64,000 nt of DNA from Frigoribacterium sp. CFBP 13712 (lineage in GTDB: Bacteria > Actinomycetota > Actinomycetes > Actinomycetales > Microbacteriaceae). A model generated the notes under the pieces. It was not told the origin of the DNA. It ran no database searches and saw only the letters and a list, made by a program, of their open reading frames with translations. A program made the position numbers and the translations under genes. Numbering within the stretch: position 1 is the stretch's first letter; the number at the start of each line of letters is the position of its first letter. Positions 1 through 64,000 of the stretch are shown in pieces. The stretch covers positions 1 through 64,000 of the forward strand of contig NZ_JACYVH010000006.1 of the NCBI RefSeq assembly GCF_014842255.1. The letters are read 5' to 3'.

Positions 1-58
1 CGTTGACAACTGCAAGCAGACCGACGACATGGCAATCCCACTGCTGAGCCATGGTGCG

Positions 59-925
59 CTATTGCATCGAGTTCGGATGATGTTGACGGAGATCCGCGAG
101 GCCCGCTGAGTAGACGAAGCCTGGATTCACGAGCTGCGTTGCACGAGCCAGAGCAGTGACTGTGAACCTAATCTCGTAACCGCCGTTCCTCCATCTCTCG
201 TGTTTCACCTGGCTGATCATTCCGTGGGAGTACGCGGGATCTGCCGTGATCGGGTAGATCACTCCATCGGCGTCTTTGTGATCAACGACCTGCGTCAGCG
301 TGTGCCCGTCGAGCTCATATCGTGTTGGGACTTCGGTCCCGGCCGCGTCGAGTGCCCAGGCTGGTGTGAAACCACCGATGAGGACTCCCAGCCTTGTCTC
401 AAGGAAGATCAGGCCGCCGTCCTCGCGCACGACAGTTCCCTCCGGGAGTTCCAGGTCGTAGTCGAAGCGCTCGGGAGCTTCCGGGCCGTCCAGGATTGTC
501 GCGATCTGCAGGGTCCCGTCTTCTTTGACGGCTGTCGTCGTCCTCGTTCCGTTGAAGTTCTCGGATGCAGTCACGCCGTCCTGGACCATAAATGCTGAGG
601 ACGAGTCGCTTTCAAAGGGGCGCCCGATACCCACGGTCGCGACGTCAGATTCGATGCGGATACTCTCGTTGCCGGCGCGCGGAACGGCAACAGTCACGTC
701 ATCGAGTTCGAGAAGCATCGACATTTCCGTCGTGGCGCTTGCCTCGGTCGTCGTCTCCGCCAGAACGTGCCTATCTTCCTCGACGGTCGCCCGGGCCACC
801 TGGTTCAAGATTGAGCGAACGTCACGGACGGAACCGGAGTCGTCAGCTTGCGCAGCACCCGCAGTGACCACCAGCGCGGAGATCGTGATGAGGCCGATCA
901 ACGAGCTTGACCTTCGTGCAGACAT
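59..925 (-). CDS. Secreted protein of unknown function with YPITADPAY motif
   Basis: This encodes a 288-residue exported protein of unknown function. I chose the ATG at 925 (MSARRSSS) because AAAGGT sits just upstream; an in-frame TTG seven codons earlier is less likely. Residues 1-27 form a Sec signal peptide (basic n-region, hydrophobic core, AQA cleavage site before DDSG). The body is acidic and beta-rich, with the motif YPITADPAY at about residue 224. Related YPVxADP motifs recur in secreted actinobacterial proteins of unknown role. No catalytic signature is visible. The gene lies in a stretch with visibly lower GC than the rest of the window, which may point to transfer. Confidence 0.75.
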   Translation of the reverse strand: MSARRSSSLIGLITISALVVTAGAAQADDSGSVRDVRSILNQVARATVEEDRHVLAETTTEASATTEMSMLLELDDVTVAVPRAGNESIRIESDVATVGIGRPFESDSSSAFMVQDGVTASENFNGTRTTTAVKEDGTLQIATILDGPEAPERFDYDLELPEGTVVREDGGLIFLETRLGVLIGGFTPAWALDAAGTEVPTRYELDGHTLTQVVDHKDADGVIYPITADPAYSHGMISQVKHERWRNGGYEIRFTVTALARATQLVNPGFVYSAGLADLRQHHPNSMQ

Positions 926-975
926 AGGTAAACCTTTCGTTTGCAATAACAGTTGATCGAAAGGTAGCCCTAGTC

Positions 976-1104
976 GTGTTTCGAAGCAAGACCGTCGTCG
1001 CGATCTGCGTTGGCATCGTTCTCATCCTCGGGGTACTCGTCTGGATCCAGATGACCGGCGCTCTGGCCATCTTCTTCGACCCTGAACCGGAGTTGGATCT
1101 TTGA
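976..1104 (+). CDS. Possible 42-residue single-pass membrane protein
   Basis: A GTG-started reading frame of 42 codons encodes a basic N-terminus (FRSK), one hydrophobic helix (about residues 6-32) and an acidic tail ending EPELDL. AAAGGTAG lies about 10 nt before the GTG and could serve as ribosome binding site. It is divergent from the secreted-protein gene, with only 50 bp between the two starts. The topology looks real, but the ORF is short and unrecognised. The same frame stays open after its TGA, so it may be the 5' part of a broken gene. Confidence 0.4.
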   Translation: MFRSKTVVAICVGIVLILGVLVWIQMTGALAIFFDPEPELDL

Positions 1105-1326
1105 ATCTCTGCCTTTCACCCCCACAGGCTCGCTGACCAGGCTGACGCGCGGGGGTCGGCTGAGCGCGCCGACCTCTCTGCATCCGAAAACCCGACGGAT
1201 CTTGCAATCGAGGAGTTCATCAACCGGGCGACAGCTGGCCTTGCGCCCATCTGACTTAACGAAGACGTGTGCCGCTTCCAGAAGCTCGCTCTCTGGGCGC
1301 TGATAAGCGAGAACCTGGGCCGGTAG
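1105..1326 (+). pseudogene. Possible remnant downstream of the tiny membrane ORF
   Basis: The frame of the preceding small ORF continues as two open segments, 1105-1254 and 1255-1326, separated by TGA at 1252 and closed by TAG at 1324. The first is protein-like (HPHRLADQADARGS, then IEEFINRATAGLAPI); the second reads NEDVCRFQKLALWAL. Neither segment has a convincing start or ribosome binding site. The simplest reading is a decayed gene carrying two in-frame TGA codons; chance open frames cannot be excluded. The rest of 1327-1424 holds no gene that I can support. An ACAACTAGTTGG palindrome lies near 1333. Confidence 0.22.
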
Positions 1327-1424
1327 CGCTCGACAACTAGTTGGACCGGTGGACGTCGAAGTCCGCACTCGTTGCAGCCGCATCCAACACACAAGGAGCG
1401 CTGCTCGGAGACAGCGTCTGCCCG

Positions 1425-2729
1425 CTACAGCGTGATGCCGCGCTGCGCCATGAAGGCGACCGGGTTGGCGGCCGTGCCGTTGATGCGGGTCTCGAAGTGC
1501 AGGTGGCAGCCCGTCGAGTTGCCGGTCGAGCCGACGTGCCCGATCTGCTGGCCGAGCGCGACCCGCTGGCCGACGCCGACCATGATGCCGCCGTCGGGCT
1601 GGTGTCCATAGGCCGTCGTGATGCCGTTGCCGTGGTCGATCAGCACGTAGTTGCCGTAGCCGCCGTACCAGCCGGCGTAGACGACGGTGCCCGCCGTGGC
1701 GGCGAAGATCGGGGTGTTGCAGGCGGCGGCCAGGTCGGTGCCCGCGTGCAGGATGTAGGCGCCGGTGACCGGGTTCACGCGCATGCCGAAGCCGCTCACG
1801 ACGTTCCCGCCCGACGGGCGCGTCCAGCCGAAGCTCGACGTGACGCCCACCGGGGTGCCCGAGGTCGGGCTGCCGAGACGGGCGGCGCGGGCCGCAGCCT
1901 CGGCCTCCTTCTTCTTGCGCTCAGCCTCGCCCTTCTCGAACTGGGCCTGTGTGGTGTCCGCGTTCGTCTTGAGCGAGACGAGCTGCGCCTGGAGGCGGGC
2001 GCCGTTCTCCTGCTGCTCGGCGAGCGAGTCGGCGGCGGCCCGGGCCGCCTCGTTGGCGACCTCGAGCGCGGCCTGCGCCTTCGCGGCCAACTCGCCCAGC
2101 GCCTCCTCGGCCACTGCGGCCTGGTCGGTCAGCGACTGCGCCGTGTTGCGATCCTGTGTGGCCTGCGAGTAGATGCCGTCGGCCTGCTCGGTCAGCTTGG
2201 TCATCGCGCCGAGCTTGTAGAGCAGCTCGCCCGCGTCGCCCGGGTCGGCGATCAGGGTGCCGGTCATGTCGTTGCCGTTGCCGCCCGAGCGGCCGAGCTG
2301 CGCGGCGAGCTGCCCCGCGCGCTCCTCACTGGCGGCGGCCACGGTCGCCGCCGAGTCGGCCTGATCGCGCAGCTGCTGCGTCTTGAACTGCGCTTCGTCG
2401 AAGGCGGTCTGCGCCTTCTGCAGGATGTCGCCCTTCTTCTTCGCGTCGGCGTTCTTGCGGTCGAGGTCCTTCGTCATCTGGTCGAGGATCTCCTCGAGCC
2501 GCTTGATCTCGGCGACCTTCGCGGCCTCGTCGCCGCGTGCCTTCTCCACGTCCGCCCACGACGGGTAGCTCGCCGCCTGAGCCGAGTCGACGGGACCGCC
2601 CGTCACGCCGACGCCCACGCCCGCGACCAGAGCGAGGGCGACGACCACGGCGGTCGCCCGACGACGGCGACGGGTCGAGGCAGCGGGGCGCGACGCACCG
2701 GAGCGGCCGAGGAGGCGGAAGAGACTCAT
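1425..2729 (-). CDS. M23/LytM peptidoglycan endopeptidase with coiled coil
   Basis: This is a 434-residue envelope-anchored peptidase of the M23 (LytM/NlpD) type, expected to cleave peptidoglycan cross-bridges or to activate an amidase during cell separation. A basic N-terminus precedes a hydrophobic signal/anchor at about residues 25-45. Residues 55-290 are Ala/Glu/Lys-rich coiled coil. The C-terminal LytM domain (about 300-430) has complete zinc ligands: HAGTD (H328, D332) and CHLHFE (H409, H411). The order signal, coiled coil, LytM resembles EnvC and RipA-associated proteins. It is monocistronic; the ATG at 2729 has only a weak ribosome binding site. Confidence 0.9.
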   Translation of the reverse strand: MSLFRLLGRSGASRPAASTRRRRRATAVVVALALVAGVGVGVTGGPVDSAQAASYPSWADVEKARGDEAAKVAEIKRLEEILDQMTKDLDRKNADAKKKGDILQKAQTAFDEAQFKTQQLRDQADSAATVAAASEERAGQLAAQLGRSGGNGNDMTGTLIADPGDAGELLYKLGAMTKLTEQADGIYSQATQDRNTAQSLTDQAAVAEEALGELAAKAQAALEVANEAARAAADSLAEQQENGARLQAQLVSLKTNADTTQAQFEKGEAERKKKEAEAAARAARLGSPTSGTPVGVTSSFGWTRPSGGNVVSGFGMRVNPVTGAYILHAGTDLAAACNTPIFAATAGTVVYAGWYGGYGNYVLIDHGNGITTAYGHQPDGGIMVGVGQRVALGQQIGHVGSTGNSTGCHLHFETRINGTAANPVAFMAQRGITL

Positions 2730-2899
2730 GCAGGATCGATTCGTTCGAGAACGGGGTGACGCCGCCTGCGGCCCCTCAGACCTTCAAGCGCAGGTCGAAA
2801 CTAACGGCGCCCGACCCGTCCGGGGGGTGACACGCCGGAGCGACGTCGCGGTCGGCGGTCGGAGACGCCGGCCGCGCACGGGCGATCGCCGACCACGTT

Positions 2900-2928
2900 T
2901 TGCATTAACGCCGCCTGGTCCGTATGCT
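2900..2928 (+). promoter_or_regulatory. Sigma-70-type promoter of the tRNA cluster
   Basis: TTGCAT (2900-2905) and TATGCT (2923-2928) are separated by exactly 17 bp and end 35 bp before mature tRNA-Glu. This is the expected layout for a stable-RNA promoter. An AT-rich stretch with TATAAG near 3068 could be a second promoter ahead of tRNA-Asp. Confidence 0.65.
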
Positions 2929-2963
2929 CGTCTCTCGGTTGCTCTGTGCTCTTCGGAACACAC

Positions 2964-3036
2964 GGCCCCATCGTTTAGTGGCCTAGGACACCGCCCTTTC
3001 ACGGCGGCAGCACGGGTTCGAATCCCGTTGGGGTCA
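2964..3036 (+). tRNA. tRNA-Glu (TTC)
   Basis: The acceptor GGCCCCA pairs with TGGGGTC followed by discriminator A. The anticodon stem CCGCC/GGCGG encloses CTTTCAC with anticodon TTC at 2998-3000. The T-arm is ACGGG-TTCGAAT-CCCGT. CCA is not encoded. This glutamyl-tRNA is also the substrate of HemA encoded at 37.9 kb. Confidence 0.97.
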
Positions 3037-3085
3037 CTGGTTCGGCAACGATCCAGAGTCCGGTTAGTATAAGTAGCAATTGTTT

Positions 3086-3162
3086 GGCCCTGTAGCGCAG
3101 TTGGTTAGCGCGCCGCCCTGTCACGGCGGAGGTCGCCGGTTCAAGTCCGGTCAGGGTCGCCA
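3086..3162 (+). tRNA. tRNA-Asp (GTC), CCA encoded
   Basis: The acceptor GGCCCTG pairs with CAGGGTC, with discriminator G at 3159 and an encoded CCA (3160-3162). The anticodon loop CTGTCAC in stem CCGCC/GGCGG gives GTC. The T-arm is GCCGG-TTCAAGT-CCGGT. It lies 49 nt downstream of tRNA-Glu. Confidence 0.97.
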
Positions 3163-3240
3163 AGGCGAGTTTCTCGTCTGGAGGGCCAGTCCCTCCCGGT
3201 GGGCCAGAGAGTCGAAGCACCTGTTCGATCAGGCCCCCAC

Positions 3241-3313
3241 GGCTGGGTAGCTCAGTTGGTAGAGCGTTCGACTGAAAATCGAAAGGTCCACGGATCGATG
3301 CCGTGTCCAGCCA
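3241..3313 (+). tRNA. tRNA-Phe (GAA) with non-canonical T-loop
   Basis: The acceptor GGCTGGG pairs with TCCAGCC, discriminator A. The anticodon stem TTCGA/TCGAA holds CTGAAAA, anticodon GAA. The T-stem CACGG/CCGTG is intact, but the loop reads ATCGATG where TTCRANN is expected, so position 54 is A instead of the near-universal T. Everything else looks functional. Confidence 0.93.
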
Positions 3314-3317
3314 CTCA

Positions 3318-3348
3318 AGGTCCCGTCTCGGCGGGGCCTGTCGTCTTT
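3318..3348 (+). terminator. Rho-independent terminator of the tRNA operon
   Basis: AGGTCCCG (3318-3325) pairs with CGGGGCCT (3332-3339; one G-T pair) around the loop TCTCGG, followed by a T-rich GTCGTCTTT tail. It starts five bases after tRNA-Phe. Confidence 0.75.
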
Positions 3349-3351
3349 AAG

Positions 3352-3405
3352 CCGGGTATCGGGTCGCTGCCGGGTATCGGATCACTGCCGGGTCACGGAT
3401 CACTG
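3352..3405 (+). repeat. Three tandem 18-bp repeats before the GT39 gene
   Basis: Three consecutive 18-bp units (3352, 3370, 3388) of the form CCGGGTATCGGRTCRCTG differ at a few positions, followed by a decayed fourth. They fill the gap between the tRNA terminator and the glycosyltransferase start and may overlap its leader. Confidence 0.8.
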
Positions 3406-3449
3406 CCGGTCCTCGGGCGCGGTCGTCGCGCCGGCCGCTGCGAGGTCGC

Positions 3450-4973
3450 GTGAGCATCGGCCACGACCCCGGCGTCGCGCATCCGCGCCACCGCTGGCTC
3501 GACCCGCTGCTGGCCGGTCTCCTGGCGTTCGTGGTCGCCGGTGTCGGCAGCTGGATCCCCTCGTACTGGAGCGACGAGGCGACCACCCTGATCGCCGCCC
3601 GCATGCCGCTGCCCGACCTGATCGCGTTCCTGGGTCAGCGCGACGCGGTGCACAGCGTCTACTACCTGATGATGCACGCCTGGATCGGCCTGATGGGCGA
3701 GAGCGAGTTCGCCACGCGCCTCCCGGGGGTGCTGTTCACCGGTCTCGGGGCCGCGGGCGTGCTCGTGCTGGTCCGCATGCTGACCAGCCGCATGACGGCC
3801 GTGCTCGCCGCCGTCGTCTACGCGGTGCTGCCGCGCCTCACGCTCGAGGCCATCGAGGCCCGGCCGTACGCCCTCACCGCCGCCCTCGCCGTCTGGGTCA
3901 CCGTGCTGGTGCTCGTCGCGTCGCGGCGTCAGAGCTGGTGGTGGTGGCTCGCGTACGGCGCGGGTCTCGCCGCGTCCATCGCGACGTTCGTCCCGCTCGC
4001 CCTGATGGTCGTGGTGCACGGCGTGTTCCTCGCGTTGGCACCGGCTCAGCGCCGACGTCGGGGAGCCCGCCACCGCCTCCTCGGCTGGTCGCTCTCGACC
4101 GGGGCCGCGCTGCTGGCGACGGCGCCGATGATCGGCACGGTGCTGAGCGAGCGCAACCGGCTGCTCGGCTCGGACGACCCCTCGACCGGGGCCGACATCA
4201 CATGGTGGACGGTGCTGGTCGAGCCGTGGTTCGCGACGTCGATCGCGTACGCGGTGATCGGCCTGGTGCTGCTCATCCTGCTCGGCACGCGGTTGCGCGA
4301 CCGGGCACGGACCCCGGGCAGCATCGTGCTGCTCGGAGCCCTATGGGTCGTGCTGCCGGTGGGTCTGCTGCTGATCGCCGGTCTCGCGCTCGAACCGGTC
4401 TTCCAGGCGCGCCTCGTCGTGTTCGCGGCGCCGGGCATGTGCCTGCTGCTGAGCGTGGCGATCACGGGGTTCCGGCGCCGATGGGTCAGCATCGCGCTGA
4501 TCGCCCTGCTCGTCGTCGCCTCCGCCCCGACCTGGGTGCTGCAGCGGCAGCCGACGGGCAAGGGCGGTGCGGCCGACCTGCGTCAGATCGCGGGCTACAT
4601 CGAGCAGCAGGCCCGGCCCGGCGACGCGTTCGTGCTCGACGCCTCTGGCACGGTGTCGACCCGGCCCCGCCAGGCGTTCTACGCGTACCCCGACCGGTTC
4701 GACGGGCTCGACGACGTCGCGTTCGTCCGCTCGGGCGCCGCCGAGGGCCGCTTCACCGACGTGACCCTCGGCCTCGACGACGAGACGCAGCGCGCCGAGC
4801 TGCAGGAGCGCCTCACCGACGTCGACCGCCTGTGGATCGCGCGGCTGCAGATCGATGCGCTCGACGACCCCGACCTGAACACCCTCGGCGGCTTCGGCTA
4901 CGACCTCGCGCAAGAGCACCGCACGGGTCGCAGCGTCGTCTACCTGTTCGTCCGCCCCGACGGTCGCGGCTGA
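3450..4973 (+). CDS. GT39/ArnT-like integral membrane glycosyltransferase
   Basis: This 507-residue polytopic protein belongs to the GT-C fold dolichyl-phosphate-mannose or ArnT-like (GT39) group. Such enzymes move a sugar from a polyprenyl-phosphate donor to an acceptor on the outer face of the membrane. After the first helix comes the hallmark acidic motif WSDEATTL (D42, E43), the presumed catalytic or metal-binding loop. About ten further hydrophobic helices follow to about residue 360, then a soluble C-terminal domain. The start is the GTG at 3450. It stands alone between the tRNA operon and a convergent gene. Donor and acceptor cannot be read from sequence. Confidence 0.8.
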   Translation: MSIGHDPGVAHPRHRWLDPLLAGLLAFVVAGVGSWIPSYWSDEATTLIAARMPLPDLIAFLGQRDAVHSVYYLMMHAWIGLMGESEFATRLPGVLFTGLGAAGVLVLVRMLTSRMTAVLAAVVYAVLPRLTLEAIEARPYALTAALAVWVTVLVLVASRRQSWWWWLAYGAGLAASIATFVPLALMVVVHGVFLALAPAQRRRRGARHRLLGWSLSTGAALLATAPMIGTVLSERNRLLGSDDPSTGADITWWTVLVEPWFATSIAYAVIGLVLLILLGTRLRDRARTPGSIVLLGALWVVLPVGLLLIAGLALEPVFQARLVVFAAPGMCLLLSVAITGFRRRWVSIALIALLVVASAPTWVLQRQPTGKGGAADLRQIAGYIEQQARPGDAFVLDASGTVSTRPRQAFYAYPDRFDGLDDVAFVRSGAAEGRFTDVTLGLDDETQRAELQERLTDVDRLWIARLQIDALDDPDLNTLGGFGYDLAQEHRTGRSVVYLFVRPDGRG

Positions 4974-4983
4974 GCGGCGACCG

Positions 4984-5000
4984 CCGAGGAGGCGCGGGTC
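4984..5000 (+). repeat. Interspersed 17-mer CCGAGGAGGCGCGGGTC (one of ten exact copies)
   Basis: Exact copies occur at 4984, 20812, 36709 and 36728 on the + strand. Copies on the - strand start at 34256, 39273, 39452, 44860, 45412 and 61171. Close variants include 17115, 21383, 52143, 62711 and 62773. Shorter matches to GGAGGCGCG or its complement bring the total to about thirty. Copies lie both in intergenic DNA and inside unrelated genes, in several reading frames. Confidence 0.9.
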
Positions 5001-5010
5001 GGGTCGACCG

Positions 5011-5907
5011 TCAGCGTCGCAGATCGAGGGTGCAGCACTTCACCCCGCCGCCGCCCAGCAGCAGCTCGGAGAGGTCGACGCCGATCGGGTTGTAACCCCG
5101 CTCGCGCAGCTGACGCTCGAAGCCCGTCGCCCGGGCGGCGATGACGACGTTGTAGCCGTCGCTGTACGAGTTGAGCCCCAGGATGGCGGCGTCCTCCTCG
5201 TCGACGAGGATCGCGTCCGGGAACCGCTCGCGCAGCACCTCGAGCGAGGCCGCGTCGAAGGCGCTCTCGAGGTAGGCGATGTTCTGGCCGCCCTCGACGG
5301 GCTCGGGGTCGAGCACCGCGATGGCCGTGTCGAGGTGGTAGAACGCGGGGTTCACGAGGGTGAGCCCGACGACCTCGCGACCGAAGACCCGCGCGACCTC
5401 GTCGTGCGAGCGGGTCGATGTGCGGAACCCGGTGCCGGCCAGCACGACGTCGCCGACGAGGAGCAGGTCGCCCTCGCCCTCGTTGATCTCGTCGGGCACG
5501 GCGACGTCGAAGCCGGCCTCGCGGAACCAGTCCATGTAGGCGGGGCCCTCGGGCTGGCGCTCGGGGTAGGTGAACAGGGCGCCGTAGGCCTTGCCGTCGA
5601 CGACGAATCCGCCGTTCGCCGCGTAGACCATGTCGGGCAGGCCGTCGATCGGGTCGATCAGGTGCACGTCGTGACCGAGGCCGACGTAGGTGTCGTAGAG
5701 CACCTGCCACTGGGCCACCGCCTTCGCGGTGTCGGTGGGCGCCGCGGGGTCCATCCACGGGTTGATCTTGTAGCTCACGGTGAAGTGGTCGGGTCGGCAC
5801 ATCAGCACCGTGCGCGGGGTGGCTCGACGGGTGATCGGGGGCTGGGGGTCTCCGGCGGTGTCCACGGAGTCGCTCGTGATGCTCACGGGTGCCAGTGTCA
5901 CACGCAC
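5011..5907 (-). CDS. Dimethylargininase/arginine deiminase-family hydrolase
   Basis: This 298-residue guanidine-modifying enzyme resembles the DDAH-like protein encoded next to an AsnC regulator in mycobacteria (Rv2323c/Rv2324). It probably hydrolyses an arginine-type guanidinium to citrulline. The fold is marked by MVYAANGGFV (about 93-102) and the active-site His in FYHLDT (H191, D193). The catalytic cysteine lies in the C-terminal GGGGVKCCTL (C291, less likely C292). The start is uncertain: GTG at 5907, or the in-frame GTG at 5886 that gives MSITSD. The homologous core begins only near residue 31. It is divergent from an Lrp/AsnC regulator, its likely controller. Exact substrate (arginine, methylarginine) is not decided. 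Confidence 0.85.
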   Translation of the reverse strand: MRVTLAPVSITSDSVDTAGDPQPPITRRATPRTVLMCRPDHFTVSYKINPWMDPAAPTDTAKAVAQWQVLYDTYVGLGHDVHLIDPIDGLPDMVYAANGGFVVDGKAYGALFTYPERQPEGPAYMDWFREAGFDVAVPDEINEGEGDLLLVGDVVLAGTGFRTSTRSHDEVARVFGREVVGLTLVNPAFYHLDTAIAVLDPEPVEGGQNIAYLESAFDAASLEVLRERFPDAILVDEEDAAILGLNSYSDGYNVVIAARATGFERQLRERGYNPIGVDLSELLLGGGGVKCCTLDLRR

Positions 5908-5963
5908 CGGGCGCAGGAGGCCGGGCTGCGACGCAACGAATGTGCGTTATGGGCCTGGATCAC

Positions 5964-5975
5964 GCAACTAGTTGC
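5964..5975. promoter_or_regulatory. Palindrome GCAACTAGTTGC, candidate Lrp operator
   Basis: A perfect 12-bp palindrome lies in the 82-bp divergent gap between the dimethylargininase and Lrp genes. It sits 14 bp before the Lrp GTG and just upstream of a possible -10 (TAGGGT, 5979-5984). Position and symmetry suit autoregulation and control of the divergent gene. Confidence 0.5.
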
Positions 5976-5989
5976 CGTAGGGTCTCGGG

Positions 5990-6427
5990 GTGGACAATCT
6001 CGACTTCGGCATCATCGACCTGCTGCGCCAGAACGCCCGCGCCGGCTACGGCGACATCGGGGCGTCGGTGGGGCTGAGCGCCTCGGCGGTGAAGCGACGT
6101 GTCGACCGCCTCGTCGCGGACGGCGTCATCAAGGGCTTCACGGTGCAGGTCGACCCGACGGTGGACGGCCTGGGCACCGAGGCGTACGTCGAGCTGTTCT
6201 GCCGAGGCACCGTGTCGCCGCAGGAGCTGCAGCGGATCCTCAGCACGGTGCCCGAGGTCGTCGACGCCGGCACCGTCACGGGCAGCGCCGACGCCATCGT
6301 GCACATGCGCAGCCGCGACATCCCGTCGCTCGAGGAGGCGCTCGAACGCGTCCGCAACGCCCCGAACGTCGATCACACCCGCAGCGCGATCGTCCTGTCG
6401 AAGCTGATCAGCCGCCACCCCGCCTGA
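5990..6427 (+). CDS. Lrp/AsnC-family transcriptional regulator
   Basis: A 145-residue feast/famine regulator. Residues 1-50 form the N-terminal helix-turn-helix (LDFGIIDLLRQNARAGYGDI, then SASAVKRRVDRLV). Residues 60-140 form the RAM ligand-binding domain (GTVTGSADAIVHM, with the G-SADA signature of amino-acid effector binding). The GTG at 5990 gives full family length and follows a -10-like TAGGGT by only a few bases, so the mRNA may be leaderless. The divergent dimethylargininase suggests arginine, ornithine or a related amino acid as effector. Confidence 0.92.
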   Translation: MDNLDFGIIDLLRQNARAGYGDIGASVGLSASAVKRRVDRLVADGVIKGFTVQVDPTVDGLGTEAYVELFCRGTVSPQELQRILSTVPEVVDAGTVTGSADAIVHMRSRDIPSLEEALERVRNAPNVDHTRSAIVLSKLISRHPA

Positions 6428-6454
6428 GCGTCGCACGTGCCGCGCGCCGGGTCC

Positions 6455-6504
6455 GTGGTCAGAAAGCGCCCTTCACGAGGCCAGGAAAGACGACTACTGA
6501 CCAC
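6455..6504. repeat. Palindromic repeat family A, copy 1
   Basis: Arms GTGGTCAG/CTGACCAC (6455-6462 and 6497-6504) enclose AAAGCGCCCTTC and a GACGACTA segment. It shares outer arms and internal CTTCxCGAGGCCA-like loop with copies 2-4 (6535, 6650, 44735). Confidence 0.8.
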
Positions 6505-6534
6505 CGAGCCCGGCCTCGCCCCGCGCGCAACGAG

Positions 6535-6592
6535 TCGAGTGGTCAGAAGATGCTCTTCGCGAGGCCACCAAGGACATCTTCTGACCACTCGA
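6535..6592. repeat. Palindromic repeat family A, copy 2
   Basis: The arms are a perfect 18-bp inverted repeat, TCGAGTGGTCAGAAGATG (6535-6552) and its complement (6575-6592), separated by 22 bp. It would form a very stable hairpin or cruciform. Confidence 0.9.
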
Positions 6593-6649
6593 GGCGCGAG
6601 CTCGCCTGACCTCACGTGACCGAGCGCCGCGCGTCGCGTGGCGTCGAGT

Positions 6650-6695
6650 GGTCAGAAAGCGCCCTTCGCAAACCCACGAAGGGCGACTACTGACC
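6650..6695. repeat. Palindromic repeat family A, copy 3
   Basis: Outer GGTCAG/CTGACC and inner GCCCTTCG/CGAAGGGC arms are separated by the same AAAGC-versus-GACTA bulge seen in copy 1, so copies 1 and 3 are closest relatives. Confidence 0.85.
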
Positions 6696-6698
6696 CCC

Positions 6699-6795
6699 GA
6701 GCGCGGGCGGGGGCGCGGGCGCAGGCGCGGGCGCGGGCACGGGCTAGCGCGCGAGCGCGGGCTCGAGCGCAGGCCCGCCCGGCGCCCGCACCCGC
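6699..6795. repeat. Low-complexity GCGGGC hexamer tract
   Basis: Imperfect (GCGGGC/GCGCGG)n repeats end against the stop codon of the PutA-like gene on the opposite strand. The tract and the three family-A palindromes fill the 6428-6802 gap between the two convergent genes; I see no gene there. Confidence 0.7.
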
Positions 6796-6802
6796 ACCCG
6801 CG

Positions 6803-9800
6803 TCAGAGCCGCAGGTCGCGGAGGGCCGCCTCGGGCCGCCCGTCGCGGTGGGCCGCCACCGTGACCGTCTGCTCGTGCACGAAGGGGAGCAGCTCGACCC
6901 GGCCCTCGTCGGTGACCTCGCCCGTCCAGATGGCGACGTCGGCGCTGTGCCCGACGGCGGACGAGAGCTCCGTCCGCCCCCGGCCGACGAGGCGGATGCG
7001 CAGCCCGCGGTAGTCGGCCACACGACGGCGCTGGGCGGCGGAGGGCGTCATGCCGAGCTCGATCGCGGGGTCATCGACGTCGTCGATCTGCTGCAGCGAC
7101 CCGACGGCCGCACGGTCGAAGAAGGCCTCGTCGCTCTCGACGATCACCGCCCCTACCTCGACAGGCGACTGCGGAGACGTGATCAGCAGATGGAGCGCCG
7201 CGGGCAGGGGCAGAGCGGTGCTGAGGTCGATGCGCGCCCCCGCCCGAGTGGCTGCGGCGATGAGACGGACGAGGTCGACGGGGTCGCCGCCCGACGCGAG
7301 CCGCAGCACGACCGACGCGGGGCGGTGACGCAGCACCGTGCGCTCGACCTCGAGGCCGCCGAGGGCCCGCGAGGCGCCGAAGACGTCTCGCCAGGCGCGT
7401 TCATCGCTGCGGGCCGCCGCGCGGATGCGGTCGAACTCGTCGAACGAGAGGTTCGCACGGGCGGCCTCGATCAGGCGGACAACCGGCTCGGAGACGCCGT
7501 CGAGCTGCAACGACTTCTCGAGCGACCGGGCCGCTCTCGACCAGGCGCCCTGCGCGATGACGGTGTGCGCGCCTCCTGCGGCGGTGGTCCGCCCGACCGA
7601 CGCGCGACGGCGCCCGCCCGAGGGGCTCCGACCCGCCCGGGGTGCGGCGACGGCGCGGTTGACCACGAGCGAGCCGACGTCGAGGGCCTCGAGCCACTGC
7701 TCGACCTCGTCGACGTCGAGCGAATGCAACCCGGCCGTCGACGAGCGCTCGAGCGCGCTCTGGAGGTCGACCGCCTCGGCGAAGGTGTCGACGTGCACGA
7801 GTCCGAGCGCGGGCCCGCCCGGCATGGGGCGGGTGAAGGCGCCGCCCGGGCGCACGCCGTCTCGGATGCCGGGCCGCCAGAGCACGCCGTCGTCGTCGAG
7901 TCGTTCGGGCGCGACGAGCCAGGATTCTCCGGGGTCGAGCTCGGTGAGGGCGGCGAGCAGCGGCCCCTCGGCGGAAGCGATCAGCGGCCCGACGTCGGTG
8001 GTGGCGGCGTCCGGCCGGCCGACCCGCAGCGCGGCGACGGCGTCGACCAGACGACGACGGAAGCCCGCGGCCCGCGACCTCGACCCCACGACGACCACGA
8101 GCCGGGCGGCCCAGGGCGCCTGACCGGCGTGGGCGAACGCGCCGGCCACGACGTCGACGGCCGCTCGGTCGAGGTCGGCGGTCTCGGCGACGACGACGGA
8201 GTTGAGCCCGGGCGTCTCGGCCCAGAGCTCGCGGTCGCCCCGGAACGAGCGGACGCCCGCCGCGGTCTCGAACGGGCCGTGCAGCACGACGCGGTCGACG
8301 GCCGGGTGCACGAGCAGATCGTGCGCCAGCCCGAGGTCGTCGACGATCGCCGTCGCGACGAGTTCGGCGGGCACGCCTGCCGAGCGGAGCAGGTCGGCGA
8401 CCACCGAGGCCGTGCGGCACGCCTCGAGCGCGGGGCGGACGACGACGCCGCTGCCCGCCGCGAGCGCCGCGGACACCGAGCCGACCAGGGTCGAGACGGC
8501 GGAGTCGGCCGTCGGCACGACGACGGTGAGCCGAGGAGGCGCGTAGCGGGCCCCGCGGACGTCGCCCAGACCGCGGGCGAGAACCGCGTGCCACCGGGCG
8601 GCGTCGACCGCCGCGCCGACGTCGAGGGCCGCCTCGCTGAGCGTCGAACCCGTCTCGCTGATCAGGACCTCGATCAGGCGGGCCCGGTGGGAGTCGAGCC
8701 GGGCGGCGACGGCGTCGAGCAGGGCGGCGCGCTCGGCGTGGTCGCGGCGACCCCAGGCGACTCCGGCCTGGACGGTGCGGGCGACGGTCTCCTCGAGCCG
8801 ACTGTGATCGGGCACCCGGGCGCCGTCGATCTGCGCGAGACCGAGCTCGGACGTCTGCGCGGCGACGAGGATGCGCCGGCCCCATGCCCGGGCGAGGTCG
8901 AGCGCCGGGTCGGCGTCGGGGGTGTTGACGAACCCGGTGCCCGACTCGACGCCGGAGGTCGGATCAGCGGGCCCACCCTCCGCGGTGTCGCCGCCGGGCG
9001 CGCCCTCGGTCCCCGCCGCGGCGTCGACGCCGGCAGCGACCGCGGCCGCGACCGACCGACGGTAGGCGGCGACCTCGCGCTCGAACCCGGGCCCGTCGGC
9101 CGGGTCGACGCCGACGGGGCCGCCGATGAGCCCCCGCACCAGTCCGCCGATCGCGGCGTCGAACTCCTCCGGCGGTGCGACGGGCGTGTACATCGCCATG
9201 CCGCCGACCTCGGCGGCGACCGCGCGGGTCTGCGCCGGCGCCAGCCCGTGCACGGCCTCGAAGACGACGTGGGGTACGACGTCGCGCTGCTGCGCGAGGG
9301 TCCAGGCGTGGGCGAGGTCGAGCAGGCTGTGCGTCGCGACGCCGACGTGCGCCACCGCGGCGTTCTCGGGTCGCAGGGCGTGGTCGAGCAGACGCCGGTA
9401 CGACGCGTCGGTCGCGGCCTTCGTGGGCAGGGTCGGCGCGGGCCGCGCGTGACGGGACGCGTCGACGGCCTCGGCGGCGAGGTTCGCGCCCTTGACGAGT
9501 CGGATGCGGATCGGGGCCCCGCCGTCGGCGACCCGCTGCCGCGCCCAGTCGGTGAGCAGCTCGAGCGTCGCCAGGGCGTCGGGCAGGTAGGCCTGCAGCG
9601 CGATCCCGGCCTCGAGGCGCCTGAGCGAGGGCTGGTCGAGAAGGCGCGTGAAGACGTCGACGGTCAGGTCGAGTTCGCCGCGCCGCCCCATGTCGAGGTC
9701 GATCAGCGTCGGCACCCGGCCGGCGAGCGCGAGCTCGTACACCGGGGTCAGCCGGGCGACCAGGGCCGAGGCGGTCTCGTCGAGGGCCCACGGGCCGAAG

Positions 9801-10351
9801 GGGCCGCCGACGTCGCGCAGCGAGACCGACACGTGGTGCACGTCGTCGCGGGCGACCAGGTCGTGCAGCCGCGCGAGGCGGCGGTCGGCCCCGGCCGGGC
9901 CGATGACGGGCTCGCCGAGCGGGGCGAGGTTCGTCCGCGAGCCGCCGGACGCGAGGGCGGACAGGTGCGCGCCGAGCTTGTCGGGGCTCTCGTCGACGAC
10001 GAGGTGCTCGACCAGGCGCCGGAACGCCCGGCGGGCGACGGGCATCACGGCGCGCGGCGCCAGGGGGCCGAACCCACCCCCGGTCGAGACGGCGGCCCGC
10101 AGGTGCCAGGGCAGGGAGTCGGGCATCGCCCGGCTGAGCTGGTCGAGACGACGCGCCGCGACGGCGTGGTCGTCGACGAGCACGACGCCGTCGACGAACG
10201 CGGCCGTGAACTCGAGGCCCTCGGCGTCTCGGACGACGCGGGCGAGACGGGTCGCCGACGCCTCGGCCGGGGCGTCTCTCGCGGCCCGGCGCCACCGACC
10301 GGCGGTCTCGACGGTCTGCTGCGTGAGGTCGGCGGCGTTCACATCGGACAT
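6803..10351 (-). CDS. putA: PutA-like proline dehydrogenase/P5C dehydrogenase with degenerate active sites
   Basis: At 1182 residues this matches bifunctional PutA, which oxidises proline to glutamate. The N-terminal half has the PRODH barrel with RLVKGANL, TKAATDASY and VHGLA. The C-terminal half has the ALDH fold (GSGVVVRP, GLHSLD, ASVGRTTAAGG). Key residues differ, however. The helix that reads YLVRRLLEN in E. coli PutA is GLVRGLIGG here (about residue 403), losing the Tyr, second Arg and Glu that bind proline. The ALDH motif AGQ-x-C-S is AGQAPWAAR (about 742-750), with no catalytic Cys. The EFFGPV-type NAD motif is TRPMPGGPALG (about 842). Fold membership is clear; catalysis is doubtful. 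It is divergent from a MarR regulator. Confidence 0.8.
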   Translation of the reverse strand: MSDVNAADLTQQTVETAGRWRRAARDAPAEASATRLARVVRDAEGLEFTAAFVDGVVLVDDHAVAARRLDQLSRAMPDSLPWHLRAAVSTGGGFGPLAPRAVMPVARRAFRRLVEHLVVDESPDKLGAHLSALASGGSRTNLAPLGEPVIGPAGADRRLARLHDLVARDDVHHVSVSLRDVGGPFGPWALDETASALVARLTPVYELALAGRVPTLIDLDMGRRGELDLTVDVFTRLLDQPSLRRLEAGIALQAYLPDALATLELLTDWARQRVADGGAPIRIRLVKGANLAAEAVDASRHARPAPTLPTKAATDASYRRLLDHALRPENAAVAHVGVATHSLLDLAHAWTLAQQRDVVPHVVFEAVHGLAPAQTRAVAAEVGGMAMYTPVAPPEEFDAAIGGLVRGLIGGPVGVDPADGPGFEREVAAYRRSVAAAVAAGVDAAAGTEGAPGGDTAEGGPADPTSGVESGTGFVNTPDADPALDLARAWGRRILVAAQTSELGLAQIDGARVPDHSRLEETVARTVQAGVAWGRRDHAERAALLDAVAARLDSHRARLIEVLISETGSTLSEAALDVGAAVDAARWHAVLARGLGDVRGARYAPPRLTVVVPTADSAVSTLVGSVSAALAAGSGVVVRPALEACRTASVVADLLRSAGVPAELVATAIVDDLGLAHDLLVHPAVDRVVLHGPFETAAGVRSFRGDRELWAETPGLNSVVVAETADLDRAAVDVVAGAFAHAGQAPWAARLVVVVGSRSRAAGFRRRLVDAVAALRVGRPDAATTDVGPLIASAEGPLLAALTELDPGESWLVAPERLDDDGVLWRPGIRDGVRPGGAFTRPMPGGPALGLVHVDTFAEAVDLQSALERSSTAGLHSLDVDEVEQWLEALDVGSLVVNRAVAAPRAGRSPSGGRRRASVGRTTAAGGAHTVIAQGAWSRAARSLEKSLQLDGVSEPVVRLIEAARANLSFDEFDRIRAAARSDERAWRDVFGASRALGGLEVERTVLRHRPASVVLRLASGGDPVDLVRLIAAATRAGARIDLSTALPLPAALHLLITSPQSPVEVGAVIVESDEAFFDRAAVGSLQQIDDVDDPAIELGMTPSAAQRRRVADYRGLRIRLVGRGRTELSSAVGHSADVAIWTGEVTDEGRVELLPFVHEQTVTVAAHRDGRPEAALRDLRL

Positions 10352-10392
10352 GGCCCGAGGATATGCCGGACCACCGTCTCTACACTGGGCGA

Positions 10393-10878
10393 ATGGCCCA
10401 CGAACTGACCGACGACGAGTGGGCCGTCTGGGATGCGTTCTACGCCATGCGCCGACGTCTCGATCGCGCGCTCGAGCTCCGACTGCACACGCAGTCGGGC
10501 GTGTCGGCGGCCGAGTACGAGATCCTGGTGGGGCTCGGTCGCAGTGCCGACCGGCGCCTCCGGGTCCGTGACATCGCCGAGCAGATCGGCTGGGAGAAGA
10601 GCCGGGTCAGCCATCAGGTCACGCGGATGGAGCGCCGCGACCTCGTGCGCCGCTCGGACTGCTCGACGGACGGCCGGGGCACCTGGGTCGAGCTCACCGC
10701 CGACGGCCGCCGGGCCATGCTGACGGCGACCCGCGGTCACACCGCCGCCATCGGCGAGTACTTCGTCGCGGCCCTCGGCTCGGATGCGGCGGCGCTGCAC
10801 TCGTTCTCCCATCGGGTGCTCGACGCGATCGGCGGCGACGCGTCGCCCGACGCGCCGACGGGCCGCCCGGCGGCCTGA
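10393..10878 (+). CDS. MarR-family transcriptional regulator
   Basis: A 161-residue winged-helix regulator: helix at 1-30 (dimer), HTH core at about 40-75 (LRVRDIAEQIGWEKSRVSHQ), wing with DGRGTWVELTADGR, and C-terminal dimer helices. I chose the ATG at 10393 (MAHELTDDEW) because TACACT (10381-10386) lies 6 nt upstream, which fits a leaderless transcript. An upstream in-frame ATG at 10363 would put the promoter inside the gene. It shares a 41-bp control region with the divergent PutA-like gene and may regulate it. Confidence 0.9.
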   Translation: MAHELTDDEWAVWDAFYAMRRRLDRALELRLHTQSGVSAAEYEILVGLGRSADRRLRVRDIAEQIGWEKSRVSHQVTRMERRDLVRRSDCSTDGRGTWVELTADGRRAMLTATRGHTAAIGEYFVAALGSDAAALHSFSHRVLDAIGGDASPDAPTGRPAA

Positions 10879-10921
10879 GCCGCCGCCTCCGCGCGCCCGG
10901 CTCCGCGCGCCTGTCGGGGCG

Positions 10922-11869
10922 TCAGTGGAACCGGTGGTCCTGGATGGTCATCCGCGGGCCGAACTTCGGCTTCGAGAACCCGCTGGCCGAGATGAGCCGC
11001 ATGACCCGCTCGCGGTGACCGCGCCACGGTTCGAGCAGTTCGAGCATGCCGTCGTCGTCGACCGGTCGCCCGATCAGGGCCCAGCCGACGAGGGCCGGGA
11101 GGTGGTAGTCGCCGACGCTCGGGCTGTCGGCGTCGCCGTGGGCCCGCTGCATAGTCTCGGCGGCCGTCCACACGCCGATCCCCGGGATCGATCGCAGCCT
11201 CCTCTCGACCTCCGGTCCGCCGCGACCGAGCGCCAGCGTCCTCTCGAGCGACGGCGCGACGGCGCAGACCCGCATCACGGTGTCGGATCGCTGGGGGCCC
11301 ACCCCGGCGCGGTGCCACTCCCAGCTCGGGATCCGCCGCCACCCCGCGGCGTCGGGCGGCACGACGAGCCCGTCGGGCGCGGGCCCGGGCGCCGGCTCGC
11401 CGTGTCGGCGCACGAGGTCGCGCCAGGCCCGCCAGGCCTCGCGACTCGTCACCTTCTGCTCGAGCACGGCGGGTACGAGCATCTGCACGACCTGGTTGGT
11501 GCGCGTCAGGCGGAGGCCGGGGAGGCGGTGGCGGGCATCGCGCAGGAACGCGTTGTCGGCGACGTCGAGACCCGACCAGTCGTCTCCGCGACCGAGCATC
11601 TCGGGGACGGCCTCGACGACCCAGTCGGCGCCCGGGCCCCAGGCGTGGGCGCGGATGCCGTCGGTCGTCGACTCGAGGCGGAGCGTCGCGGGGCCGGTCG
11701 GCGCCCGCACGGCACGCCACAGGGCGCCGCCGACCACCCGGAACGCGGGGTCGCCCGAACCGCGTGACAGCGGTCGGAGCGTCGCCCGCACGTCGACGTG
11801 CTCGCTCGGACGGTACGTCGTCTCGATCGGAGCCCCGGCCTCGTCGGGCGTCAGGGCGGGATCGGGCAT
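10922..11869 (-). CDS. AlkA-like DNA-3-methyladenine glycosylase (HhH-GPD)
   Basis: A 315-residue base-excision glycosylase of the HhH-GPD superfamily, expected to remove alkylated bases. The hairpin-helix-hairpin LRSIPGIGVWTAAETM is followed by the catalytic Asp in SVGDYHLPAL, both in the C-terminal third. An upstream LEQKVTSREAWRAWRDLV segment is typical of the AlkA class. The ATG at 11869 (MPDPALTPDEAG) was preferred over an upstream start because the extra 34 residues have no conserved features and TACCAT lies just upstream. It is convergent with the MarR gene. Confidence 0.87.
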   Translation of the reverse strand: MPDPALTPDEAGAPIETTYRPSEHVDVRATLRPLSRGSGDPAFRVVGGALWRAVRAPTGPATLRLESTTDGIRAHAWGPGADWVVEAVPEMLGRGDDWSGLDVADNAFLRDARHRLPGLRLTRTNQVVQMLVPAVLEQKVTSREAWRAWRDLVRRHGEPAPGPAPDGLVVPPDAAGWRRIPSWEWHRAGVGPQRSDTVMRVCAVAPSLERTLALGRGGPEVERRLRSIPGIGVWTAAETMQRAHGDADSPSVGDYHLPALVGWALIGRPVDDDGMLELLEPWRGHRERVMRLISASGFSKPKFGPRMTIQDHRFH

Positions 11870-11926
11870 GCGGCGATGGTAGACGCCGCCCCCGTCACCC
11901 GCAGCGACCGACCCCCAAAGAGGCAT

Positions 11927-11955
11927 TTGACGGTCGGCGTCGCGGGCTCCAGGGT
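11927..11955 (+). promoter_or_regulatory. Promoter of the ArsR-MFS operon, probably leaderless
   Basis: TTGACG (11927-11932), a 17-bp spacer and CAGGGT (11950-11955) place the expected transcription start on the GTG initiator at 11962. Confidence 0.6.
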
Positions 11956-11961
11956 TGGCCT

Positions 11962-12510
11962 GTGTCCGCACTCGACGAACTCCGCGCGACGGCCCACCCG
12001 ATCCGCCTGCGCCTCCTCTCCCTCCTCACCGGCGCCGCGATGAGCGCCGCCGAGGCCGGGCGCGAACTCGGCCTGTCGCAGGCGACCGCGAGCTACCACC
12101 TCCGGGTGCTCGAGCGCGTCGGTCTGATCGAGGTCGTCGAGCTGGTGCGGATCCGCGGCGGTGAGGCGAAGCGCTATCGGCACGTCTCGTCGGCCCGGCC
12201 GTTCGACCCGAGCCCCGACCCCCGCGACCCGTCCTCCCCCGGCGCGTCCCGACCCGACGATCAGGAGGAGCGCGCCCAGTACATCGAGGCCCTGATCGAC
12301 GAGCTCCGCCGACGATCCGGCCGTCGCGCCGTCGGGCCCCAGCTGTCGACCGACGCCGAGCTCTGGGTCGACGACGAGACGTGGCAGCGCGTGGTCCGCC
12401 ACGTCGGCCAGGCCTCGGCCCTGCTGCACGCCCGGGCGCGACCGCCGCGCACGCCCGGCACGAGCCCCGTGTCGATGACGGCTGCGCTGTTCGCCCTGAG
12501 GCGACCGTGA
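11962..12510 (+). CDS. ArsR-like winged-helix repressor
   Basis: A 182-residue regulator. The winged HTH occupies about residues 5-75 (LRATAHPIRLRLLSLLTG, then AGRELGLSQATASYHLRVLE). A Pro/Asp-rich linker and helical C-terminal segment follow. The start GTG coincides with the predicted transcription start. No Cys metal site is present, so it is an ArsR/HTH_20-type repressor of non-metal ligand. It overlaps the following MFS gene (GTGA), so the pair is an operon and the exporter is its likely target. Confidence 0.88.
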   Translation: MSALDELRATAHPIRLRLLSLLTGAAMSAAEAGRELGLSQATASYHLRVLERVGLIEVVELVRIRGGEAKRYRHVSSARPFDPSPDPRDPSSPGASRPDDQEERAQYIEALIDELRRRSGRRAVGPQLSTDAELWVDDETWQRVVRHVGQASALLHARARPPRTPGTSPVSMTAALFALRRP

Positions 12511-13781
12511 CCGCGGACCGAGGAGGCGCCTCCTCGGCCTCCGGAGACGTCCCGACCCGAGGCGGTCCCCTCGCGCACCCCTCGTTCCGCTGGCTGCTCG
12601 CCGCACGAACGACCGGCATCCTCGGCAACGCGGTCGCCCCGATCGCCCTGGCCTTCGCCGTGCTCGACCTCACCGGGTCGGCGGCCGATCTCGGGCTCGT
12701 CGTCGCGGCGCGCTCCGTGGCCAACGTCGCCGTGCTGCTGTTCGGGGGCGTGATCGCCGATCGTCTGCCCCGCGACGTCGTGCTGGTCGGCGCCTCGCTG
12801 GCGGCGGCCGCGACGCAGGCCGTCGTCGCGGCCCTCGTGATCACCGGCACGGCGACCATCCCGACCCTCGTCGTGATGAGCGTGCTGAACGGCGCGGTCG
12901 CGGCCGTCAGCCTGCCGGCGGCCGCGGCGCTCGTGCCCGAGACGGTGCCGACCGACCTCCTCCGCCCGGCGAACGCCCTGCTGAGACTCGGGCTCAACGG
13001 CGGGAGCATCGTCGGCGCCTCGGCCGGGGCGGGTCTCGTCGCGGTGATCGGGCCGGGCTGGGGTCTCGCAGTCGATGCGGCGGGCTTCGCCCTCGCCGGC
13101 GCCCTGTACACCCGGCTGCGACTGCCCCGCCGACCCCGGGCGGCACCCGAGGCGGGGCGGAGCCCGTCGGTGCTCGGCGATCTGCGCGACGGCTGGCAGG
13201 AGTTCACGCGGCGCTCGTGGGTGTGGATCGTGGTCGCCCAGTTCGCCGTCCTGAACGCCGCGTTCGTGGGCGCCACGACCGTGCTCGGCCCCGTGGTCGC
13301 CGACGACTCGTTCGGGCGCGGCGCCTGGGGCCTCGTGATCGCCGCCCAGACCGGCGGCCTGGCCCTGGGCGCGCTGATCGCCCTGCGCTGGCGACCCCGG
13401 CGGGGGCTGGCCGTCGGGGTCGGCCTCATGGCCGTGACCGCGGTGCCGGTCGCGACCCTCGGACTCGCTCCGCAGCTGCCCGCCCTGATCGCCGCCTTCG
13501 CCCTCGGCGGCATCGCCCTCGAGATCTTCGCGATCACCTGGGACCAGTCGCTGCAGAGCCGGATCCCGCGCGAGGCGCTCGCCCGGGTCTACTCGTACGA
13601 CATGGTCGGCTCGTTCGTCGCGATCCCGCTCGGCGAGGTCCTGGTCGGCCCGGCGGCCCACGTGTTCGGCACGCCGTCGACGCTCGTGGCATGCGCCGTC
13701 GTCATCGTCGCGGCGAGCGCCGCGGCCCTCGCGGCGCCGAGCGTGCGGCGGCTGACCCTGGATGACACCGGTGGGCGATAG
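12507..13781 (+). CDS. MFS exporter, MefA/enterobactin-type
   Basis: A 424-residue major facilitator protein with about 11-12 helices. It carries the DHA3-type signature between TM2 and TM3 (FGGVIADRLPRDVVL) and LPAAAALVPETVP between TM5 and TM6, as in macrolide and siderophore exporters. The GTG start at 12507 overlaps the ArsR stop by 4 nt, so translation is coupled. The first 25 residues are hydrophilic and encoded partly by a perfect palindrome at 12518. The substrate is unknown. Confidence 0.88.
   Translation: MTADRGGASSASGDVPTRGGPLAHPSFRWLLAARTTGILGNAVAPIALAFAVLDLTGSAADLGLVVAARSVANVAVLLFGGVIADRLPRDVVLVGASLAAAATQAVVAALVITGTATIPTLVVMSVLNGAVAAVSLPAAAALVPETVPTDLLRPANALLRLGLNGGSIVGASAGAGLVAVIGPGWGLAVDAAGFALAGALYTRLRLPRRPRAAPEAGRSPSVLGDLRDGWQEFTRRSWVWIVVAQFAVLNAAFVGATTVLGPVVADDSFGRGAWGLVIAAQTGGLALGALIALRWRPRRGLAVGVGLMAVTAVPVATLGLAPQLPALIAAFALGGIALEIFAITWDQSLQSRIPREALARVYSYDMVGSFVAIPLGEVLVGPAAHVFGTPSTLVACAVVIVAASAAALAAPSVRRLTLDDTGGR
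12518..12537. repeat. 20-bp perfect palindrome built from two half-copies of the 17-mer
   Basis: CCGAGGAGGC is followed directly by its reverse complement at the 5' end of the MFS gene. The half-site equals the first ten bases of the interspersed 17-mer. Confidence 0.9.
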
Positions 13782-13822
13782 GCCTCGGCGAGCATCGCAC
13801 CGGACGAAGTACCCTGGAGACC

Positions 13823-13993
13823 ATGAGCCACGCCCGGATCCGACACGTGCGACGTCGCGTGACGGTCCGTGCGCAGTCGTTCCCGAAGGCCCGCGTGCTG
13901 ACGAAGCGCACGTGCGGCACGAACGGGTGGATGAGCCTGTGGGGCAGCAACGCCCACGGCGAGATAGCCGGCTGCCCGCCGCCACGGCGCTGA
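13823..13993 (+). CDS. Possible 56-residue basic small protein
   Basis: An ATG frame of 56 codons is preceded by CTGGAGA at a good distance and by TACCCT, a possible -10. The product is Arg-rich at the N-terminus (RIRHVRRRV) and has a Cys/Gly/Trp-containing C-terminus (TCGTNGWMSLWGS, then GEIAGCPPP). I do not recognise it. It sits between an MFS gene and nhaA on the same strand. The two Cys and the ribosome binding site favour a real product, but the short length and high GC keep confidence low. Confidence 0.38.
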   Translation: MSHARIRHVRRRVTVRAQSFPKARVLTKRTCGTNGWMSLWGSNAHGEIAGCPPPRR

Positions 13994-14059
13994 GACCGCC
14001 CGACCTCCAGGCCGGGTGACACGCATCCCGTTCTCGCTCCACCGACCCCGAGGTCACGC

Positions 14060-15337
14060 ATGTCCGACGCTCCGTCCACCCATCCCTCCCCCCAGCAGGC
14101 CCCGGGAGGCGCATCCCGCGCGCAGCGCATCTCGCGTTTCGTCAGCCGCGACACCACGGGCGGGCTGCTGCTGCTCGTGGCCACCGTGCTCGCACTCGTC
14201 ATCGCCAACAGCCCGGCCGGCGGCTTCTACTCGGAGGTCCGGGACCTCCGCTTCGGCCCCGAGGCGCTCCACCTGAACCTCAGCGTGGGCACCTGGGCCG
14301 CGGACGGCCTGCTGGCGATCTTCTTCTTCGTCGTCGGCCTCGAGCTCAAGCAGGAGTTCGTGGCGGGTTCGCTCCGCGACCCGAAGGTCGCCGCCCTCCC
14401 GATCGCGGCGGCCGTCGGCGGCGTCATCCTGCCCGCCGTCATCTTCACGCTGATCAACCTGAACGCCGGGCCGGACGCCCTGCAGGGCTGGGCCATCCCG
14501 GCGGCGACCGACATCGCCTTCGCCGTCGCGGTGATCGCCGTCGTCGGCAAGAACCTCCCACCCGCTCTGCGGACGTTCCTCCTCACGCTCGCCGTCGTCG
14601 ACGACCTCATCGCGATCACGATCATCGCCGTGTTCTACACGGCCGGCATCGCCTTCGTCCCGCTCCTGCTCGCGGTCCTGCCGCTGATCGCGTTCGCGGT
14701 GCTCGTGCGCCGCGGGGTGCGCTCGTGGTGGCTGCTGATCCCCCTCGGCGTCACCGCGTGGGCCCTCGTGCACGCCTCGGGTGTGCACGCCACCATCGCC
14801 GGCGTCGTCCTGGGCCTCCTGGTGCCCGCTATCGCGACGAAACGGGCCGGCGTCACGCACGTCACCGCCGACGGCCGAGAGGAGCGCCACCCGCTGACGC
14901 ACCACTTCGCCGAGCGCTGGAGCCCGATCTCGTCGGGTCTGGCCGTGCCGATCTTCGCGTTCTTCTCGGCCGGTGTCTCGGTGGGCGGCGTCAGCGGCCT
15001 CACCGAGTCGCTGACGGACAGCGTCGCCCTCGGGATCATCGTCGCCCTGGTCGTCGGCAAGTCGATCGGGATCACCGGCGCGTCGCTCCTCGTGACGCGC
15101 CTGCCGGGCATCCGGCTCGACCCGAGCCTCCGCTGGCCCGACGTGCTGGGGCTGTCGTTCGTCGCCGGGATCGGGTTCACGGTGTCGCTCCTCGTCGGCG
15201 AGCTCGCCTACGGCACCGGCAGCGCGCAGGACGACGTGGTGAAGGTCGGCGTGCTGGTGGGCTCTCTGGTGGCCGCGTTGATCGGCGCGGGCATCCTCGT
15301 CGTGCGCGGCCGCTGGCACGCCCGGCAGCCCGGCTGA
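14060..15337 (+). CDS. nhaA: NhaA Na+/H+ antiporter
   Basis: A 425-residue NhaA-family antiporter that expels Na+ or Li+ in exchange for protons, serving pH and salt homeostasis. The motif AATDIAFA holds D151, and VVDDL holds D181-D182; these correspond to the transport Asp residues D133, D163 and D164 of E. coli. ELKQEF follows TM2 as expected. About 12 helices are visible. The N-terminus has a 28-residue Pro/Ser-rich extension. The gene ends in a strong hairpin. No NhaR-like regulator is adjacent. Confidence 0.96.
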   Translation: MSDAPSTHPSPQQAPGGASRAQRISRFVSRDTTGGLLLLVATVLALVIANSPAGGFYSEVRDLRFGPEALHLNLSVGTWAADGLLAIFFFVVGLELKQEFVAGSLRDPKVAALPIAAAVGGVILPAVIFTLINLNAGPDALQGWAIPAATDIAFAVAVIAVVGKNLPPALRTFLLTLAVVDDLIAITIIAVFYTAGIAFVPLLLAVLPLIAFAVLVRRGVRSWWLLIPLGVTAWALVHASGVHATIAGVVLGLLVPAIATKRAGVTHVTADGREERHPLTHHFAERWSPISSGLAVPIFAFFSAGVSVGGVSGLTESLTDSVALGIIVALVVGKSIGITGASLLVTRLPGIRLDPSLRWPDVLGLSFVAGIGFTVSLLVGELAYGTGSAQDDVVKVGVLVGSLVAALIGAGILVVRGRWHARQPG

Positions 15338-15342
15338 GGCCG

Positions 15343-15382
15343 GGCGGACCCCGCCGAGCCCCCTCGGCCGGCGCGGTCCGCC
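15343..15382 (+). terminator. Nested hairpin after nhaA
   Basis: GGCGGACC (15343-15350) pairs with GGTCCGCC (15375-15382); inside, CCGAG (15354-15358) pairs with CTCGG (15363-15367). There is no T-run, as is usual in very GC-rich actinobacteria. Confidence 0.55.
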
Positions 15383-15453
15383 GACACCGGCATATCGGGT
15401 CTGGCTTAAAAGAATGACAGCTGATATGTTTTGCTTCCGACCTTGGAGGCAGC

Positions 15454-16140
15454 ATGCCAGTTCCCGACCGCTCCACACGTCGCCCCCGGCGACTGCTGCG
15501 TGACCTGACGTTCGAATCGGTGCTCGACGCCATTCTCGACGGCACGCTGCACCCGGGCGAGCGCCTGTTCGAAGACGACATCGCCGCGTGGCTCGGCGTC
15601 TCGAAGACACCCGTCAAGGAGGCGCTGGCGCGTCTCGCGACGCAGGGCCTCGTCGACATCGAGGCCAACCGGTACACCCGGATCTCGTCGGTGACGGTCG
15701 CCGATCTGCTCGACACGTTCGAGCTGATCGGCATCCTGCACGGCGACGCCATCCGCTCGGCGGCGCACGCCCCGACCGACGAGACGGCGGAGATCGCCGA
15801 CCGCGTCGTCGAGGCGATGACGGCCGACGGCGCCACCTGCGCCGACGTCGTCCGAGAGACGACGGTCTTCGTCGACCGTGCCGAGAACCCCCTAACCCGC
15901 AAGGCCGCCGAGCCCCTCGACCACCGCGCGGCGTTCCTCTCCCGCCACGTGTCGATCGATCTGCACCACCCGGCCCTGCGCCCGTCGTTCGACGCGTTCG
16001 TCGCGACGCTCGTCGATCGCCGGTGGGTCGAGGCGGGCGACGCACTCACGGGGCTGCTCGGTCGCGACGCCCTCGGGCCCGTGGTCGCCGGGCTCGACGA
16101 CATCCCGCCCCTGCCCGAGACCCGGCGGGTGACCCGGTGA
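15454..16140 (+). CDS. GntR-family regulator, paralogue 1
   Basis: A 228-residue one-domain-plus-effector regulator. Residues 12-80 form a GntR winged helix (LLRDLTFESVLDAILDGTLH, WLGVSKTPVKEALARL, then EANRYTRI). The C-terminal helical half lacks the D-x3-H...H metal signature of the FCD domain. It is a clear paralogue of the genes at 16818, 24091 and 24949. GGAGG stands 5 nt before the ATG. Upstream, CATATC (15393) and GATATG (15423) form a wide inverted repeat that could be an operator. The stop overlaps the start of a sugar transferase gene. Confidence 0.88.
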   Translation: MPVPDRSTRRPRRLLRDLTFESVLDAILDGTLHPGERLFEDDIAAWLGVSKTPVKEALARLATQGLVDIEANRYTRISSVTVADLLDTFELIGILHGDAIRSAAHAPTDETAEIADRVVEAMTADGATCADVVRETTVFVDRAENPLTRKAAEPLDHRAAFLSRHVSIDLHHPALRPSFDAFVATLVDRRWVEAGDALTGLLGRDALGPVVAGLDDIPPLPETRRVTR

Positions 16141-16805
16141 CGTCGACGCCCCTCCGCCCGCACGCCGAGAGCATCCGCGTCGAGCTGCCGCCCGTCCGAC
16201 GCCGACCCCACCGGGTGACGAAGCGCGTCGTCGACGTCGTGGTGGCCGCCCTGCTCATCGTCGCCCTGCTGCCCCTGGCCCTCGTCACGGCCCTCGCCGT
16301 GCGACTCGACAGTCGCGGCCCCGTCCTCTACCGGCAGGTGCGCGCCGGGCTCGACGGCGAGGCGTTCACGATGCTCAAGTTCCGCACCATGCACGTCGAC
16401 GCCGAGACCCGCCTGGCCGATCTCGTCGCCCGCAACGAGGCCGGCGGCCCGCTCTTCAAACTGCGCGACGACCCGCGCATCACCAGGGTGGGTCGCGTGC
16501 TGCGCCTCTACTCGATCGACGAGCTGCCCCAGCTCTGGAACATCCTCCGAGGCGACATGAGCCTCGTCGGGCCACGACCCGCGCTGTTCCGCGAGGTCGA
16601 CCACTACTGCGACCGGGCGCGTCAGAGACTGCTCGTGCTGCCCGGTCTGACCGGCCCGTGGCAGGTCGGCGGCCGCTCCGACCTCCCATGGGACGACGGG
16701 CTCGACCTCGATCTCTCGTACGTGCACGACTGGACTCCGGCGACGGACGCCGTCGTCCTGGCGCGGACGGTCCGTGCGGTCATCCGCCCCGTCGGCGCTT
16801 ACTGA
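16137..16805 (+). CDS. Polyprenyl-phosphate sugar-1-phosphate transferase
   Basis: A 222-residue bacterial sugar transferase of the short WcaJ/WbaP C-terminal type. Such enzymes place the first hexose-1-phosphate on undecaprenyl phosphate in exopolysaccharide or glycan synthesis. A single reentrant/membrane helix (about 30-55) is followed by LKFRTMH, DELPQLWNIL and GDMSLVGPRP, all canonical. The N-terminal four-helix module of full-length WbaP is absent. The GTG start overlaps the GntR stop (GTGA), so the pair is co-translated. No other glycan gene is adjacent, which is unusual. Confidence 0.9.
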   Translation: MTSTPLRPHAESIRVELPPVRRRPHRVTKRVVDVVVAALLIVALLPLALVTALAVRLDSRGPVLYRQVRAGLDGEAFTMLKFRTMHVDAETRLADLVARNEAGGPLFKLRDDPRITRVGRVLRLYSIDELPQLWNILRGDMSLVGPRPALFREVDHYCDRARQRLLVLPGLTGPWQVGGRSDLPWDDGLDLDLSYVHDWTPATDAVVLARTVRAVIRPVGAY

Positions 16806-16817
16806 CACCACCGGTGG

Positions 16818-17504
16818 TCACGCCGCCGCGCTGCCGGCACGCACGACCGAGAGCAGCACCGGCGCCGACGCGATCTCGGCGAGGGCGACGCGTGAGGCGC
16901 CGAGGTCGGCACGGGCGACGGCGGCGCGGAGGGCCGCCAGCGCCGCCGACAGCCCCGCCTCGTCGAGATCGTCGCCGATGAAGCGGGCGTGGAACAGCAC
17001 CGTGGGGCCGAAATGGCCCATCAGCTGAGCGAGCCGCCGGTTCGACGACGCCGTGGCCATCGCCTCGGCGGCGGAGACGAGCGCCTCGATGGCCGGGGGC
17101 GCGGTCGGCGACGCGACCCGCGCCTCCTCGTCCACCGGCAGCGGGCCGTCGAGCGCCGTCGCCACCGCGACCCGGGCGGCGTCGTCGGCGATCGCCTCGG
17201 CGAGCGCGAGATCGGCGAGCGAGCAGAGCGTCGACAGCAGAGGCCGCACGAGCCAGGGCCGCGCGGTGCTGACCCGCGTGTACCGCTTGGGCACCGTCTC
17301 GACGAGAGAGAGGTCTTCCAGGCGGGCGAGCGCCATGCGGATGGGTGTGCGCGAGACGCCGAGCCAGTCTTCGAGATCGGTGTCGTGCAGGCGCTCGCCC
17401 TCGCCGAGCTGCCCCGACACGATCGCCTCGAGGACGAGCTCGAAGACCTCGTCGCGGTGGAGGCGCCGGCAGAGGGTGGGCGACGGGGTCGTCGGGATGG
17501 GCAT
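16818..17504 (-). CDS. GntR-family regulator, paralogue 2
   Basis: A 228-residue regulator of the same subfamily as 15454. The winged helix spans about residues 10-75 ([42 protein letters not shown]), followed by an all-helical effector half. The ATG at 17504 (MPIPTTPSP) follows GAGGAGG, and its MPIPT opening matches the paralogues at 24091 and 24949. The gene contains a 17-mer variant at 17115, read as EEARVAS. It is convergent with the sugar transferase, 12 bp away. Confidence 0.87.
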
Positions 17505-17602
17505 CGATCCTCCTCGTGGTGGGTGGGGGCACCGACCGGTCGACCTGTCGTGCCACATCCCAGAATAGTGCATTTATCATCCAGCTTCTGACGACCGATG
17601 GC

Positions 17603-17608
17603 TACACT
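17603..17608 (+). promoter_or_regulatory. -10 element of trhO, leaderless spacing
   Basis: TACACT lies exactly 6 nt before the GTG initiator of trhO, so the transcript probably starts at the start codon. Confidence 0.5.
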
Positions 17609-17614
17609 CTTCCG

Positions 17615-18508
17615 GTGGCCGTCCCCAAGATCCTGCTGTTCTACGTCTTCACCCCGCTCGCCGACCCCGAGGCCATCCGCCTCTGGCAGCGCGAGCTCTG
17701 CCGCTCGCTCGACCTGACCGGCCGCATCGTGCTCTCGCCGCACGGCATCAACGCGACGGTCGGCGGCGAGCTCGCCGACGTCAAGCGGTACCTGCGCACC
17801 ACGCGCCAGTACGCCCCCTTCGCGGGCGTCGACGCGAAGTGGAGCGAGGGCACCGGTCACGACTTCCCCAAACTGTCGGTCAAGGTCCGCGACGAGATCG
17901 TCACCTTCGGCGCCCCCGACGAGCTGCGCGTCGACGAGCAGGGCGTCGTCGGCGGCGGCACCCGCCTCAGCCCCGACGACCTGCACGACCTGATGGACCG
18001 CGAGCAGGTGACCTTCTTCGACGGCCGCAACGAGTTCGAGTCGCGCATCGGGCGGTTCCGCGACGCGGTCGTGCCCGACGTCGCCACGACGCGCGAGTTC
18101 GTCGCCGAGATCGAGAGCGGGCGCTACGACCACCTGAAGGACGAGCCGATCGTCACGTACTGCACCGGCGGGGTCCGCTGCGAGGTGCTCAGCTCGCTGA
18201 TGACGAGCCGCGGATTCTCCCGCGTGTACCAGCTGGAGGGCGGAGTGGTCCGCTACGGCGAGCGCTTCGGCGACGACGGCGTGTGGGACGGCTCGCTCTA
18301 CGTCTTCGACGGGCGCGGCTCGGTCGACTTCTCCGACCACACCGCGGTGCTCGGCCGCTGCGTGCGGTGCGGCGACGCCACGAAGCGGATGCAGAACTGC
18401 AGCGACGTGCAGTGCCGCGAGCAGCTGGTGGTCTGCGACGCCTGCGGACGAGGAGGCGCGGTTCACTGTGACTCGCACCGCGCCTCCGGCGTACCGTCGC
18501 AGCCATGA
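17615..18508 (+). CDS. trhO: TrhO-type tRNA uridine 5-hydroxylase (rhodanese family)
   Basis: A 297-residue YceA/TrhO family protein, which uses oxygen to hydroxylate U34 of tRNA. Residues 1-100 are the N-terminal UPF0176 acylphosphatase-like domain ([11 protein letters not shown]). Residues 120-215 form the rhodanese domain, with the active-site loop YCTGGVRCE (C183, C189). The C-terminus carries a cysteine-rich segment ([15 protein letters not shown], then CDACG) that looks metal-binding. The GTG at 17615 fits family length and the leaderless promoter. Its 3' end contains a 17-mer variant near 18448 and overlaps the next start. Confidence 0.93.
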
Positions 18509-18990
18509 CGGACACGAACGACATCAAGCGCATCTCCGAGGTGCTCGACAAGGGCCGCATCGGCATCCTCACGACCCAGGGCAGCAGCCAGCACCTGGTC
18601 AGTCGACCCCTGGCCATCGTCGACCGCGAGTTCGACGGCAAGGTCTACTTCTTCACGCCCGACCCGTCGCCCAAGACGGACGACGTGCGCGCGCACCCGC
18701 AGGTCAACGTCGCGGTCGAGACCGGCAAGGGCTACCTGTCGCTCTCGGGCAAGGCGACAGTCGTCAAGGACGCCGAGATCATCGACGAGCTGTGGACCAC
18801 CGCGGCCGAGGCCTGGTTCGACCAGGGTCGAGACGACCCGACCGTCGCGCTGCTCGAGGTCGACGTCGAGACGGCCGAGTACTGGGTGAGCAACGAGCCC
18901 AAGGCCATCACGATGCTCAAGTACGCGAAGGCCGCGATCACCGGCGGTCACCCCGAGAACATCGCCGACACGGGCACCGTCCGCCTCTGA
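18505..18990 (+). CDS. FMN-binding split-barrel (PNPOx-like) stress protein
   Basis: A 161-residue protein of the pyridoxamine-5'-phosphate-oxidase-like split beta-barrel group, general stress protein 26 type. Residues 5-110 form the barrel ([20 protein letters not shown], then [18 protein letters not shown]). The tail [19 protein letters not shown] is typical of this group. It probably binds FMN or F420; the reaction is unknown. The ATG overlaps the trhO stop (ATGA), indicating an operon. Confidence 0.87.
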
Positions 18991-19020
18991 GGCGTCTGGG
19001 CTGCGCCCGACTCGGGGCGC

Positions 19021-19095
19021 GGCCCGGCTGCGGGCGGCCCGGCTGCGGGCGGCCCGGCTGCGCGCGGCTCGGTCGCGCGCGTCCCGGCTGCGAGC
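19021..19095. repeat. Five tandem 15-bp repeats between convergent genes
   Basis: Units of GGCCCGGCTGCGGGC start at 19021 and 19036 (identical), with diverged copies at 19051, 19066 and 19081. They fill the 108-bp gap up to the stop of the convergent DUF4190 gene. Confidence 0.9.
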
Positions 19096-19098
19096 GGC

Positions 19099-19707
19099 TC
19101 AGCCGCAGGTGACCTCGCGCCCGGCCGGGTCGACGTACTCGCCCGAGCCGAGCTGGGCGCAGGTAGCCGACAGGCGCGCCAGGTAGTCGAGGGCGCTGAC
19201 CCCGTAGACGATGCTCGCGATCAGCACGACGCCTCCGATCGCGACGCCGATCAGGGCCAGCCGACGAGAGAAGCCGGCGCGCGACGAGCGGTGGGCGGCG
19301 ACCAGCCCGAGCACGATGCCGAGCGGCGCGAAGAAGACGCCGAAGACGACCGACGCGACGGCCAGGCCGTGCCCCGGGTCGTCGTGCCGCGGCCGCGGAG
19401 CGTCCCACACGTCGTCGTCGGCGGGTGCGAAGTACGAGTCGAAGTCGGCGTCGCGGGCCCGGTGCTCGGGTGCGCGCGTGCCCTCCGCAGCGGACCCGGC
19501 TGCGCCCTGACCGGACGGCGTGCGCTCGGGCGCCTCGGGCGACCAGGTCTGCGGGGCGACCGGCGCGATCGACGCGACCCGTGCCTCCGGCAGGGTGTTC
19601 ACCGGCCGAGGAGGCGCGGCGAGGGGGATCGAGCGATCCTCACCGGGTGCGGGTCGGGTGAAGCGCGCCCACGGCGACGGGGGTCGCGGCGTGGACTGGT
19701 CGGTCAT
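19099..19707 (-). CDS. DUF4190-type membrane protein
   Basis: A 202-residue protein. The first 115 residues are Pro/Ala-rich and disordered. They are followed by two transmembrane helices (GLAVASVVFGVFFAPLGIVL, then LALIGVAIGGVVLIASIVYG) around a polar AAHRSSRAGFSRR loop, the DUF4190 pattern of actinobacteria. A short extracytoplasmic tail follows, with two Cys. The ATG at 19707 (MTDQSTPR) was chosen over an upstream in-frame ATG because the additional seven residues carry no signal. Function is unknown. It is divergent from pfkA. Confidence 0.78.
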   Translation of the reverse strand: MTDQSTPRPPSPWARFTRPAPGEDRSIPLAAPPRPVNTLPEARVASIAPVAPQTWSPEAPERTPSGQGAAGSAAEGTRAPEHRARDADFDSYFAPADDDVWDAPRPRHDDPGHGLAVASVVFGVFFAPLGIVLGLVAAHRSSRAGFSRRLALIGVAIGGVVLIASIVYGVSALDYLARLSATCAQLGSGEYVDPAGREVTCG

Positions 19708-19784
19708 GCATCCACGGTAGTACGCCATGATGGGATCGACCTCGGCCCTCCGGGCCGGGCCCGACCTTGCGATGGAGCATCACG

Positions 19785-20810
19785 ATGAGAATCGGAATCC
19801 TCACCAGCGGCGGCGACTGCCCTGGACTCAACGCCGTCATCCGCGGAGCCGTCCTCAAGGGCACGCAGATCCACGGGCAGGAGTTCGTCGGGTTCCGCGA
19901 CGGCTGGCGGGGGGTGGTCGACGCCGACATCGTGCCTCTCGTCCGCAAGGACATCCAGGGCATCGCGAAGCAGGGCGGCACGATCCTCGGCACGAGCCGC
20001 ACGAACCCCTTCGAGGGCGACGGCGGCGTGGCGCGCATCACCGAGAACATGGAGCGCCACGGCATCGACGCCATGATCGCGATCGGCGGCGAGGGCACCC
20101 TCGCGGCCGCCAAGCGCCTGACCGACGCCGGCCTCAAGATCGTCGGCGTGCCGAAGACGGTCGACAACGACCTCGGCGCCACCGACTACACCTTCGGCTT
20201 CGACACGGCCGTGCAGATCGCGACCGACGCGATGGACCGCCTCCGCACCACGGGCGAGTCGCACAGCCGCTGCATGGTGGCCGAGGTCATGGGCCGCCAC
20301 GTCGGCTGGATCGCGCTGCACTCGGGCATGGCGTCGGGTGCGCACGCGATCCTCATCCCCGAGCAGGCGACGAGCATGGACCAGATCGTCGCGTGGGTGA
20401 AGTCCGCCTACGACCGCGGGCGCGCACCGCTGGTGGTCGTCGCCGAGGGCTTCGTGCCCGACCAGGGCACCGACGTGCACTCCGAGCGCGGTCTCGACGC
20501 CTTCGGCCGCCCTCGTCTCGGCGGCATCGGCGAGCGCCTCGCCCCCATCATCGAGGAGCGCACCGGCATCGAGACCCGCGCGACGACGCTCGGGCACATC
20601 CAGCGCGGCGGCACCCCGACGTCGTACGACCGGGTGCTCGCGACGCGTCTCGGTCTCGCGGCGAGCGACGCCGTGCAGGAGGGGCGCTGGGGTCGCATGG
20701 TCGCCCTGCGCGGCACCGACATCGTGCACGTCTCGTTCGAGGAGGCGCTCGACAGCCTGAAGACCGTGCCGCAGCACCGTTACGACGAGGCCGCGATCCT
20801 CTTCGGCTGA
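19785..20810 (+). CDS. pfkA: ATP-dependent 6-phosphofructokinase, group III
   Basis: A 341-residue phosphofructokinase that commits fructose-6-phosphate to glycolysis. The motifs GGDCPGLN (9-16), GGEGT (101-105) and PKTVDND (123-129) are intact. Gly at 104 with Lys at 124 is the pattern of actinobacterial ATP-dependent enzymes; a PPi-dependent enzyme would have Asp at 104. The ATG at 19785 gives the canonical MRIGILTSGG start, and ATGGAG lies upstream. It is a single gene followed by an exact 17-mer copy immediately after the stop. Confidence 0.95.
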   Translation: MRIGILTSGGDCPGLNAVIRGAVLKGTQIHGQEFVGFRDGWRGVVDADIVPLVRKDIQGIAKQGGTILGTSRTNPFEGDGGVARITENMERHGIDAMIAIGGEGTLAAAKRLTDAGLKIVGVPKTVDNDLGATDYTFGFDTAVQIATDAMDRLRTTGESHSRCMVAEVMGRHVGWIALHSGMASGAHAILIPEQATSMDQIVAWVKSAYDRGRAPLVVVAEGFVPDQGTDVHSERGLDAFGRPRLGGIGERLAPIIEERTGIETRATTLGHIQRGGTPTSYDRVLATRLGLAASDAVQEGRWGRMVALRGTDIVHVSFEEALDSLKTVPQHRYDEAAILFG

Positions 20811-20906
20811 GCCGAGGAGGCGCGGGTCGCCTCCACACGGACGGATCCGTCCACATTCCCCCGTGCAGGCGAGGCGCGAGGCGTCGTCATCTGACAGTCT
20901 CGATGC

Positions 20907-21398
20907 ATGGTCACGTTCATCGTCGTCGGGTCGGTGGGTCTCGTCGTCCTCCTGGTCAGCATCGTCGTGGGTGATCTGCTCGACGTCTTCGACATCGGCG
21001 ACGGCCTCGTCTCGGGCGTCGCCGTCGGCGCGGCGCTCGCCATCTTCGGCCTGGCCGGCATCGTCACGCTGCAGAGCGGTCTGCCCCCGGGGTGGACGTA
21101 CGCGATCGCCGTCGCGATGGCGCTCGTCGCCCTCGTGCTGATCCAGATCGTCATCCGCCGCGTGACCAGACGCGAGACCGGCGGCCACTGGTCGCCCGTC
21201 GGTTTCGTCGGCACCGCCACCGAGACCATCACGCCGACCGGCGGCGAGGTCCGGCTCGACGGCGTCCGCGAACTCGAACGGCGTCTCGCCGTCAGCGACG
21301 TGCGCATCGAGCGCGGCACCCGCATCCGCGTGGTGGCCGAGTCCGGGCCGCGCGTCGAGGTCGTGCGCGACGACTCCGAGCCGACCCGCGCCTCCTAG
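20907..21398 (+). CDS. NfeD-family membrane protein
   Basis: A 163-residue NfeD1b-type protein (B. subtilis YuaF-like). Three or four hydrophobic segments (1-90) are followed by a C-terminal OB-fold domain (HWSPVGFVGTATETI, then GTRIRVVAESGPRVEVV). NfeD partners flotillin and is encoded next to it in most bacteria; the flotillin gene follows here 66 bp downstream. The pair is thought to organise membrane microdomains. The last codons are a 17-mer variant (PTRAS, 21383). Confidence 0.88.
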   Translation: MVTFIVVGSVGLVVLLVSIVVGDLLDVFDIGDGLVSGVAVGAALAIFGLAGIVTLQSGLPPGWTYAIAVAMALVALVLIQIVIRRVTRRETGGHWSPVGFVGTATETITPTGGEVRLDGVRELERRLAVSDVRIERGTRIRVVAESGPRVEVVRDDSEPTRAS

Positions 21399-21464
21399 GC
21401 TCCCCCGGCCCGCCGGGCCCCCCGACAACCGCCCTGCACCACCGAAAGAGAAACGAGAAGCCCT

Positions 21465-22913
21465 GTGGACTTCATCTCCGGCAACACCAGCGTCGTCGCC
21501 ATCGTCGTCGCGGTCGTCATCGCCATCGCGCTGCTGTCGTTCATCGCCAGCCGCGTGCGCCGCGTCCCGCCGAACGAGGCGCTGATCGTCGTCGGCCGTG
21601 GTGCCGAGCGCTCCGAGGGCGGTGGCATCTCGAGCCCGCAGAAGGTGATCATCGGGGGCCGCACGTTCGTCTGGCCCATCTTCCAGGAGGGCTTCAAGCT
21701 CAGCCTCGAGCAGTACCAGACCCCCGTCGAGGTCCAGGCGATCGACGCCAACTACATCCGCACCGCGGTCAAGGCCACGGTCAACTTCAAGGTCACCGGC
21801 ACCGAAGACGGCGTGCGCCGCGCCGCCCAGCGCTACCTGCTGCAGCAGCAGCAGCTGCCGGTCATCGTGCAGCAGTCGCTCGAGGGCTCGATCCGCGGTC
21901 TGATCGGCGGGCAGCCGGTCGACGACCTGGTGAAGAACTTCTCGCGCCTCGCGGCCGACGCCGTCAACGAGACGAAGGGCGAGCTCGCCGAGCTCGGTCT
22001 GCAGATCGAGACGATGAACATCCGCGAGATCGAGACCCCGGGCAGCACCTACCTCGCCGACCGCGGTCGCGCCGAGGCGGCCGTCGCCAAGCAGAACGCC
22101 GACGTCGCCGAGGCGGAGGCCGAGCGCATCGCCGCCCTGGCCCGCATCGGCAACACGCAGCAGACCGCCGAGCGTCAGCTGCAGCTCGACGTGCGCCAGG
22201 CGCAGATCAAGGCCGAGACCGACCGCGCCAACGCCGAGGCCTCCGCCGCCGGCGAGCTGGCCCGTGCCACTCAAGACAAGCTGGTCGCCGAGCAGGAGAG
22301 CATCGCCGTCGCCGAGCAGGCCAAGGTCAACCAGGAGCGCCTGAACATCGACGTGCGTCAGCCCGCCGAGGCCGCCGCGTACGCCGCCGTCCAGAACGCC
22401 GAGGCCGAGCGCGACGCCGCCAACGCCGCCGTCGAGGCCGAGGCGTTCCGCCGCACGCAGCTCGCCGACGCCGCCCGCGCCGCCGCCGAGAACGAGGCCG
22501 CAGCCGTCGAGGCCGCCGGTCGCGCCGAGGCCGCGGCCATCAAGGCGAAGGGTCTGGCCGAGGCCGAGGCCGTCGACGCCCTCGCCGAGGCGCAGGGCAA
22601 GTTCGGCCAGGCGGCGCTCGCGTCGCAGGTCATCTCGCGCCTGCCCGACATCGCCCGCGAGATGGCGGCGCCGATGAGCAACATCGACACCCTCACCGTC
22701 GTGTCGACGGACGGGGCGAACGAGCTCACCAAGTCGGTGGCGAACAACATGACGCAGCTGCAGGACGTCGTCAAGGCCACGACGGGTCTCGACCTCGTCG
22801 GTGCCCTGGGCGGGTTCCTGGGCGGGCGTGCCGGCGCGGCGACCGACTCGACCGTCGGCACGTCGCCTCTCGGCACCACGCCGCGCAGCACCACGCCGCG
22901 CGACTCCGCGTAG
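21465..22913 (+). CDS. Flotillin-like (YuaG/FloT) membrane scaffold protein
   Basis: A 482-residue SPFH/flotillin protein. One N-terminal membrane segment (8-28) is followed by the PHB/SPFH domain to about residue 200 (ESGGISSPQK region, then LGLQIETMNIREIETPG). A long Ala/Glu-rich coiled coil with EA repeats spans about 200-400 (AEAEAVDALAEAQGKFGQAA). The C-terminus is Gly/Ser/Thr-rich. It assembles as membrane-microdomain scaffold with NfeD. The GTG at 21465 follows GAGAAG. The downstream reductase starts 11 nt after its stop but has its own -10-like TAGCCT. Confidence 0.93.
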   Translation: MDFISGNTSVVAIVVAVVIAIALLSFIASRVRRVPPNEALIVVGRGAERSEGGGISSPQKVIIGGRTFVWPIFQEGFKLSLEQYQTPVEVQAIDANYIRTAVKATVNFKVTGTEDGVRRAAQRYLLQQQQLPVIVQQSLEGSIRGLIGGQPVDDLVKNFSRLAADAVNETKGELAELGLQIETMNIREIETPGSTYLADRGRAEAAVAKQNADVAEAEAERIAALARIGNTQQTAERQLQLDVRQAQIKAETDRANAEASAAGELARATQDKLVAEQESIAVAEQAKVNQERLNIDVRQPAEAAAYAAVQNAEAERDAANAAVEAEAFRRTQLADAARAAAENEAAAVEAAGRAEAAAIKAKGLAEAEAVDALAEAQGKFGQAALASQVISRLPDIAREMAAPMSNIDTLTVVSTDGANELTKSVANNMTQLQDVVKATTGLDLVGALGGFLGGRAGAATDSTVGTSPLGTTPRSTTPRDSA

Positions 22914-22923
22914 CCTGACGCCC

Positions 22924-23955
22924 ATGCGAGCCGTCGTCGTCGAGAAGGGTCATCCCGCGTCTCTCCGAGAGGTGGGGCCCGGGCCCGACGGCGACGGCCT
23001 CGACCCCGGCCAGGTCGTCGTCGACGTGCTCTGGTCGGGCCTGAACTACAAAGACGGGCTCGCCCTCGCGGGCGACCCGGGCGTCGCACGGGTCAGCCCG
23101 CTCGTGCCGGGCATCGACCTCGTCGGGACGATCGCGGCCGTCGGGCCTGTCTCGAGCGGCGCATCCTCATCCGCCTCCGCGTCGCCCGCGTCGCCCGCGT
23201 CGTTCGCGGTCGGCGACCTGGTGGTCGCCACGGGCGCGGGTCTCGGCGAGACGCGAGACGGCGGCTACGCCGAACGCGCCGTCGTCGACACCGCCACGCT
23301 CGTCGCCGTGCCCGACGGCATCGACGCCCGGCGTGCGGCAGCGATCGGCACGGCCGGTCTGACCGCGATGCTCAGCGTGCTCCGTCTCGAGCGCGACGTG
23401 CGGCCGGGCGACGGCGAGATCGTCGTCACCGGCGCCGCCGGAGGTGTCGGGTCGGTGGCCGTCGCCGTCTTGAGTCGACTCGGGTACTCGGTCACCGCCT
23501 CCTCGGGTCGGGCCGACGAGCTGGGGCCGTACCTGCGGTCGCTGGGCGCCTCGTCCGTCATCGACCGTGCCGAGCTCGGCGAGCAGGGGAAGCCGCTCCG
23601 ACGCCCCCGCTGGGCAGGTGCCGTCGACTCGGTCGGCAGCACGACCCTCGCGAGCGTGCTCGCCGAGACCGCCTGGGGCGGCACGGTCACGGCCTGCGGC
23701 CTCGCTCAGGGCTCGGACCTCACGACTACGGTGCTGCCGTTCATCCTGCGGTCGGTCACCCTGGCGGGCATCGACTCGGTGCAGGCCCCCCTGGCACTCC
23801 GCCAGGAGGCGTGGTCACGGCTCGCGACCGACCTCGACCTCGAGCTGCTCGACTCGCTGACCACCGAGACGACCCTCGACGAGGTCGTCGCGCTCGGCCC
23901 CGAGATCGTCGCCGGGCGCGTGCGCGGACGCACGGTCGTGCGCGTGGGCGCCTGA
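22924..23955 (+). CDS. AcuI/YhdH-type MDR quinone/acryloyl-CoA reductase
   Basis: A 343-residue zinc-free medium-chain reductase. LNYKDGLALAG near residue 40 is the hallmark of the YhdH/AcuI group, which reduces acryloyl-CoA or similar electrophiles with NADPH. GAAGGVGSVAVAVLSRLGY (about 168-186) is the nucleotide-binding loop. A Ser/Ala-rich insertion (about residues 77-95) between the first beta strands is unusual for the family. TAGCCT ends 7 nt before the ATG, so the gene may be leaderless and independent of flotillin. True substrate is not known. Confidence 0.85.
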   Translation: MRAVVVEKGHPASLREVGPGPDGDGLDPGQVVVDVLWSGLNYKDGLALAGDPGVARVSPLVPGIDLVGTIAAVGPVSSGASSSASASPASPASFAVGDLVVATGAGLGETRDGGYAERAVVDTATLVAVPDGIDARRAAAIGTAGLTAMLSVLRLERDVRPGDGEIVVTGAAGGVGSVAVAVLSRLGYSVTASSGRADELGPYLRSLGASSVIDRAELGEQGKPLRRPRWAGAVDSVGSTTLASVLAETAWGGTVTACGLAQGSDLTTTVLPFILRSVTLAGIDSVQAPLALRQEAWSRLATDLDLELLDSLTTETTLDEVVALGPEIVAGRVRGRTVVRVGA

Positions 23956-24090
23956 CACGACGGCCTCCGGCGGAACCCCGAGGGTCGGCCCCGAGGGCGC
24001 GGCCGTGAGCGTGGGGCCTCGACACGGTTCGCAGCGGTCGAGTAAAGTACCGGATAATCGATACTTCCTCGCGCATTGAAGGTCTGATAC

Positions 24091-24780
24091 ATGCCCATCC
24101 CCACCGGCCCCGAGAACCCGGCCCCCCGCCGCCTCCTCCGTGACGTCGTGTTCGACAAGATGCTGTCCGCGATCGAAGACGGCACGCTGCAGCCCGGCGA
24201 GCGCCTCAACGACGACGAGCTGGTCACCTGGCTCGGCGTCTCGCGCACGCCCATCCGCGAGGCGATCGCCAAGCTGGTCGACTACGGCCTCGTCGAGATG
24301 GAGGCCAACCGCTACACGCGCATCGCGATGCCCGACTTCGATCTCTATCGGCACGCGCTGCAGGTGTACGCCGGGCTGAACGAGTTGACGGCGCGGTGGG
24401 CGATCCCGCTGCTCTCCGACTCCGACGTCGACGAGTTCACGGCCCTGGTCGACACGGCCCTCCGCCGCCTCGACGCCCGCGATGTCGGCGGCCTCGGCGA
24501 CTTCCAGGCCGTGCCGGCGTACCTCCGCACGAAGGTCGGCAACCCGCTGCTCGACAGCGCCGAGCGCCTCGTCAACGCGCGCGTCATGTTCATGTCGAAG
24601 CCCGTGCTCAACCACTGGCAGTGGGAGCTCACGACGGACTTCCTGAACCGCATCCGCGAGGCCGTGCGCCGACGCGACATCGACCTCGCCATCGCCGCGT
24701 TCATCCCGTTGAACGAGGCGAACCTCCGCCACCTCGAGGCCGTCGAGGTCGACGGGGCCCTCCTCTCGACCCCGTCGTGA
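24091..24780 (+). CDS. GntR-family regulator, paralogue 3
   Basis: A 229-residue regulator. The winged helix spans about residues 12-78 ([40 protein letters not shown]). The helical effector half has no FCD metal triad. The opening MPIPT and PAPRRLLRDV are shared with paralogue 4, 170 bp downstream. The upstream region is unusually AT-rich and contains an imperfect inverted repeat (AAGTACCGGATAATCGATACTT-like, about 24042-24065), a candidate operator. Confidence 0.87.
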   Translation: MPIPTGPENPAPRRLLRDVVFDKMLSAIEDGTLQPGERLNDDELVTWLGVSRTPIREAIAKLVDYGLVEMEANRYTRIAMPDFDLYRHALQVYAGLNELTARWAIPLLSDSDVDEFTALVDTALRRLDARDVGGLGDFQAVPAYLRTKVGNPLLDSAERLVNARVMFMSKPVLNHWQWELTTDFLNRIREAVRRRDIDLAIAAFIPLNEANLRHLEAVEVDGALLSTPS

Positions 24781-24796
24781 CCCCGCTCGGACACTG

Positions 24797-24880
24797 AGCC
24801 GCAGCACAGCAAGACCGCACCACCGCAAGACAGCACCACAGCACCACAGCACCACAGCGAGACCGCACCACCGCACCGCC
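24797..24880. repeat. CACCACAG-rich low-complexity spacer between GntR paralogues
   Basis: Two copies of AGACCGCACCACCGCA flank three tandem AGCACCAC octamers. This purine-poor tract on the + strand has no gene in it. Confidence 0.75.
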
Positions 24881-24884
24881 TCAT

Positions 24885-24916
24885 GTGCGGGCCGACGCAG
24901 GGAAGTCGGCCCGCAC
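24885..24916 (+). promoter_or_regulatory. Perfect 12-bp inverted repeat before GntR paralogue 4
   Basis: GTGCGGGCCGAC (24885-24896), an 8-nt loop and GTCGGCCCGCAC (24905-24916) end 32 bp before the ATG. It may be a terminator, an operator or a leader hairpin; no T-run follows. Confidence 0.6.
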
Positions 24917-24948
24917 CTCCCACCCTCCGCCCGACCCAGGAGTGCCCG

Positions 24949-25638
24949 ATGCCGATCCCCACGCTCACCGACCAGCCGCCCGCCCCCCGCCGCCTGCTGC
25001 GCGACGTCGTCTACGACAAGATGTTCGACGCGATCATCGACGGCACCCTCGAGTTCGGCGAACGACTGAACGACGACCAGCTGGTCGCCTGGCTCGGCGT
25101 CTCGCGCACGCCCGTCCGCGAGGCCATCGCGAAGCTCGCCGACCAGGCGCTCGTCGACATCGAGGCGAACCGGTACACGCGCATCGTGCACCCGACCTTC
25201 GACGAGTTCGTCGACACCATCGATGTCGGTTACGCCGTCTGGGCGCTCTTCGTCGAGCGCGGTGTCGCGCGTCTGGGTGCCGCTCAGCGCACCGAGGCCC
25301 TGAAGATCCTCGACGCCCGCGCGAAGGCGTTCGCGGCGAAGAAGCCCGAAGACGACCGCGCGCTCGTCCGCTTCAACGAGCTGCTGCTCGAGGCCAGCGC
25401 GAGCACCTCGCTGGCGCGACTGTGGGCGAACACCGGCCCGCGCCTCCTGCTGCTGATCCGTCGCCCGTCGTCGCAGGGTCTGTTCGACTTCGACGCGGCC
25501 CTCGCGTTCACGAAGACGCTGCGCGACGCGGTCGCCGAGGGCGACGCCCAGGCCGCGGCCGAGGCGGTCCGCACGCAGCCCGAGCGTCTGGCCGAGTTCC
25601 ACGAGCAGGTCCGCGAGGCGGGCGTCTACCTCTCGTGA
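24949..25638 (+). CDS. GntR-family regulator, paralogue 4
   Basis: A 229-residue regulator, the closest relative of paralogue 3. The winged helix spans about 12-80 ([40 protein letters not shown]), followed by a helical effector half. The ATG at 24949 (MPIPTLTDQ) follows AGGAG and restores the common MPIPT start. The stop overlaps the GTG of an ABC ATPase (GTGA), so the two are coupled and the ATPase may be its regulated partner. Confidence 0.87.
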   Translation: MPIPTLTDQPPAPRRLLRDVVYDKMFDAIIDGTLEFGERLNDDQLVAWLGVSRTPVREAIAKLADQALVDIEANRYTRIVHPTFDEFVDTIDVGYAVWALFVERGVARLGAAQRTEALKILDARAKAFAAKKPEDDRALVRFNELLLEASASTSLARLWANTGPRLLLLIRRPSSQGLFDFDAALAFTKTLRDAVAEGDAQAAAEAVRTQPERLAEFHEQVREAGVYLS

Positions 25639-26468
25639 CGCCGACGTCGATCACGTCGAGCATCGCACCAGTGGTGCTCGACGTGGCCGACGTCCGGGTC
25701 GCCCGTGCGGGTCGCGATCTGCTCGCCGGAGTCTCGCTGCGCGTGCGGGCCGCCGAGCACTGGGCCCTGATCGGTCCGAACGGGGCGGGCAAGACGACGC
25801 TGCTCACCCTCTGCGGCGCCCTCGGTCACCCCACCTCGGGCACGGTCGACGTGCTGGGGCGGCGGCTCGGTCGCGTCGACCTGAGCGAGCTGCGCCGGCG
25901 CATCGGCCACGTCGACCCCCGGCATCGCATGCTGCGCGACAACACGGTGCACGAGGTGGTGCTGACCGGGCTCACCGGCAGCAGCGACCCCGTCGCCCGC
26001 TGGTCGCCGACACCCGCCGAGGAGGCGCGGGCACGATCGCTGACCGCCTCCGTCGGACTCGGGGCCCGCTCCACGGCCCGCTGGTCGGTGCTGTCGCAAG
26101 GAGAGCGGGGTCGCGCCCTGATCGCCCGCGCGCTGCTCGCGTCGCCCGCGCTGCTGCTGCTCGACGAGCCCGCGACGGGTCTCGACGTCGCCGCGCGCGA
26201 GCACCTGCTCGACACCCTCGACGAGGTGCGGGCGAGCCACCCCGACGTCGCCTCGGTGACGGTCACGCATCATCTCGAGGATCTGCCGGCCAGCACGAGT
26301 CATGCGGTGCTGCTGCGCGACGGACGCGTCTTCGCGCAGGGGCCCGCCGACGACGTGCTGACCTCGGAGCTCGTCTCGGCGGCGTTCGACCACCCGCTGG
26401 TGATCGAGCGCGTCGCCGGCCGCTGGTCTGCGCGCACCCGGCGCGGCCGCCCGGCCTCATCGATGTGA
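25635..26468 (+). CDS. Stand-alone ABC ATPase
   Basis: A 277-residue single ABC ATPase domain. Walker A is GPNGAGKTT (about 55-63), the signature LSQGER, Walker B LLLLDEPATGLD and the switch His lies in TVTHH. The arrangement resembles ModF/YlmA-type soluble ATPases. No permease gene is adjacent, so it may act with a distant partner or not in transport at all. The 17-mer variant at 26018 is read here as PAEEARARS. The last ten codons lie within the first unit of the 135-bp tandem repeat, so the C-terminus is repeat-derived. Confidence 0.87.
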   Translation: MTPTSITSSIAPVVLDVADVRVARAGRDLLAGVSLRVRAAEHWALIGPNGAGKTTLLTLCGALGHPTSGTVDVLGRRLGRVDLSELRRRIGHVDPRHRMLRDNTVHEVVLTGLTGSSDPVARWSPTPAEEARARSLTASVGLGARSTARWSVLSQGERGRALIARALLASPALLLLDEPATGLDVAAREHLLDTLDEVRASHPDVASVTVTHHLEDLPASTSHAVLLRDGRVFAQGPADDVLTSELVSAAFDHPLVIERVAGRWSARTRRGRPASSM

Positions 26469-26790
26469 CCCGAAACGGGCCCTCGGCCGGTGCCGACACC
26501 CCCTCCGGGTCATTTCGATGCTTGCGGCGGGCCGGGAAGGGCCCAGCGGGGCCGCCGGCCGGCGACGCGCACCTGGCGGGGCCGCCCGGCTTCATCGATG
26601 TGACCCGAAACGGGCCCTCGGCCGGTGCCGACGCCCCCTTCGGGTCACCTCGATGCTTGCGGCGGGCCGGGAAGAGCCCAGCCGGGCCGCCGGCCGGCGA
26701 CGCGCACCCCGCGGGGCCGCCCGGCGGCATCGAAGTGACCCGGAAGGGGCCCTCGGCCGGTGCCGATGCCCCTTTCGGGTCACTTCGATG
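26458..26790. repeat. 135-bp tandem repeat of palindromes (family B, copies 1-3)
   Basis: Three 63-bp palindromes at 26458-26520, 26593-26655 and 26728-26790 are spaced exactly 135 bp apart, with conserved 72-bp spacers. Arms are CATCGAAGTGACCCG and its complement (perfect in copy 3). The array starts inside the ABC ATPase 3' end and lies between two convergent genes; no other gene is present in 26469-26820. A fourth dispersed copy is at 36639. Confidence 0.92.
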
Positions 26791-26794
26791 AGCG

Positions 26795-26819
26795 GGCCGG
26801 GCCGACTAGCGGCCCGGCC
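26795..26819. terminator. Bidirectional hairpin at the hemL 3' end
   Basis: GGCCGGGCCG (26795-26804) and CGGCCCGGCC (26810-26819) form a perfect 10-bp stem with loop ACTAG, two bases from the hemL stop. T-runs are absent on both sides. Confidence 0.6.
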
Positions 26820-26820
26820 G

Positions 26821-28182
26821 CTACCCGGCGGCGGGCGCCGTCGCGGCCGCGGCGGCCTTGGCGGCTGCAGGCAACGCGTCGAGGATCCGCGACACCGCAG
26901 TCTCGTCGTGCGCCGCCGTGACGAACCAGGCCTCGTACACCGACGGCGGAAGGTTCACCCCGGCGTCGAGCATCGCGTGGAAGAACGGCGGGTAGCGCCA
27001 GGTCTGCTGGGCGCGTACGTCGTCGTAGTCTCGCGGGGCGTCGGGTGTGAAGGCGAACGAGAAGAGCGAACCGGCGCGCTGCACGGTGTGCTCGACGCCC
27101 TCGGCCGACAGGGCCTCCGAGACGGCGACCGACAGCCGGTCGGCGACCGCGTCGAGCGTCGCGTAGACCTCGGGAGTCGCGAGTCGGAGCGTCGCGGTGC
27201 CGGCCGCCACGGCGACCGGGTTGCCGCTCAACGTGCCGGCCTGGTAGACGGGGCCGAGAGGGGCGAGGTAGTCCATCACGTCGGCACGCCCGCCGAGCGC
27301 CGCCAACGGCATGCCGCCGCCGATGACCTTGCCGAAGGTGACGAGGTCGGGCTCCCAACCGCTGCCGTCGGGGACGACGTCGGCGGCCTCGAGACCCCAC
27401 CAGCCGGCGGGCCCGACCCGGAACCCGGTCAGCACCTCGTCGACGATCAGCAGCGAGCCGTTGCTGCGGGTGATCTCGGAGAGGCTGCGATTGAACCCGC
27501 GTCGCGGGGCGAGGACGCCCATGTTGGCCGCGGCGGCCTCGACGATGACGGCGGCGATCCGCGGTCCGTGCTCGGCGAACGCCTGACGGACGGCGTCGAG
27601 GTCGTTGTACGGCAGCACGAGGGTCTGCGCCGCGGTCGCCTCGGTGATGCCGGCCGAGCCGGGCATCGAGAGCGTCGCGACACCCGAGCCGGCCTCGGCC
27701 AGCAGCGAGTCGGAGTGGCCGTGGTAATGACCGGCGAACTTCACCAGCAGGTCGCGACCCGTGAAGCCGCGTGCGAGCCGGATGGCGGTCATGGTCGCCT
27801 CGGTGCCGGTCGACACCATGCGGATCTTGCCGATCGGCCGGGCGTCGCCCACGGAGACCCGCTCGCGCACGAGCTCGGCGAGCTCGGTCTCACCGGGTGT
27901 CGACGCCCCGAACGACAGGCCGCGCGCGGCCGCCTGCTGCACGGCCTCGAGCACCTCGGGGTGCGTGTGGCCGAGGATGGCCGGACCCCACGACGCGACC
28001 AGGTCGACGTACTCGCGACCCTCGGTGTCGGTGACGTAGGCCCCCTTCGCACCCACCAGGAACCGGGGCGTGCCCCCGACCGAGCCGTAGGCGCGGACGG
28101 GCGAGTTCACCCCGCCGGGGATGGAGCGCTTCGCTCGGGCGAAGAAGCCGTCGTTGGTGCGGTCGTCGCGGGCGATGCCCAT
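26821..28182 (-). CDS. hemL: Glutamate-1-semialdehyde 2,1-aminomutase
   Basis: A 453-residue PLP enzyme that converts glutamate-1-semialdehyde to 5-aminolevulinate, the second step of the C5 route after HemA. The motifs [27 protein letters not shown] and the PLP-lysine segment [11 protein letters not shown] are intact. The ATG shares one base with the hemB stop (TGATG), so translation is coupled. The last 15 residues are an Ala-rich tail. It is the last gene of the hemQ-H-C-D-B-L run. Confidence 0.97.
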
Positions 28183-29171
28183 CAGATGCGTCCTTCCCGG
28201 AGGCGCGTGGCCAGTTCGGTCGCCCAGTACGTCAGGATCGCGTCGGCCCCGGCGCGCTTGATCGACAGCACGCTCTCGTACGACGCGGCGTCGAGGTCGA
28301 TCCAGCCGTTGGCGGCGGCGGCCTGGATCATCGCGTACTCGCCGCTGATCTGGTACGCCCAGACCGGGACGGTGCTCGTGGCGGCGGTCTCGGCGAGCAC
28401 GTCGAGATAGCTCATGGCCGGCTTCACCATCACGATGTCGGCACCCTCGGCGATGTCGAGGTCGACCTCGCGGAGACCCTCACGGCCGTTGGCCGCATCG
28501 AGCTGGTACGTGCGACGGTCGCCCACGAGCGTCGACTGGACCGCCTCGCGGAACGGCCCGTAGAACGCCGAGGCGTACTTCGCCGAGTACGCCAGCAACG
28601 CGCTGTTCGAGAAGCCGGCCTCGTCGAGGGCGTCGCGGGCCGAGCCGATCTGGCCGTCCATCATGCCGCTCATGCCGATCAGCTGCGAGCCCGCCTCGGC
28701 CTGCACGACGGCCATCGCGTCGTAGCGCTCGAGCGTCGCGTCGTTGTCGACCGAGCCGTCCGCCGCGAGGACGCCGCAGTGGCCGTGGTCGGTGAACTCG
28801 TCGAGGCAGAGGTCGGTCTGCACGACGAGGGCGCCCTGCGCCGCGTCGACTGCGACCCGGGTCGCGACGTTGAGGATGCCCTCGGGGTCGGTGGCCCCCG
28901 AGCCCACGGCGTCCTTCTCGAGCGGCACGCCGAACAGCATGACGCCGCCGACACCGGCCTCGGCGGCCTCGGCGACCGCATGCGGGAGGCTGCTGAGGCT
29001 GTGGTGCACGACACCCGGCATGGACGAGATCTCGGCGGGTGAGTCGATGCCCTCTCGCACGAACATGGGCAGCACGAGGTCGGACGGGTGGAGGCGCGTC
29101 TCGGCCGACAGCCGGCGGAGGGCGGGGGTGGCGCGCAGCCGGCGGGGGCGCACGCGGGGGAACTCTGACAT
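28182..29171 (-). CDS. hemB: 5-aminolevulinate dehydratase (porphobilinogen synthase)
   Basis: A 329-residue HemB that condenses two aminolevulinates to porphobilinogen. Schiff-base lysines lie in [15 protein letters not shown] and [11 protein letters not shown]. The metal site reads [14 protein letters not shown], with fewer Cys than the zinc-type triad, suggesting the Mg/partly Zn-independent class. The start at 29171 overlaps the hemD stop by one base. Confidence 0.97.
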
Positions 29172-29953
29172 CAGTCTTTCTCGGGATCGGAGTGGCGTCC
29201 GTCGAGGGCGTGGTCGACCACTGCCTGGACGAGGGCGGCCGCCGAGCGGGTCTCGGCGATCAGGTGCACCGGCAAGCCGGCGGCGCGGGCGTCGAACGCC
29301 GTGCGCGGCCCGATGCAGGCGACGAGTGTGCTGGCGGGCAGCGGAGCGAGCTGCGCCGCGATCTGCCGGGCGACGCTGCCCGAGGTGATGAGGATGACGC
29401 CGATGTCGCCCGAGCGGACGCCGGTCGCGACGGCCTCGGAGACCTCGACGCCGACGGTGCGGTAGGCGGCGACGAACTCGGCGTCGAAGCCGCGCTCGGA
29501 GAGACCGGCGACGAGGGTCGGCTCGGCCAGGTCGGACTGGGGCACGAGCACGCGACCCTGGACGTCGTCTCGGGGCCACTCCTTGACGAGGCCCCGGGCC
29601 GAGTTGTCGCCCTCGGGCACGAAGTCCACGCGGTACCCCGACAGCGTCAGGGCCGCGGCCGTCGTCTCGCCCACGGCGGCGATGCGGGTCGAGGCCGGGG
29701 GCCGGATGCCGTTGCCGACGAGGACGTCGACCGTGGTGGCGCTCGTCACGACGAGCCAGTCGTAGACGCCGGCCTCGAGTCGTGCCAGGGCGGCCGCGAG
29801 CAGCTCGGGCGTCTCGGCGGGTGCGAAGTTGATCATCGGGGCGATGACCGGGGCGGCGCCGTGCGCACGGAGCGCCGCGGCCACGCCGTCGCCCCACTTG
29901 CCGCCTCGGGGCACGAGGACGCGGGTGCCCTTGAGCGGCCGCTCGGCCGTCAC
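29171..29953 (-). CDS. hemD: Uroporphyrinogen-III synthase
   Basis: A 260-residue HemD that closes and inverts ring D of hydroxymethylbilane. Two Rossmann-like halves are visible: [20 protein letters not shown] at the N-terminus, and [18 protein letters not shown] with [12 protein letters not shown] in the second half. The GTG at 29953 overlaps the hemC stop (GTGA). The family is poorly conserved, but length, order and the TSATTVDVL segment fit. Confidence 0.93.
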
Positions 29954-30936
29954 GAGGCGCTCCCCACCGGGTCTCCGCCGGAGGGCCCGCCGCCGATCGG
30001 GGCGAGCTCGGCCGCCCCGAGTTCGAGCAGCTCGTCGACGACACGACCGGCGACCTCGGCGACGTCGACCAGCTGCGTCTCGAGCGGACCGTCGTCGAGC
30101 GAGACGGCGTGCGACGCACTGACCGTGCCGGCGCCCTCGGGGCTGTAGACCGTGGCGCTGAGCAGCAGCAGACCGGCGTCGACCACGGCCGAGGCGCCGA
30201 TCGGCGCGGCGCACCCCGCCTCGAGCCGCGCCAGCACCTGACGCTCGGCCGAGACGACCAGACGCGTGTCGCGGTCGTCGATCGCGGCGAGGCCGCGGGC
30301 GAGGGTCTCGTCGGGGTCGCCCTCGCGGACCTCGACGGCCAGCGAGCCCTGGCCGGGGGCGGTCGGCCACCAGCCGAGACCGAGCAGGTCGGTCGCGGCG
30401 TCGAGGCGCCCAAGACGCCCCAGACCGGCGGCGGACAGCAGGACGGCGTCGAGATCGTCTCCGACCCGGCGGAGGCGCGTGTCGACGTTGCCGCGGATGT
30501 CGACGACCTCGAGATCCGGTCGTCGTGCCAGCAGCTGGGCGGCGCGACGCGGTGACCCCGTGCCCACCCGGGAGCCCTGCGGCAGGGTCTCGAGGGTCAA
30601 GCCGTCACGGGCGCAGAGCGCGTCGCGGGCGTCGGCACGACCGGGTGTCGCGCCGATGACGAGCCCGGGGTGCGAGGCGGTCGGCAGGTCTTTCAGGCTG
30701 TGGACGACCACGTCGCACTCGTCGACCAGGAGCGCCGAGCGCAGTGCGCTGGCGAAGACGCCCGTGCCCCCGAGGCTGGCGAGCGACTCGCCCGTCGCCT
30801 GGGTGCGGTCGCCCTCGGTCTTGATGCGGATGAGCTCGACGTCGGCGCCCGTCTCGCGGGCGAGCCGCTCGGCGATCGTGGTCGACTGGGCGACGGCGAG
30901 TGCGCTGCCGCGGGTTCCGATGCGAAGTGTCGTCAC
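29950..30936 (-). CDS. hemC: Porphobilinogen deaminase (hydroxymethylbilane synthase)
   Basis: A 328-residue Hem[15 protein letters not shown] opens the protein. HSLKDLP holds the catalytic Asp (D83), [12 protein letters not shown] binds substrate carboxylates, and C242 in [11 protein letters not shown] carries the dipyrromethane cofactor. The GTG at 30936 starts 4 nt after the hemH stop. The C-terminal 20 residues are a Gly/Pro-rich extension. Confidence 0.97.
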
Positions 30937-30940
30937 AGCT

Positions 30941-32164
30941 CTAGGGCACCAGACCCGAGAGGGCGGGCTTGAAGCCGAGACGGACGTTCTCGCAGCACCC
31001 GGGGCGGCAGACGTCGTACCAGGGGCCGAGATCGGTTACGTGCGGGCGGTCTTCGACCGGCACGCCGTCACGGCGTTCGAGCACGAGGTCGACCAGGCCC
31101 GTCACGTAGTTCGGGTCGATGCCGGGGGTCGGCGTGCGCACGGCCCAGAAGCCGTTCTTCTCGCTCGTCTCGAGGGCCTCGTTGTCGAGATCCCACATGA
31201 CCTCCATGTGGTCGCTGACGAAGCCGAGCGGCACGATCACGACGGCGCGCGTCGGGCCACCGGCGAGGTCGTCGATCGCGTCGTTGATGTCGGGCTCGAG
31301 CCACGGCATCGACGGCGGGCCGCTGCGCGACTGGTAGACGAGCTGCCACGGCACGGTGCTGCCGCCGCCCTCGGGGATCTCGAGCTCGAGCGCGGCCTCG
31401 GCGGCCGCCATGACGACCTCGGCCACTGCCTTGTGCTGCGCGGCGTAGGCGCCGTCGTCGTCGAAGCCGCGCGACTGCGGGCCGCTCTTCGCGGCGTCGG
31501 TCGACGGGATCGAGTGCGTCGCGAACAGCACCTGGATCTCGCTCGACAGGTCGAGGCCGTCGATCTCGGCGCGGGCCTTCAGCAGGGCGTCGCGCACACC
31601 GTCGATGAACGGCTGGACGAAGCCGGGGTGGTCGAAGAACTGACGCACCTTGTCGATCTGCATGGTGTCGGCGAGACCGGTCTCGTCGAGCGCCATCGCG
31701 AAGTCCTCGCGGTACTGGCGGCACGAGCTGTACGACGAGTAGGCGCTGGTCGCGACGGCGATCAGCTTGCGGAACCCGCGGCTGTCGGCCTCGCGCACCG
31801 CGTCGGCCATGTAGGGATCCCAGTTGCGGTTTCCCCAGACGACGGGCAGGTCGATGCCACGACGCTCGAGCTCGGCCTCGAGGGCGGCCTTGAGCTCGCG
31901 GTTGTGCTGGTTGATGGGGCTGACGCCGCCGAAGTGGCGGTAGTGCGTCGCGACCTCTTCGAGCCGCTCTTCGGGGATGCCGCGACCCCGGGTGACGTTG
32001 CGGAGGAACGGGATGACGTCGTCCTGGCCCTCGGGCCCGCCGAAGCCGGCCAGCAGGATCGCGTCGTAGTCGGTCGGCTCGGAGACGTGCTCGGGGCCGC
32101 GCTCGGCCGCCGGGGTGGCGTTGCGCACGAGCTCGCCGTTGGTGATTCCGCTGGTGTCGGTCAC
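30941..32164 (-). CDS. hemH: Coproporphyrin III ferrochelatase
   Basis: A 407-residue CpfC-type ferrochelatase that inserts iron into coproporphyrin III. It has LAGFGGPEGQDDVIPFLRNV, the active-site ATHSIPS with metal-binding His, and GFVSDHMEVMWDLD. Actinobacterial [2Fe-2S] ligands are present: a Cys in SSCRQYRED plus three in VCRPGCCENVR near the C-terminus. The GTG start overlaps the hemQ stop (GTGA). About 35 non-conserved residues precede the core. Confidence 0.96.
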   Translation of the reverse strand: MTDTSGITNGELVRNATPAAERGPEHVSEPTDYDAILLAGFGGPEGQDDVIPFLRNVTRGRGIPEERLEEVATHYRHFGGVSPINQHNRELKAALEAELERRGIDLPVVWGNRNWDPYMADAVREADSRGFRKLIAVATSAYSSYSSCRQYREDFAMALDETGLADTMQIDKVRQFFDHPGFVQPFIDGVRDALLKARAEIDGLDLSSEIQVLFATHSIPSTDAAKSGPQSRGFDDDGAYAAQHKAVAEVVMAAAEAALELEIPEGGGSTVPWQLVYQSRSGPPSMPWLEPDINDAIDDLAGGPTRAVVIVPLGFVSDHMEVMWDLDNEALETSEKNGFWAVRTPTPGIDPNYVTGLVDLVLERRDGVPVEDRPHVTDLGPWYDVCRPGCCENVRLGFKPALSGLVP

Positions 32165-32943
32165 GACAGAACCTCGATGATCTCGGTGGTGGTGATCCGT
32201 CGGCCGGTGAAGAACGGGATCTCTTCACGGACGTGACGGCGGGCTTCGGTGTAGCGCAGGTCGCGCATGAGGTCGACGAGCTGCACGAGCTCGGGTGCCT
32301 CGAGTGCGAGGATCCACTCGTAGTCGCCGAGCGAGAAGCTCGCGACGGTGTTGGTCAGCACCGCGCGGTGCTCGGAGCCCTGCTTGCCGTGATCGGCCAG
32401 CATCTGACGGCGCTCGGCCTCGGGCAGCAGGTACCACTCGTAGCTGCGGACGAACGGGTAGACCGTCAGCCATGTCTCGGGCTCTTTGCCGCGCATGAAG
32501 GCGGGGCTGTGGTTGCGCGAGAACTCGGCATCGCGGTGCATGCCCATGGCGTTCCAGGTCGGGAGGAGACCGCCGAGGGCGTCGGTACGCAGCAGCCGCC
32601 GGTAGGCCGACTGGATGGCCTCGGGCACCTCGCCGTGCAGCCAGATCATGATGTCGGCGTCGGCGCGCAGGGCGCTGACGTCGTAGAACCCCCGGACGAC
32701 GACCCCGTCGGCGGCCAGCGATGCGACGACCGCGTCGAGCGCCTCGGCGTCGGCCTCGTCGGGTGCGAACGGGTTCTGGAGGTCGCGTCGGAGGACGGCC
32801 CACAGGGTGTAGCCGAGCCGCTCGCCCCCACCGGCCGACGACGACGCGTCGGTCGGGGCCGGCGACGGCGCCTCGGGTGAGGGGGCGGCGGGTGAATCTG
32901 ACGTCGGCAACACGGGTGCCGACCCGTCGGCGCTGGTACTCAT
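32161..32943 (-). CDS. hemQ: Coproheme decarboxylase HemQ/ChdC
   Basis: A 260-residue chlorite-dismutase-family protein that decarboxylates coproheme III to heme b in the last step of the coproporphyrin route. The catalytic Tyr region is TVYPFVRSYEWYLLP, and the probable heme-ligand His lies in LADHGKQG. I chose the ATG at 32943 (MSTSADGS). The first 45 residues are Pro/Ala/Ser-rich and not conserved. It is coupled to hemH downstream and begins the hemQ-H-C-D-B-L transcription unit. Confidence 0.95.
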   Translation of the reverse strand: MSTSADGSAPVLPTSDSPAAPSPEAPSPAPTDASSSAGGGERLGYTLWAVLRRDLQNPFAPDEADAEALDAVVASLAADGVVVRGFYDVSALRADADIMIWLHGEVPEAIQSAYRRLLRTDALGGLLPTWNAMGMHRDAEFSRNHSPAFMRGKEPETWLTVYPFVRSYEWYLLPEAERRQMLADHGKQGSEHRAVLTNTVASFSLGDYEWILALEAPELVQLVDLMRDLRYTEARRHVREEIPFFTGRRITTTEIIEVLS

Positions 32944-33042
32944 GCGGCTATTCTCCCCCTCTCCCGGCTGGGAGCCCAACCAGGTACTTCCAGTTCGAGA
33001 GAACGGTGGAGAACCCCTCGAGGAGGGGCCTCCGGGGAGGGA

Positions 33043-33270
33043 CTATCGGCGCTTGACGACAGCGACCAGGATGCCGCCGACGGTCAACGCCACGACACCG
33101 GCACCGGCCAGCCAGGGCCACTTGTCGTGCTCGTACGAGGCCTTCGCGCGCTGACCGGCGGCGCCCAGCTGCTTGGGCACGTTCAGCTTGTCTTCGATCT
33201 CGTTCAACGTGGCGGCCAGCTCGGCGCGCGTCTTGTCGATGTGACCCTGGATGTCGTTCGTGTCGCTCAC
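33043..33270 (-). CDS. DUF3618 membrane-tail protein
   Basis: A 75-residue protein: an N-terminal amphipathic helix (IDKTRAELAATLNEIEDKLN), then a C-terminal transmembrane helix (WLAGAGVVALTVGGILVAVV) and basic end KRR. This is the DUF3618 pattern, commonly encoded beside Holin-X and YtxH-like proteins in actinobacteria. Function is unknown, probably envelope stress or membrane organisation. It lies between hemQ and the Holin-X gene. Confidence 0.85.
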   Translation of the reverse strand: MSDTNDIQGHIDKTRAELAATLNEIEDKLNVPKQLGAAGQRAKASYEHDKWPWLAGAGVVALTVGGILVAVVKRR

Positions 33271-33317
33271 GATGGTTCCGATCGGTGCAGAGGAGGTGCG
33301 GAGAAGGAGGGAGCGCG

Positions 33318-33779
33318 TCAGGACTCGTCGAGGCGCGTGCGCGGGATGGTGCCGACGCCCTTGATGGCGCGCAGGTCGCGCTGGAGGCTGGCGAGGGTCT
33401 TCTCGGGGACGACCGGCAGACCGACCTTGATCTTCTTGTAGCCGACCCAGCCGAGGATGGCCGCGCCGATCAGCAGGGCGACGGCCACGATCAGCGCCGA
33501 GAGCCAGCCCGGCAGCCAGATGGCGATCAGCAGCACGATCGCGGTCAGCAGCACGCCCAGCGCCGCGAAGACCAGCACGAGAGCGCCGACGACGAAGCCG
33601 GCGCCGAGGCCGAACGCCTTGAGCGTCGCCATGATCTCGCTCTTGAGCAGCGCGATCTCGCCCTTGACGAGATCGGTGACCAGCGTGGGGACGTCGTGCA
33701 GCAGGGTGAAGAGCGACCGCGAGCGCGTCCGTGAACCGGAGTCGTGCCGGATCCGGTCGCTTCGGGTGGAATCGGTCAT
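33318..33779 (-). CDS. Actinobacterial Holin-X/DUF1469 family membrane protein
   Basis: A 153-residue protein of PF07332 type. A polar N-terminus is followed by an amphipathic helix (PTLVTDLVKGEIALLKSEI), two transmembrane helices (GFVVGALVLVFAALGVLLTA, then LSALIVAVALLIGAAILGWV) and a basic tail. Despite its name the family is rarely lytic and is usually chromosomal. The start overlaps the upstream YtxH-like stop (ATGA), forming a three-gene envelope unit. Confidence 0.88.
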   Translation of the reverse strand: MTDSTRSDRIRHDSGSRTRSRSLFTLLHDVPTLVTDLVKGEIALLKSEIMATLKAFGLGAGFVVGALVLVFAALGVLLTAIVLLIAIWLPGWLSALIVAVALLIGAAILGWVGYKKIKVGLPVVPEKTLASLQRDLRAIKGVGTIPRTRLDES

Positions 33780-34057
33780 CGGGTCTTACCGGTGGTCGCC
33801 GACTTCTGCTTCTTCTTCTTGCCCCCGCCGAAGGCCCGCACGATCACGAACTTCGCGCCGTTGACCCCGGCGTCGACGAGGTCGGCGGTCTTCGCGCCGG
33901 CGAAGTCCTCCGCCTTGCCGACCTGACGCTGCACCGCGCGGCTGTGCCAGAGCTTGGACGACGTCGTCGAGATCTGGTCGTAGCGGTCTCGCCCGGCCCG
34001 GGCGCCCAGTACGAAGCCGAGGGCTCCTCCGGCGACGAAGATCAATTTGCCTCGCAT
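33776..34057 (-). CDS. YtxH-like small membrane protein
   Basis: A 93-residue protein with one Gly-rich N-terminal helix (KLIFVAGGALGFVLGARAGR), the YtxH-type GxxxGxxxGxxxG pattern. A helical body and Lys-rich tail (GGGKKKKQKSATTG) follow. It is first gene of the YtxH/Holin-X/DUF3618 unit inserted between hemG and hemQ. Function is unknown; the tail could bind nucleic acid or phospholipid. Confidence 0.8.
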   Translation of the reverse strand: MRGKLIFVAGGALGFVLGARAGRDRYDQISTTSSKLWHSRAVQRQVGKAEDFAGAKTADLVDAGVNGAKFVIVRAFGGGKKKKQKSATTGKTR

Positions 34058-34108
34058 GTCGCTCCATTCGTGGTCTGCGCACGGCAGTCGGCCGCGCGAG
34101 TCCCCAAT

Positions 34109-35509
34109 CTAGTCCGAGCGCGCCGCGAGTTGCCCGACCCCGCCGCTGAGCAGTGCCGCGGCGGTCGCCCGGGACTGCGCGATGACCGCGGCCAGACCAC
34201 GACCGGCCACGGCACCGCCGACCCGATGCACGCCGTCGAGGGGGGCGACGGGGGCGACCCGCGCCTCCTCGGCGTCCGTGACGGGTGCGGCGAGAGGGGC
34301 GTCCCAGGCGACCCGCGCCCAGCCCTCGACGGCGTCGGGGTCGATCGGCACGCCGAGCAGCACCGCGGCGTCGGCGATCGCGACGGCCCGCAGCTCGGCG
34401 TCGGGCGTGCCGGGCTCGACCACGGGCGAGTCGTAGCTGAGACGGAGCACGTGCCGCCCGCCGGCGAGGTCGGCGAGCCAGGGCCATTTGACCGTCGCGT
34501 GCGTCAGGGCCTTCGCCCGCACGTCGAGGGCGCCGGGGGCGACGAGCACGCCCGTGCCCCGCGGCCCGGTGTCGAGCGCCGGCTCGCGGACGACGAGCGT
34601 CACGAGCGTGATCAGGCCGGGAGCCGAGGAGGCGCGACCCGCCAGAGCCCGCCCCGCACCGTCGCCCACGGCCAGCACCACGGCGTCGGCGACGAGTCGC
34701 TCGCCGTCGACGGTGACGGACGACGCGTCGAGCGCCGACACCACCGCACCGAGTCGCATCTCGACGCCGAGTCGCTCGAGGTCGGCGACCAGGGCGTCGA
34801 CCAGGCGGGCGTTGCCCCCGCGGAGACCGGCGACGGCCGAGCCGGCGGGGGCCAGCGCGCGGAGGCTGAGGACGGCCGCAGCCAGCGAGCCCTCCCGCAG
34901 CAGCGCCCGGCGGAGCCCTGGCGAGACGCGGTCGACGAGGAGGTCGTCGGGGTGCCGCGAGTGCACGCCTCCGACGATGGGCGTGACCAGGCGGTCGAGC
35001 ACGGCGTCGCCCATCCGCGCCCGGATGAACGGGCCGACCGTCGTCTCGTCGGCGCCCACCTCGGCCGGCTGCGCGTCGAGTCGCTCGGCGAGCGCGGCGC
35101 CCTCGACGCCGATCACCTGCAGCACGTCGGGGTCCGTGAGGTCTCCGGGGATCCCGAGCAGACCCGTGCGGGGCAGCGGGAAGGCCTGTCCGTCGGCCTC
35201 GTGCACCCAGGCGCCGCGGCCGTCGGGCAGCACGACGTCGTCGGCGAGACCGAGCTCGTCGAGGTACGCGGCCACCGTGCCGCCGCGGGTGGCGAAGCTC
35301 TCGGCGCCCGAGTCGAGGTCGATCCCCGCGACGGTGTGCCGACCGACCTCGCCGCCGAGACGGTCGGACGCCTCGAGCAGCAGCACGGTCGCACCGCCGC
35401 GGGCCAGCTCGCGCGCGACGACCAGCCCCGCGACGCCGCCCCCGACGACGACCACGTCGGCCGGCGAACCGCCGGCACCGGTCGAGGAGGCGCGGAGCAG
35501 GTCAGGCAC
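34109..35509 (-). CDS. hemG: Coproporphyrinogen III oxidase (CgoX, HemG/HemY type)
   Basis: A 466-residue FAD oxidase that makes coproporphyrin III from coproporphyrinogen III. The FAD fold starts VVVVGGGVAGLV (19-30) with LLLEASDRLGGEV, and the family motif FATRGG follows. The C-terminal GVHRVGGAVAGRGLAAVIAQ closes the FAD site. The GTG at 35509 follows AAAGGG. It contains an exact 17-mer copy (34256, read as DAEEARVAP) and a partial one near 34622, while another part-copy (35482) lies near the start (SSTGA), showing insertion in several frames. Confidence 0.93.
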   Translation of the reverse strand: MPDLLRASSTGAGGSPADVVVVGGGVAGLVVARELARGGATVLLLEASDRLGGEVGRHTVAGIDLDSGAESFATRGGTVAAYLDELGLADDVVLPDGRGAWVHEADGQAFPLPRTGLLGIPGDLTDPDVLQVIGVEGAALAERLDAQPAEVGADETTVGPFIRARMGDAVLDRLVTPIVGGVHSRHPDDLLVDRVSPGLRRALLREGSLAAAVLSLRALAPAGSAVAGLRGGNARLVDALVADLERLGVEMRLGAVVSALDASSVTVDGERLVADAVVLAVGDGAGRALAGRASSAPGLITLVTLVVREPALDTGPRGTGVLVAPGALDVRAKALTHATVKWPWLADLAGGRHVLRLSYDSPVVEPGTPDAELRAVAIADAAVLLGVPIDPDAVEGWARVAWDAPLAAPVTDAEEARVAPVAPLDGVHRVGGAVAGRGLAAVIAQSRATAAALLSGGVGQLAARSD

Positions 35510-35538
35510 GGTCGTACCCTTTCTACGAGAGTGGACTT

Positions 35539-36603
35539 CTAGAGCGTGTGCGCCAGCTCGACGATGCGGCTCAGCACGTCGGGGTCGGTGTCGGGGTTGA
35601 CCCCGTGGCCGAGGTTCAGCACATGGGCCGGGGCGGCGCGACCGCGTTCGACGACGTCGCGCACGTGGGCCTCGAGCACGGGCCAGGGCGCCTGCAGCAG
35701 AGCGGGGTCGATGTTGCCCTGCAGGGGCGTGCCGCCGCCGAGACGCCGGGACGCCTCGTCGAGCGGGATGCGCCAGTCGACGCCCATCGCGTCGACGCCG
35801 ACGTCGCGCATGGCGGTCAGCACCTCGCCGCTGCCGACGCCGAAGTGGATGCGCGGCACGCCCAGGTCGGCCACGTGCGAGAGCGCACGGGCCGAGTGCG
35901 GTGCCACGTTCGCCGTGTAGTCGGCGAGCGAGAGCGACCCGACCCACGAGTCGAACAGCTGGGCGGCGCTGGCACCCGCGAGCACCTGGGCGCGGAGAAA
36001 GGCCCCGGTGACGTCCGCCGCCCAGGTGAGCAGCGCCTCCCAGGTGTCGGGATCGCTGTGCATCAGGGTGCGCGCACGGATGTGGTCTTTCGACGGACCG
36101 CCCTCGACGAGGTACGCGGCGAGGGTGAAGGGCGCCCCGGCGAATCCGATCAGCGGCGTGCTGCCCAGCTCGGCGACGGTCTGGGCGACGCCCGCGGCGA
36201 TCGGCGCCAGGGCCTCGTCGTCGAGGGGTCGGAGGGCGGCGACGTCGGCCGCGGTGCGGATCGGCGTCTCGAGCACGGGGCCGCGCCCGGGCACGATGTC
36301 GACCGAGACCCCGGCGAGCTTGATCGGCACGACGATGTCGCTGAAGAAGATGCCCGCGTCGACCCCGTGCCGGCGCACCGGCTGCAGCGTGATCTCGCTG
36401 GCGAGGTCGGGCGTCAGGCAGGCGTCGAGCATCTTGGTGCCGACGCGCAGCTCGCGGTACTCGGGCAGCGAGCGCCCGGCCTGCCGCATGAACCACACGG
36501 GCAGGGTCTCGGGTCGGTCGCCCCGCAGGGCCCGCACCAGCCGGGAGTCGGCGGTGAGACCGGTCGCGAGCGGGTGCTGGTCGGGCAAGGCGGAGGAGTT
36601 CAC
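35539..36603 (-). CDS. hemE: Uroporphyrinogen decarboxylase
   Basis: A 354-residue HemE that removes four carboxyls from uroporphyrinogen [15 protein letters not shown] (39-50) supplies the two substrate-binding Arg residues, FFSDIVVPI holds the catalytic Asp, and GNIDPALL and [11 protein letters not shown] are intact. The GTG at 36603 gives the family-length N-terminus. It is followed 29 bp later by hemG on the same strand. A family-B palindrome lies in its upstream region. Confidence 0.97.
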
Positions 36604-36638
36604 GCCGAAGATTCTCGCATCGCCCGCTGGGCATCGCA

Positions 36639-36697
36639 TCGAGGTGACGCGACGGGGGTCTCGCCTGGGCGACGGACCCCTCGTCGGGTCACCTCGA
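36639..36697. repeat. Palindromic repeat family B, dispersed copy 4
   Basis: TCGAGGTGAC-x-CGACG and its complement CGTCG-x-GTCACCTCGA flank an 18-bp centre containing a GGGTC/GACCC inner pair. It lies between the MDR oxidoreductase stop and the hemE start. Confidence 0.85.
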
Positions 36698-36708
36698 CGA
36701 CCGCGGAG

Positions 36709-36744
36709 CCGAGGAGGCGCGGGTCGGCCGAGGAGGCGCGGGTC
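36709..36744 (+). repeat. Two tandem exact copies of the interspersed 17-mer
   Basis: CCGAGGAGGCGCGGGTC occurs at 36709-36725 and again at 36728-36744, separated by two bases. The second copy overlaps the stop codon of the MDR oxidoreductase gene on the other strand. Confidence 0.95.
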
Positions 36745-37750
36745 AGCCGACCTTGACGACCATCTTCCCGACGTTGGCACCGCGCATCAGGCCGGTGAAC
36801 GCCTCGAAGGCCTGGTCGATGCCCTCGACCACGGTCTCGTCGTGGACGACGTCGCCGTTCGCCAGCCACGGGCCCATCTCGGCCTGGAAGGCCGGAGCGA
36901 CGTGACGGTAGTTCCCGAGCGTGAAGCCCTTCATCATGAGGCCGCGCGTGACCATGTTGGTCAGGCCGGTGATGCCGACCGGGGCGCCGGTCGAGTTGTA
37001 GTTCGCGATCGAGCCGCAGAGCGCCGCGCGTCCGCCGTCGCGGAACGAGTCGAGGGCGGCCGAGAGGTGGTCGCCTCCGACGTTGTCGAAGTAGAGGTCG
37101 ATGCCGTCGGGCGCTGCCTCGCGCAGCAGCTCGGTGACGTCGCCGTCCTTGTAGTTGAAGGCCGCGTCGAAGCCGTACTTCGAGGTGAGCAGCTCGACCT
37201 TCTCGGCGGATCCGGCGCTGCCGATCACACGCGAGGCGCCCTTGAGACGGGCGATCTGGCCGACCATGGTGCCCACGGCGCCGGCGGCTCCCGAGACGAA
37301 GACGACGTCGCCCTCGCGGATGCCGGCGATCTCCGTCAGACCGACGTAGGCGGTCAGCCCGGTGAGACCGAGCACGCCGAGGTAGGCCGACAGCGGCACT
37401 CCGTCGACGGGCTGCACGGCACGGAACGAGCCCGCGCCTCCCTGGGCCACGTCGCGCCAGCCGAGGTCGTGCTGCACGACCGCGCCGACGGGGAGGTCGC
37501 CCGAGCGGGACTCGACCACGCGGCCGATGGCACCGCCGGTCATCGTCTCGTTCAGGGCGAACGGCGGCACGTACGACTTGACGTCGTTCATCCGACCGCG
37601 CATGTAGGGGTCGACGGAGAGGAACTCGTTCTGCACCCGGACCTCGCCCTCGCCGAGCTCGGGCAGCGTCACCTCGACACGGCGCACGTCGTCGGGGGTG
37701 GGCTCGCCCTGGGGGCGGGCGATGAGCTGCCACTGGGTGCTGATGGTCAT
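36743..37750 (-). CDS. CurA/PTGR-type NADP-dependent oxidoreductase
   Basis: A 335-residue zinc-free MDR reductase of the leukotriene B4 dehydrogenase/CurA group, which reduces alpha,beta-unsaturated carbonyls. [14 protein letters not shown] is the group hallmark, with the cofactor loop [20 protein letters not shown] and [11 protein letters not shown]. The ATG at 37750 follows GGAGAATC. It lies between hemE and the divergent hemA; a 159-bp intergenic region with an inverted repeat separates it from hemA. Involvement in heme metabolism is not indicated by family. Confidence 0.9.
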
Positions 37751-37793
37751 GATTCTCCTGTCGTCGGGCCGAGCGGGTGGTCGGCGGGGCCTC

Positions 37794-37812
37794 GTGTTGC
37801 AATGCGCAACAC
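37794..37812. promoter_or_regulatory. Inverted repeat GTGTTGC-N5-GCAACAC
   Basis: A perfect 7-bp inverted repeat in the divergent control region between the MDR oxidoreductase and hemA. It lies 43 bp from the oxidoreductase start and 97 bp from the hemA start, so it more likely serves the oxidoreductase. Its GCAAC half-sites resemble those at 5964. Confidence 0.5.
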
Positions 37813-37897
37813 CGGCTGAGCATTCCCGTGCCTCAGCATCACCCCGCGCTTCCGCTCGACGTCGAGCCATCACCCAGCCGAATGCGCCCGGGGGCGT

Positions 37898-37903
37898 TAC
37901 TCT
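37898..37903 (+). promoter_or_regulatory. -10 element of hemA, leaderless spacing
   Basis: TACTCT ends 6 nt before the GTG initiator of hemA, the same spacing as in several other genes of the window. Confidence 0.5.
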
Positions 37904-37909
37904 TGATCG

Positions 37910-39184
37910 GTGCTCATCTGCCTGACGGCGTCCCATCGGAACGCCAGCTTCGACCTCCTCGAGAAGTTGAGCATCGGCGCACCCTCCGCGGTCGGCACAT
38001 TGGTCGACGGCAGCGACTTCGTCAACGGCGCCGTCGTGCTCGCGACCTGCAACCGCTTCGAGGCCTACCTCGACGTCGACGAGCCCCTCACCGCCGGCAG
38101 CGCCGTCGCGGTCGAGGCCACCATCGCCACCATGAGCGATGCGAGCGACGTCACGGCCGACGACCTCCGCGACAGCGTGCGGGTCATCACCGGCGACGAG
38201 GTCGTCGAGCACCTGTTCGCCGTCAGCTCCGGCCTCGAGTCGGTCGTCATCGGCGAAGACGAGATCTCGGGTCAGGTGCGTCGCGCCCTCGAGCGGGCCC
38301 GCGAGGGCGGCACGACGTCGTCCGACCTCGAACGCCTCTTCCAGAAGGCTTCGCACACCTCGCGGGGCGTCAAGAACCGCACGAACGTAGGAGGCGCGGG
38401 TCGCTCGCTCGTCCGCCTCGCCCTCGAGCTCGCCTCCTCGCGCGTCACGGACTGGGCCCACGCCCGGGTGCTGATCGTGGGCACCGGCCAGTACGCGGCC
38501 ACCACGGTCACCGCACTGCGCGACCGGGGCGCCGACCGGCTGGCCGTCTACTCGTCGTCGGGTCGCGCCTCCTGGTTCGGGCTGAAGCACGACGCGACCC
38601 CCTACGACGACCTCGCCACCGCCATCGAGTGGTGCGACGTCCTCATCACCTGCACCTCGACCACCCAGCCCGTGGTCACCCCCGACGTCGTCACCCCGGG
38701 CGCGCGCCGACTCGTCATCGACCTCGGTCTGCCGCGCAACGTCGACCCGCTGGTCACCGAGGTCGAGGGCGTCGAGCTGCTCGACCTCGAGACGATCAGC
38801 CTGCACGCTCCGCTCGCCGAGCTCACCGCCGCCGACGACGCCCGCGCGCTCGTGTCGACGGCCGCCGCCGAGTTCCAGGCCGTCGCCGCCGAGCAGTCGC
38901 TGACCCCCGCGGTCGTCGCGCTGCGGAAGCACGTCTTCGACCTGCTCGACTCCGAGATCGAGCGGGCGCGGTCGCGTGGCGACTCGTCCGACCGCACCGA
39001 GGCCGCGCTGCGTCACCTGGCCGGCGTGCTGCTCCACACCCCGTCGGTGCGGGCGCGCGAGCTGGCCCGCGAGGGCCGCGGCGAGGAGTTCCGCGACGGG
39101 CTCGAGGCGCTGTTCGGCCTCACCGACACGCGCGCGGCCGCCGCCCCGGCCCCGCACCTGCGCGCCGTCGGCGACGCCGGCTGA
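37910..39184 (+). CDS. hemA: Glutamyl-tRNA reductase
   Basis: A 424-residue HemA that reduces Glu-tRNA to glutamate-1-semialdehyde, the entry to C5 heme synthesis. The catalytic Cys is C47 in [25 protein letters not shown] and the NADPH-binding [12 protein letters not shown] follow, then a C-terminal helical dimerisation domain. The product is handed to HemL, whose gene is in the opposite-strand heme cluster. Two 17-mer variants lie inside (near 38390 and 38562). The GTG start matches a leaderless promoter. Confidence 0.95.
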
Positions 39185-39200
39185 CCGGCGGATCCACCGC

Positions 39201-39301
39201 ACGACGCCAGGAGATGCACACGACGCCACGAGAAAAGGTGGCGTCGTGTCCATCTGGTGGCGTCGTGATGACGACCCGCGCCTCCTCGGCCGACCGCCGA
39301 C
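39201..39301. repeat. Nested palindromic direct repeat, family C copy 1
   Basis: The outer ACGACGCCA/TGGCGTCGT arms (39201-39209, 39258-39266) enclose an inner 12-bp hairpin ACACGACGCCAC/GTGGCGTCGTGT with loop GAGAAAAG. The unit ends with an exact 17-mer copy (39273-39289). Extra CGACGCCA words occur near 39321 and 39352. Confidence 0.92.
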
Positions 39302-39379
39302 ACCGGCGCGTCACCCCCACGCGACGCCAGCCGACGGGCGCGTTCCCCCGCACGACGCCAGCTGACCCGCGCGCCACCT

Positions 39380-39480
39380 ACGACGCCACGAGATGCACAC
39401 GACGCCACGAGAAAAGGTGGCGTCATGTCCATCTGGTGGCGTCGTGATGACGACCCGCGCCTCCTCGGCCGACCGCCGAC
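39380..39480. repeat. Nested palindromic direct repeat, family C copy 2
   Basis: This is a near-identical copy of 39201-39301, offset by 179 bp, differing at only a few bases (for example GTCATG for GTCGTG). It too ends with an exact 17-mer (39452-39468). The two copies fill the hemA/M13 convergent gap of 356 bp, in which I find no gene. Confidence 0.92.
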
Positions 39481-39540
39481 CGCCGACCACCGGCGCCGGC
39501 ACCGGCAACGCCGCCGCCAGAACCGGCACCGGCCCCGCGG

Positions 39541-41505
39541 TCACCAGATCGTGACGCGCTCCTCCGGCGGCAGCCAGGCCGCGTCGGTCGGCACCACGTC
39601 GAACGCGGCGTAGAACTCGTCGATGTTGCGCACGATCTGGTTGCAGCGGAACTCGTTCGGCGAGTGCGGGTCGATCGACAGCAGGCGCACGGCCTCCTCG
39701 TCGCGCAGGGTGATCTGCCACGCCTGCGCCCAGCTGAGGAAGAACCGCTGGGCCCCGGTCAGACCGTCGATCACGGGCGGCTCGGCCCCCTCGAGCGACA
39801 GCAGGTAGGCCTTGTAGGCGATCGACAGCCCGCCGAGGTCGCCGATGTTCTCCCCGATGGTGAGGGCGCCGTTCACGTGGTGGTCGGGCACCTGGGCGGG
39901 GGCGAGCGCGTCGTACTGGGCGATCAGCGAGGCGGTGAGCTTCTCGAACGCCTCGCGGTCGGCGGCCGTCCACCAGTCGCGGAGCCGACCGTCGCCGTCG
40001 TACTTCGAGCCCTGGTCGTCGAAGCCGTGGCCGATCTCGTGCCCGATGACGGCGCCGATCGCGCCGTAGTTGGCGGCGGCGTCGCGGGTCTCGTCGAAGA
40101 ACGGGAACTGCAGGATGGCGGCGGGGAACACGATCTCGTTCATGCCGGGGTTGTAGTACGCGTTGATGGTCTGCGGCGTCATGAACCACTCGCCGCGGTC
40201 GAGCGGCTGACCGATCTTGCCCAGCTCGCGGTCGAAGCCGACGGCGGCGGTCGCCCGCACGTTGCCGACCAGATCGGCCGGGTCGACCTCGAGGGCCGAG
40301 TAGTCGCGCCAGGTGTCGGGGAACCCGATCTTGGGGGTGAACTTCTCGAGCTTCTCGAGCGCGCGGCCGCGGGTCTCCTCCGTCATCCACTCGAGCTCGG
40401 TGATGCTCTGCCGGTACGCCTCGACGAGGTGCGCGACGAGCACGTCCATGGCGGTCTTGGCCGCGGGCGCGAAGTGGCGCTCGACGTAGATGCGCCCGAC
40501 GGCCTCGCCCATGGCGCCCTCGACGAGCGAGACGCCGCGCTTCCAGCGGGCGCGCTGCACGGGTGCGCCGGTCAGGGTGCGGCCGTAGAAGCCGAAGTTC
40601 GCCTCGACGAACGGGGTCGACAGGTACGCCGCCGACGAGCGGACGATCTGCCAGCGCAGCCAGTCTTTCCAGTCGAGGAGGCGCGCTCCGGTCAGCAGCG
40701 ACGCCAGACCGGTCACGAACGACGGCTCCCGGACGACGACCTCGTCGAACACGCGCTCGGGCGCGCCCACGGCGTCGCGCCAGACGGTCAGGTCGACGCC
40801 TTCGGCGAGCGCCTCGAACCCCGCCCAGGGCAGCAGGTTGTAGGTGGCGTCGCTGTCGCGGGTGGCGACGTTGTCCCAGTGGTGCGAGGCGAGCTCGGTC
40901 TCGAGCGCCATGATGCGGGCGGCGCGGTCGTCGGCCTCGTCGAAGCCGGCGAGCTCGAGCATGCGGGCGACGAAGGCGACGTACGCGGTGCGGATCGACT
41001 CGGACTTCTCCTCGCGGTAGTACGACTCGTCGGGCAGCCCCAGACCGCCCTGCTCGACGAACAGGACGTAGCGCTCGGGGTCGCCCGGGTCGTTGTCGAC
41101 GAAGAGCTGAACGAAGCTCGCGAGCCCCTGCTTCTCGAACGAGCCCAGGAGGCGCAGGAGGCCGTCGACGTCGGTCACGTCGTCGACGGGGTCGAGCAGG
41201 GGGCGGATGGGCTCGGCGCCGAGCGCCTCGACCCGCTGCTCGTCGAGGAAGCTCGTGTAGAGGTCGCCGACCTTGCGGGCCTCGGTGCCGGGCTCGGCGT
41301 CCTGGGACTCCTGGATGATGTCGCGGACGGCCGCCTCGGCCTCCTCGGCGAGCACGTAGAACGAGCCGTAGCGCGCCTTGTCCTCGGGGATCTCGGTGCG
41401 GGCGATCCACCGCCCGTTCACGTGACGGAAGAGGTCGTCCTGAGGACGCACCCCCGGGTCGAGCTCGTCGGTCAGGATTCCGGAGGAGAGGGCGTCGCTG
41501 GTCAT
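39541..41505 (-). CDS. M13-family zinc metallopeptidase (PepO/neprilysin type)
   Basis: A 654-residue peptidase with the full M13 layout. The zinc motif HEIGH lies at about residues 484-488, followed by GFDDQGSKYD; the third ligand is the Glu in GENIGDLGG (about 550), and the C-terminal AWLPPEERVTIW holds the conserved final Trp. NAYYNPGMNEIVFPAAILQ is also canonical. No signal peptide is present, so it is probably cytoplasmic, as in other actinobacterial PepO proteins cleaving short peptides. It is convergent with hemA across the family-C repeats. Confidence 0.95.
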   Translation of the reverse strand: MTSDALSSGILTDELDPGVRPQDDLFRHVNGRWIARTEIPEDKARYGSFYVLAEEAEAAVRDIIQESQDAEPGTEARKVGDLYTSFLDEQRVEALGAEPIRPLLDPVDDVTDVDGLLRLLGSFEKQGLASFVQLFVDNDPGDPERYVLFVEQGGLGLPDESYYREEKSESIRTAYVAFVARMLELAGFDEADDRAARIMALETELASHHWDNVATRDSDATYNLLPWAGFEALAEGVDLTVWRDAVGAPERVFDEVVVREPSFVTGLASLLTGARLLDWKDWLRWQIVRSSAAYLSTPFVEANFGFYGRTLTGAPVQRARWKRGVSLVEGAMGEAVGRIYVERHFAPAAKTAMDVLVAHLVEAYRQSITELEWMTEETRGRALEKLEKFTPKIGFPDTWRDYSALEVDPADLVGNVRATAAVGFDRELGKIGQPLDRGEWFMTPQTINAYYNPGMNEIVFPAAILQFPFFDETRDAAANYGAIGAVIGHEIGHGFDDQGSKYDGDGRLRDWWTAADREAFEKLTASLIAQYDALAPAQVPDHHVNGALTIGENIGDLGGLSIAYKAYLLSLEGAEPPVIDGLTGAQRFFLSWAQAWQITLRDEEAVRLLSIDPHSPNEFRCNQIVRNIDEFYAAFDVVPTDAAWLPPEERVTIW

Positions 41506-41546
41506 GGCCGTCAGCCTACGGCCGCGCCGCCGCTACAGTTCTGAGC

Positions 41547-42812
41547 ATGGCACTCCCCTGGTCTCTGCACGGTGACGGAAAGACGGTGGACTCCACCGAG
41601 ATCGTGGCGCCGGAGGAGCGGCTCACCTGGCCGCGCACCATCGGCCTGGGCGGTCAGCACGTCGTCGCGATGTTCGGCGCGACGTTCCTGGTGCCGATCC
41701 TCACCGGGTTTCCGCCGAGCACGACGCTGCTCTTCTCGGGCATCGGCACGCTGCTGTTCCTCATCATCACGAAGAACCGGCTGCCGAGCTATCTCGGGTC
41801 GTCGTTCGCGTTCCTCGCACCGATCGCGGCGGCGAAGGAGGTCGGCGGCATCCCGCTGGCGCTGAGCGGCATCATCGTCGTCGGGGCGCTGCTCGCGATC
41901 ATCGGCGTGGTGGTGAATCTCGCAGGCACCCGCTGGATCGACTCGCTGCTGCCCCCGGTCGTCAGCGGCGCGATCGTCGCCCTGATCGGCTTCAACCTCG
42001 CGCCCGCCGCCCGCGACAACTTCGCGCTCGCCCCGCTCACCGCGGTCATCACCTTGGCCGCGGTGGTGCTGAGCGCCGTGCTGTTCAGAGGTCTGCTCGG
42101 TCGCCTCTCGATCTTCGTCGGTGTGGTGGTCGGCTACGTCGCGGCCGTGCTGCTCGGCGAGGTCAGCTTCGACGCCGTGCGCGACGCCCCGTGGGTCGGC
42201 CTGCCGACCTTCACCGCCCCGGCCTTCGACCTGTCGGCGCTGCCCGTCTACCTCGGGTTCCTGCCCGTCGTGCTCGCGCTGATCGCCGAGAACGTCGGGC
42301 ACGTGAAGGGCGTCGGCCAGCTCACCAAGCGCAACCTCGACCCGCTGACCGGTCGCGCGCTGTTCGCCGACGGTCTCAGCACGGTGCTCGCCGGGCTCGG
42401 CGGCGGGTCGGCCACCACGACCTACGGCGAGAACATCGGCGTGATGAGCGCCACGCGCGTGTTCTCGACCGCCGCCTACTGGGTCGCCGGCATCGTCGCG
42501 ATCCTGCTGGGGCTGTCGCCGAAGATCGGCGCCGTCATCTTCACGATCCCTCCGGGCGTGCTCGGCGGCGTGACCACGGCCCTCTACGGTCTGATCGGCG
42601 TGATCGGCATCCGCATCTGGGTCGAGAACAAGGTCGACTTCAGCCGCCCGAAGAACCAGCTGACCGCCGGCATCGCCCTGATCATGGGCATCGCGGACTT
42701 CACCCTGTCGCTCGGTGGCGCCACGTTCGGCGGCATCATCCTCGGCACGGTCGCGGCGATCGTGGTGTACCACCTGATGACGCTGGTCGGCCGCGCCCGC
42801 GGCACCGACTGA
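41547..42812 (+). CDS. NCS2-family uracil/xanthine permease
   Basis: A 421-residue nucleobase:proton symporter with about 14 helices. The N-terminal GLGGQHVVAMFGATFLVPIL and the segment AENVGHVKGVGQL carry the substrate-binding Glu of UraA-type carriers; TTYGENIGVMSATRV is the NCS2 signature. Specificity is most likely uracil. The MATE gene starts two bases after its stop, so the two are probably co-transcribed. The M13 gene is divergent, 41 bp upstream. Confidence 0.92.
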   Translation: MALPWSLHGDGKTVDSTEIVAPEERLTWPRTIGLGGQHVVAMFGATFLVPILTGFPPSTTLLFSGIGTLLFLIITKNRLPSYLGSSFAFLAPIAAAKEVGGIPLALSGIIVVGALLAIIGVVVNLAGTRWIDSLLPPVVSGAIVALIGFNLAPAARDNFALAPLTAVITLAAVVLSAVLFRGLLGRLSIFVGVVVGYVAAVLLGEVSFDAVRDAPWVGLPTFTAPAFDLSALPVYLGFLPVVLALIAENVGHVKGVGQLTKRNLDPLTGRALFADGLSTVLAGLGGGSATTTYGENIGVMSATRVFSTAAYWVAGIVAILLGLSPKIGAVIFTIPPGVLGGVTTALYGLIGVIGIRIWVENKVDFSRPKNQLTAGIALIMGIADFTLSLGGATFGGIILGTVAAIVVYHLMTLVGRARGTD

Positions 42813-42813
42813 G

Positions 42814-44139
42814 GTGCGCCTCCGGAACCCCCTCGATCGCGAGATCGTCCGACTGGCCCTGCCGGCCCTCGGCGCGCTGATCGCCGAGCCGCTGTTCCTG
42901 CTGACCGACACGGCCCTGATCGGGCATCTCGGGTCGGTGCCGCTGGCGGGCCTGGGGGTCGCCGGGGTCATCCTGCAGACCGCGCTCGGGCTGCTGATCT
43001 TCCTGGCGTACGCGACGACGCCGACGGTGGCGAGGAGGCTCGGCGCCGGTGACCGCGCCGGTGCCATCCGGGCCGGCGTGGACGGGCTCTGGTTCGCGCT
43101 GCTGCTCGGCGTGGTGCTCGCCGTCGTGGGGGCGTTCACGGCACCCGCGCTCGTGGGGCTGTTCGGCACGGAGCCGGCCGTCGAAGCCGCCGCGACGACC
43201 TACCTCACAGTGTCGATGATCGGGCTGCCGGGCATGCTGATCGTCATCGCCGCGACGGGGCTGCTGCGCGGGCTGCAGGACACCCGCACCCCGCTGATCG
43301 TCGCCGGTCTCGGGTTCGCCGCGAACGCGGGCCTGAACGCCGTGTTCATCTACGGTCTCGGCTGGGGCGTCGCCGGCTCGGCCGCCGGCACGGTCGTGGC
43401 GCAGTGGGGCATGGCGGCCGTCTACGTCGTCATCGCCGTGCGGGCGGCCCGCGCCGTGGGCGCCGACCTGCGCCCGGGGCTCGCGGGGGTCGGACGCACC
43501 GCCCGGTCGGGCGCGTGGCTGCTGGTGCGGAACGCGAGTCTTCGGGTCGCGATGATCGCGACCGTGGCGACCGCCGCCTCCTCGGGGGTGACGGGGTTGG
43601 CGACGATCCAGATCGCGTTGACGCTGTTCAGCACGCTCGCGTTCGCGCTCGACGCCCTGGCGATCGCCGGGCAGGCGATGATCGGGCACTCGCTCGGCGC
43701 CGGCGACCGCGACCGCGTTCGGGCCGTCACCCGGCGCCTGATGGTGTTCGGGGTCGGCGGCGGGGTGCTGCTCGGCGGGCTCGTCGCGGCGCTGTCGGGC
43801 GTGCTCGGGCCGGTGTTCACGACCGACGAGGGCGTGCGGGCGCTGCTGCCCGGCGTGGTGCTCGCGATGGCCGTCGGCATCCCGCTGGCCGGTTTCGTCT
43901 TCGTGCTCGACGGGGTGCTGCTCGGCGCGGGCGACGCCCGGTACCTCGCGCTGGCCGGGATCGTGAACGTGGTCGTGTACCTGGCGATCCTCGTGCCGGT
44001 CGAACGCACCGTGGGCGACGGAGTGGGATCGACCGTGGCGTTGTGGCTCGCGTTCGGGCTGGGCTACATCGGCATCCGCGCCGTCACGCTCGGGGTGCGG
44101 GCCGCGGGGTCGCGCTGGATGGTGGTCGGGGCGCGCTGA
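42814..44139 (+). CDS. MATE-family efflux transporter (DinF group)
   Basis: A 441-residue polytopic exporter with twelve helices in two pseudo-repeats. LTDTALIGHLGSVPLAGLGV in TM1-2 and GLLRGLQDTRTPL between TM4 and TM5 are DinF/NorM signatures. It probably exports cationic compounds or oxidised species with Na+ or H+. The GTG at 42814 follows the UraA stop directly. Its partnership with a nucleobase permease has no obvious functional logic. Confidence 0.93.
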   Translation: MRLRNPLDREIVRLALPALGALIAEPLFLLTDTALIGHLGSVPLAGLGVAGVILQTALGLLIFLAYATTPTVARRLGAGDRAGAIRAGVDGLWFALLLGVVLAVVGAFTAPALVGLFGTEPAVEAAATTYLTVSMIGLPGMLIVIAATGLLRGLQDTRTPLIVAGLGFAANAGLNAVFIYGLGWGVAGSAAGTVVAQWGMAAVYVVIAVRAARAVGADLRPGLAGVGRTARSGAWLLVRNASLRVAMIATVATAASSGVTGLATIQIALTLFSTLAFALDALAIAGQAMIGHSLGAGDRDRVRAVTRRLMVFGVGGGVLLGGLVAALSGVLGPVFTTDEGVRALLPGVVLAMAVGIPLAGFVFVLDGVLLGAGDARYLALAGIVNVVVYLAILVPVERTVGDGVGSTVALWLAFGLGYIGIRAVTLGVRAAGSRWMVVGAR

Positions 44140-44221
44140 GCACCTCGGCAGCAGCGGGGGCGCTCCGCACGTCCGTCCAGCCCACGACCAGGAGACTGCG
44201 CGATGTGTAGCGTCTCCTCTC

Positions 44222-44692
44222 GTGCCTTCCTTCGACGAGACCCCGCTGCGTGACCGCCACTTCGACGACTACCGGCCCGGCGACGGTGGGACGTACGGCC
44301 CCGTCGAGGTCACCGAGAGCTCCATCGTGGGCTTCGCGGCCGACTTCGACCCGCACACCATGCACCTGGATCCCCTCGGCGCGGCCGACGGCCCCTTCGG
44401 CGGGCTGATCGCCAGCGGCTGGCACACGACAGCCGTGATGATGCGGCTGATGGTCGACAACTTCTTGAACGAGCGGACCAGCCTCGCGTCTCCCGGCGTC
44501 GACGAGCTGCGCTGGCACCTGCCCGTCCGCCCCGGCGATCTGCTACGCGCGCGGTTCACGGTGCTCGAGGCCCGCCCGTCGCGGACCAAGCCCGACCGCG
44601 GCATCGTCCGCACCCGCATCGAGATGCTGAATCAGCGCGACGAGGTCGTCATGTCGCAGGTGATGATGAACCTGATCCGCCGCCGCGCCTAG
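44222..44692 (+). CDS. MaoC-like hot-dog dehydratase/hydratase
   Basis: A 156-residue hot-dog-fold protein. The hydratase-like motif ADFDPHTMHLD supplies the Asp/His pair, followed by GPFGGLIASGWHTTAVMMRL, the MaoC helix. The role is probably hydration of an enoyl-CoA or mesaconyl-type substrate. The GTG at 44222 follows TAGCGT (44208) at near-leaderless spacing. It is a single gene ending 43 bp before a family-A palindrome. Confidence 0.9.
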   Translation: MPSFDETPLRDRHFDDYRPGDGGTYGPVEVTESSIVGFAADFDPHTMHLDPLGAADGPFGGLIASGWHTTAVMMRLMVDNFLNERTSLASPGVDELRWHLPVRPGDLLRARFTVLEARPSRTKPDRGIVRTRIEMLNQRDEVVMSQVMMNLIRRRA

Positions 44693-44734
44693 GGGGTCGG
44701 CGCCTGCCCGCGTCCCTCCCGTGAGCACGGTGGG

Positions 44735-44774
44735 CAGAAGACGCCCTTCGCTGCGCCGGGAAGGGCGTCTTCTG
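44735..44774. repeat. Palindromic repeat family A, distant copy 4
   Basis: CAGAAGACGCCCTTC (44735-44749) pairs perfectly with GAAGGGCGTCTTCTG (44760-44774). The word set matches family A copies at 6.5 kb, 38 kb away. It sits between two convergent stop codons. Confidence 0.9.
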
Positions 44775-44787
44775 ACCAGGGTGGGCG

Positions 44788-45375
44788 TCAGTCGGGCGGA
44801 GCGACGCCGGGCGGCTCGGCGCCGGCCTCGAGCCGGGCGACGGCGCGGGCGATGCGGCCGACCCGCGCCTCCTCGGTGGGTGCCGTCAGCACCGGATGCA
44901 TGACCGAATAGCGGGCCGACCGGCTCAGCCCGGCGAACGCCTGGGAGGCGCGGGTCGAGTCCGCGAGCGCAGCCGCCAGGTCGACGGGCGGCTCCATGTC
45001 GGCCTGGCCCGCGTAGGCGCGATCCCAGCGTCCGTCGGCCTTCGCCCGGTCGATCTCGGCCTGGCCCCGCGGGCGCATCCGGCCCGAGTCGACCAGCCGC
45101 GCGACGTGGTCGACGTTGCGCATCGACCAGATCGAGCGTGCTCGACGCGGGGTGAAGTGCTGCTGGAAGGTCGCCTCGTCGATGGCGTTGCGGCGCCCGT
45201 CGATCCACCCGCTGCAGAGCGCCTCGTCGAGCGCCTCGGCGTAGGTGAGCGACGTGGGGCTCGACGTGCCCTTCTTCGCGAGCACGAGACGCACGCCGTC
45301 CGAGGTCGCCTCGTGGGCGTCGAGCCAGGCCCGCCAGGCGGCGGCGTCGAGCACGGTGAGGCGGTCGTCGCTCAT
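44788..45375 (-). CDS. YdeI/OmpD-associated family protein
   Basis: A 195-residue protein. AWLDAHEATSDGVRLVLAKK, SLTYAEALDEALCSGWIDG and FTPRRARSIWSMRN are the recognised conserved blocks of this family (bacteriocin-protection/YdeI type), whose biochemical role is unknown. The ATG at 45375 (MSDDRLTV) gives full family length. An exact 17-mer copy (44860) is read in frame as PTEEARVGR near the C-terminus. Confidence 0.87.
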   Translation of the reverse strand: MSDDRLTVLDAAAWRAWLDAHEATSDGVRLVLAKKGTSSPTSLTYAEALDEALCSGWIDGRRNAIDEATFQQHFTPRRARSIWSMRNVDHVARLVDSGRMRPRGQAEIDRAKADGRWDRAYAGQADMEPPVDLAAALADSTRASQAFAGLSRSARYSVMHPVLTAPTEEARVGRIARAVARLEAGAEPPGVAPPD

Positions 45376-45436
45376 GTCTCCCTCTCGGGGCCGGGTCCGT
45401 CGGCGAGTGGCGACCCGCGCCTCCTCGGCTCCGTGG

Positions 45437-45715
45437 TCAGTCGGCGGCGGGCGCCTCGACGGCGCGCAGGGCGGTGACGACCTGTTCGAGGAACGCGTCG
45501 ACCTGATCCTGGTCGTACCCTTCGCGGAACTTCGTCGGCTGGAACCTCGCCGCGACGACCTCGTCGGCGGTGAGGGGGCCCGGGCCGCGCCCCTGCTCGA
45601 CCGCCGCGAACGTCGCGGTGATCTTGTCGAGCAGATCGTCGACCTGATCCTGGTCGTAGCCCTCCCGGAATCGGGTCGGTGTGAATCTCGTCGCGACGAC
45701 GTCCTGTGCGAGCAT
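45437..45715 (-). CDS. Mini-protein of two DivIVA-type repeats
   Basis: A 92-residue protein made of two similar units: FTPTRFREGYDQDQVDDLLD and FQPTKFREGYDQDQVDAFLE. These match the short N-terminal DivIVA-like repeat (DivI1A) that in DivIVA/Wag31 binds membranes of negative curvature. There is no long coiled coil, so it cannot polymerise as Wag31 does. The ATG at 45715 follows AGGGGGAGAC. A role in polar growth or septum placement is inferred only. It lies downstream of the arabinosidase operon on the same strand, with a 66-bp gap. Confidence 0.87.
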   Translation of the reverse strand: MLAQDVVATRFTPTRFREGYDQDQVDDLLDKITATFAAVEQGRGPGPLTADEVVAARFQPTKFREGYDQDQVDAFLEQVVTALRAVEAPAAD

Positions 45716-45781
45716 GTCTCCCCCTCGTTCGTGCCTCGATACTCCCACGGGTCGCGGCCTGCCACGCTCGCGGCCCGGGGG

Positions 45782-47746
45782 TCAGGCCGTGGGCAGCCAG
45801 ACGCGCATCGTCGAGGGCCCGCGGTTCGCCCACGAGGCGTACGGCACGAGGTCGACGCGGCCCAGGGGCACGACCCGCCCGCCGGACTCCCCGTAGGGCC
45901 AGTCGACCGTCTCGTCGGCGAATCGGGCGATGTCGACGGAGGCGCCGGTCGCGGTGGTCTCCAGGGTCGCGCCGGTGTCGACCACGACGTCGTTCACGTC
46001 TCCGCTCGGCAGATCGGTCGACTCGAGCACGAGCACCAGCGGGCCCCGCTGCACGGCGACCTGCCCTCGGACGGCGTCGATGCGCGGGTCGGGGGTGACC
46101 CAGCGCGCCTCGAGCGGGAACTCGACGGTCACGACGTCGCCTGCGCGGAACCGCCCGGAGACGGTCGTCGTGCGCCCGACGCGCACGTCCGCGGCCCCGC
46201 CGGCCGGAGCCTCGCCGACCCCACCACCACGCCCGACCCGCGCCGACCCGGCCCACGACGGGATGCGCAGGTCGAGCTCGACCTCGCGCCCCGTGTCCTC
46301 GCGCCAGGTGACGGTCACGTCGCCCGCGTACGGGTAGCCGCTCCGCACCGAGACCGCGACGACCGTGCCGTCGGCGAGCGCGGTGTCGACGTCGTAGTCG
46401 CCGTACTGGTGCAGCTGCAGCCCGCCGGGCGTCGTCGTCGCGAAGGTCGACTCGAGGCTCGCCAGCGTGCGCGCCACGTTCGTCGGGCAGCACGACACCT
46501 CGAACCAGGGGGCCCTGAGACTCGAGAGGGCGCGCGCGTTCAACGCGGCCTCGTCGGGCGCGACGCCGTCGGTGCGCTGGTGCAGCGTGTTCGTGTAGAA
46601 GAACGCGCGGCCGTCGTCACGGGGTGAGGCCATCACGTTGTTCAGCAACGTGCGCTCGATCAGGTCGGCGTACCGGGGGTCGGCGTCCTGCAGCAGCAGC
46701 CGCCACGACAGCATGTTCGACGCGATGCCCGCGCAGGTCTCGGAGTACGCGCGGTCGGGCGGCAGCTCGAAGTCGGCGCCGTACGACTCGTCCTGATGGT
46801 GCGACCCCATGCCGCCGGTCACGTAGGTGCGTCGCGCGACGGTCGCCTCCCACTGACGGCGGACGGCGTCGGCGAGCTCGGCGTCGCCCGTCTCGACCGC
46901 GACGTCGAGCGCACCGGCGGCCAGATACAGCGCCCTGACCGAGTGACCCCGCAGCACGTCGGCGTCGCGCACCGGCACGTCGTCCTGGAAGTACTCCGGC
47001 CCGTACTCGATCGGTGCGAGCAGCCCGTGGCCGCGACGCTCGACGAAGAGGCGGGCGAGCTCGACGTGACGGGGCTCGTCGAGCGCCCGACCCAGCTCGA
47101 CCAGGGCGACCTCGATCTCGGGGTGCCCGCAGACGGCGACCCGCCCCTCCGGCCCGAACGCCTCCCAGAGGTGATCGGCCAGGCGGCGCGCGACGTCGAC
47201 GAGCGCGCTGTCGAGACCGGAGCGCGCCGCCGCGACGGCCGCCTGGATCAGGTGCCCGAAGCTGTAGAGCTCGTGCCCCCACTCGAGGTTCGAGTAGCGC
47301 GCCGGCTGCCAGGGGCGACCGAAGCTGGTGTGCAGGTAGCCGTCGTCGTCCTGCGCCGAGGCGACGCGCGAGACGAGTCGGTCGTAGCGGGCCGCCAGGT
47401 CGGCGTCGTGCGACCGGCCGAGCTCCCACGCCATGCCCTCGAGCAGCTTGTAGACCTCGCTGTCGACGAACTCGATGCCGGAGTGCTCCCAGCCGGTCTC
47501 GCTCGACGCCGCCCGGTCGAAGTTGGCCGTCCAGCCGATGCGCTCCATCCAGTCCTCGCAGTGCTGCAGCACCACGTGGGCGTTGAGCTGCTGCTTCTCG
47601 AACCAGTAGCCGCCGGTCAGACGGATCTCGCTCGAGTCGAGGGGGGTCAGCGCCGAGCTGCGCGGGGCGACGGGGCCGCCGTGGGCGGACGTCGAGGTCT
47701 GGACGGTGGTCACGGGGATGCTCCTCGAGGGGTGGGTGGCGGTCAT
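45782..47746 (-). CDS. GH127 beta-L-arabinofuranosidase-family hydrolase
   Basis: A 654-residue cytoplasmic glycosidase of GH127 (formerly DUF1680), which releases L-arabinofuranose from arabinosides. The cysteine nucleophile lies in FEVSCCPTNVART (about 418-421), and the acid/base Glu is in YSETCAGIASNM (about 335). TYVTGGMGSHHQDE and NLEWGHELYSFGHLI are also conserved. No signal peptide is seen, so substrates are imported as oligosaccharides by the ABC system directly upstream. RBS AAGGA precedes the ATG. Confidence 0.93.
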   Translation of the reverse strand: MTATHPSRSIPVTTVQTSTSAHGGPVAPRSSALTPLDSSEIRLTGGYWFEKQQLNAHVVLQHCEDWMERIGWTANFDRAASSETGWEHSGIEFVDSEVYKLLEGMAWELGRSHDADLAARYDRLVSRVASAQDDDGYLHTSFGRPWQPARYSNLEWGHELYSFGHLIQAAVAAARSGLDSALVDVARRLADHLWEAFGPEGRVAVCGHPEIEVALVELGRALDEPRHVELARLFVERRGHGLLAPIEYGPEYFQDDVPVRDADVLRGHSVRALYLAAGALDVAVETGDAELADAVRRQWEATVARRTYVTGGMGSHHQDESYGADFELPPDRAYSETCAGIASNMLSWRLLLQDADPRYADLIERTLLNNVMASPRDDGRAFFYTNTLHQRTDGVAPDEAALNARALSSLRAPWFEVSCCPTNVARTLASLESTFATTTPGGLQLHQYGDYDVDTALADGTVVAVSVRSGYPYAGDVTVTWREDTGREVELDLRIPSWAGSARVGRGGGVGEAPAGGAADVRVGRTTTVSGRFRAGDVVTVEFPLEARWVTPDPRIDAVRGQVAVQRGPLVLVLESTDLPSGDVNDVVVDTGATLETTATGASVDIARFADETVDWPYGESGGRVVPLGRVDLVPYASWANRGPSTMRVWLPTA

Positions 47747-47750
47747 GTCG

Positions 47751-48632
47751 TCAGTCCTTCACGGCGCCTGCGGTGACACCGGCGGCCACGTAGCGCTGGG
47801 CGACGACGAGCAGGACGGTGGCGGGGATGGAGGCGACGACGGCGGTGGCCATGATCGAGTTCCACTCCTGGTTGTTGTTGCCGATGTAGCGGTAGATGCC
47901 GAGGGTGATCGTCTGCGCGTCGCCGCCGCTGTTGAGCGTCGACGAGAAGACGAAGTCCGACCAGGCCCAGAGGAACGCGAAGAGTCCGACGGTGACCGCC
48001 GAGTTGCGGCTGACGGGCAGCACGATCGAGATGAAGGTCCGCCAGGCGCCGGCGCCGTCGAGCTTCGCGGCACTCATCAGCTCGTCGGGGATCCCCCGCA
48101 TGAAGGCGGTGAAGATCAGCACCCCGAACGGCACCGCGAGCGTCGAGTCGGCGATGACCAGCCCCCACCACTCGTCGAGGATCCCGAGGTTCAGGTAGAT
48201 CGCGTAGAAGCCCATGGCCATGATCACCTGCGGGATCATCTGCGCGACCAGCAGGACGAAGCTCAGCGCGCCTCCTCCCCGGGGTCGCAGCTTCGCGAGC
48301 GAGTACGCGGCCGGGGCGGCGAGCGCGATCGTCACGACCACGGTGCCGATCCCCACCAGCAGACTCGTGCCGAGGTACGGCAGCTGGTCGGCGACCACGG
48401 CCCGGTAGCCGTCGAGCGTCGGCGCGGCGGGGAACCACGACGGCGGGCTCTGCCGCATCTGCGCGGTCGGGGTGAGCGAGACGTTGATCATCCAGTAGAT
48501 CGGGAACAGCATGATCGCGGTGAGGACGACGCCGATCACGGTGGTGGCGAGACTGCGACGACCGGCTCTCCCCGAGGAGGCGCGGCGCGCCTCCGATCGG
48601 GGGGCCGCGGCGGGGCGGACGGCGGTGGTCAT
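47751..48632 (-). CDS. Carbohydrate ABC permease, MalG type
   Basis: A 293-residue inner-membrane permease with six helices. The EAA loop SAAKLDGAGAWRTFISIVLP contacts the ATPase. MFPIYWMINVSLTPTAQM is typical of CUT1 MalG proteins. The start overlaps the MalF-type gene by 4 nt (ATGA), and GH127 begins 4 bp after its stop. The locus encodes no ATPase, so a shared MsmK-like ATPase elsewhere must energise it. Confidence 0.93.
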   Translation of the reverse strand: MTTAVRPAAAPRSEARRASSGRAGRRSLATTVIGVVLTAIMLFPIYWMINVSLTPTAQMRQSPPSWFPAAPTLDGYRAVVADQLPYLGTSLLVGIGTVVVTIALAAPAAYSLAKLRPRGGGALSFVLLVAQMIPQVIMAMGFYAIYLNLGILDEWWGLVIADSTLAVPFGVLIFTAFMRGIPDELMSAAKLDGAGAWRTFISIVLPVSRNSAVTVGLFAFLWAWSDFVFSSTLNSGGDAQTITLGIYRYIGNNNQEWNSIMATAVVASIPATVLLVVAQRYVAAGVTAGAVKD

Positions 48633-49603
48633 GACTGGTCCTGCTTCCTCTGCACGCGCAGGTAGACGAAGCCGCAGACGAGGGCCATGACGATCAGCAG
48701 GTTGCCGACGGCCGCGGCCGGTCCGAAGGAGGGGAGGGTGGAGCCGAAGCCGAGCTGGTACGACCAGATGGCGAAGGTGGTCGAGGCGTCGCCGGGGCCG
48801 CCCCGCGTCATGATCCAGATGATGTCGAAGACCTTCAGCGTGTAGACGAGACCGAGCAGGATCGTGATGGCCGACACCGGCCGCAGCAGGGGGAACGTGA
48901 TGCGCCAGAAGACCTGCCAGGCGTTCGCGCCGTCGAGGGCGGCGGCCTCGTAGATGTCGCCCGAGATGTTCTGCAGCCCGCTGTAGAGGATCACGAGGTT
49001 GAACGGGATGCCGATCCAGATGTTGGCGATGATGACGCTGGTCAGAGCCCACTGCGGCGAGGTGAGCCAGTTCACCTGGTCGCCGCCGAGGGTGCGGATC
49101 ACCGAGTTGACGACGCCGCTCTCGCTGTTGAGCATCCACGACCAGGTCGACGCGCTGACGATCAGGGGGAGGAGCCACGGCACGAGGAACAGCGCCCGGA
49201 GCGTCGCCGAGAGCGGGAACCTCTGGAAGAAGAACACCGCGAGCGCCATGCCGATCGAGAACTGGAATGCGATCGAGATGCCGGTGAACAGCAGGGTGTT
49301 GATCAGCGCCGGCCCGAAGGTCGGGCTGGTGAAGACGTCGGCGAAGTTCTCGAACCCGATGAAGGGCGCGTTCCCGTCGATGAACGAGCGGACCGTGTAG
49401 TCGTGCGTCGACAGGTCGACGTTGCGGACCAGCGGCCAGACGTAGAAGACGGCGAGGTAGGCGACGACCGGGGCGAGGAACGCCCAGGCGGCCAGCTGCC
49501 CCGTGTCGGGGCGGCGCCTGCGGGTGGGGCCGGCGGGGGCGGGCGTGCTGCCCGTCCCCGCCGGGGACACGGCCTCACGACGTTCCATCGTGTCGGTGCT
49601 CAT
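48629..49603 (-). CDS. Carbohydrate ABC permease, MalF type
   Basis: A 324-residue CUT1 permease with six helices. WAFLAPVVAYLAVFYVWPLV opens the membrane domain after a 35-residue Pro-rich tail. The EAA loop is EAAALDGANAWQVFWRITFP. It lies between the binding-protein gene and the MalG-type gene and forms the heterodimer with the latter. Confidence 0.93.
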   Translation of the reverse strand: MSTDTMERREAVSPAGTGSTPAPAGPTRRRRPDTGQLAAWAFLAPVVAYLAVFYVWPLVRNVDLSTHDYTVRSFIDGNAPFIGFENFADVFTSPTFGPALINTLLFTGISIAFQFSIGMALAVFFFQRFPLSATLRALFLVPWLLPLIVSASTWSWMLNSESGVVNSVIRTLGGDQVNWLTSPQWALTSVIIANIWIGIPFNLVILYSGLQNISGDIYEAAALDGANAWQVFWRITFPLLRPVSAITILLGLVYTLKVFDIIWIMTRGGPGDASTTFAIWSYQLGFGSTLPSFGPAAAVGNLLIVMALVCGFVYLRVQRKQDQS

Positions 49604-49681
49604 GGTGCTCCTGTCGTCGTTCGGCGGTGTCGCGGTGGTGCGGTGCTGCGGGTGGTGCCGGTGCTGCGCGGCGGCGGCGTG

Positions 49682-50938
49682 CTAATCGGTGGCGGAGGAC
49701 GCGGCGGTCTGCGCCTCCTTCAGGGCCTCCTCGGGGCTCGCCGAGCCGCTGAGGCTGTTCTGCACGGCCTTCCAGAGCTGCTCCGAGATCTTCGGGTAGT
49801 CCGTGCCGAGGTCGTCGCTGGTGCGCCCCTTGGCCTCGCCGACCGCGGTGACCCAGGGCTCGAGGTCGGGATCGGCGGCGAGCTGCGCCTCCTGGGCGTC
49901 CTTCGTCGGGGCGACGTACGACAGGGTCGTGTCGGTCGCGACGAGGTTGTCGGTGCTCGTGAGGCAGGCCTGGATCTTCTCGCTGACCTCGTAACGGGCG
50001 TCGTCGCTCTGCACGGGCACGGTCAGGAACTCGCCGCCGGTCGGTGCGGGGGCCGCGCCGCCGTCCTTCGAGGGGATCGAGATGATGCCGTAGTCGATGT
50101 CGGACGCCTTGATGCCCGCGAGCTGCCAGGTGCCGTTCTCGCCGAACGCGTACTCGCCGGTCATGAACTCCTGCCACGTCGTGGTCTGGGTGTTGTTGAT
50201 CACCGAGTTGGGGGCGTACCCCTGCTCGAGCCAGCCCGTCCAGAGGTCGAGGGCCGAGACGGCGTCGTCGGAGTCGAGCTCGGTCAGGTCGGCCCCGCTG
50301 CCCCAGTACCAGGGGAGGAACTGGAAGCTGCCCTCCTCCGTGCCTATGGCCGAGAACGTGATGCCCTTCTTGCCCACCGCCGTGACCTTCTCGAGGGCGC
50401 TCGTCAGGGAGTCCCAGTCGGTGATCGACGCCGGGTCGACGCCCGCCTCGTCGAGGATCGCCTTGTTGTAGTAGAGCGCCAGGGTGTTGGCCCCGATCGG
50501 AACGCCGTAGGTCTTCCCGTCGACCTGACCCGCGGCGAGGATGTTCTCCTCGATGTCGGCCGTGTCGGCACCGGTCTCGTCGGTGTCGGTCAGCAGACCC
50601 GCCTCGGCGAGGGTCGAGACCACCGGGTTGTCGACGAGCAGCAGGTCGGGGCTGTTGCCCTGCTGACCGGCGAGGAGCGCCTTGCTCGTCAGGTCGGAGG
50701 TGTCGTAGCCGGTCCGCTCGATGGTGACGCCGGCCTCGGTGCCGCACGACTCGACGAGCTTCGTCCAGTCGGACGTGCCGTCGAACTGGGGGTACGGGTC
50801 CCAGAAGGTGTAGGTGCCGGTGGCCGCGTCGCCGCCGGCGGACGAGCCGCCACCGGAGCAGCCGGTGAGGGCGAGCGAGACCGCTGCGAGCCCGACGAGC
50901 GCGACGGCGGCCTTCTTGCTGTGGAAGGGGGAGATCAC
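49682..50938 (-). CDS. Carbohydrate-binding lipoprotein of an ABC importer
   Basis: A 418-residue extracellular solute-binding protein, family 1. The lipobox LALTGC (C27) anchors it by lipidation; YTFWDPYPQFDGTSDWTKLV opens the first lobe. The GTG start at 50938 follows GAGGAAC. It is the first gene of the binding protein-permease-permease-GH127 operon and probably binds an arabinose-containing oligosaccharide. The divergent LacI regulator and operator 90 bp upstream suggest induction by that sugar. Confidence 0.93.
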   Translation of the reverse strand: MISPFHSKKAAVALVGLAAVSLALTGCSGGGSSAGGDAATGTYTFWDPYPQFDGTSDWTKLVESCGTEAGVTIERTGYDTSDLTSKALLAGQQGNSPDLLLVDNPVVSTLAEAGLLTDTDETGADTADIEENILAAGQVDGKTYGVPIGANTLALYYNKAILDEAGVDPASITDWDSLTSALEKVTAVGKKGITFSAIGTEEGSFQFLPWYWGSGADLTELDSDDAVSALDLWTGWLEQGYAPNSVINNTQTTTWQEFMTGEYAFGENGTWQLAGIKASDIDYGIISIPSKDGGAAPAPTGGEFLTVPVQSDDARYEVSEKIQACLTSTDNLVATDTTLSYVAPTKDAQEAQLAADPDLEPWVTAVGEAKGRTSDDLGTDYPKISEQLWKAVQNSLSGSASPEEALKEAQTAASSATD

Positions 50939-51027
50939 AGGAGGTTCCTCTCTGAACTGCTGCGGGTGCTCCGTCAGAGAGCCGGGCCGGAGGTGCGGCG
51001 CGGGTGCTCGTCGTCGAGAACGTGAGA

Positions 51028-51043
51028 CCGAAACTGGTTTCGG
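51028..51043. promoter_or_regulatory. LacI-family operator CCGAAAC-TG-GTTTCGG
   Basis: A 7-bp perfect inverted repeat with two-base centre, matching the GAAAC-N2-GTTTC type bound by LacI/GalR proteins. It lies between the binding-protein gene and its divergent LacI regulator, in an otherwise AT-richer stretch. Confidence 0.7.
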
Positions 51044-51102
51044 GAGTGAAGTTACACGCGGCTTGGTTGCTCGTCAACGACTTTGTGAACTATTTTCGGA
51101 AC

Positions 51103-52125
51103 ATGTCCAACGCAGCAGGCGGCAGAGGCCCCGCATCGACGGTCACGCTCGCCGACGTGGCGCGTGCCGCCGGGGTCTCCGTGGCGACGGCCTCGAAGGC
51201 CCTGAACGGTCGCGCCCAGGTGCGCGAGAGCACGCGGGTCAAGGTGCAGGAGGCCGCGGCCGCGCTGTCGTTCACCCCCAACTTCTTCGCCCAGGCGCTC
51301 AACTCGCCACGCACCGGCACCATCGGCATGGTCACCAGCGATCTCGACAACCGGTTCGTGCTGCCGGTGCTGCTCGGGGCGGAGGACGCCTTCGGCTCGG
51401 GCTCGCTCTCGGTGCTGCTGGCCGACGCCCGCGACGACGCCCTGCGCGAGCAGCTGCACCTGCAGACGCTGCTGACCCGGCGCGTCGACGGCCTGCTGAT
51501 CGTCGGGCGGACGACGAACCCGAGACCACCCGTGCCCCTGATGGCCGATGTGCCCGTCGTGTACGTCTACGCGCCGTCGACCGACCCCGCCGACGCGTCG
51601 TTCACGCCCGACAACGTGCAGGCCGGCCGCCTCGCCGCCGAGCACCTGCTGGCGACGGGTCGCACGCGCATCGCCCTCGTCAACGGCGAGGCCTCGTACG
51701 CCGCGGCACGCGACCGGGCCGCCGGGGTGCAGCAGGCCGTCGAGGCGGCCGGGCTCGAGCTCGTGGGCGGCACGTCGCTGTTCGGGCAGTGGGGCGAGGG
51801 GTGGGGGCGGGACTGCGCGCGCCTCCTCGTCCGGGGCGGCGAAGCGGTCGACGCGATCATCGGCGGCAGCGACCACATCGCCCGCGGCGTCATCGACACG
51901 CTGCGCGACGAGGGCGTCGGGGTGCCCGACGACGTCGCCGTGATCGGGTTCGACAACTGGGACCTCCTGGTGCGCGAGTCGCGCCCGACCCTCACCAGCG
52001 TCGACATGTCGCTCGAACAGCTCGGGCGGGCGGCGGCGCAGCACCTCGTCGACGCGATCGGCGGGGCGCCGTCGCCCGGCGTGGTGGCGGGGCCGGTGCG
52101 ACTCGTGGTGCGCGACTCGGCGTGA
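51103..52125 (+). CDS. LacI-family regulator of the arabinoside locus
   Basis: A 340-residue LacI/GalR repressor. The N-terminal HTH and hinge are VTLADVARAAGVSVATASKA and NFFAQALNSPRTGTIGMV; a periplasmic-binding-like sugar domain with PDDVAVIGFDNW follows. I chose the ATG at 51103 (MSNAAGG), because an upstream in-frame GTG would add 33 non-conserved residues that cover the operator. It is divergent from the importer operon and probably represses it by way of the operator at 51028. Confidence 0.93.
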   Translation: MSNAAGGRGPASTVTLADVARAAGVSVATASKALNGRAQVRESTRVKVQEAAAALSFTPNFFAQALNSPRTGTIGMVTSDLDNRFVLPVLLGAEDAFGSGSLSVLLADARDDALREQLHLQTLLTRRVDGLLIVGRTTNPRPPVPLMADVPVVYVYAPSTDPADASFTPDNVQAGRLAAEHLLATGRTRIALVNGEASYAAARDRAAGVQQAVEAAGLELVGGTSLFGQWGEGWGRDCARLLVRGGEAVDAIIGGSDHIARGVIDTLRDEGVGVPDDVAVIGFDNWDLLVRESRPTLTSVDMSLEQLGRAAAQHLVDAIGGAPSPGVVAGPVRLVVRDSA

Positions 52126-52237
52126 CTCGGCGGTCTGCACCCGACCCGCGCCTCCTGGGCACGCGCACGCCCCCTGCGCACGCACCCGCCTCCTGCGCAC
52201 GCACCCGCGCGAGGTTCGGCGGGTTCCCGTCACTCGC

Positions 52238-52259
52238 GGCGGGTCAGCGCTGACCCGCC
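52238..52259. terminator. 22-bp perfect palindrome between lacI and nagA
   Basis: GGCGGGTCAGC is followed directly by its reverse complement. It sits between two convergent genes and could stop transcription from both sides. Nearby, two direct copies of CCTGCGCACGCACCCGC lie at about 52170-52210. Confidence 0.55.
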
Positions 52260-52285
52260 ACCGATGACGGCGACCCGCCGCACCC

Positions 52286-53521
52286 TCACGACGCCTCGAA
52301 CAGCACCGCGCCCTCGGCCACGACCACGTCGGGCGACCAGTCGGCGCCGAGCACGACGAGATCCGCCCGGGCCCCGACCTCGAAGCGCCCGAGGTCGCCG
52401 CGGCCGAGCAGATCGGCCGGGGTGCGTGTCAGCGCGGTGACCGCCGCGACCGGGTCGACGCCCGACTCGACGGCGAGGCGCAGGGCGACGTCCTGCGTGA
52501 GCACCGACCCGGCGAGCGCGCCCGAGTCGGCGAGCCGCGCCTCCCCGTCCGAGACGACGACGTCGAGCCCGCCGAGGCGGTACGCGCCGTCGGCGCTGCC
52601 CGTGGCGCTCATCGCGTCCGTCACGAGCGCCACGCGCCCCGGGGCGAGGCGGAAGGCCGCGCGGGTGACGGCCGGGTGCAGGTGCACGCCGTCGACGATG
52701 AGCTCGAGCACGGCGTCGGCATCGACGGCCGCCAGCACGGGCCCGGGCTCGCGATGCAGCAGCGGGGGCATGGTGTTGAAGGCGTGGGTGAGCGCGCGGG
52801 CGCCCCGGCGGAAGGCGTCGAGGGCGCAGTCGTAGTCGGCCGCGGTGTGCCCGACGGCGACGACGACCCCCGCCTCGACGAGACGACTCCGGGCGTCGGC
52901 GGCACCGTCGAGCTCGGGCGCGATCGTGACCATCCGCAACGACCCGACCGCCGCAGCGAGCAGGCGGTCGATCGACTCGGCGGTCGGCGTCGTGAGCACC
53001 GTCTCGTCGTGCGCGCCCTTGCGCGTCGGCGCGAGATAGGGGCCCTCGAGGTGCGAGCCGAGCACGAGGGGGTCCGACGCCGCGAGCGCCGCGACCCGCC
53101 GGAGCGCCGCCTCCTGCCGGTCGATCGGCGCCGAGACGAGGCTCAGCACCTGCCGCGTCGTGCCGTGCCTGCGGTGGTGCGCGAGGGCGGGTGCGAGGTC
53201 GGCGTCGTCGTCGTACGAGATCCCGGCCGCGCCGTGCCCGTGCAGGTCGATGAACCCGGGGGTGACGACCCGGCCCCGCGCATCGATGGTGCGGACGCCC
53301 GCCGGAGGCTCGGCGAGAGACCCCGCACCGGTCCCGACCCCGGTCCCCACCTCGACGACGACCCCGCCCTCGATGCGCAGCCAGCCCGGCCGGCGCCCCG
53401 CCGAGTCGATCAGCACGGCGTCGTGCACGAACAGCGCATCCGCGTCGGCGCCAGCACCCACGTCAGCACCAGCACCCGCACCCGCACCGGCGCCAGCACC
53501 AGCACCCGCGTCAGCGGTCAC
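52286..53521 (-). CDS. nagA: N-acetylglucosamine-6-phosphate deacetylase
   Basis: A 411-residue amidohydrolase that deacetylates GlcNAc-6-P for NagB. GFIDLHGHGAAGISYDDD holds the metal HxH, and LEGPYLAPTRKGAHDE, AVGHTAADY, HAFNTMPPLLHRE and VTDAMSATG are all present. The GTG at 53521 overlaps the nagB stop (GTGA). The first 30 codons are a hexanucleotide array (Gly-Ala repeats, AGAGAGAG), so the functional start is uncertain; an upstream ATG at 53533 and an internal start are alternatives. It forms an operon with nagB. Confidence 0.93.
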   Translation of the reverse strand: MTADAGAGAGAGAGAGAGADVGAGADADALFVHDAVLIDSAGRRPGWLRIEGGVVVEVGTGVGTGAGSLAEPPAGVRTIDARGRVVTPGFIDLHGHGAAGISYDDDADLAPALAHHRRHGTTRQVLSLVSAPIDRQEAALRRVAALAASDPLVLGSHLEGPYLAPTRKGAHDETVLTTPTAESIDRLLAAAVGSLRMVTIAPELDGAADARSRLVEAGVVVAVGHTAADYDCALDAFRRGARALTHAFNTMPPLLHREPGPVLAAVDADAVLELIVDGVHLHPAVTRAAFRLAPGRVALVTDAMSATGSADGAYRLGGLDVVVSDGEARLADSGALAGSVLTQDVALRLAVESGVDPVAAVTALTRTPADLLGRGDLGRFEVGARADLVVLGADWSPDVVVAEGAVLFEAS

Positions 53522-54291
53522 AGCTCCTGCCATTCGGGCTTGTTCGCGTAGGCGAGGCGGTAGTAGTCGGCGTGCTGCAGCTCGCTCGCCGCGGCTTCGT
53601 CGACCAGCACCGTGACGCTCGGGTGCAGCTGGATCAACGAGCCGGGCACGCCGCTGCTGATCGGGCCCTCGACGGCGGCGGCCACCGCGGCGGCCTTGTT
53701 CGCCCCGAACGCGAGGAGCACGAGGTGACGCGCGTCGCGGATCGTCCCGAGACCCTGCGTGAGGCAGTGCAGCGGCACCTGGTCGATCGAGTCGAAGAAG
53801 CGGGCGTTGTCCTCGCGGGTCTGGGTGGTCAGGGTCTTGACGCGGGTGCGGCTCGCGAGGCTCGAGCCGGGTTCGTTGAAGCCGATGTGCCCGTCGGTGC
53901 CGATGCCGAGCAGCTGCACGTCGACGCCGCCGGCGGCGGTGATGGCCGCCTCGTAGCGCTCCCCGGCCGTGGCGAGGGTCGCGGGCGACGCGTCGGGCAC
54001 CGCGAGCAGGGCCGGGTCGAGCCCGAGCGGCTCGACGGCCTCGCGTTCGAGCACGGCGCGGTAGCTCTCGGGGTGCCCGTCGGGCAGGCCGACGTACTCG
54101 TCGAGCGCGAAGCAGCGCACCCCGCTCAGGTCGGCGCCGGCCGACGCGAGCGCTCGGTAGGTCGTGAGCGGGGTCGAGCCGGTGGCGACTCCGAGCACGG
54201 GTCGTTCGATGCGCGCGAAGCGACGGAGGATCGCGTCGGCGGCGAGACGACCCGCGGCCTCCGCGTCGGTGACGATGACGACTTCGGCCAT
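53518..54291 (-). CDS. nagB: Glucosamine-6-phosphate deaminase
   Basis: A 257-residue NagB that converts GlcN-6-P to fructose-6-P and ammonia, feeding PfkA-type glycolysis. GVATGSTPLTTYRAL binds phosphate, FALDEYVGLP has the catalytic Asp, and GIGTDGHIGFNEPGSSL holds the ring-opening His and Glu. The ATG at 54291 follows AAAGG. It leads the nagB-nagA operon, divergent from an AraC-type regulator. Confidence 0.96.
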   Translation of the reverse strand: MAEVVIVTDAEAAGRLAADAILRRFARIERPVLGVATGSTPLTTYRALASAGADLSGVRCFALDEYVGLPDGHPESYRAVLEREAVEPLGLDPALLAVPDASPATLATAGERYEAAITAAGGVDVQLLGIGTDGHIGFNEPGSSLASRTRVKTLTTQTREDNARFFDSIDQVPLHCLTQGLGTIRDARHLVLLAFGANKAAAVAAAVEGPISSGVPGSLIQLHPSVTVLVDEAAASELQHADYYRLAYANKPEWQEL

Positions 54292-54591
54292 GGCGGTCGG
54301 GCCTTTCGAAGCGAGGGCTGAGGCGTGGGCGGAGGCGAGAGCTGAGGCGAGAGCTGGGGCGAGGGGCGGGGCCTGGCGCCCGCCCCGACGCGCGATCCCT
54401 CGCCGCAGACGACGCTAGCATCGGCGCCCCGCGTTTTGGGGGCGCGCGGACTCGGCCCGGATGCGCGACCGTGGAGGGATGAGCCCACGCCCTGCGTGTT
54501 CGTGACGATGACCCCTCCGGCCCCGTCCTGATACATGCAGCCGCACGCCCCACCAGCGCGCGCTGCCGGACGCTCAGGACCAGGAGACACC
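54292..54591. other. 300-bp divergent control region of nagBA and the AraC gene
   Basis: No gene is visible. Next to nagB, 54310-54370 consists of hexameric G/A-rich repeats including two AGGCGAGAGCTG copies. GCGCCCC (54424-54430) and GGGGCGC (54439-54445) form a hairpin. The promoters lie beyond it but no strong -35/-10 pair stands out. Confidence 0.5.
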
Positions 54592-55593
54592 ATGACCAGC
54601 ACCTACACGCCCCACGACGCTCCCGCCGCCGAGCCCTCTCCACCGACGGGCGGCTTCGATCGATTCCAGATGTCGGGAGAGGATCTCGAGGAGGCGCGGG
54701 CCGGTCTCGAGACCAGTCTCGAAGGTCGCGAATTCCGCGCCCGACGTGCCGAGATGCCTTTCTCGTACCGATTCGCGTCGGCGGGCGACTCGCGTCTCAG
54801 CCTGCAGAGCGGGACGTTCCTCGCGCACATCCAAGGGGTCATCCCCTGGTCGAAGGACTACATCGTGTCGTGGTTCCGTTCGGGCGCGGTCACCATCGAT
54901 CACCCGGGCGGCCAGCTCAGCAGCGACGGTTCGCGGCCCTTCCTGACGCCGAGCGAGACGTCGTACTCGTTCACGATGACGCCGCACCGGCACGGCATCG
55001 TGCACTTCGGGGCGTCGTTCCTCGAAGACGTCGCGACCGAGCGCCACGGCGGTCCGCCGCAGCGCATCGTCTTCGACTACGCCGCCGTCCCCGACGCGGC
55101 GGCCCTCTCCGCCTGGCAGGCCGCGCTCGGCGCCGCGACCCCGCTGATCGTGGCGCCCGCGACACCCCCTCTCGCCCGGCACTCGGCGCAGGCGTCGTTG
55201 GCCGGGGCCCTGCTCGACCTCTTCCCGTGGCGGGCCGTCGACGTCCCCGAGGCGCTCCGCACCGAGCACACCCGGAAGCTCCGCCAGGCCGCCGAGTACG
55301 TGCACGCCTTCGCCGACCAGCCGATCACGGCGGGCGACATCGCCTCGGCGGCCGGCGTGCACACCCGCACGCTGCAGCAGCTGATGAGCCAGCACCTCGG
55401 ATCGAGCCCCACGACCTACCTCCGCCACGTGCGACTCGACCGGGCCCGTCAGGACCTCCTCGCGGCCGACCCCGGCTCCGACTTCGTGGCCGGCATCGCG
55501 CGCCGCTGGGGCTTCGGCAATCTGGGGCGCTTCTCCGCGGCCTACGCCGCGCGCTTCGGCGAGTACCCGCGAGACACGCTCAGCCGCTGGTGA
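54592..55593 (+). CDS. AraC-family transcriptional regulator
   Basis: A 333-residue regulator. The C-terminal third has the two-HTH AraC domain (PITAGDIASAAGVHTRTLQQ, then FVAGIARRWGFGNLGRFSAA, GEYPRDTLSRW). The N-terminal 230 residues form an effector domain of the AraC-ligand-binding-like type (RFQMSGEDLEEARA and FRSGAVTIDHPGG). The ATG at 54592 follows AGGAGACACC. Its divergent place suggests control of nagBA, but family members of this shape usually sense other metabolites. A 17-mer variant at 54687 is read as LEEARAG. Confidence 0.88.
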   Translation: MTSTYTPHDAPAAEPSPPTGGFDRFQMSGEDLEEARAGLETSLEGREFRARRAEMPFSYRFASAGDSRLSLQSGTFLAHIQGVIPWSKDYIVSWFRSGAVTIDHPGGQLSSDGSRPFLTPSETSYSFTMTPHRHGIVHFGASFLEDVATERHGGPPQRIVFDYAAVPDAAALSAWQAALGAATPLIVAPATPPLARHSAQASLAGALLDLFPWRAVDVPEALRTEHTRKLRQAAEYVHAFADQPITAGDIASAAGVHTRTLQQLMSQHLGSSPTTYLRHVRLDRARQDLLAADPGSDFVAGIARRWGFGNLGRFSAAYAARFGEYPRDTLSRW

Positions 55594-55776
55594 CGTCGGG
55601 AATCGCTCTCCTCACCCTCGCATGAATGCGTGCGCATAAACGATTAGGAGGTGCTTCCGCCGTCGGCGGAACCGGTTAGGCATGTCATACGGAGAACCAT
55701 GAATTACACTTGATCCCTGGCACGCCGTCGCACGTTTATCCGCGGCGCTTTTTCATTGTTTTTTCAGGAGACTCCG
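55594..55776 (+). promoter_or_regulatory. AT-rich leader of lsr2
   Basis: This 183-bp gap is the AT-richest stretch of the right half, with TTTTTCATTGTTTTTTC just before the lsr2 ribosome binding site AGGAG. A TTCCGCC-GTC-GGCGGAA hairpin lies at 55655-55671. AT-rich DNA is the expected target of Lsr2 itself, so autoregulation is plausible. Confidence 0.5.
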
Positions 55777-56112
55777 TTGGCCCAGAAAACACTCATCCAG
55801 CTCGTCGACGACCTCGACGGCACCCCCATCGCCGACGGCGAGGGCAAGACCGTCTCGTTGTCGCTCGACGGCGTCTCGTACGAGATCGACCTGAGCGACG
55901 CGCACGTCGACGAGCTCACCGAGGCTCTGGCCCCCTTCGTCGGAGCGGCGCGCAAGGCCGGGCGCAAGACCCCGGCCCGCACCGGCTCGACCAAGTCGAA
56001 CTCCGACGATCTGCAGAAGATCCGCGAATGGGCGAAGGCGAACGGGCACGACGTGTCCGACCGCGGCCGCATCGCCGCCACCGTCCGCGACGCTTACGAC
56101 GCTGCGCACTAG
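55777..56112 (+). CDS. lsr2: Lsr2 nucleoid-associated xenogeneic silencer
   Basis: A 111-residue Lsr2. Residues 1-60 form the N-terminal oligomerisation domain (IQLVDDLDGTPIADGEGKTV, SYEIDLSDAHVDELTEAL). A short basic linker follows, then the DNA-binding helix pair with the AT-hook-like RGR (96-98) in VSDRGRIAATVRDAY. It coats AT-rich minor grooves and silences foreign DNA. The start is a TTG, seven bases after AGGAG; this gives the canonical xAQKTxIQLVDD opening, while an ATG seven codons upstream would cover the ribosome binding site. Confidence 0.95.
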   Translation: MAQKTLIQLVDDLDGTPIADGEGKTVSLSLDGVSYEIDLSDAHVDELTEALAPFVGAARKAGRKTPARTGSTKSNSDDLQKIREWAKANGHDVSDRGRIAATVRDAYDAAH

Positions 56113-56116
56113 AACG

Positions 56117-56614
56117 GTGACTACGACATACGAAGTCGGCACGACGCTGGTCTACCCGCACCACGGCGCCGTCACGATCACCGACCTGACCACCAAGAAC
56201 ATCAAGGGCTCGCCCACCGAGTACATGTCGCTGCGCGTGCACACGAGCGAGCTGGTCATCCAGATCCCCACCGGCAACGCCACCGACATCGGTGTGCGCG
56301 AGGTCATCGACCAGGCCGGTGTCGAGCGCGTCTACGACGTGCTCCGCACCTCCGAGGTCGAAGAGGCTGGCAACTGGTCGCGTCGCTACAAGAGCAACCA
56401 GGAGAAGATGACGAGCGGTGACGTCTACAAGGTCGCCGAGGTCGTCCGCGACGTCTGGCGTCGCGACCAAGACAAGGGCATCTCCGCCGGCGAGAAGAGC
56501 ATGCTCGGTCGCGCTCGGCAGATCCTGGTCTCCGAGCTGGCTCTGGCGCTGAACACGACCTCCGAAGAAGCCGACAAGGCCCTCGAGGGCGTGCTCGCCA
56601 CCCCCGCCGGCTGA
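56117..56614 (+). CDS. carD: CarD-type RNA polymerase-binding regulator
   Basis: A 165-residue CarD. Residues 1-60 form the Tudor-like RNAP-interaction domain (VGTTLVYPHHGAVTITDL). The helical DNA-binding domain has the conserved Trp in NWSRRYKSNQEKM and VAEVVRDVWRRDQDKGISAG, near identical in pattern to mycobacterial CarD. It stabilises the open complex at promoters, mainly rRNA and housekeeping ones. The GTG at 56117 lies 4 bp after the lsr2 stop, so lsr2 and carD may be co-transcribed, although carD is usually autonomous. Confidence 0.96.
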   Translation: MTTTYEVGTTLVYPHHGAVTITDLTTKNIKGSPTEYMSLRVHTSELVIQIPTGNATDIGVREVIDQAGVERVYDVLRTSEVEEAGNWSRRYKSNQEKMTSGDVYKVAEVVRDVWRRDQDKGISAGEKSMLGRARQILVSELALALNTTSEEADKALEGVLATPAG

Positions 56615-56631
56615 CACGCCGCGTCCTGCGA

Positions 56632-56675
56632 AGAGGGGCGTCGCACCGCTGATCCCAGCGGCGCGGCGCCCCTCT
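56632..56675 (+). terminator. Strong two-part hairpin after carD
   Basis: AGAGGGGCG (56632-56640) pairs with CGCCCCTCT (56667-56675), and an inner CCGCTG/CAGCGG stem (56646-56661) sits in its loop. It terminates lsr2-carD. Two GGAGGCGCG words (56708, 56781) follow. Confidence 0.7.
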
Positions 56676-56796
56676 CCTCGTCCCCGGGCATCCCGAGGCG
56701 GAGCCTGCAGGAGGCGCGGCGCCCGTCCCGCAGGACGCAGCGCCGAAGACGAGGCGGACCCGGGGCCTGGTATCTGCAGGGGAGGCGCGGCGCCGG

Positions 56797-57864
56797 TCAG
56801 CGACGCGGCGGCGCCGTGGTCGACCCGCGATGGAACACGCTCGTGAAGGTCGTCGACTCGGCGGGTGCGCCGGCCAGCAGGTCGAGCAGCGCCCGGCCCG
56901 CCGCACGCCCCTTCTCGACCGCGGGCTGCCGCATCGTCGTCAGGTCGGCTGCGCGGGGGTCGTCGAGCCGGATGCCGTCGAAGCCGACGACGCTGAGGTC
57001 GCGCGGCACCTCGAGTCCGAGCTCGGAGGCCGCGGCGATGACCCCCGACGCGAGCAGATCGCTCTGGGCGACGATCGCCGTGGGGCGCTGGTCGGGGGCG
57101 ACGTCGAGCAGCGCCCGACCGGCCCGGTGCCCCTCCGACGTCCAGCTGCCCGCCGTGACCACGCCGCGGGCCCGGGGGAAGACCTCGCGGACCCCCTGGA
57201 GACGCTGCAGTGCGGTGTGCGTCGTCCCCGACGCGATGCGCTCGTCGGTGATCGGCCCGAGGGTGCGCGTGGGGCCGAGCTGGAGCGCGACCACGGCGAC
57301 GTCGCGGTGACCGAGGTCGTGCAGGTGCCGGGCGAGGGCTCGAGACGCGTCGACGTTGTCGAGACCGATGTCGAGCACCCCCTCCATCGCCCGCGCCTCG
57401 ATCGACACGACGGGGATGCCCCGACGACGCACGACGGCCACCGACTCGTCGAGCCGCAGACTGCAGCCGAAGAGCACGACGGCGTCGACGGGCGCGTCGA
57501 TCAGTCGCGACTGCTCCGGTCCGGTCTCGGTCAGCAGCAGCAGCGAGTTGTCGGCCGGGCCGGTGACGTCGGCGAGCCCGTCGAGCATCGCCACGTTGAC
57601 CGGGTCGCGGAACGCGTCGCTGAGACTCGACTCGATCACGGCGCCGACGATCCCCGAACGGCCGCGGCGGAGCGACCTCGCGCGCGGATCGGGCCCGCCG
57701 TAGCCGAGCTCGGCGGCGACGGCCAGCACGCGGTCGCGGGTGGCCGGCGAGACGGGCCCGGCCCCGCTGAAGGCCAAGGAGGCGGTGGAGGCGGACACAC
57801 CGGCCGCCTGCGCCACGGCGGCGAGCGTCGGCCTGACGGCGGCGGCCTTCTCTGACCGGGTCAT
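56797..57864 (-). CDS. LacI-family transcriptional regulator
   Basis: A 355-residue LacI/GalR regulator. The HTH is TLAAVAQAAGVSASTASLAF, the hinge is RARSLRRGRSGIVGAVI, and the effector domain ends in VVGFDGIRLDDPRAADLTTM. It is not adjacent to a sugar operon. The convergent carD and upstream GntR-like genes give no hint of target. It is probably a single gene. Confidence 0.9.
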   Translation of the reverse strand: MTRSEKAAAVRPTLAAVAQAAGVSASTASLAFSGAGPVSPATRDRVLAVAAELGYGGPDPRARSLRRGRSGIVGAVIESSLSDAFRDPVNVAMLDGLADVTGPADNSLLLLTETGPEQSRLIDAPVDAVVLFGCSLRLDESVAVVRRRGIPVVSIEARAMEGVLDIGLDNVDASRALARHLHDLGHRDVAVVALQLGPTRTLGPITDERIASGTTHTALQRLQGVREVFPRARGVVTAGSWTSEGHRAGRALLDVAPDQRPTAIVAQSDLLASGVIAAASELGLEVPRDLSVVGFDGIRLDDPRAADLTTMRQPAVEKGRAAGRALLDLLAGAPAESTTFTSVFHRGSTTAPPRR

Positions 57865-57901
57865 GGTGGTGCAGCCTAGCGAAGCCGCCGGAGAGAGCCC
57901 C

Positions 57902-58597
57902 CTACGGCTTGTCGGGAGCGAACGCGATGGAGAAGTCGGCCATCAGACCGGGGATCGCGCGCCATTCGCCGTAGTGCACGGCCGTCTCGATCTCGTCGAC
58001 GATGCGGGCGCGGAGATCGTCGGAGAGAGCGGGGGCCGCTCCGTGGACGCGCAGCGCCTGCTCGGTCGCGAGCACCGAGAGCGGGCGGACGACCTCGCGA
58101 TCGAGTCGAGCGGCCTCGTCGTCGTCGAAGAGGCCGAGCAGCGGGTCGGCGAGCTCGATGAGGCGGGCGATGTCGAGGGGCGTCTCGAGCCCGTGCCGGT
58201 CGCCGAGGGTCGCGGCGGGCCGCGGCTCGGGGAGGTCCTCGGCCTGGGCGCCGCGGGCCAACGCGAGCTCGATGGCCCCGCCGAGACGGCGCAGCAGGGT
58301 CGTCGTGCAGTACGCGGGCAGTCCGACGACCGCGTCGCGTCCGAACGGGGGGCGCAGCAGGACGCCGATCCGGCAGAGCACGTCGACCGACCGGCGCACC
58401 TCCGCGAGCGTGACGCCGAGCTCGTCGGCCACGGCCGCCTCGTCGAGCACGTCGCCCGGGGTGTGACGACCCGTCGCGAGATCCACCAGGAACACGTCTC
58501 CGACGAGGTCGACCACGGGCCGGGGGTCGCTCGCCTGCGGGTCGCTCGGGTGCGGCGCGGTCGGGTGCGATGCGGTCGGGGGCAGCGTGGTCGACAT
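57902..58597 (-). CDS. Divergent GntR-like DNA-binding protein
   Basis: A 231-residue protein with no assigned name that I recognise. Residues 40-85 (RHTPGDVLDEAAVADELGVT, then EVRRSVDVLCRIGVLLRPP) fit a GntR winged helix with unusual wing sequence, and the rest is helical (GAIELALARGAQAEDLPEP; AVHYGEWRAIPGLMADFSI). It looks like a distant member of the four other GntR paralogues in this window. The ATG follows GGAGGAACACC. A consensus-like sigma-70 promoter precedes it. Confidence 0.65.
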   Translation of the reverse strand: MSTTLPPTASHPTAPHPSDPQASDPRPVVDLVGDVFLVDLATGRHTPGDVLDEAAVADELGVTLAEVRRSVDVLCRIGVLLRPPFGRDAVVGLPAYCTTTLLRRLGGAIELALARGAQAEDLPEPRPAATLGDRHGLETPLDIARLIELADPLLGLFDDDEAARLDREVVRPLSVLATEQALRVHGAAPALSDDLRARIVDEIETAVHYGEWRAIPGLMADFSIAFAPDKP

Positions 58598-58653
58598 GGT
58601 GTTCCTCCGGGGTCTGAAGCGGATGGTCGGGCACCGATCGTGTCGGTGTCATG

Positions 58654-58682
58654 AACATATGTCGCATTTCACACTCTGTCAA
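58654..58682 (-). promoter_or_regulatory. Near-consensus sigma-70 promoter of the GntR-like gene
   Basis: On the - strand TTGACA (complement of 58677-58682), a 17-bp spacer and TATGTT (complement of 58654-58659) give one of the best promoters in the window. The palindrome ACATATGT (58655-58662) overlaps the -10 and could be an operator. Confidence 0.7.
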
Positions 58683-58732
58683 TACCGGGTCGCGGTCCGA
58701 TCGACGAAGCCCCCCTCCGCCCGGCCACCGCC

Positions 58733-58738
58733 TAAGAT
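58733..58738 (+). promoter_or_regulatory. -10 element of nucS, leaderless spacing
   Basis: TAAGAT ends 6 nt before the GTG initiator of nucS, so the start codon is the likely transcription start. Confidence 0.5.
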
Positions 58739-58744
58739 CGTCGG

Positions 58745-59440
58745 GTGCGTCTCGTCATAGCCCGTTGCTCAGTCGACTACGCCGGGCGACTCTCGGCCCA
58801 TCTGCCGCTGGCCACCCGCCTGCTCATGATCAAGAGCGACGGCAGCCTCCTCGTCCACTCCGACGGCGGCAGCTACAAGCCGCTCAACTGGATGAGCCCG
58901 CCCTGCTCGATCAGCATCCTCGAGGCCGACGCCGACCAGCAGGAGGCGGGGGTCGTCGAGCTCTGGAAAGTCACGCAGGCGAAGACCGCCGACATCCTCG
59001 TGGTCTCGATCCACGAGATCATCCACGACTCGAGTCACGAGATGGGCTTCGATCCCGGCCTGACGAAAGACGGCGTCGAGGCCGATCTGCAGAAGCTCCT
59101 GGCCGAGCAGATCGAGCTGCTGGGCGAGGGTCACACCCTCGTGCGCCGCGAGTACATGACGGCGATCGGCCCGGTCGACATCCTCGCCCGCGATGCCTCC
59201 GGAGGCGCGGTGGCGGTCGAGCTGAAACGTCGCGGGGACATCGACGGCGTCGAGCAGCTGACCCGCTACCTCGAGCTGATGAACCGAGATCCGCACCTGG
59301 CGCCCGTCACGGGCGTCTTCGCGGCGCAGGAGATCAAGCCGCAGGCACGCACCCTGGCGCACGACCGCGGCATCCGCACGCTGCTGCTCGACTACGACGC
59401 CATGCGCGGGCTGGACGACTCGCACTCGCGGCTGTTCTAG
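58745..59440 (+). CDS. nucS: NucS/EndoMS mismatch-specific endonuclease
   Basis: A 231-residue NucS, the actinobacterial replacement for MutS/MutL. It cuts both strands at G:T, G:G and T:T mismatches, with the beta-clamp. The N-terminal DNA-binding domain (1-110) has [20 protein letters not shown]. The C-terminal RecB-like nuclease has GPVDILARD (D145) and [13 protein letters not shown] (E159, K161), the catalytic set, followed by QLTRYLELM. The GTG start fits the leaderless promoter. It shares a control region with the GntR-like gene. Confidence 0.96.
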
Positions 59441-59547
59441 CGCGGCGGCGGACGATGTTCGCCGACCCCCTTGCGGAACCGGAATATGAGGGTAACATTT
59501 CTTATGACCCGCCCTCTTCTCCGACCCGCGACCTCCTGGAGGCTCCC

Positions 59548-59787
59548 GTGACCTCGCCCATCTTCGACCAGATCCTCTCGCAGCGAGAGGCGACTCCCCT
59601 GTTCGAGTCCATCTCCGGCTCGTTCCCGAGCGTCATGCGAGACGACATCGACGCCCTCCCCTCGATCTCGCGCCGGCGCTCCGGTTCCGAGCGTCCCGCC
59701 CGTCGACCGGTCTCGTCCGATCGCGTCCGACCGGTCGCCCCGCTGACCGTCCCGACGACCACCTGGCCCCTCGGCCCGGTCGCCTGA
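59548..59787 (+). CDS. Small protein of 79 residues, unknown
   Basis: A GTG start six bases after GGAGG opens a 79-codon frame. The first half (SPIFDQILSQREATPLFESI, then MRDDIDALPSISRR) looks like a folded helix pair; the second half is Arg/Pro/Val-rich and disordered. I do not recognise it. It lies 108 bp after nucS behind an unusually AT-rich stretch (59495-59510), which may hold its own promoter. No Cys or catalytic pattern is seen. Confidence 0.6.
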   Translation: MTSPIFDQILSQREATPLFESISGSFPSVMRDDIDALPSISRRRSGSERPARRPVSSDRVRPVAPLTVPTTTWPLGPVA

Positions 59788-59867
59788 GCACCGCCGGTCG
59801 AGACGCATGGCACGGCGGCCGACCGCACCGCCGCCCGGTGTCGGCGGCGATGCCTAAGCTGAGGGTG

Positions 59868-60545
59868 ATGACTCTCCCCTACACCGCCGTGCTCTTCGAC
59901 CTCGACGGCACCATCGCGGACTCCGCTCCGGCGATCACCGCCAGTCTCGCCTACACGATCGAGGCCATGGGGCTGCCGGTGCCCCCGGCGACCGAGCTGA
60001 TCGCCTGGGTCGGCCCGCCCCTCCCGCAGAGCTTCGAGGTCCGTCTCGGTCTCACCGGCGACCGTCTGGTCGAGGCCATGCGCATCTACCGGGCGCACTA
60101 CCTCGAGACCGGGGCGCTCACCAGCCCCATCTACCCCGGGGTCGCCGATCTCCTGGCCGCCGTGCACGCCGCCGGCATCCCCACCTCGACGGCGACCTCC
60201 AAGCCCGAGACCCCGGCCACGCGCATCCTCGAGGTCAACGACCTGGTCCGCTACCTCGACATCATCACCGGCGCCTCCGACGACGAGGTGCGCAACACCA
60301 AGGCCGACGTCGTCGCCGAGGCGCTCCGCCGACTCGAGGCCCGCGGCGTCGACCTGTCGCGTCCGGTCCTGATCGGCGATCGGCACCACGACGTCGAGGG
60401 CGCCGCCGTCCACGGCGTCCCGACGATCATCGCCGGCTGGGGCTACGGCGACGAGAACGAGCACGTCGGGTCCGTCGCGGTGGCGGCCGACGTCGACGAG
60501 CTCGCGGCCCTGCTGGGCGTCACCCTCCTGCGCGGCGCGGCGTGA
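59868..60545 (+). CDS. HAD-superfamily phosphatase (Gph-like)
   Basis: A 225-residue HAD hydrolase. LFDLDGTIADS has the nucleophile D11 and D13, STATSKPETPATRIL supplies the Ser/Lys region, and VLIGDRHHDVEGAAVHG holds the Mg-binding Asp. It matches the phosphoglycolate phosphatase/pyrophosphatase PpaX group. The ATG at 59868 follows TAAGCT (59855) at near-leaderless spacing. The stop overlaps the MFS start (GTGA). Substrate is not determined. Confidence 0.92.
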   Translation: MTLPYTAVLFDLDGTIADSAPAITASLAYTIEAMGLPVPPATELIAWVGPPLPQSFEVRLGLTGDRLVEAMRIYRAHYLETGALTSPIYPGVADLLAAVHAAGIPTSTATSKPETPATRILEVNDLVRYLDIITGASDDEVRNTKADVVAEALRRLEARGVDLSRPVLIGDRHHDVEGAAVHGVPTIIAGWGYGDENEHVGSVAVAADVDELAALLGVTLLRGAA

Positions 60546-61879
60546 GCACCCGCGCGGGCGCCGCCGTGCGGTCGCCCGCCACCTGGCTGCTGACCCTCGC
60601 GATCGTCCTGATCGCGATCAACCTCCGTGGTCCGATCGTGGCCACCGCACCCGTGCTCGACCAGATGATCGGCGACCTGGGGCTCTCCGCGGTCGTGGCC
60701 GGCCTGCTGACCAGCATCCCGGTGCTCTGCTTCGCCGTCGCGAGCCCGGCGGCCTCGGCCCTGATCGGCCGGGTGGGCCCCGAGCTGGCGGTCACCCTCG
60801 GTCTCGCCGGCGTGCTCGCCGGCACGATCATCCGCACCCTCGGCAGCTCCTTCTGGCTCTACGCCGGCACGATCGTCATCGGCATCGCGATCACCATCGG
60901 CAACGTGGTGCTGCCGGTGGTCATCAAGCGCGACTTCTCACCCGAGCGGGGCGGCTTCGTCACGGGCGTCTACACGTCGGCGCTCAACGTCGGGTCGATG
61001 ATCACCTCGCTCGGCACCGCCCCGATCGCGTCCGTCGTCGGGTGGCCGGTGGCGCTGCTCACCTGGGGTCTCCTCGCGGTGCTCGCGGGGGTCGTGTGGT
61101 CGATCGCCGTGGGGCCCCGGGTGGCGCTGCGGGGCGTGCGCGAGCGGTCGGCGACGGGCGCGGGCGACGCGACCCGCGCCTCCTCGGCTCGCGACGGGTC
61201 CGACACGACGCCAGGGGCCGAGCCCGGCGCATCCGACGTGCTGACCGGCGGCGTCCCGGTCATCGACGAGCGGTCCGCCGCCGCCGACGCCGCGCGCCGT
61301 GCCGAGGCCGATCGTCCGCCGCTGCTGCGCCGCTGGACGACCTGGGGGCTCACCCTCGCATTCGCGGGCCAGGCCTTCGGCTACTACGGGCTGACGGCCT
61401 GGATGCCGACGCTCCTGCGCGACGAGATCGGACTCACGCGCGAGGCCGCGGGCGCCAGCTCGTCGGTCTTCCAAATCCTGGCCGTGGTGGGTGCGCTCGG
61501 GGTGCCGGTGCTGGCCCTGAGACTGCGCCCCGCGATCGTCATCGCCCTGATCAGCCTCTTCTGGACGGTCATGCCCCTCGGGCTGCTCTTCGCCCCCGAG
61601 CACTGGCTGCTCTGGTCGATCTTCGGCGGCGCGGCCCAGGGCGGCGGCATCACGATCATCTTCATCGTCATCGTGCGCATGGCGAGCACCGACACCGACG
61701 CCAGGCGCCTCTCGGCGCTCGTGCAGGGCGGCGGCTACGCGATCGCGGCACTCGGTCCGCTGGCGATCGGCGGGCTGCACGACGCCTCGGGCAACTGGCA
61801 GGTGCCGATGCTCGGCGTCTTCGCCGCGACGCTCGTGCTCGGCGTCAGCGGCGTGCTGTCGTCCCGGCGGATCCGCTGA
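60542..61879 (+). CDS. MFS transporter, CynX/NimT type
   Basis: A 445-residue major facilitator protein with twelve helices. NLRGPIVATAPVLDQMIGDL near TM1 is the CynX/NimT (cyanate/2-nitroimidazole) group motif. A 60-residue hydrophilic loop between TM6 and TM7 is Ser/Asp-rich and contains an exact 17-mer (61171, read as ATRASSARDG). It is coupled to the HAD gene by GTGA. Its last 35 nt overlap the convergent NmrA-type gene. Substrate is unknown. Confidence 0.9.
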   Translation: MSTRAGAAVRSPATWLLTLAIVLIAINLRGPIVATAPVLDQMIGDLGLSAVVAGLLTSIPVLCFAVASPAASALIGRVGPELAVTLGLAGVLAGTIIRTLGSSFWLYAGTIVIGIAITIGNVVLPVVIKRDFSPERGGFVTGVYTSALNVGSMITSLGTAPIASVVGWPVALLTWGLLAVLAGVVWSIAVGPRVALRGVRERSATGAGDATRASSARDGSDTTPGAEPGASDVLTGGVPVIDERSAAADAARRAEADRPPLLRRWTTWGLTLAFAGQAFGYYGLTAWMPTLLRDEIGLTREAAGASSSVFQILAVVGALGVPVLALRLRPAIVIALISLFWTVMPLGLLFAPEHWLLWSIFGGAAQGGGITIIFIVIVRMASTDTDARRLSALVQGGGYAIAALGPLAIGGLHDASGNWQVPMLGVFAATLVLGVSGVLSSRRIR

Positions 61880-62735
61880 CCAGCTGCTCGAGCGTCAGCG
61901 GGTCGTGCCCGGTCAGATCGCGCACCGCGGTCGAGACGCCCGACACCTCGCCCGAGGCGATCGACGCGTAGGTGCTGACCCAGGCGTCGGCGATGTAGGG
62001 CTCGGGGTTCCAGGCCGCGCGCGACGCGTAGGCCTCGTCGAGGGTCTCGTCGACGAACGTGTGCCGGCGTCCGGTCGCGGTGGTCAGTCGGGCGGCGAGC
62101 TCGGCGAGGCTCAGCGCCTCGGGGCCCGTCAGGTCGTAGGCGGCGCCCCGGTGCGCCGACGGGTCGCGCAGCACGGCGACCGCGGCGTCGGCCACGTCGG
62201 CGCGGGCGACGGCGGCGACCCGCCCCTCCCCCGCCGGTCCGCGGATCACCCCGTCGGCGTCGGCGAAGTCGATCAGGGCGTCAAGGTAGAACGAGTCGCG
62301 CAAGAACGTGGTGGCGGCACCCGAGGCGAGCAGGTGCTGCTCGGTGGCGGCGTGGTCGCGCGCCAGCGTGAAGACCGCGTCGGGCGCCGCGCCCTGGAAC
62401 GACGTGTAGACGATGTGCCGCACCCCGGCCTCGACGGCGGCGTCGACGAACGCGCGGTGCTGGTCGAGTCGGTCGACGGCCTCGGCGGCCGACACCATGA
62501 AGAGCGTCTCGACGCCCTCGAGCGCCGTGCGGGCCGCGGCGCGGTCGGCGTACGAGGCGACGGCGATCTCGACGTGCTCGCCGAGGCTCGGCGCGCGCGA
62601 GGCGTCGCGTACGACGAGGCGCAGCGGTACGCCGTCGGCGGCGAGCGCGGCGGCGACCCGCCCGCCGAGGGCTCCGGTGGCGCCGGTCACGGCGACGAGG
62701 CGGGGGGAATCCGAGGAGGTGCGGGTCGAGTCCAT
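61845..62735 (-). CDS. NmrA/QOR2-type atypical SDR
   Basis: A 296-residue NAD(P)-binding protein of the atypical short-chain group. The NAD loop is AVTGATGALGGRVAAALAAD with LRLVVRDASRAPSL. The catalytic Tyr of classical SDRs is not in place, but TSFQGAAPDAVFTLARDH and GAATTFLRDSFYLDAL match QOR2-type NADPH sensors or quinone reductases. The ATG at 62735 is near a one-mismatch 17-mer at 62711. Its 3' end overlaps the MFS gene in convergent orientation. Confidence 0.9.
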   Translation of the reverse strand: MDSTRTSSDSPRLVAVTGATGALGGRVAAALAADGVPLRLVVRDASRAPSLGEHVEIAVASYADRAAARTALEGVETLFMVSAAEAVDRLDQHRAFVDAAVEAGVRHIVYTSFQGAAPDAVFTLARDHAATEQHLLASGAATTFLRDSFYLDALIDFADADGVIRGPAGEGRVAAVARADVADAAVAVLRDPSAHRGAAYDLTGPEALSLAELAARLTTATGRRHTFVDETLDEAYASRAAWNPEPYIADAWVSTYASIASGEVSGVSTAVRDLTGHDPLTLEQLVSGSAGTTARR

Positions 62736-62946
62736 GACTCAGCCAACCGCGGTCGCGCCCTCCCTGTTCCGTGACCCGCGCCTCCTGGGCTCGATCGCCG
62801 TGCTGACGCGGATCGAGAGTCGTTATCGACTGGGTCCGAGACCTGTCGGGTGTCGGCGGCCCGGGCTATCGTCGGGGTGAGCGATCACCGACGACCCGCG
62901 ACCGGGCCGTGGGCTCGAGCCGCCCGAACACCCGAGAGAGCACAGC

Positions 62947-63861
62947 ATGGCGCACGACCACCAGCACGGTCACATGGCGGCCGACGGGCGACGGCTGCGA
63001 CTGGCGATCCTCGTCATCGCGCTCGGTCTGGTGGCGCAGCTGATCGGCGCCCTCCTCTCGGGGTCGCTCGCCCTGCTCGCCGACTCGGGGCACATGTTCT
63101 CCGACCTCGCCGGCCTGGTCGTGGCGTTGGCGGCCACCATCGTCGCGGCGCGACCCGCGAGCGGTCGGCAGACGTACGGCTACCGGCGGGCCGAGGTCTT
63201 CGCCGCCGCGATCAACGGCCTGGTGCTGATCGCCGTGTCGATCTCGGTGGCCGTCGCGGCCGTCGGGCGACTGCTGACCCCATCCGATCACGAGGTGCTC
63301 GGTCTTCCGATGCTCGTCGTCGGCGTGATCGGCGGGGCGACCAACGTCGTCGCGCTGCTCGTGCTGCGGGGCGGGGCGACGCACTCGATCAACATGCGGG
63401 GCGCCTACCTCGAGGTGCTCGGCGACCTGCTCGGCTCGGTCGCCGTCGTCGCGGCGTCGATCGTCGTGCTGACGACGGGCTTCGTGCAGGCCGACTCGGT
63501 GGGGTCGCTGATCATCGCGGCGATGATCGTGCCGCGCGCCTGGTCGCTGCTGCGCGAGGCGTTCCGGGTGCTCTTCGGCTCGGCGCCCGGCGACATCGAC
63601 CTCGACGACATCCGCAGCCACATCACCGAGACGCCCGGCGTCGTGTCGGCGCACGACGTGCACGCCTGGCAGATCACCAGCGGCGCGACGGTCTTCTCGG
63701 CGCATGTCGTCGTCGACCGCGAGGTCTTCTGCGACATGCGGGTCGACGAGACCCTCGACTCGCTCGACCGCTGCCTGGCCGCGCACTTCGAGGTCGAGCA
63801 CGCGACCTTCCAGCTCGAGCCGGCCGATCACGCCGACCACGAGCGCGCGACGCACGCGTAG
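62947..63861 (+). CDS. CDF-family divalent metal exporter
   Basis: A 304-residue cation diffusion facilitator (CzcD/ZitB type) that exports Zn2+ or another divalent metal with proton exchange. Six helices are visible. TM2 carries ADSGHMFSD (D46, H49, D53). The TM5 site reads YLEVLGD (E156, D160), with Glu where ZitB has His. A His-rich N-terminus (HDHQHGH) and soluble C-terminal domain (HDVHAWQITSGATVFSAHVV) follow the family pattern. It is a single gene; RBS is weak (AGAGAG). Confidence 0.93.
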   Translation: MAHDHQHGHMAADGRRLRLAILVIALGLVAQLIGALLSGSLALLADSGHMFSDLAGLVVALAATIVAARPASGRQTYGYRRAEVFAAAINGLVLIAVSISVAVAAVGRLLTPSDHEVLGLPMLVVGVIGGATNVVALLVLRGGATHSINMRGAYLEVLGDLLGSVAVVAASIVVLTTGFVQADSVGSLIIAAMIVPRAWSLLREAFRVLFGSAPGDIDLDDIRSHITETPGVVSAHDVHAWQITSGATVFSAHVVVDREVFCDMRVDETLDSLDRCLAAHFEVEHATFQLEPADHADHERATHA

Positions 63862-63915
63862 TCGACCTCGTCCGCGCCCCGCGCCCCGCGCGGTGATCCC
63901 GCCACCACCCGGCGC

Positions 63916-63943
63916 GGGGTCGGGGGTCAGGGGTCAGGGGTCA
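63916..63943. repeat. Four tandem GGGGTCR heptamers
   Basis: Units start at 63916, 63923, 63930 and 63937. The last covers the stop codon of the gene that enters from the right end. Confidence 0.85.
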
Positions 63944-64000
63944 GAGGTCGTGCTCCCACGGCAGCCGGTCGGTGCGCGCCACCGGGGCCAACGGCACGAC
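63941..64000 (-). CDS. C-terminal end of an unidentified gene
   Basis: On the - strand the final 19 codons before a TGA read PLAPVARTDRLPWEHDL. The codon use is strongly GC3-rich and the peptide is protein-like, so a real gene probably continues beyond the window. Its product cannot be identified from 19 residues. It is convergent with the CDF gene. Confidence 0.45.
   Translation of the reverse strand, partial: VVPLAPVARTDRLPWEHDL

Follow-up and report, generated by a model that had tools for sequence, protein, structure and literature searches.

A genus-wide 17-bp motif of Frigoribacterium as a putative DNA uptake sequence

Motif copies in the window

The window (the whole 64-kb stretch of Frigoribacterium DNA that was analysed) carries a 17-mer for which the initial annotation had claimed ten exact copies. 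A search returned exactly ten, with the same coordinates and strands, and confirmed the positions of five near copies, which had been credited with one or two mismatches and each have exactly one. The gene settings of the copies at 34256 (an FAD amine-oxidase-fold gene, which we take to be the gene named hemG), 44860 (YdeI/OmdA) and 61171 (MFS) also hold, as do the reading frames EEARV and TRASS. Exact and near copies, with their state in the relative G156, are as follows.

4984..5000 (+): exact, in a 37-bp spacer, with a convergent gene ending 10 bp away on either side; identical in the G156 ortholog
17115..17131 (-): one mismatch, within GntR-type regulator gene 16818-17504 (-); 13/17 in G156
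20812..20828 (+): exact, 1 bp past the end of phosphofructokinase gene 19785-20810; identical in G156
21383..21399 (-): one mismatch, a change that creates a TAG stop, so that protein 20907-21398 ends TRAS; identical in G156
34256..34272 (-): exact, within FAD amine-oxidase-fold gene 34109-35509 (-), frame EEARV; identical in G156
36709..36725 (+): exact, first of a direct pair, 3' of dehydrogenase gene 36743-37750 (-); 11/17 in G156, not kept
36728..36744 (+): exact, second of the direct pair, overlapping the TGA stop of 36743-37750 (-); identical in G156
39273..39289 (-): exact, in a 356-bp convergent-gene spacer, within a 101-bp duplicated unit; not alignable to G156
39452..39468 (-): exact, in copy two of the 101-bp unit; not alignable to G156
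44860..44876 (-): exact, within YdeI/OmdA-family gene 44788-45375 (-), frame EEARV; identical in G156
45412..45428 (-): exact, 8 bp 3' of DivIVA-like gene 45437-45715 (-); identical in G156
52143..52159 (-): one mismatch, 17 bp 3' of LacI-type regulator gene 51004-52125 (+); not alignable to G156
61171..61187 (-): exact, within MFS gene 60542-61879 (+), frame TRASS; 14/17 in G156
62711..62727 (+): one mismatch, across the 5' end of NmrA-like gene 61845-62735 (-); G156 has the exact motif
62773..62789 (-): one mismatch, in a divergent spacer; 14/17 in G156

The copies at 39273 and 39452 share a direct duplication of 101 bp (39201-39301 and 39380-39480, 98% identical), so that nine of the ten are independent. 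At up to three mismatches the 17-mer has 37 matches in the window, compared with a mean of 3.37 and a maximum of 9 in 100 dinucleotide shuffles. It is the full consensus of a shorter, more frequent core, GGAGGCGCGG, whose preferred context is CCGA-core-GTCG and which occurs 29 times in the window. The further core copies are listed below.

18452..18487: inverted pair within gene 17615-18508, made up of 18452-18461 (+) and 18478-18487 (-)
19610..19619 (+): intergenic
25438..25447 (-): within CDS 24949-25638
26021..26030 (+): within CDS 25635-26468; 17-mer with two mismatches
35486..35495 (+): within CDS 34109-35509
37432..37441 (-): within CDS 36743-37750
38390..38399 (+): within CDS 37910-39184; 17-mer with two mismatches
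44944..44953 (+): within CDS 44788-45375; 17-mer with two mismatches
48576..48585 (+): within CDS 47751-48632; 17-mer with two mismatches
52535..52544 (-): within CDS 52286-53428
54690..54699 (+): within CDS 54592-55593; 17-mer with two mismatches
56710..56719 (+): intergenic
56781..56790 (+): 6 bp 3' of gene 56797-57864 (-)
59201..59210 (+): within CDS 58745-59440

Rfam covariance models gave no match at the motif sites; the only matches in the window at gathering score were three tRNAs at 2964-3313.

Copy number and distribution among genomes

The exact 17-mer occurs 238 times in the genome (108 and 130 by strand), and its reversed-word control is absent, while the 11-mer AGGAGGCGCGG occurs 1,152 times against 12 for its control. 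Over 1.05 Mb the core was found 444 times where a 4th-order Markov model expects 17.9. AGGAGGCGCGG is abundant in all 16 Frigoribacterium genomes (383-1,239 per genome), whereas 295 other genomes of the class hold 0-59 copies, close to the reversed control. A family sample gave the same contrast for a 14-mer at up to one mismatch, with 525-936 copies in its three Frigoribacterium genomes and a maximum of 118 (control 35) among the other 147. Variants also occur within the genus: a one-base variant has 22 copies in G150 and 0-1 in 15 other Frigoribacterium genomes, and other enriched variants are present in G150 and G110.

The motif can be read as GAG GAG GCG CGG GTC, codons ending in G or C in DNA of 72% GC, as would be expected if codon usage and base composition had produced it. 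This explanation is disfavoured to the point of being hardly credible: shuffling of synonymous codons over 832 kb (30 randomisations) left a mean of 0.63 and at most 2 exact in-gene copies compared with 26 observed, which refutes it, and genera of the same family at 71-72% GC lack the motif in the samples taken. Spacers held 24 exact copies and, in the 30 randomisations, none. The two tests suggested in the initial annotation, comparison with a codon- and composition-matched model and a search outside the window, thus both left the motif standing. The proposal of that annotation that spread or selection works on the DNA and not on the protein is borne out by the codon shuffle, by the placement of the sites and by their conservation in orthologs; the motif acts as a DNA-level signal.

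Persistence in related genomes

Exact sites are identical at 10 of 12 alignable positions in G156 and 7 of 10 in G151, together 17/22, against a background of 13-21% for perfect 17-mers, with two of the four classes significant alone. Whole cores were perfect in 23/41 and 24/49 cases in the two relatives compared with 61/176 and 65/278 for permuted 11-mers (pooled, 47/90 versus 126/454). Identity per base was 0.87-0.93 across GAGGCGCGG, 0.69-0.84 on its 5' side and 0.73-0.88 on its 3' side. Orthologous motif copies are therefore kept better than their flanks. In the more distant G110, none of the four alignable window sites is identical.

High copy number, restriction to the genus and inverted pairing might suggest a short mobile element such as REP/REPIN or a MITE; a mobile short repeat was one of the options in the initial annotation. 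This origin is disfavoured and appears very improbable, as conservation of the flanks ends at about position +20, about half of the exact copies lie in genes, mostly in two frames, and where relatives lack a site, some of the alignments are gapless and show substitutions instead. A search of the genome for a RAYT-type transposase (Y1_Tnp, PF01797) gave 0 matches.

Genomic context and orientation

Exact sites are intergenic in 28 of 54 cases, although spacers make up only about 11% of bases. Intergenic sites gather behind genes: 51/68 lie no more than 50 bp from the 3' end of a gene, a zone with 23% of intergenic bases. Divergent spacers hold 1 of the 28 exact intergenic sites against 25% of spacer bases. 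Cores within genes concentrate in the first tenth (51/317) and last tenth (48/317) of the gene, with a weak orientation bias (140 in the same direction as the gene, 177 opposite).

Inverted +- pairs number 17 where about 3.3 are expected, and their inner stems have a mean of 3.6 bp compared with 0.77 for shuffled loops. Short-gap inverted pairs (n=23) are located mainly in spacers (19, only one of these spacers being divergent), and their predicted folds range from -26 to -52 kcal/mol. Direct pairs are over-represented too (17 versus about 6.6 expected), and hairpins do not account for these. The crowding of intergenic sites behind genes and the strong folding of the spacer-located inverted pairs are consistent with a transcription-termination or 3'-end RNA element, in which copies would be half-stems or whole stems of terminators. 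As a pure terminator, however, the motif would not be expected wholly within genes, where 26 exact copies lie in 832 kb, nor in both orientations near stops, as is seen, and an inverted near-copy (up to four mismatches, within 60 bp) accompanies only 11/64 exact sites; we regard this explanation as disfavoured and improbable.

A short conserved DNA word scattered over the chromosome also recalls recombination or segregation signals such as Chi or KOPS, although the motif is longer than either. Replichore polarity was absent from the single-contig genome G110: for the 100 listed of 110 sites, no division into two half-chromosomes did better than 55:45, a value that 972 of 1000 shuffles equalled or exceeded (divisions tried at 50-kb steps in place of a mapped origin). 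A polar signal of this kind is disfavoured and most improbable, which applies to a polar form of the recombination signal suggested in the initial annotation; the uptake signal suggested with it fits most of the motif anatomy that could be tested.

Accessory segments, a term that here means no more than absence from one relative's segment, with pairs compared in both directions, make up 9.3% of bases and hold 20/265 cores, which shows no clear depletion (P=0.40). One stretch of 81 kb has no site at up to one mismatch and six with two; it contains housekeeping operons and is not an island. The apparent lack of accessory depletion, this empty stretch, the loss of all four sites in G110 and the excess of direct pairs were counted against an uptake role.

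Putative role in DNA uptake

comEC is found in 16/16 Frigoribacterium genomes and in 10/14 control genomes, and being widespread far beyond the genus it does not discriminate. In the genome under study a comEA-type gene adjoins comEC and there is one tad-type cluster, with T2SSE (one strong match), T2SSF, DUF4244 and the Tad domain above cut-off and TadE below it. A literature search found no paper on competence in Frigoribacterium.

The 17-mer is probably best seen as the full consensus of a Frigoribacterium-wide recognition sequence, most likely a DNA uptake sequence, a reading in which our confidence is evenly balanced and which suits most of the motif anatomy that could be tested. In this proposal the motif in extracellular DNA would be recognised either by ComEA or by a competence receptor carried on the Tad/Flp pilus, and DNA from the same genus would be delivered preferentially to ComEC and then recombined. 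Alleles bearing the motif would be transmitted more often, and by this molecular drive the motif would accumulate, through point mutation and biased recombination, wherever it is least harmful, namely at gene ends, in spacers and in tolerant codons. Inverted pairs may then have been reused as terminator-like hairpins.

The motif could instead be bound, at about a thousand sites and with no part in uptake, by a protein peculiar to the genus that is nucleoid-associated or organises the chromosome. A specific, non-palindromic, non-polar site of 10-17 bp that occurs both within and between genes and is retained at orthologous positions suits such a protein, which accounts equally well for the conservation and also for the apparent lack of accessory depletion. 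By itself, however, such a protein gives no reason to expect that sites cluster at stop codons and are scarce in divergent spacers, or that inverted copies form hairpins whose inner stems pair. The nucleoid-protein site put forward in the initial annotation is thus matched in its specific, non-polar, conserved sites but leaves gene-end crowding and hairpin pairs unpredicted, and we consider it unlikely, though a serious candidate. If it were correct, a 3-Mb chromosome carrying some thousand conserved sites would still present a genome-wide system that calls for explanation.

In the abstracts and passages of the literature available, no groups other than Neisseriaceae and Pasteurellaceae are described as having uptake sequences. 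We suggest tentatively, at just under even confidence, that Frigoribacterium has a self-recognition uptake sequence, read by the Tad/Flp pilus or ComEA, that is independent of those of the two families and, by literature search, the first in Actinomycetota or Gram-positives. If true, it would provide an independent Gram-positive case with a Tad-type pilus in which to test self-marking as a general outcome of biased uptake; it would also indicate a sequence-specific receptor of a new class, and could make these bacteria easier to transform in the laboratory.

Comparison with uptake systems and other repeats

REP/REPIN elements, associated with RAYT transposases, are likewise short, abundant and found as inverted pairs, but the Frigoribacterium motif resides in a genome without Y1_Tnp and lies outside spacers as well. 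Cyanobacterial HIP1, a palindromic octamer, is an extremely abundant short DNA word; the Frigoribacterium core is also very abundant but is non-palindromic and spacer-enriched.

The DUS of Neisseriaceae are described, in the passages available, as words of about 10-12 bp with roughly 940-3,240 copies per named genome, located within genes with spacers favoured, forming terminator-linked inverted pairs, conserved above their flanks and differing between species as related dialects (PMC3630211, PMC2397512). As far as these passages go, the Frigoribacterium motif mirrors them in length, copy number, spacer preference, inverted pairs and conservation, and its variants may correspond to dialects, but it is G+C-rich, unrelated in sequence and actinobacterial, and is accompanied by a pilus cluster of the Tad/Flp kind. 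DUS are also reported in the available text to be missing from recently acquired genes (PMC2397512), whereas the Frigoribacterium motif shows no clear depletion in accessory DNA. The USS of Pasteurellaceae is similarly described as a short genome-wide motif with in-gene copies biased to gene termini, as in Frigoribacterium; sequence and phylum differ, and the reading-frame orientation bias reported there is weak in Frigoribacterium (PMC2346458).

The term 'uptake sequence' is absent from the text of a paper on the actinobacterium Micrococcus luteus, which according to that paper has comEA-comEC and tad genes and requires Flp pili for transformation (PMC4322843). On this account M. luteus has two tad clusters compared with the one strong T2SSE match in Frigoribacterium, and the two share comEA-comEC together with a tad-type cluster.

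Abundance of the motif

All ten exact copies of the 17-mer that the initial annotation had placed in the window were recovered at the same positions, as were its five near copies, credited there with one or two mismatches and each found to carry one. At up to three mismatches the window holds 37 matches against 3.37 expected. The motif is not confined to the window, which belongs to contig C6: the source genome (3.16 Mb, 40 contigs) contains 238 exact copies (108 on the forward and 130 on the reverse strand) and none of the reversed word used as control. The top over-represented words in 1.05 Mb were AGGAGGCGCG (435 copies vs 14.7 expected) and GGAGGCGCGG (444 vs 17.9), and the 11-mer AGGAGGCGCGG occurs 1,152 times in the source genome compared with 12 for its control. 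The CCGA and GTCG flanks of the core are preferences. Regular spacing was rejected: gaps between sites with at most one mismatch have a coefficient of variation of 1.15, and gaps between exact sites one of 1.02. Placing sites at random, in the number of those with at most one mismatch, gave 0.98 +- 0.09, so the spacing is, if anything, slightly clumped.

Two of the ten exact copies in the window fall within a 101-bp direct duplication (39201-39301 and 39380-39480, 98% identical) in a convergent spacer, which also carries many additional GGTGGCGTCGTG-like words.

Selection at the DNA level

A codon or composition artefact is ruled out by synonymous shuffling within genes (30 times), which left a mean of 0.63 exact copies where 26 are present; in spacers, 24 exact copies were observed and none arose in 30 simulations, with genes called within this analysis in both cases. 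Copies inside genes are read mostly in two frames, giving EEARV and TRASS, the same two that the initial annotation had named. The final 40 bp of a gene are touched by 22 cores; for seven of these the encoded protein has RAS as its last residues and the stop codon abuts the core. At window site 21383, the one of these seven whose stop was examined, the TAG arises by a single base change of the motif. Some other copies overlap TGA stops.

Placement and pairing

Exact sites are concentrated between genes, where 28 of 54 fall in about 11% of bases. Among spacers, the convergent ones are favoured, with 11 of the 28 intergenic exact sites in 17% of spacer bases, and divergent spacers are avoided, with one of the 28 in 25%. 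The 50 bp downstream of genes comprise 23% of intergenic bases and contain 51 of 68 intergenic sites. The 317 cores inside genes include 51 in the first tenth of the gene and 48 in the last. Both inverted tail-to-tail pairs (17 vs about 3.3 expected) and direct pairs (17 vs about 6.6) are over-represented. The 23 inverted pairs with short gaps have inner stems of varied sequence averaging 3.6 bp, compared with 0.77 for shuffled loops, and are predicted to fold at -26 to -52 kcal/mol. Most exact sites are nevertheless single, an inverted near-copy lying within 60 bp of only 11 of 64. Replichore polarity was looked for in G110, a relative with a single-contig genome, and none was found (100 of the 110 sites examined).

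Accessory segments make up 9.3% of bases, and no depletion of the motif was seen in them (4 of 54 exact sites, P=0.82). An 81-kb stretch of contig C3 (107,983-188,881) has no copy with at most one mismatch and six sites with two. From N-termini read by eye, we take it to consist of amino-acid, pyrimidine and central-carbon operons, and this housekeeping content led us to reject its being an island.

Conservation at orthologous positions

In G156, the closest relative found (88.6% identity over aligned blocks), exact sites were identical at 10 of 12 alignable positions with a mean flank identity of 0.77, and in G151 at 7 of 10, against 13-21% of random 17-mers being perfect, although BLAST alignments can anchor on the motif itself and so inflate conservation in gappy spacers. 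Two of the four classes in the subset with the random 17-mer control were significant alone, namely spacer sites of the window (4/5 perfect, P=0.0055) and coding sites of contig C1 (5/6, P=0.00017); coding sites of the window against G156 (2/3, P=0.11) and C1 spacer sites against G151 (2/4, P=0.1) were not. Whole cores were perfect in 23/41 and 24/49 cases, compared with 61/176 and 65/278 for permuted words, and over 90 cores identity was 0.87-0.93 at GAGGCGCGG, 0.69-0.84 upstream and 0.73-0.88 downstream. In the more distant G110, 4 of 15 window sites were alignable and none of the four was identical; in the reverse comparison, none of ten G110 sites could be aligned to the window. Within the genus, window 44500-45800 has a full-length ortholog in G156 only, other matches being short pieces, paralogs or repeats.

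Distribution among genomes

All 16 Frigoribacterium genomes carry the 17-mer; with one mismatch allowed, each has 94-466 copies (control 0). Each also has 383-1,239 copies of AGGAGGCGCGG, which numbers 0-59, close to the reversed control, in 295 genomes from elsewhere in the class. In a 150-genome family sample, exact copies were found in the three members of the genus (238, 24 and 11), plus single copies in two others. The 14-mer at up to one mismatch gave 525-936 copies in these three; the other 147 reached a maximum of 118 (control 35), and some of them stood two- to four-fold above their control. A motif common to the family was rejected: sequence from seven other genera, sampled at 40-60 kb apiece, contained the 11-mer once in 400 kb, and none of its top words was comparable. 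A scan of all genomes matched at least 108 stretches; among the 80 matches listed, 48 were from Frigoribacterium and the remaining 32 were one match each in other genera.

A phage origin was likewise rejected, the viral collection yielding the exact 17-mer in 12 stretches with a single copy apiece. Carriage by a larger mobile element was set aside on an almost flat profile of the flanks and the lack of a Y1_Tnp gene in the source genome.

A one-base variant of the motif occurs 22 times in relative G150 and 0-1 times in the 15 other Frigoribacterium genomes. In the sampled part of G110, further words such as GGAGGCGGTG (27 vs 3.2 expected) and GAGGGCGGGT (21 vs 2.7) are over-represented and are possibly dialect variants.

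Other repeats and RNA genes

A separate palindromic hairpin repeat lies at window 44725-44788, 3' of the YdeI-like gene. A short-word search of part of the source genome matched only the hairpin itself; repeats resembling it (72-86%) occur on contigs C3, C4, C5, C7 and C11 of that genome and in G151 and G156. Sampled parts of G156 contain eight copies of a palindrome-like word, TTTCACGTGA (0.1 expected), possibly a regulator site, and GGAGTTGCCGAC, perhaps a local repeat, has ten copies in the first 60 kb of source contig C1 (1-60,000). Three consecutive tRNA genes occupy window 2964-3313.

Competence genes and possible relation to uptake sequences

comEC was found in 16 of 16 Frigoribacterium genomes, and in the source genome it adjoins a ComEA-type gene with SLBB and HHH domains. 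At 470-473 kb of contig C1 lies a tad-type cluster with genes for a T2SSE ATPase, a T2SSF protein, a Tad-domain protein, a TadE protein that scored below the cut-off and a small DUF4244 protein, which looks Flp-like on inspection by eye. Such machinery is a necessary condition for DNA uptake and does not discriminate. A search of open-access papers in PMC yielded no report of an uptake signal sequence in Microbacteriaceae, of a DNA uptake sequence in Actinomycetota or of natural competence in Frigoribacterium.

On its anatomy, we would call the motif uptake-sequence-like rather than a proven DUS, and the case for uptake as its function appears evenly balanced. Open or contrary to it are that no accessory depletion was seen, the long housekeeping stretch without good sites and the lack of conserved sites against G110; these temper the label, but most of the anatomical features examined here agree with published descriptions of DNA uptake sequences (DUS) and uptake signal sequences (USS) (PMC3630211, PMC2397512, PMC4322843, PMC2346458).
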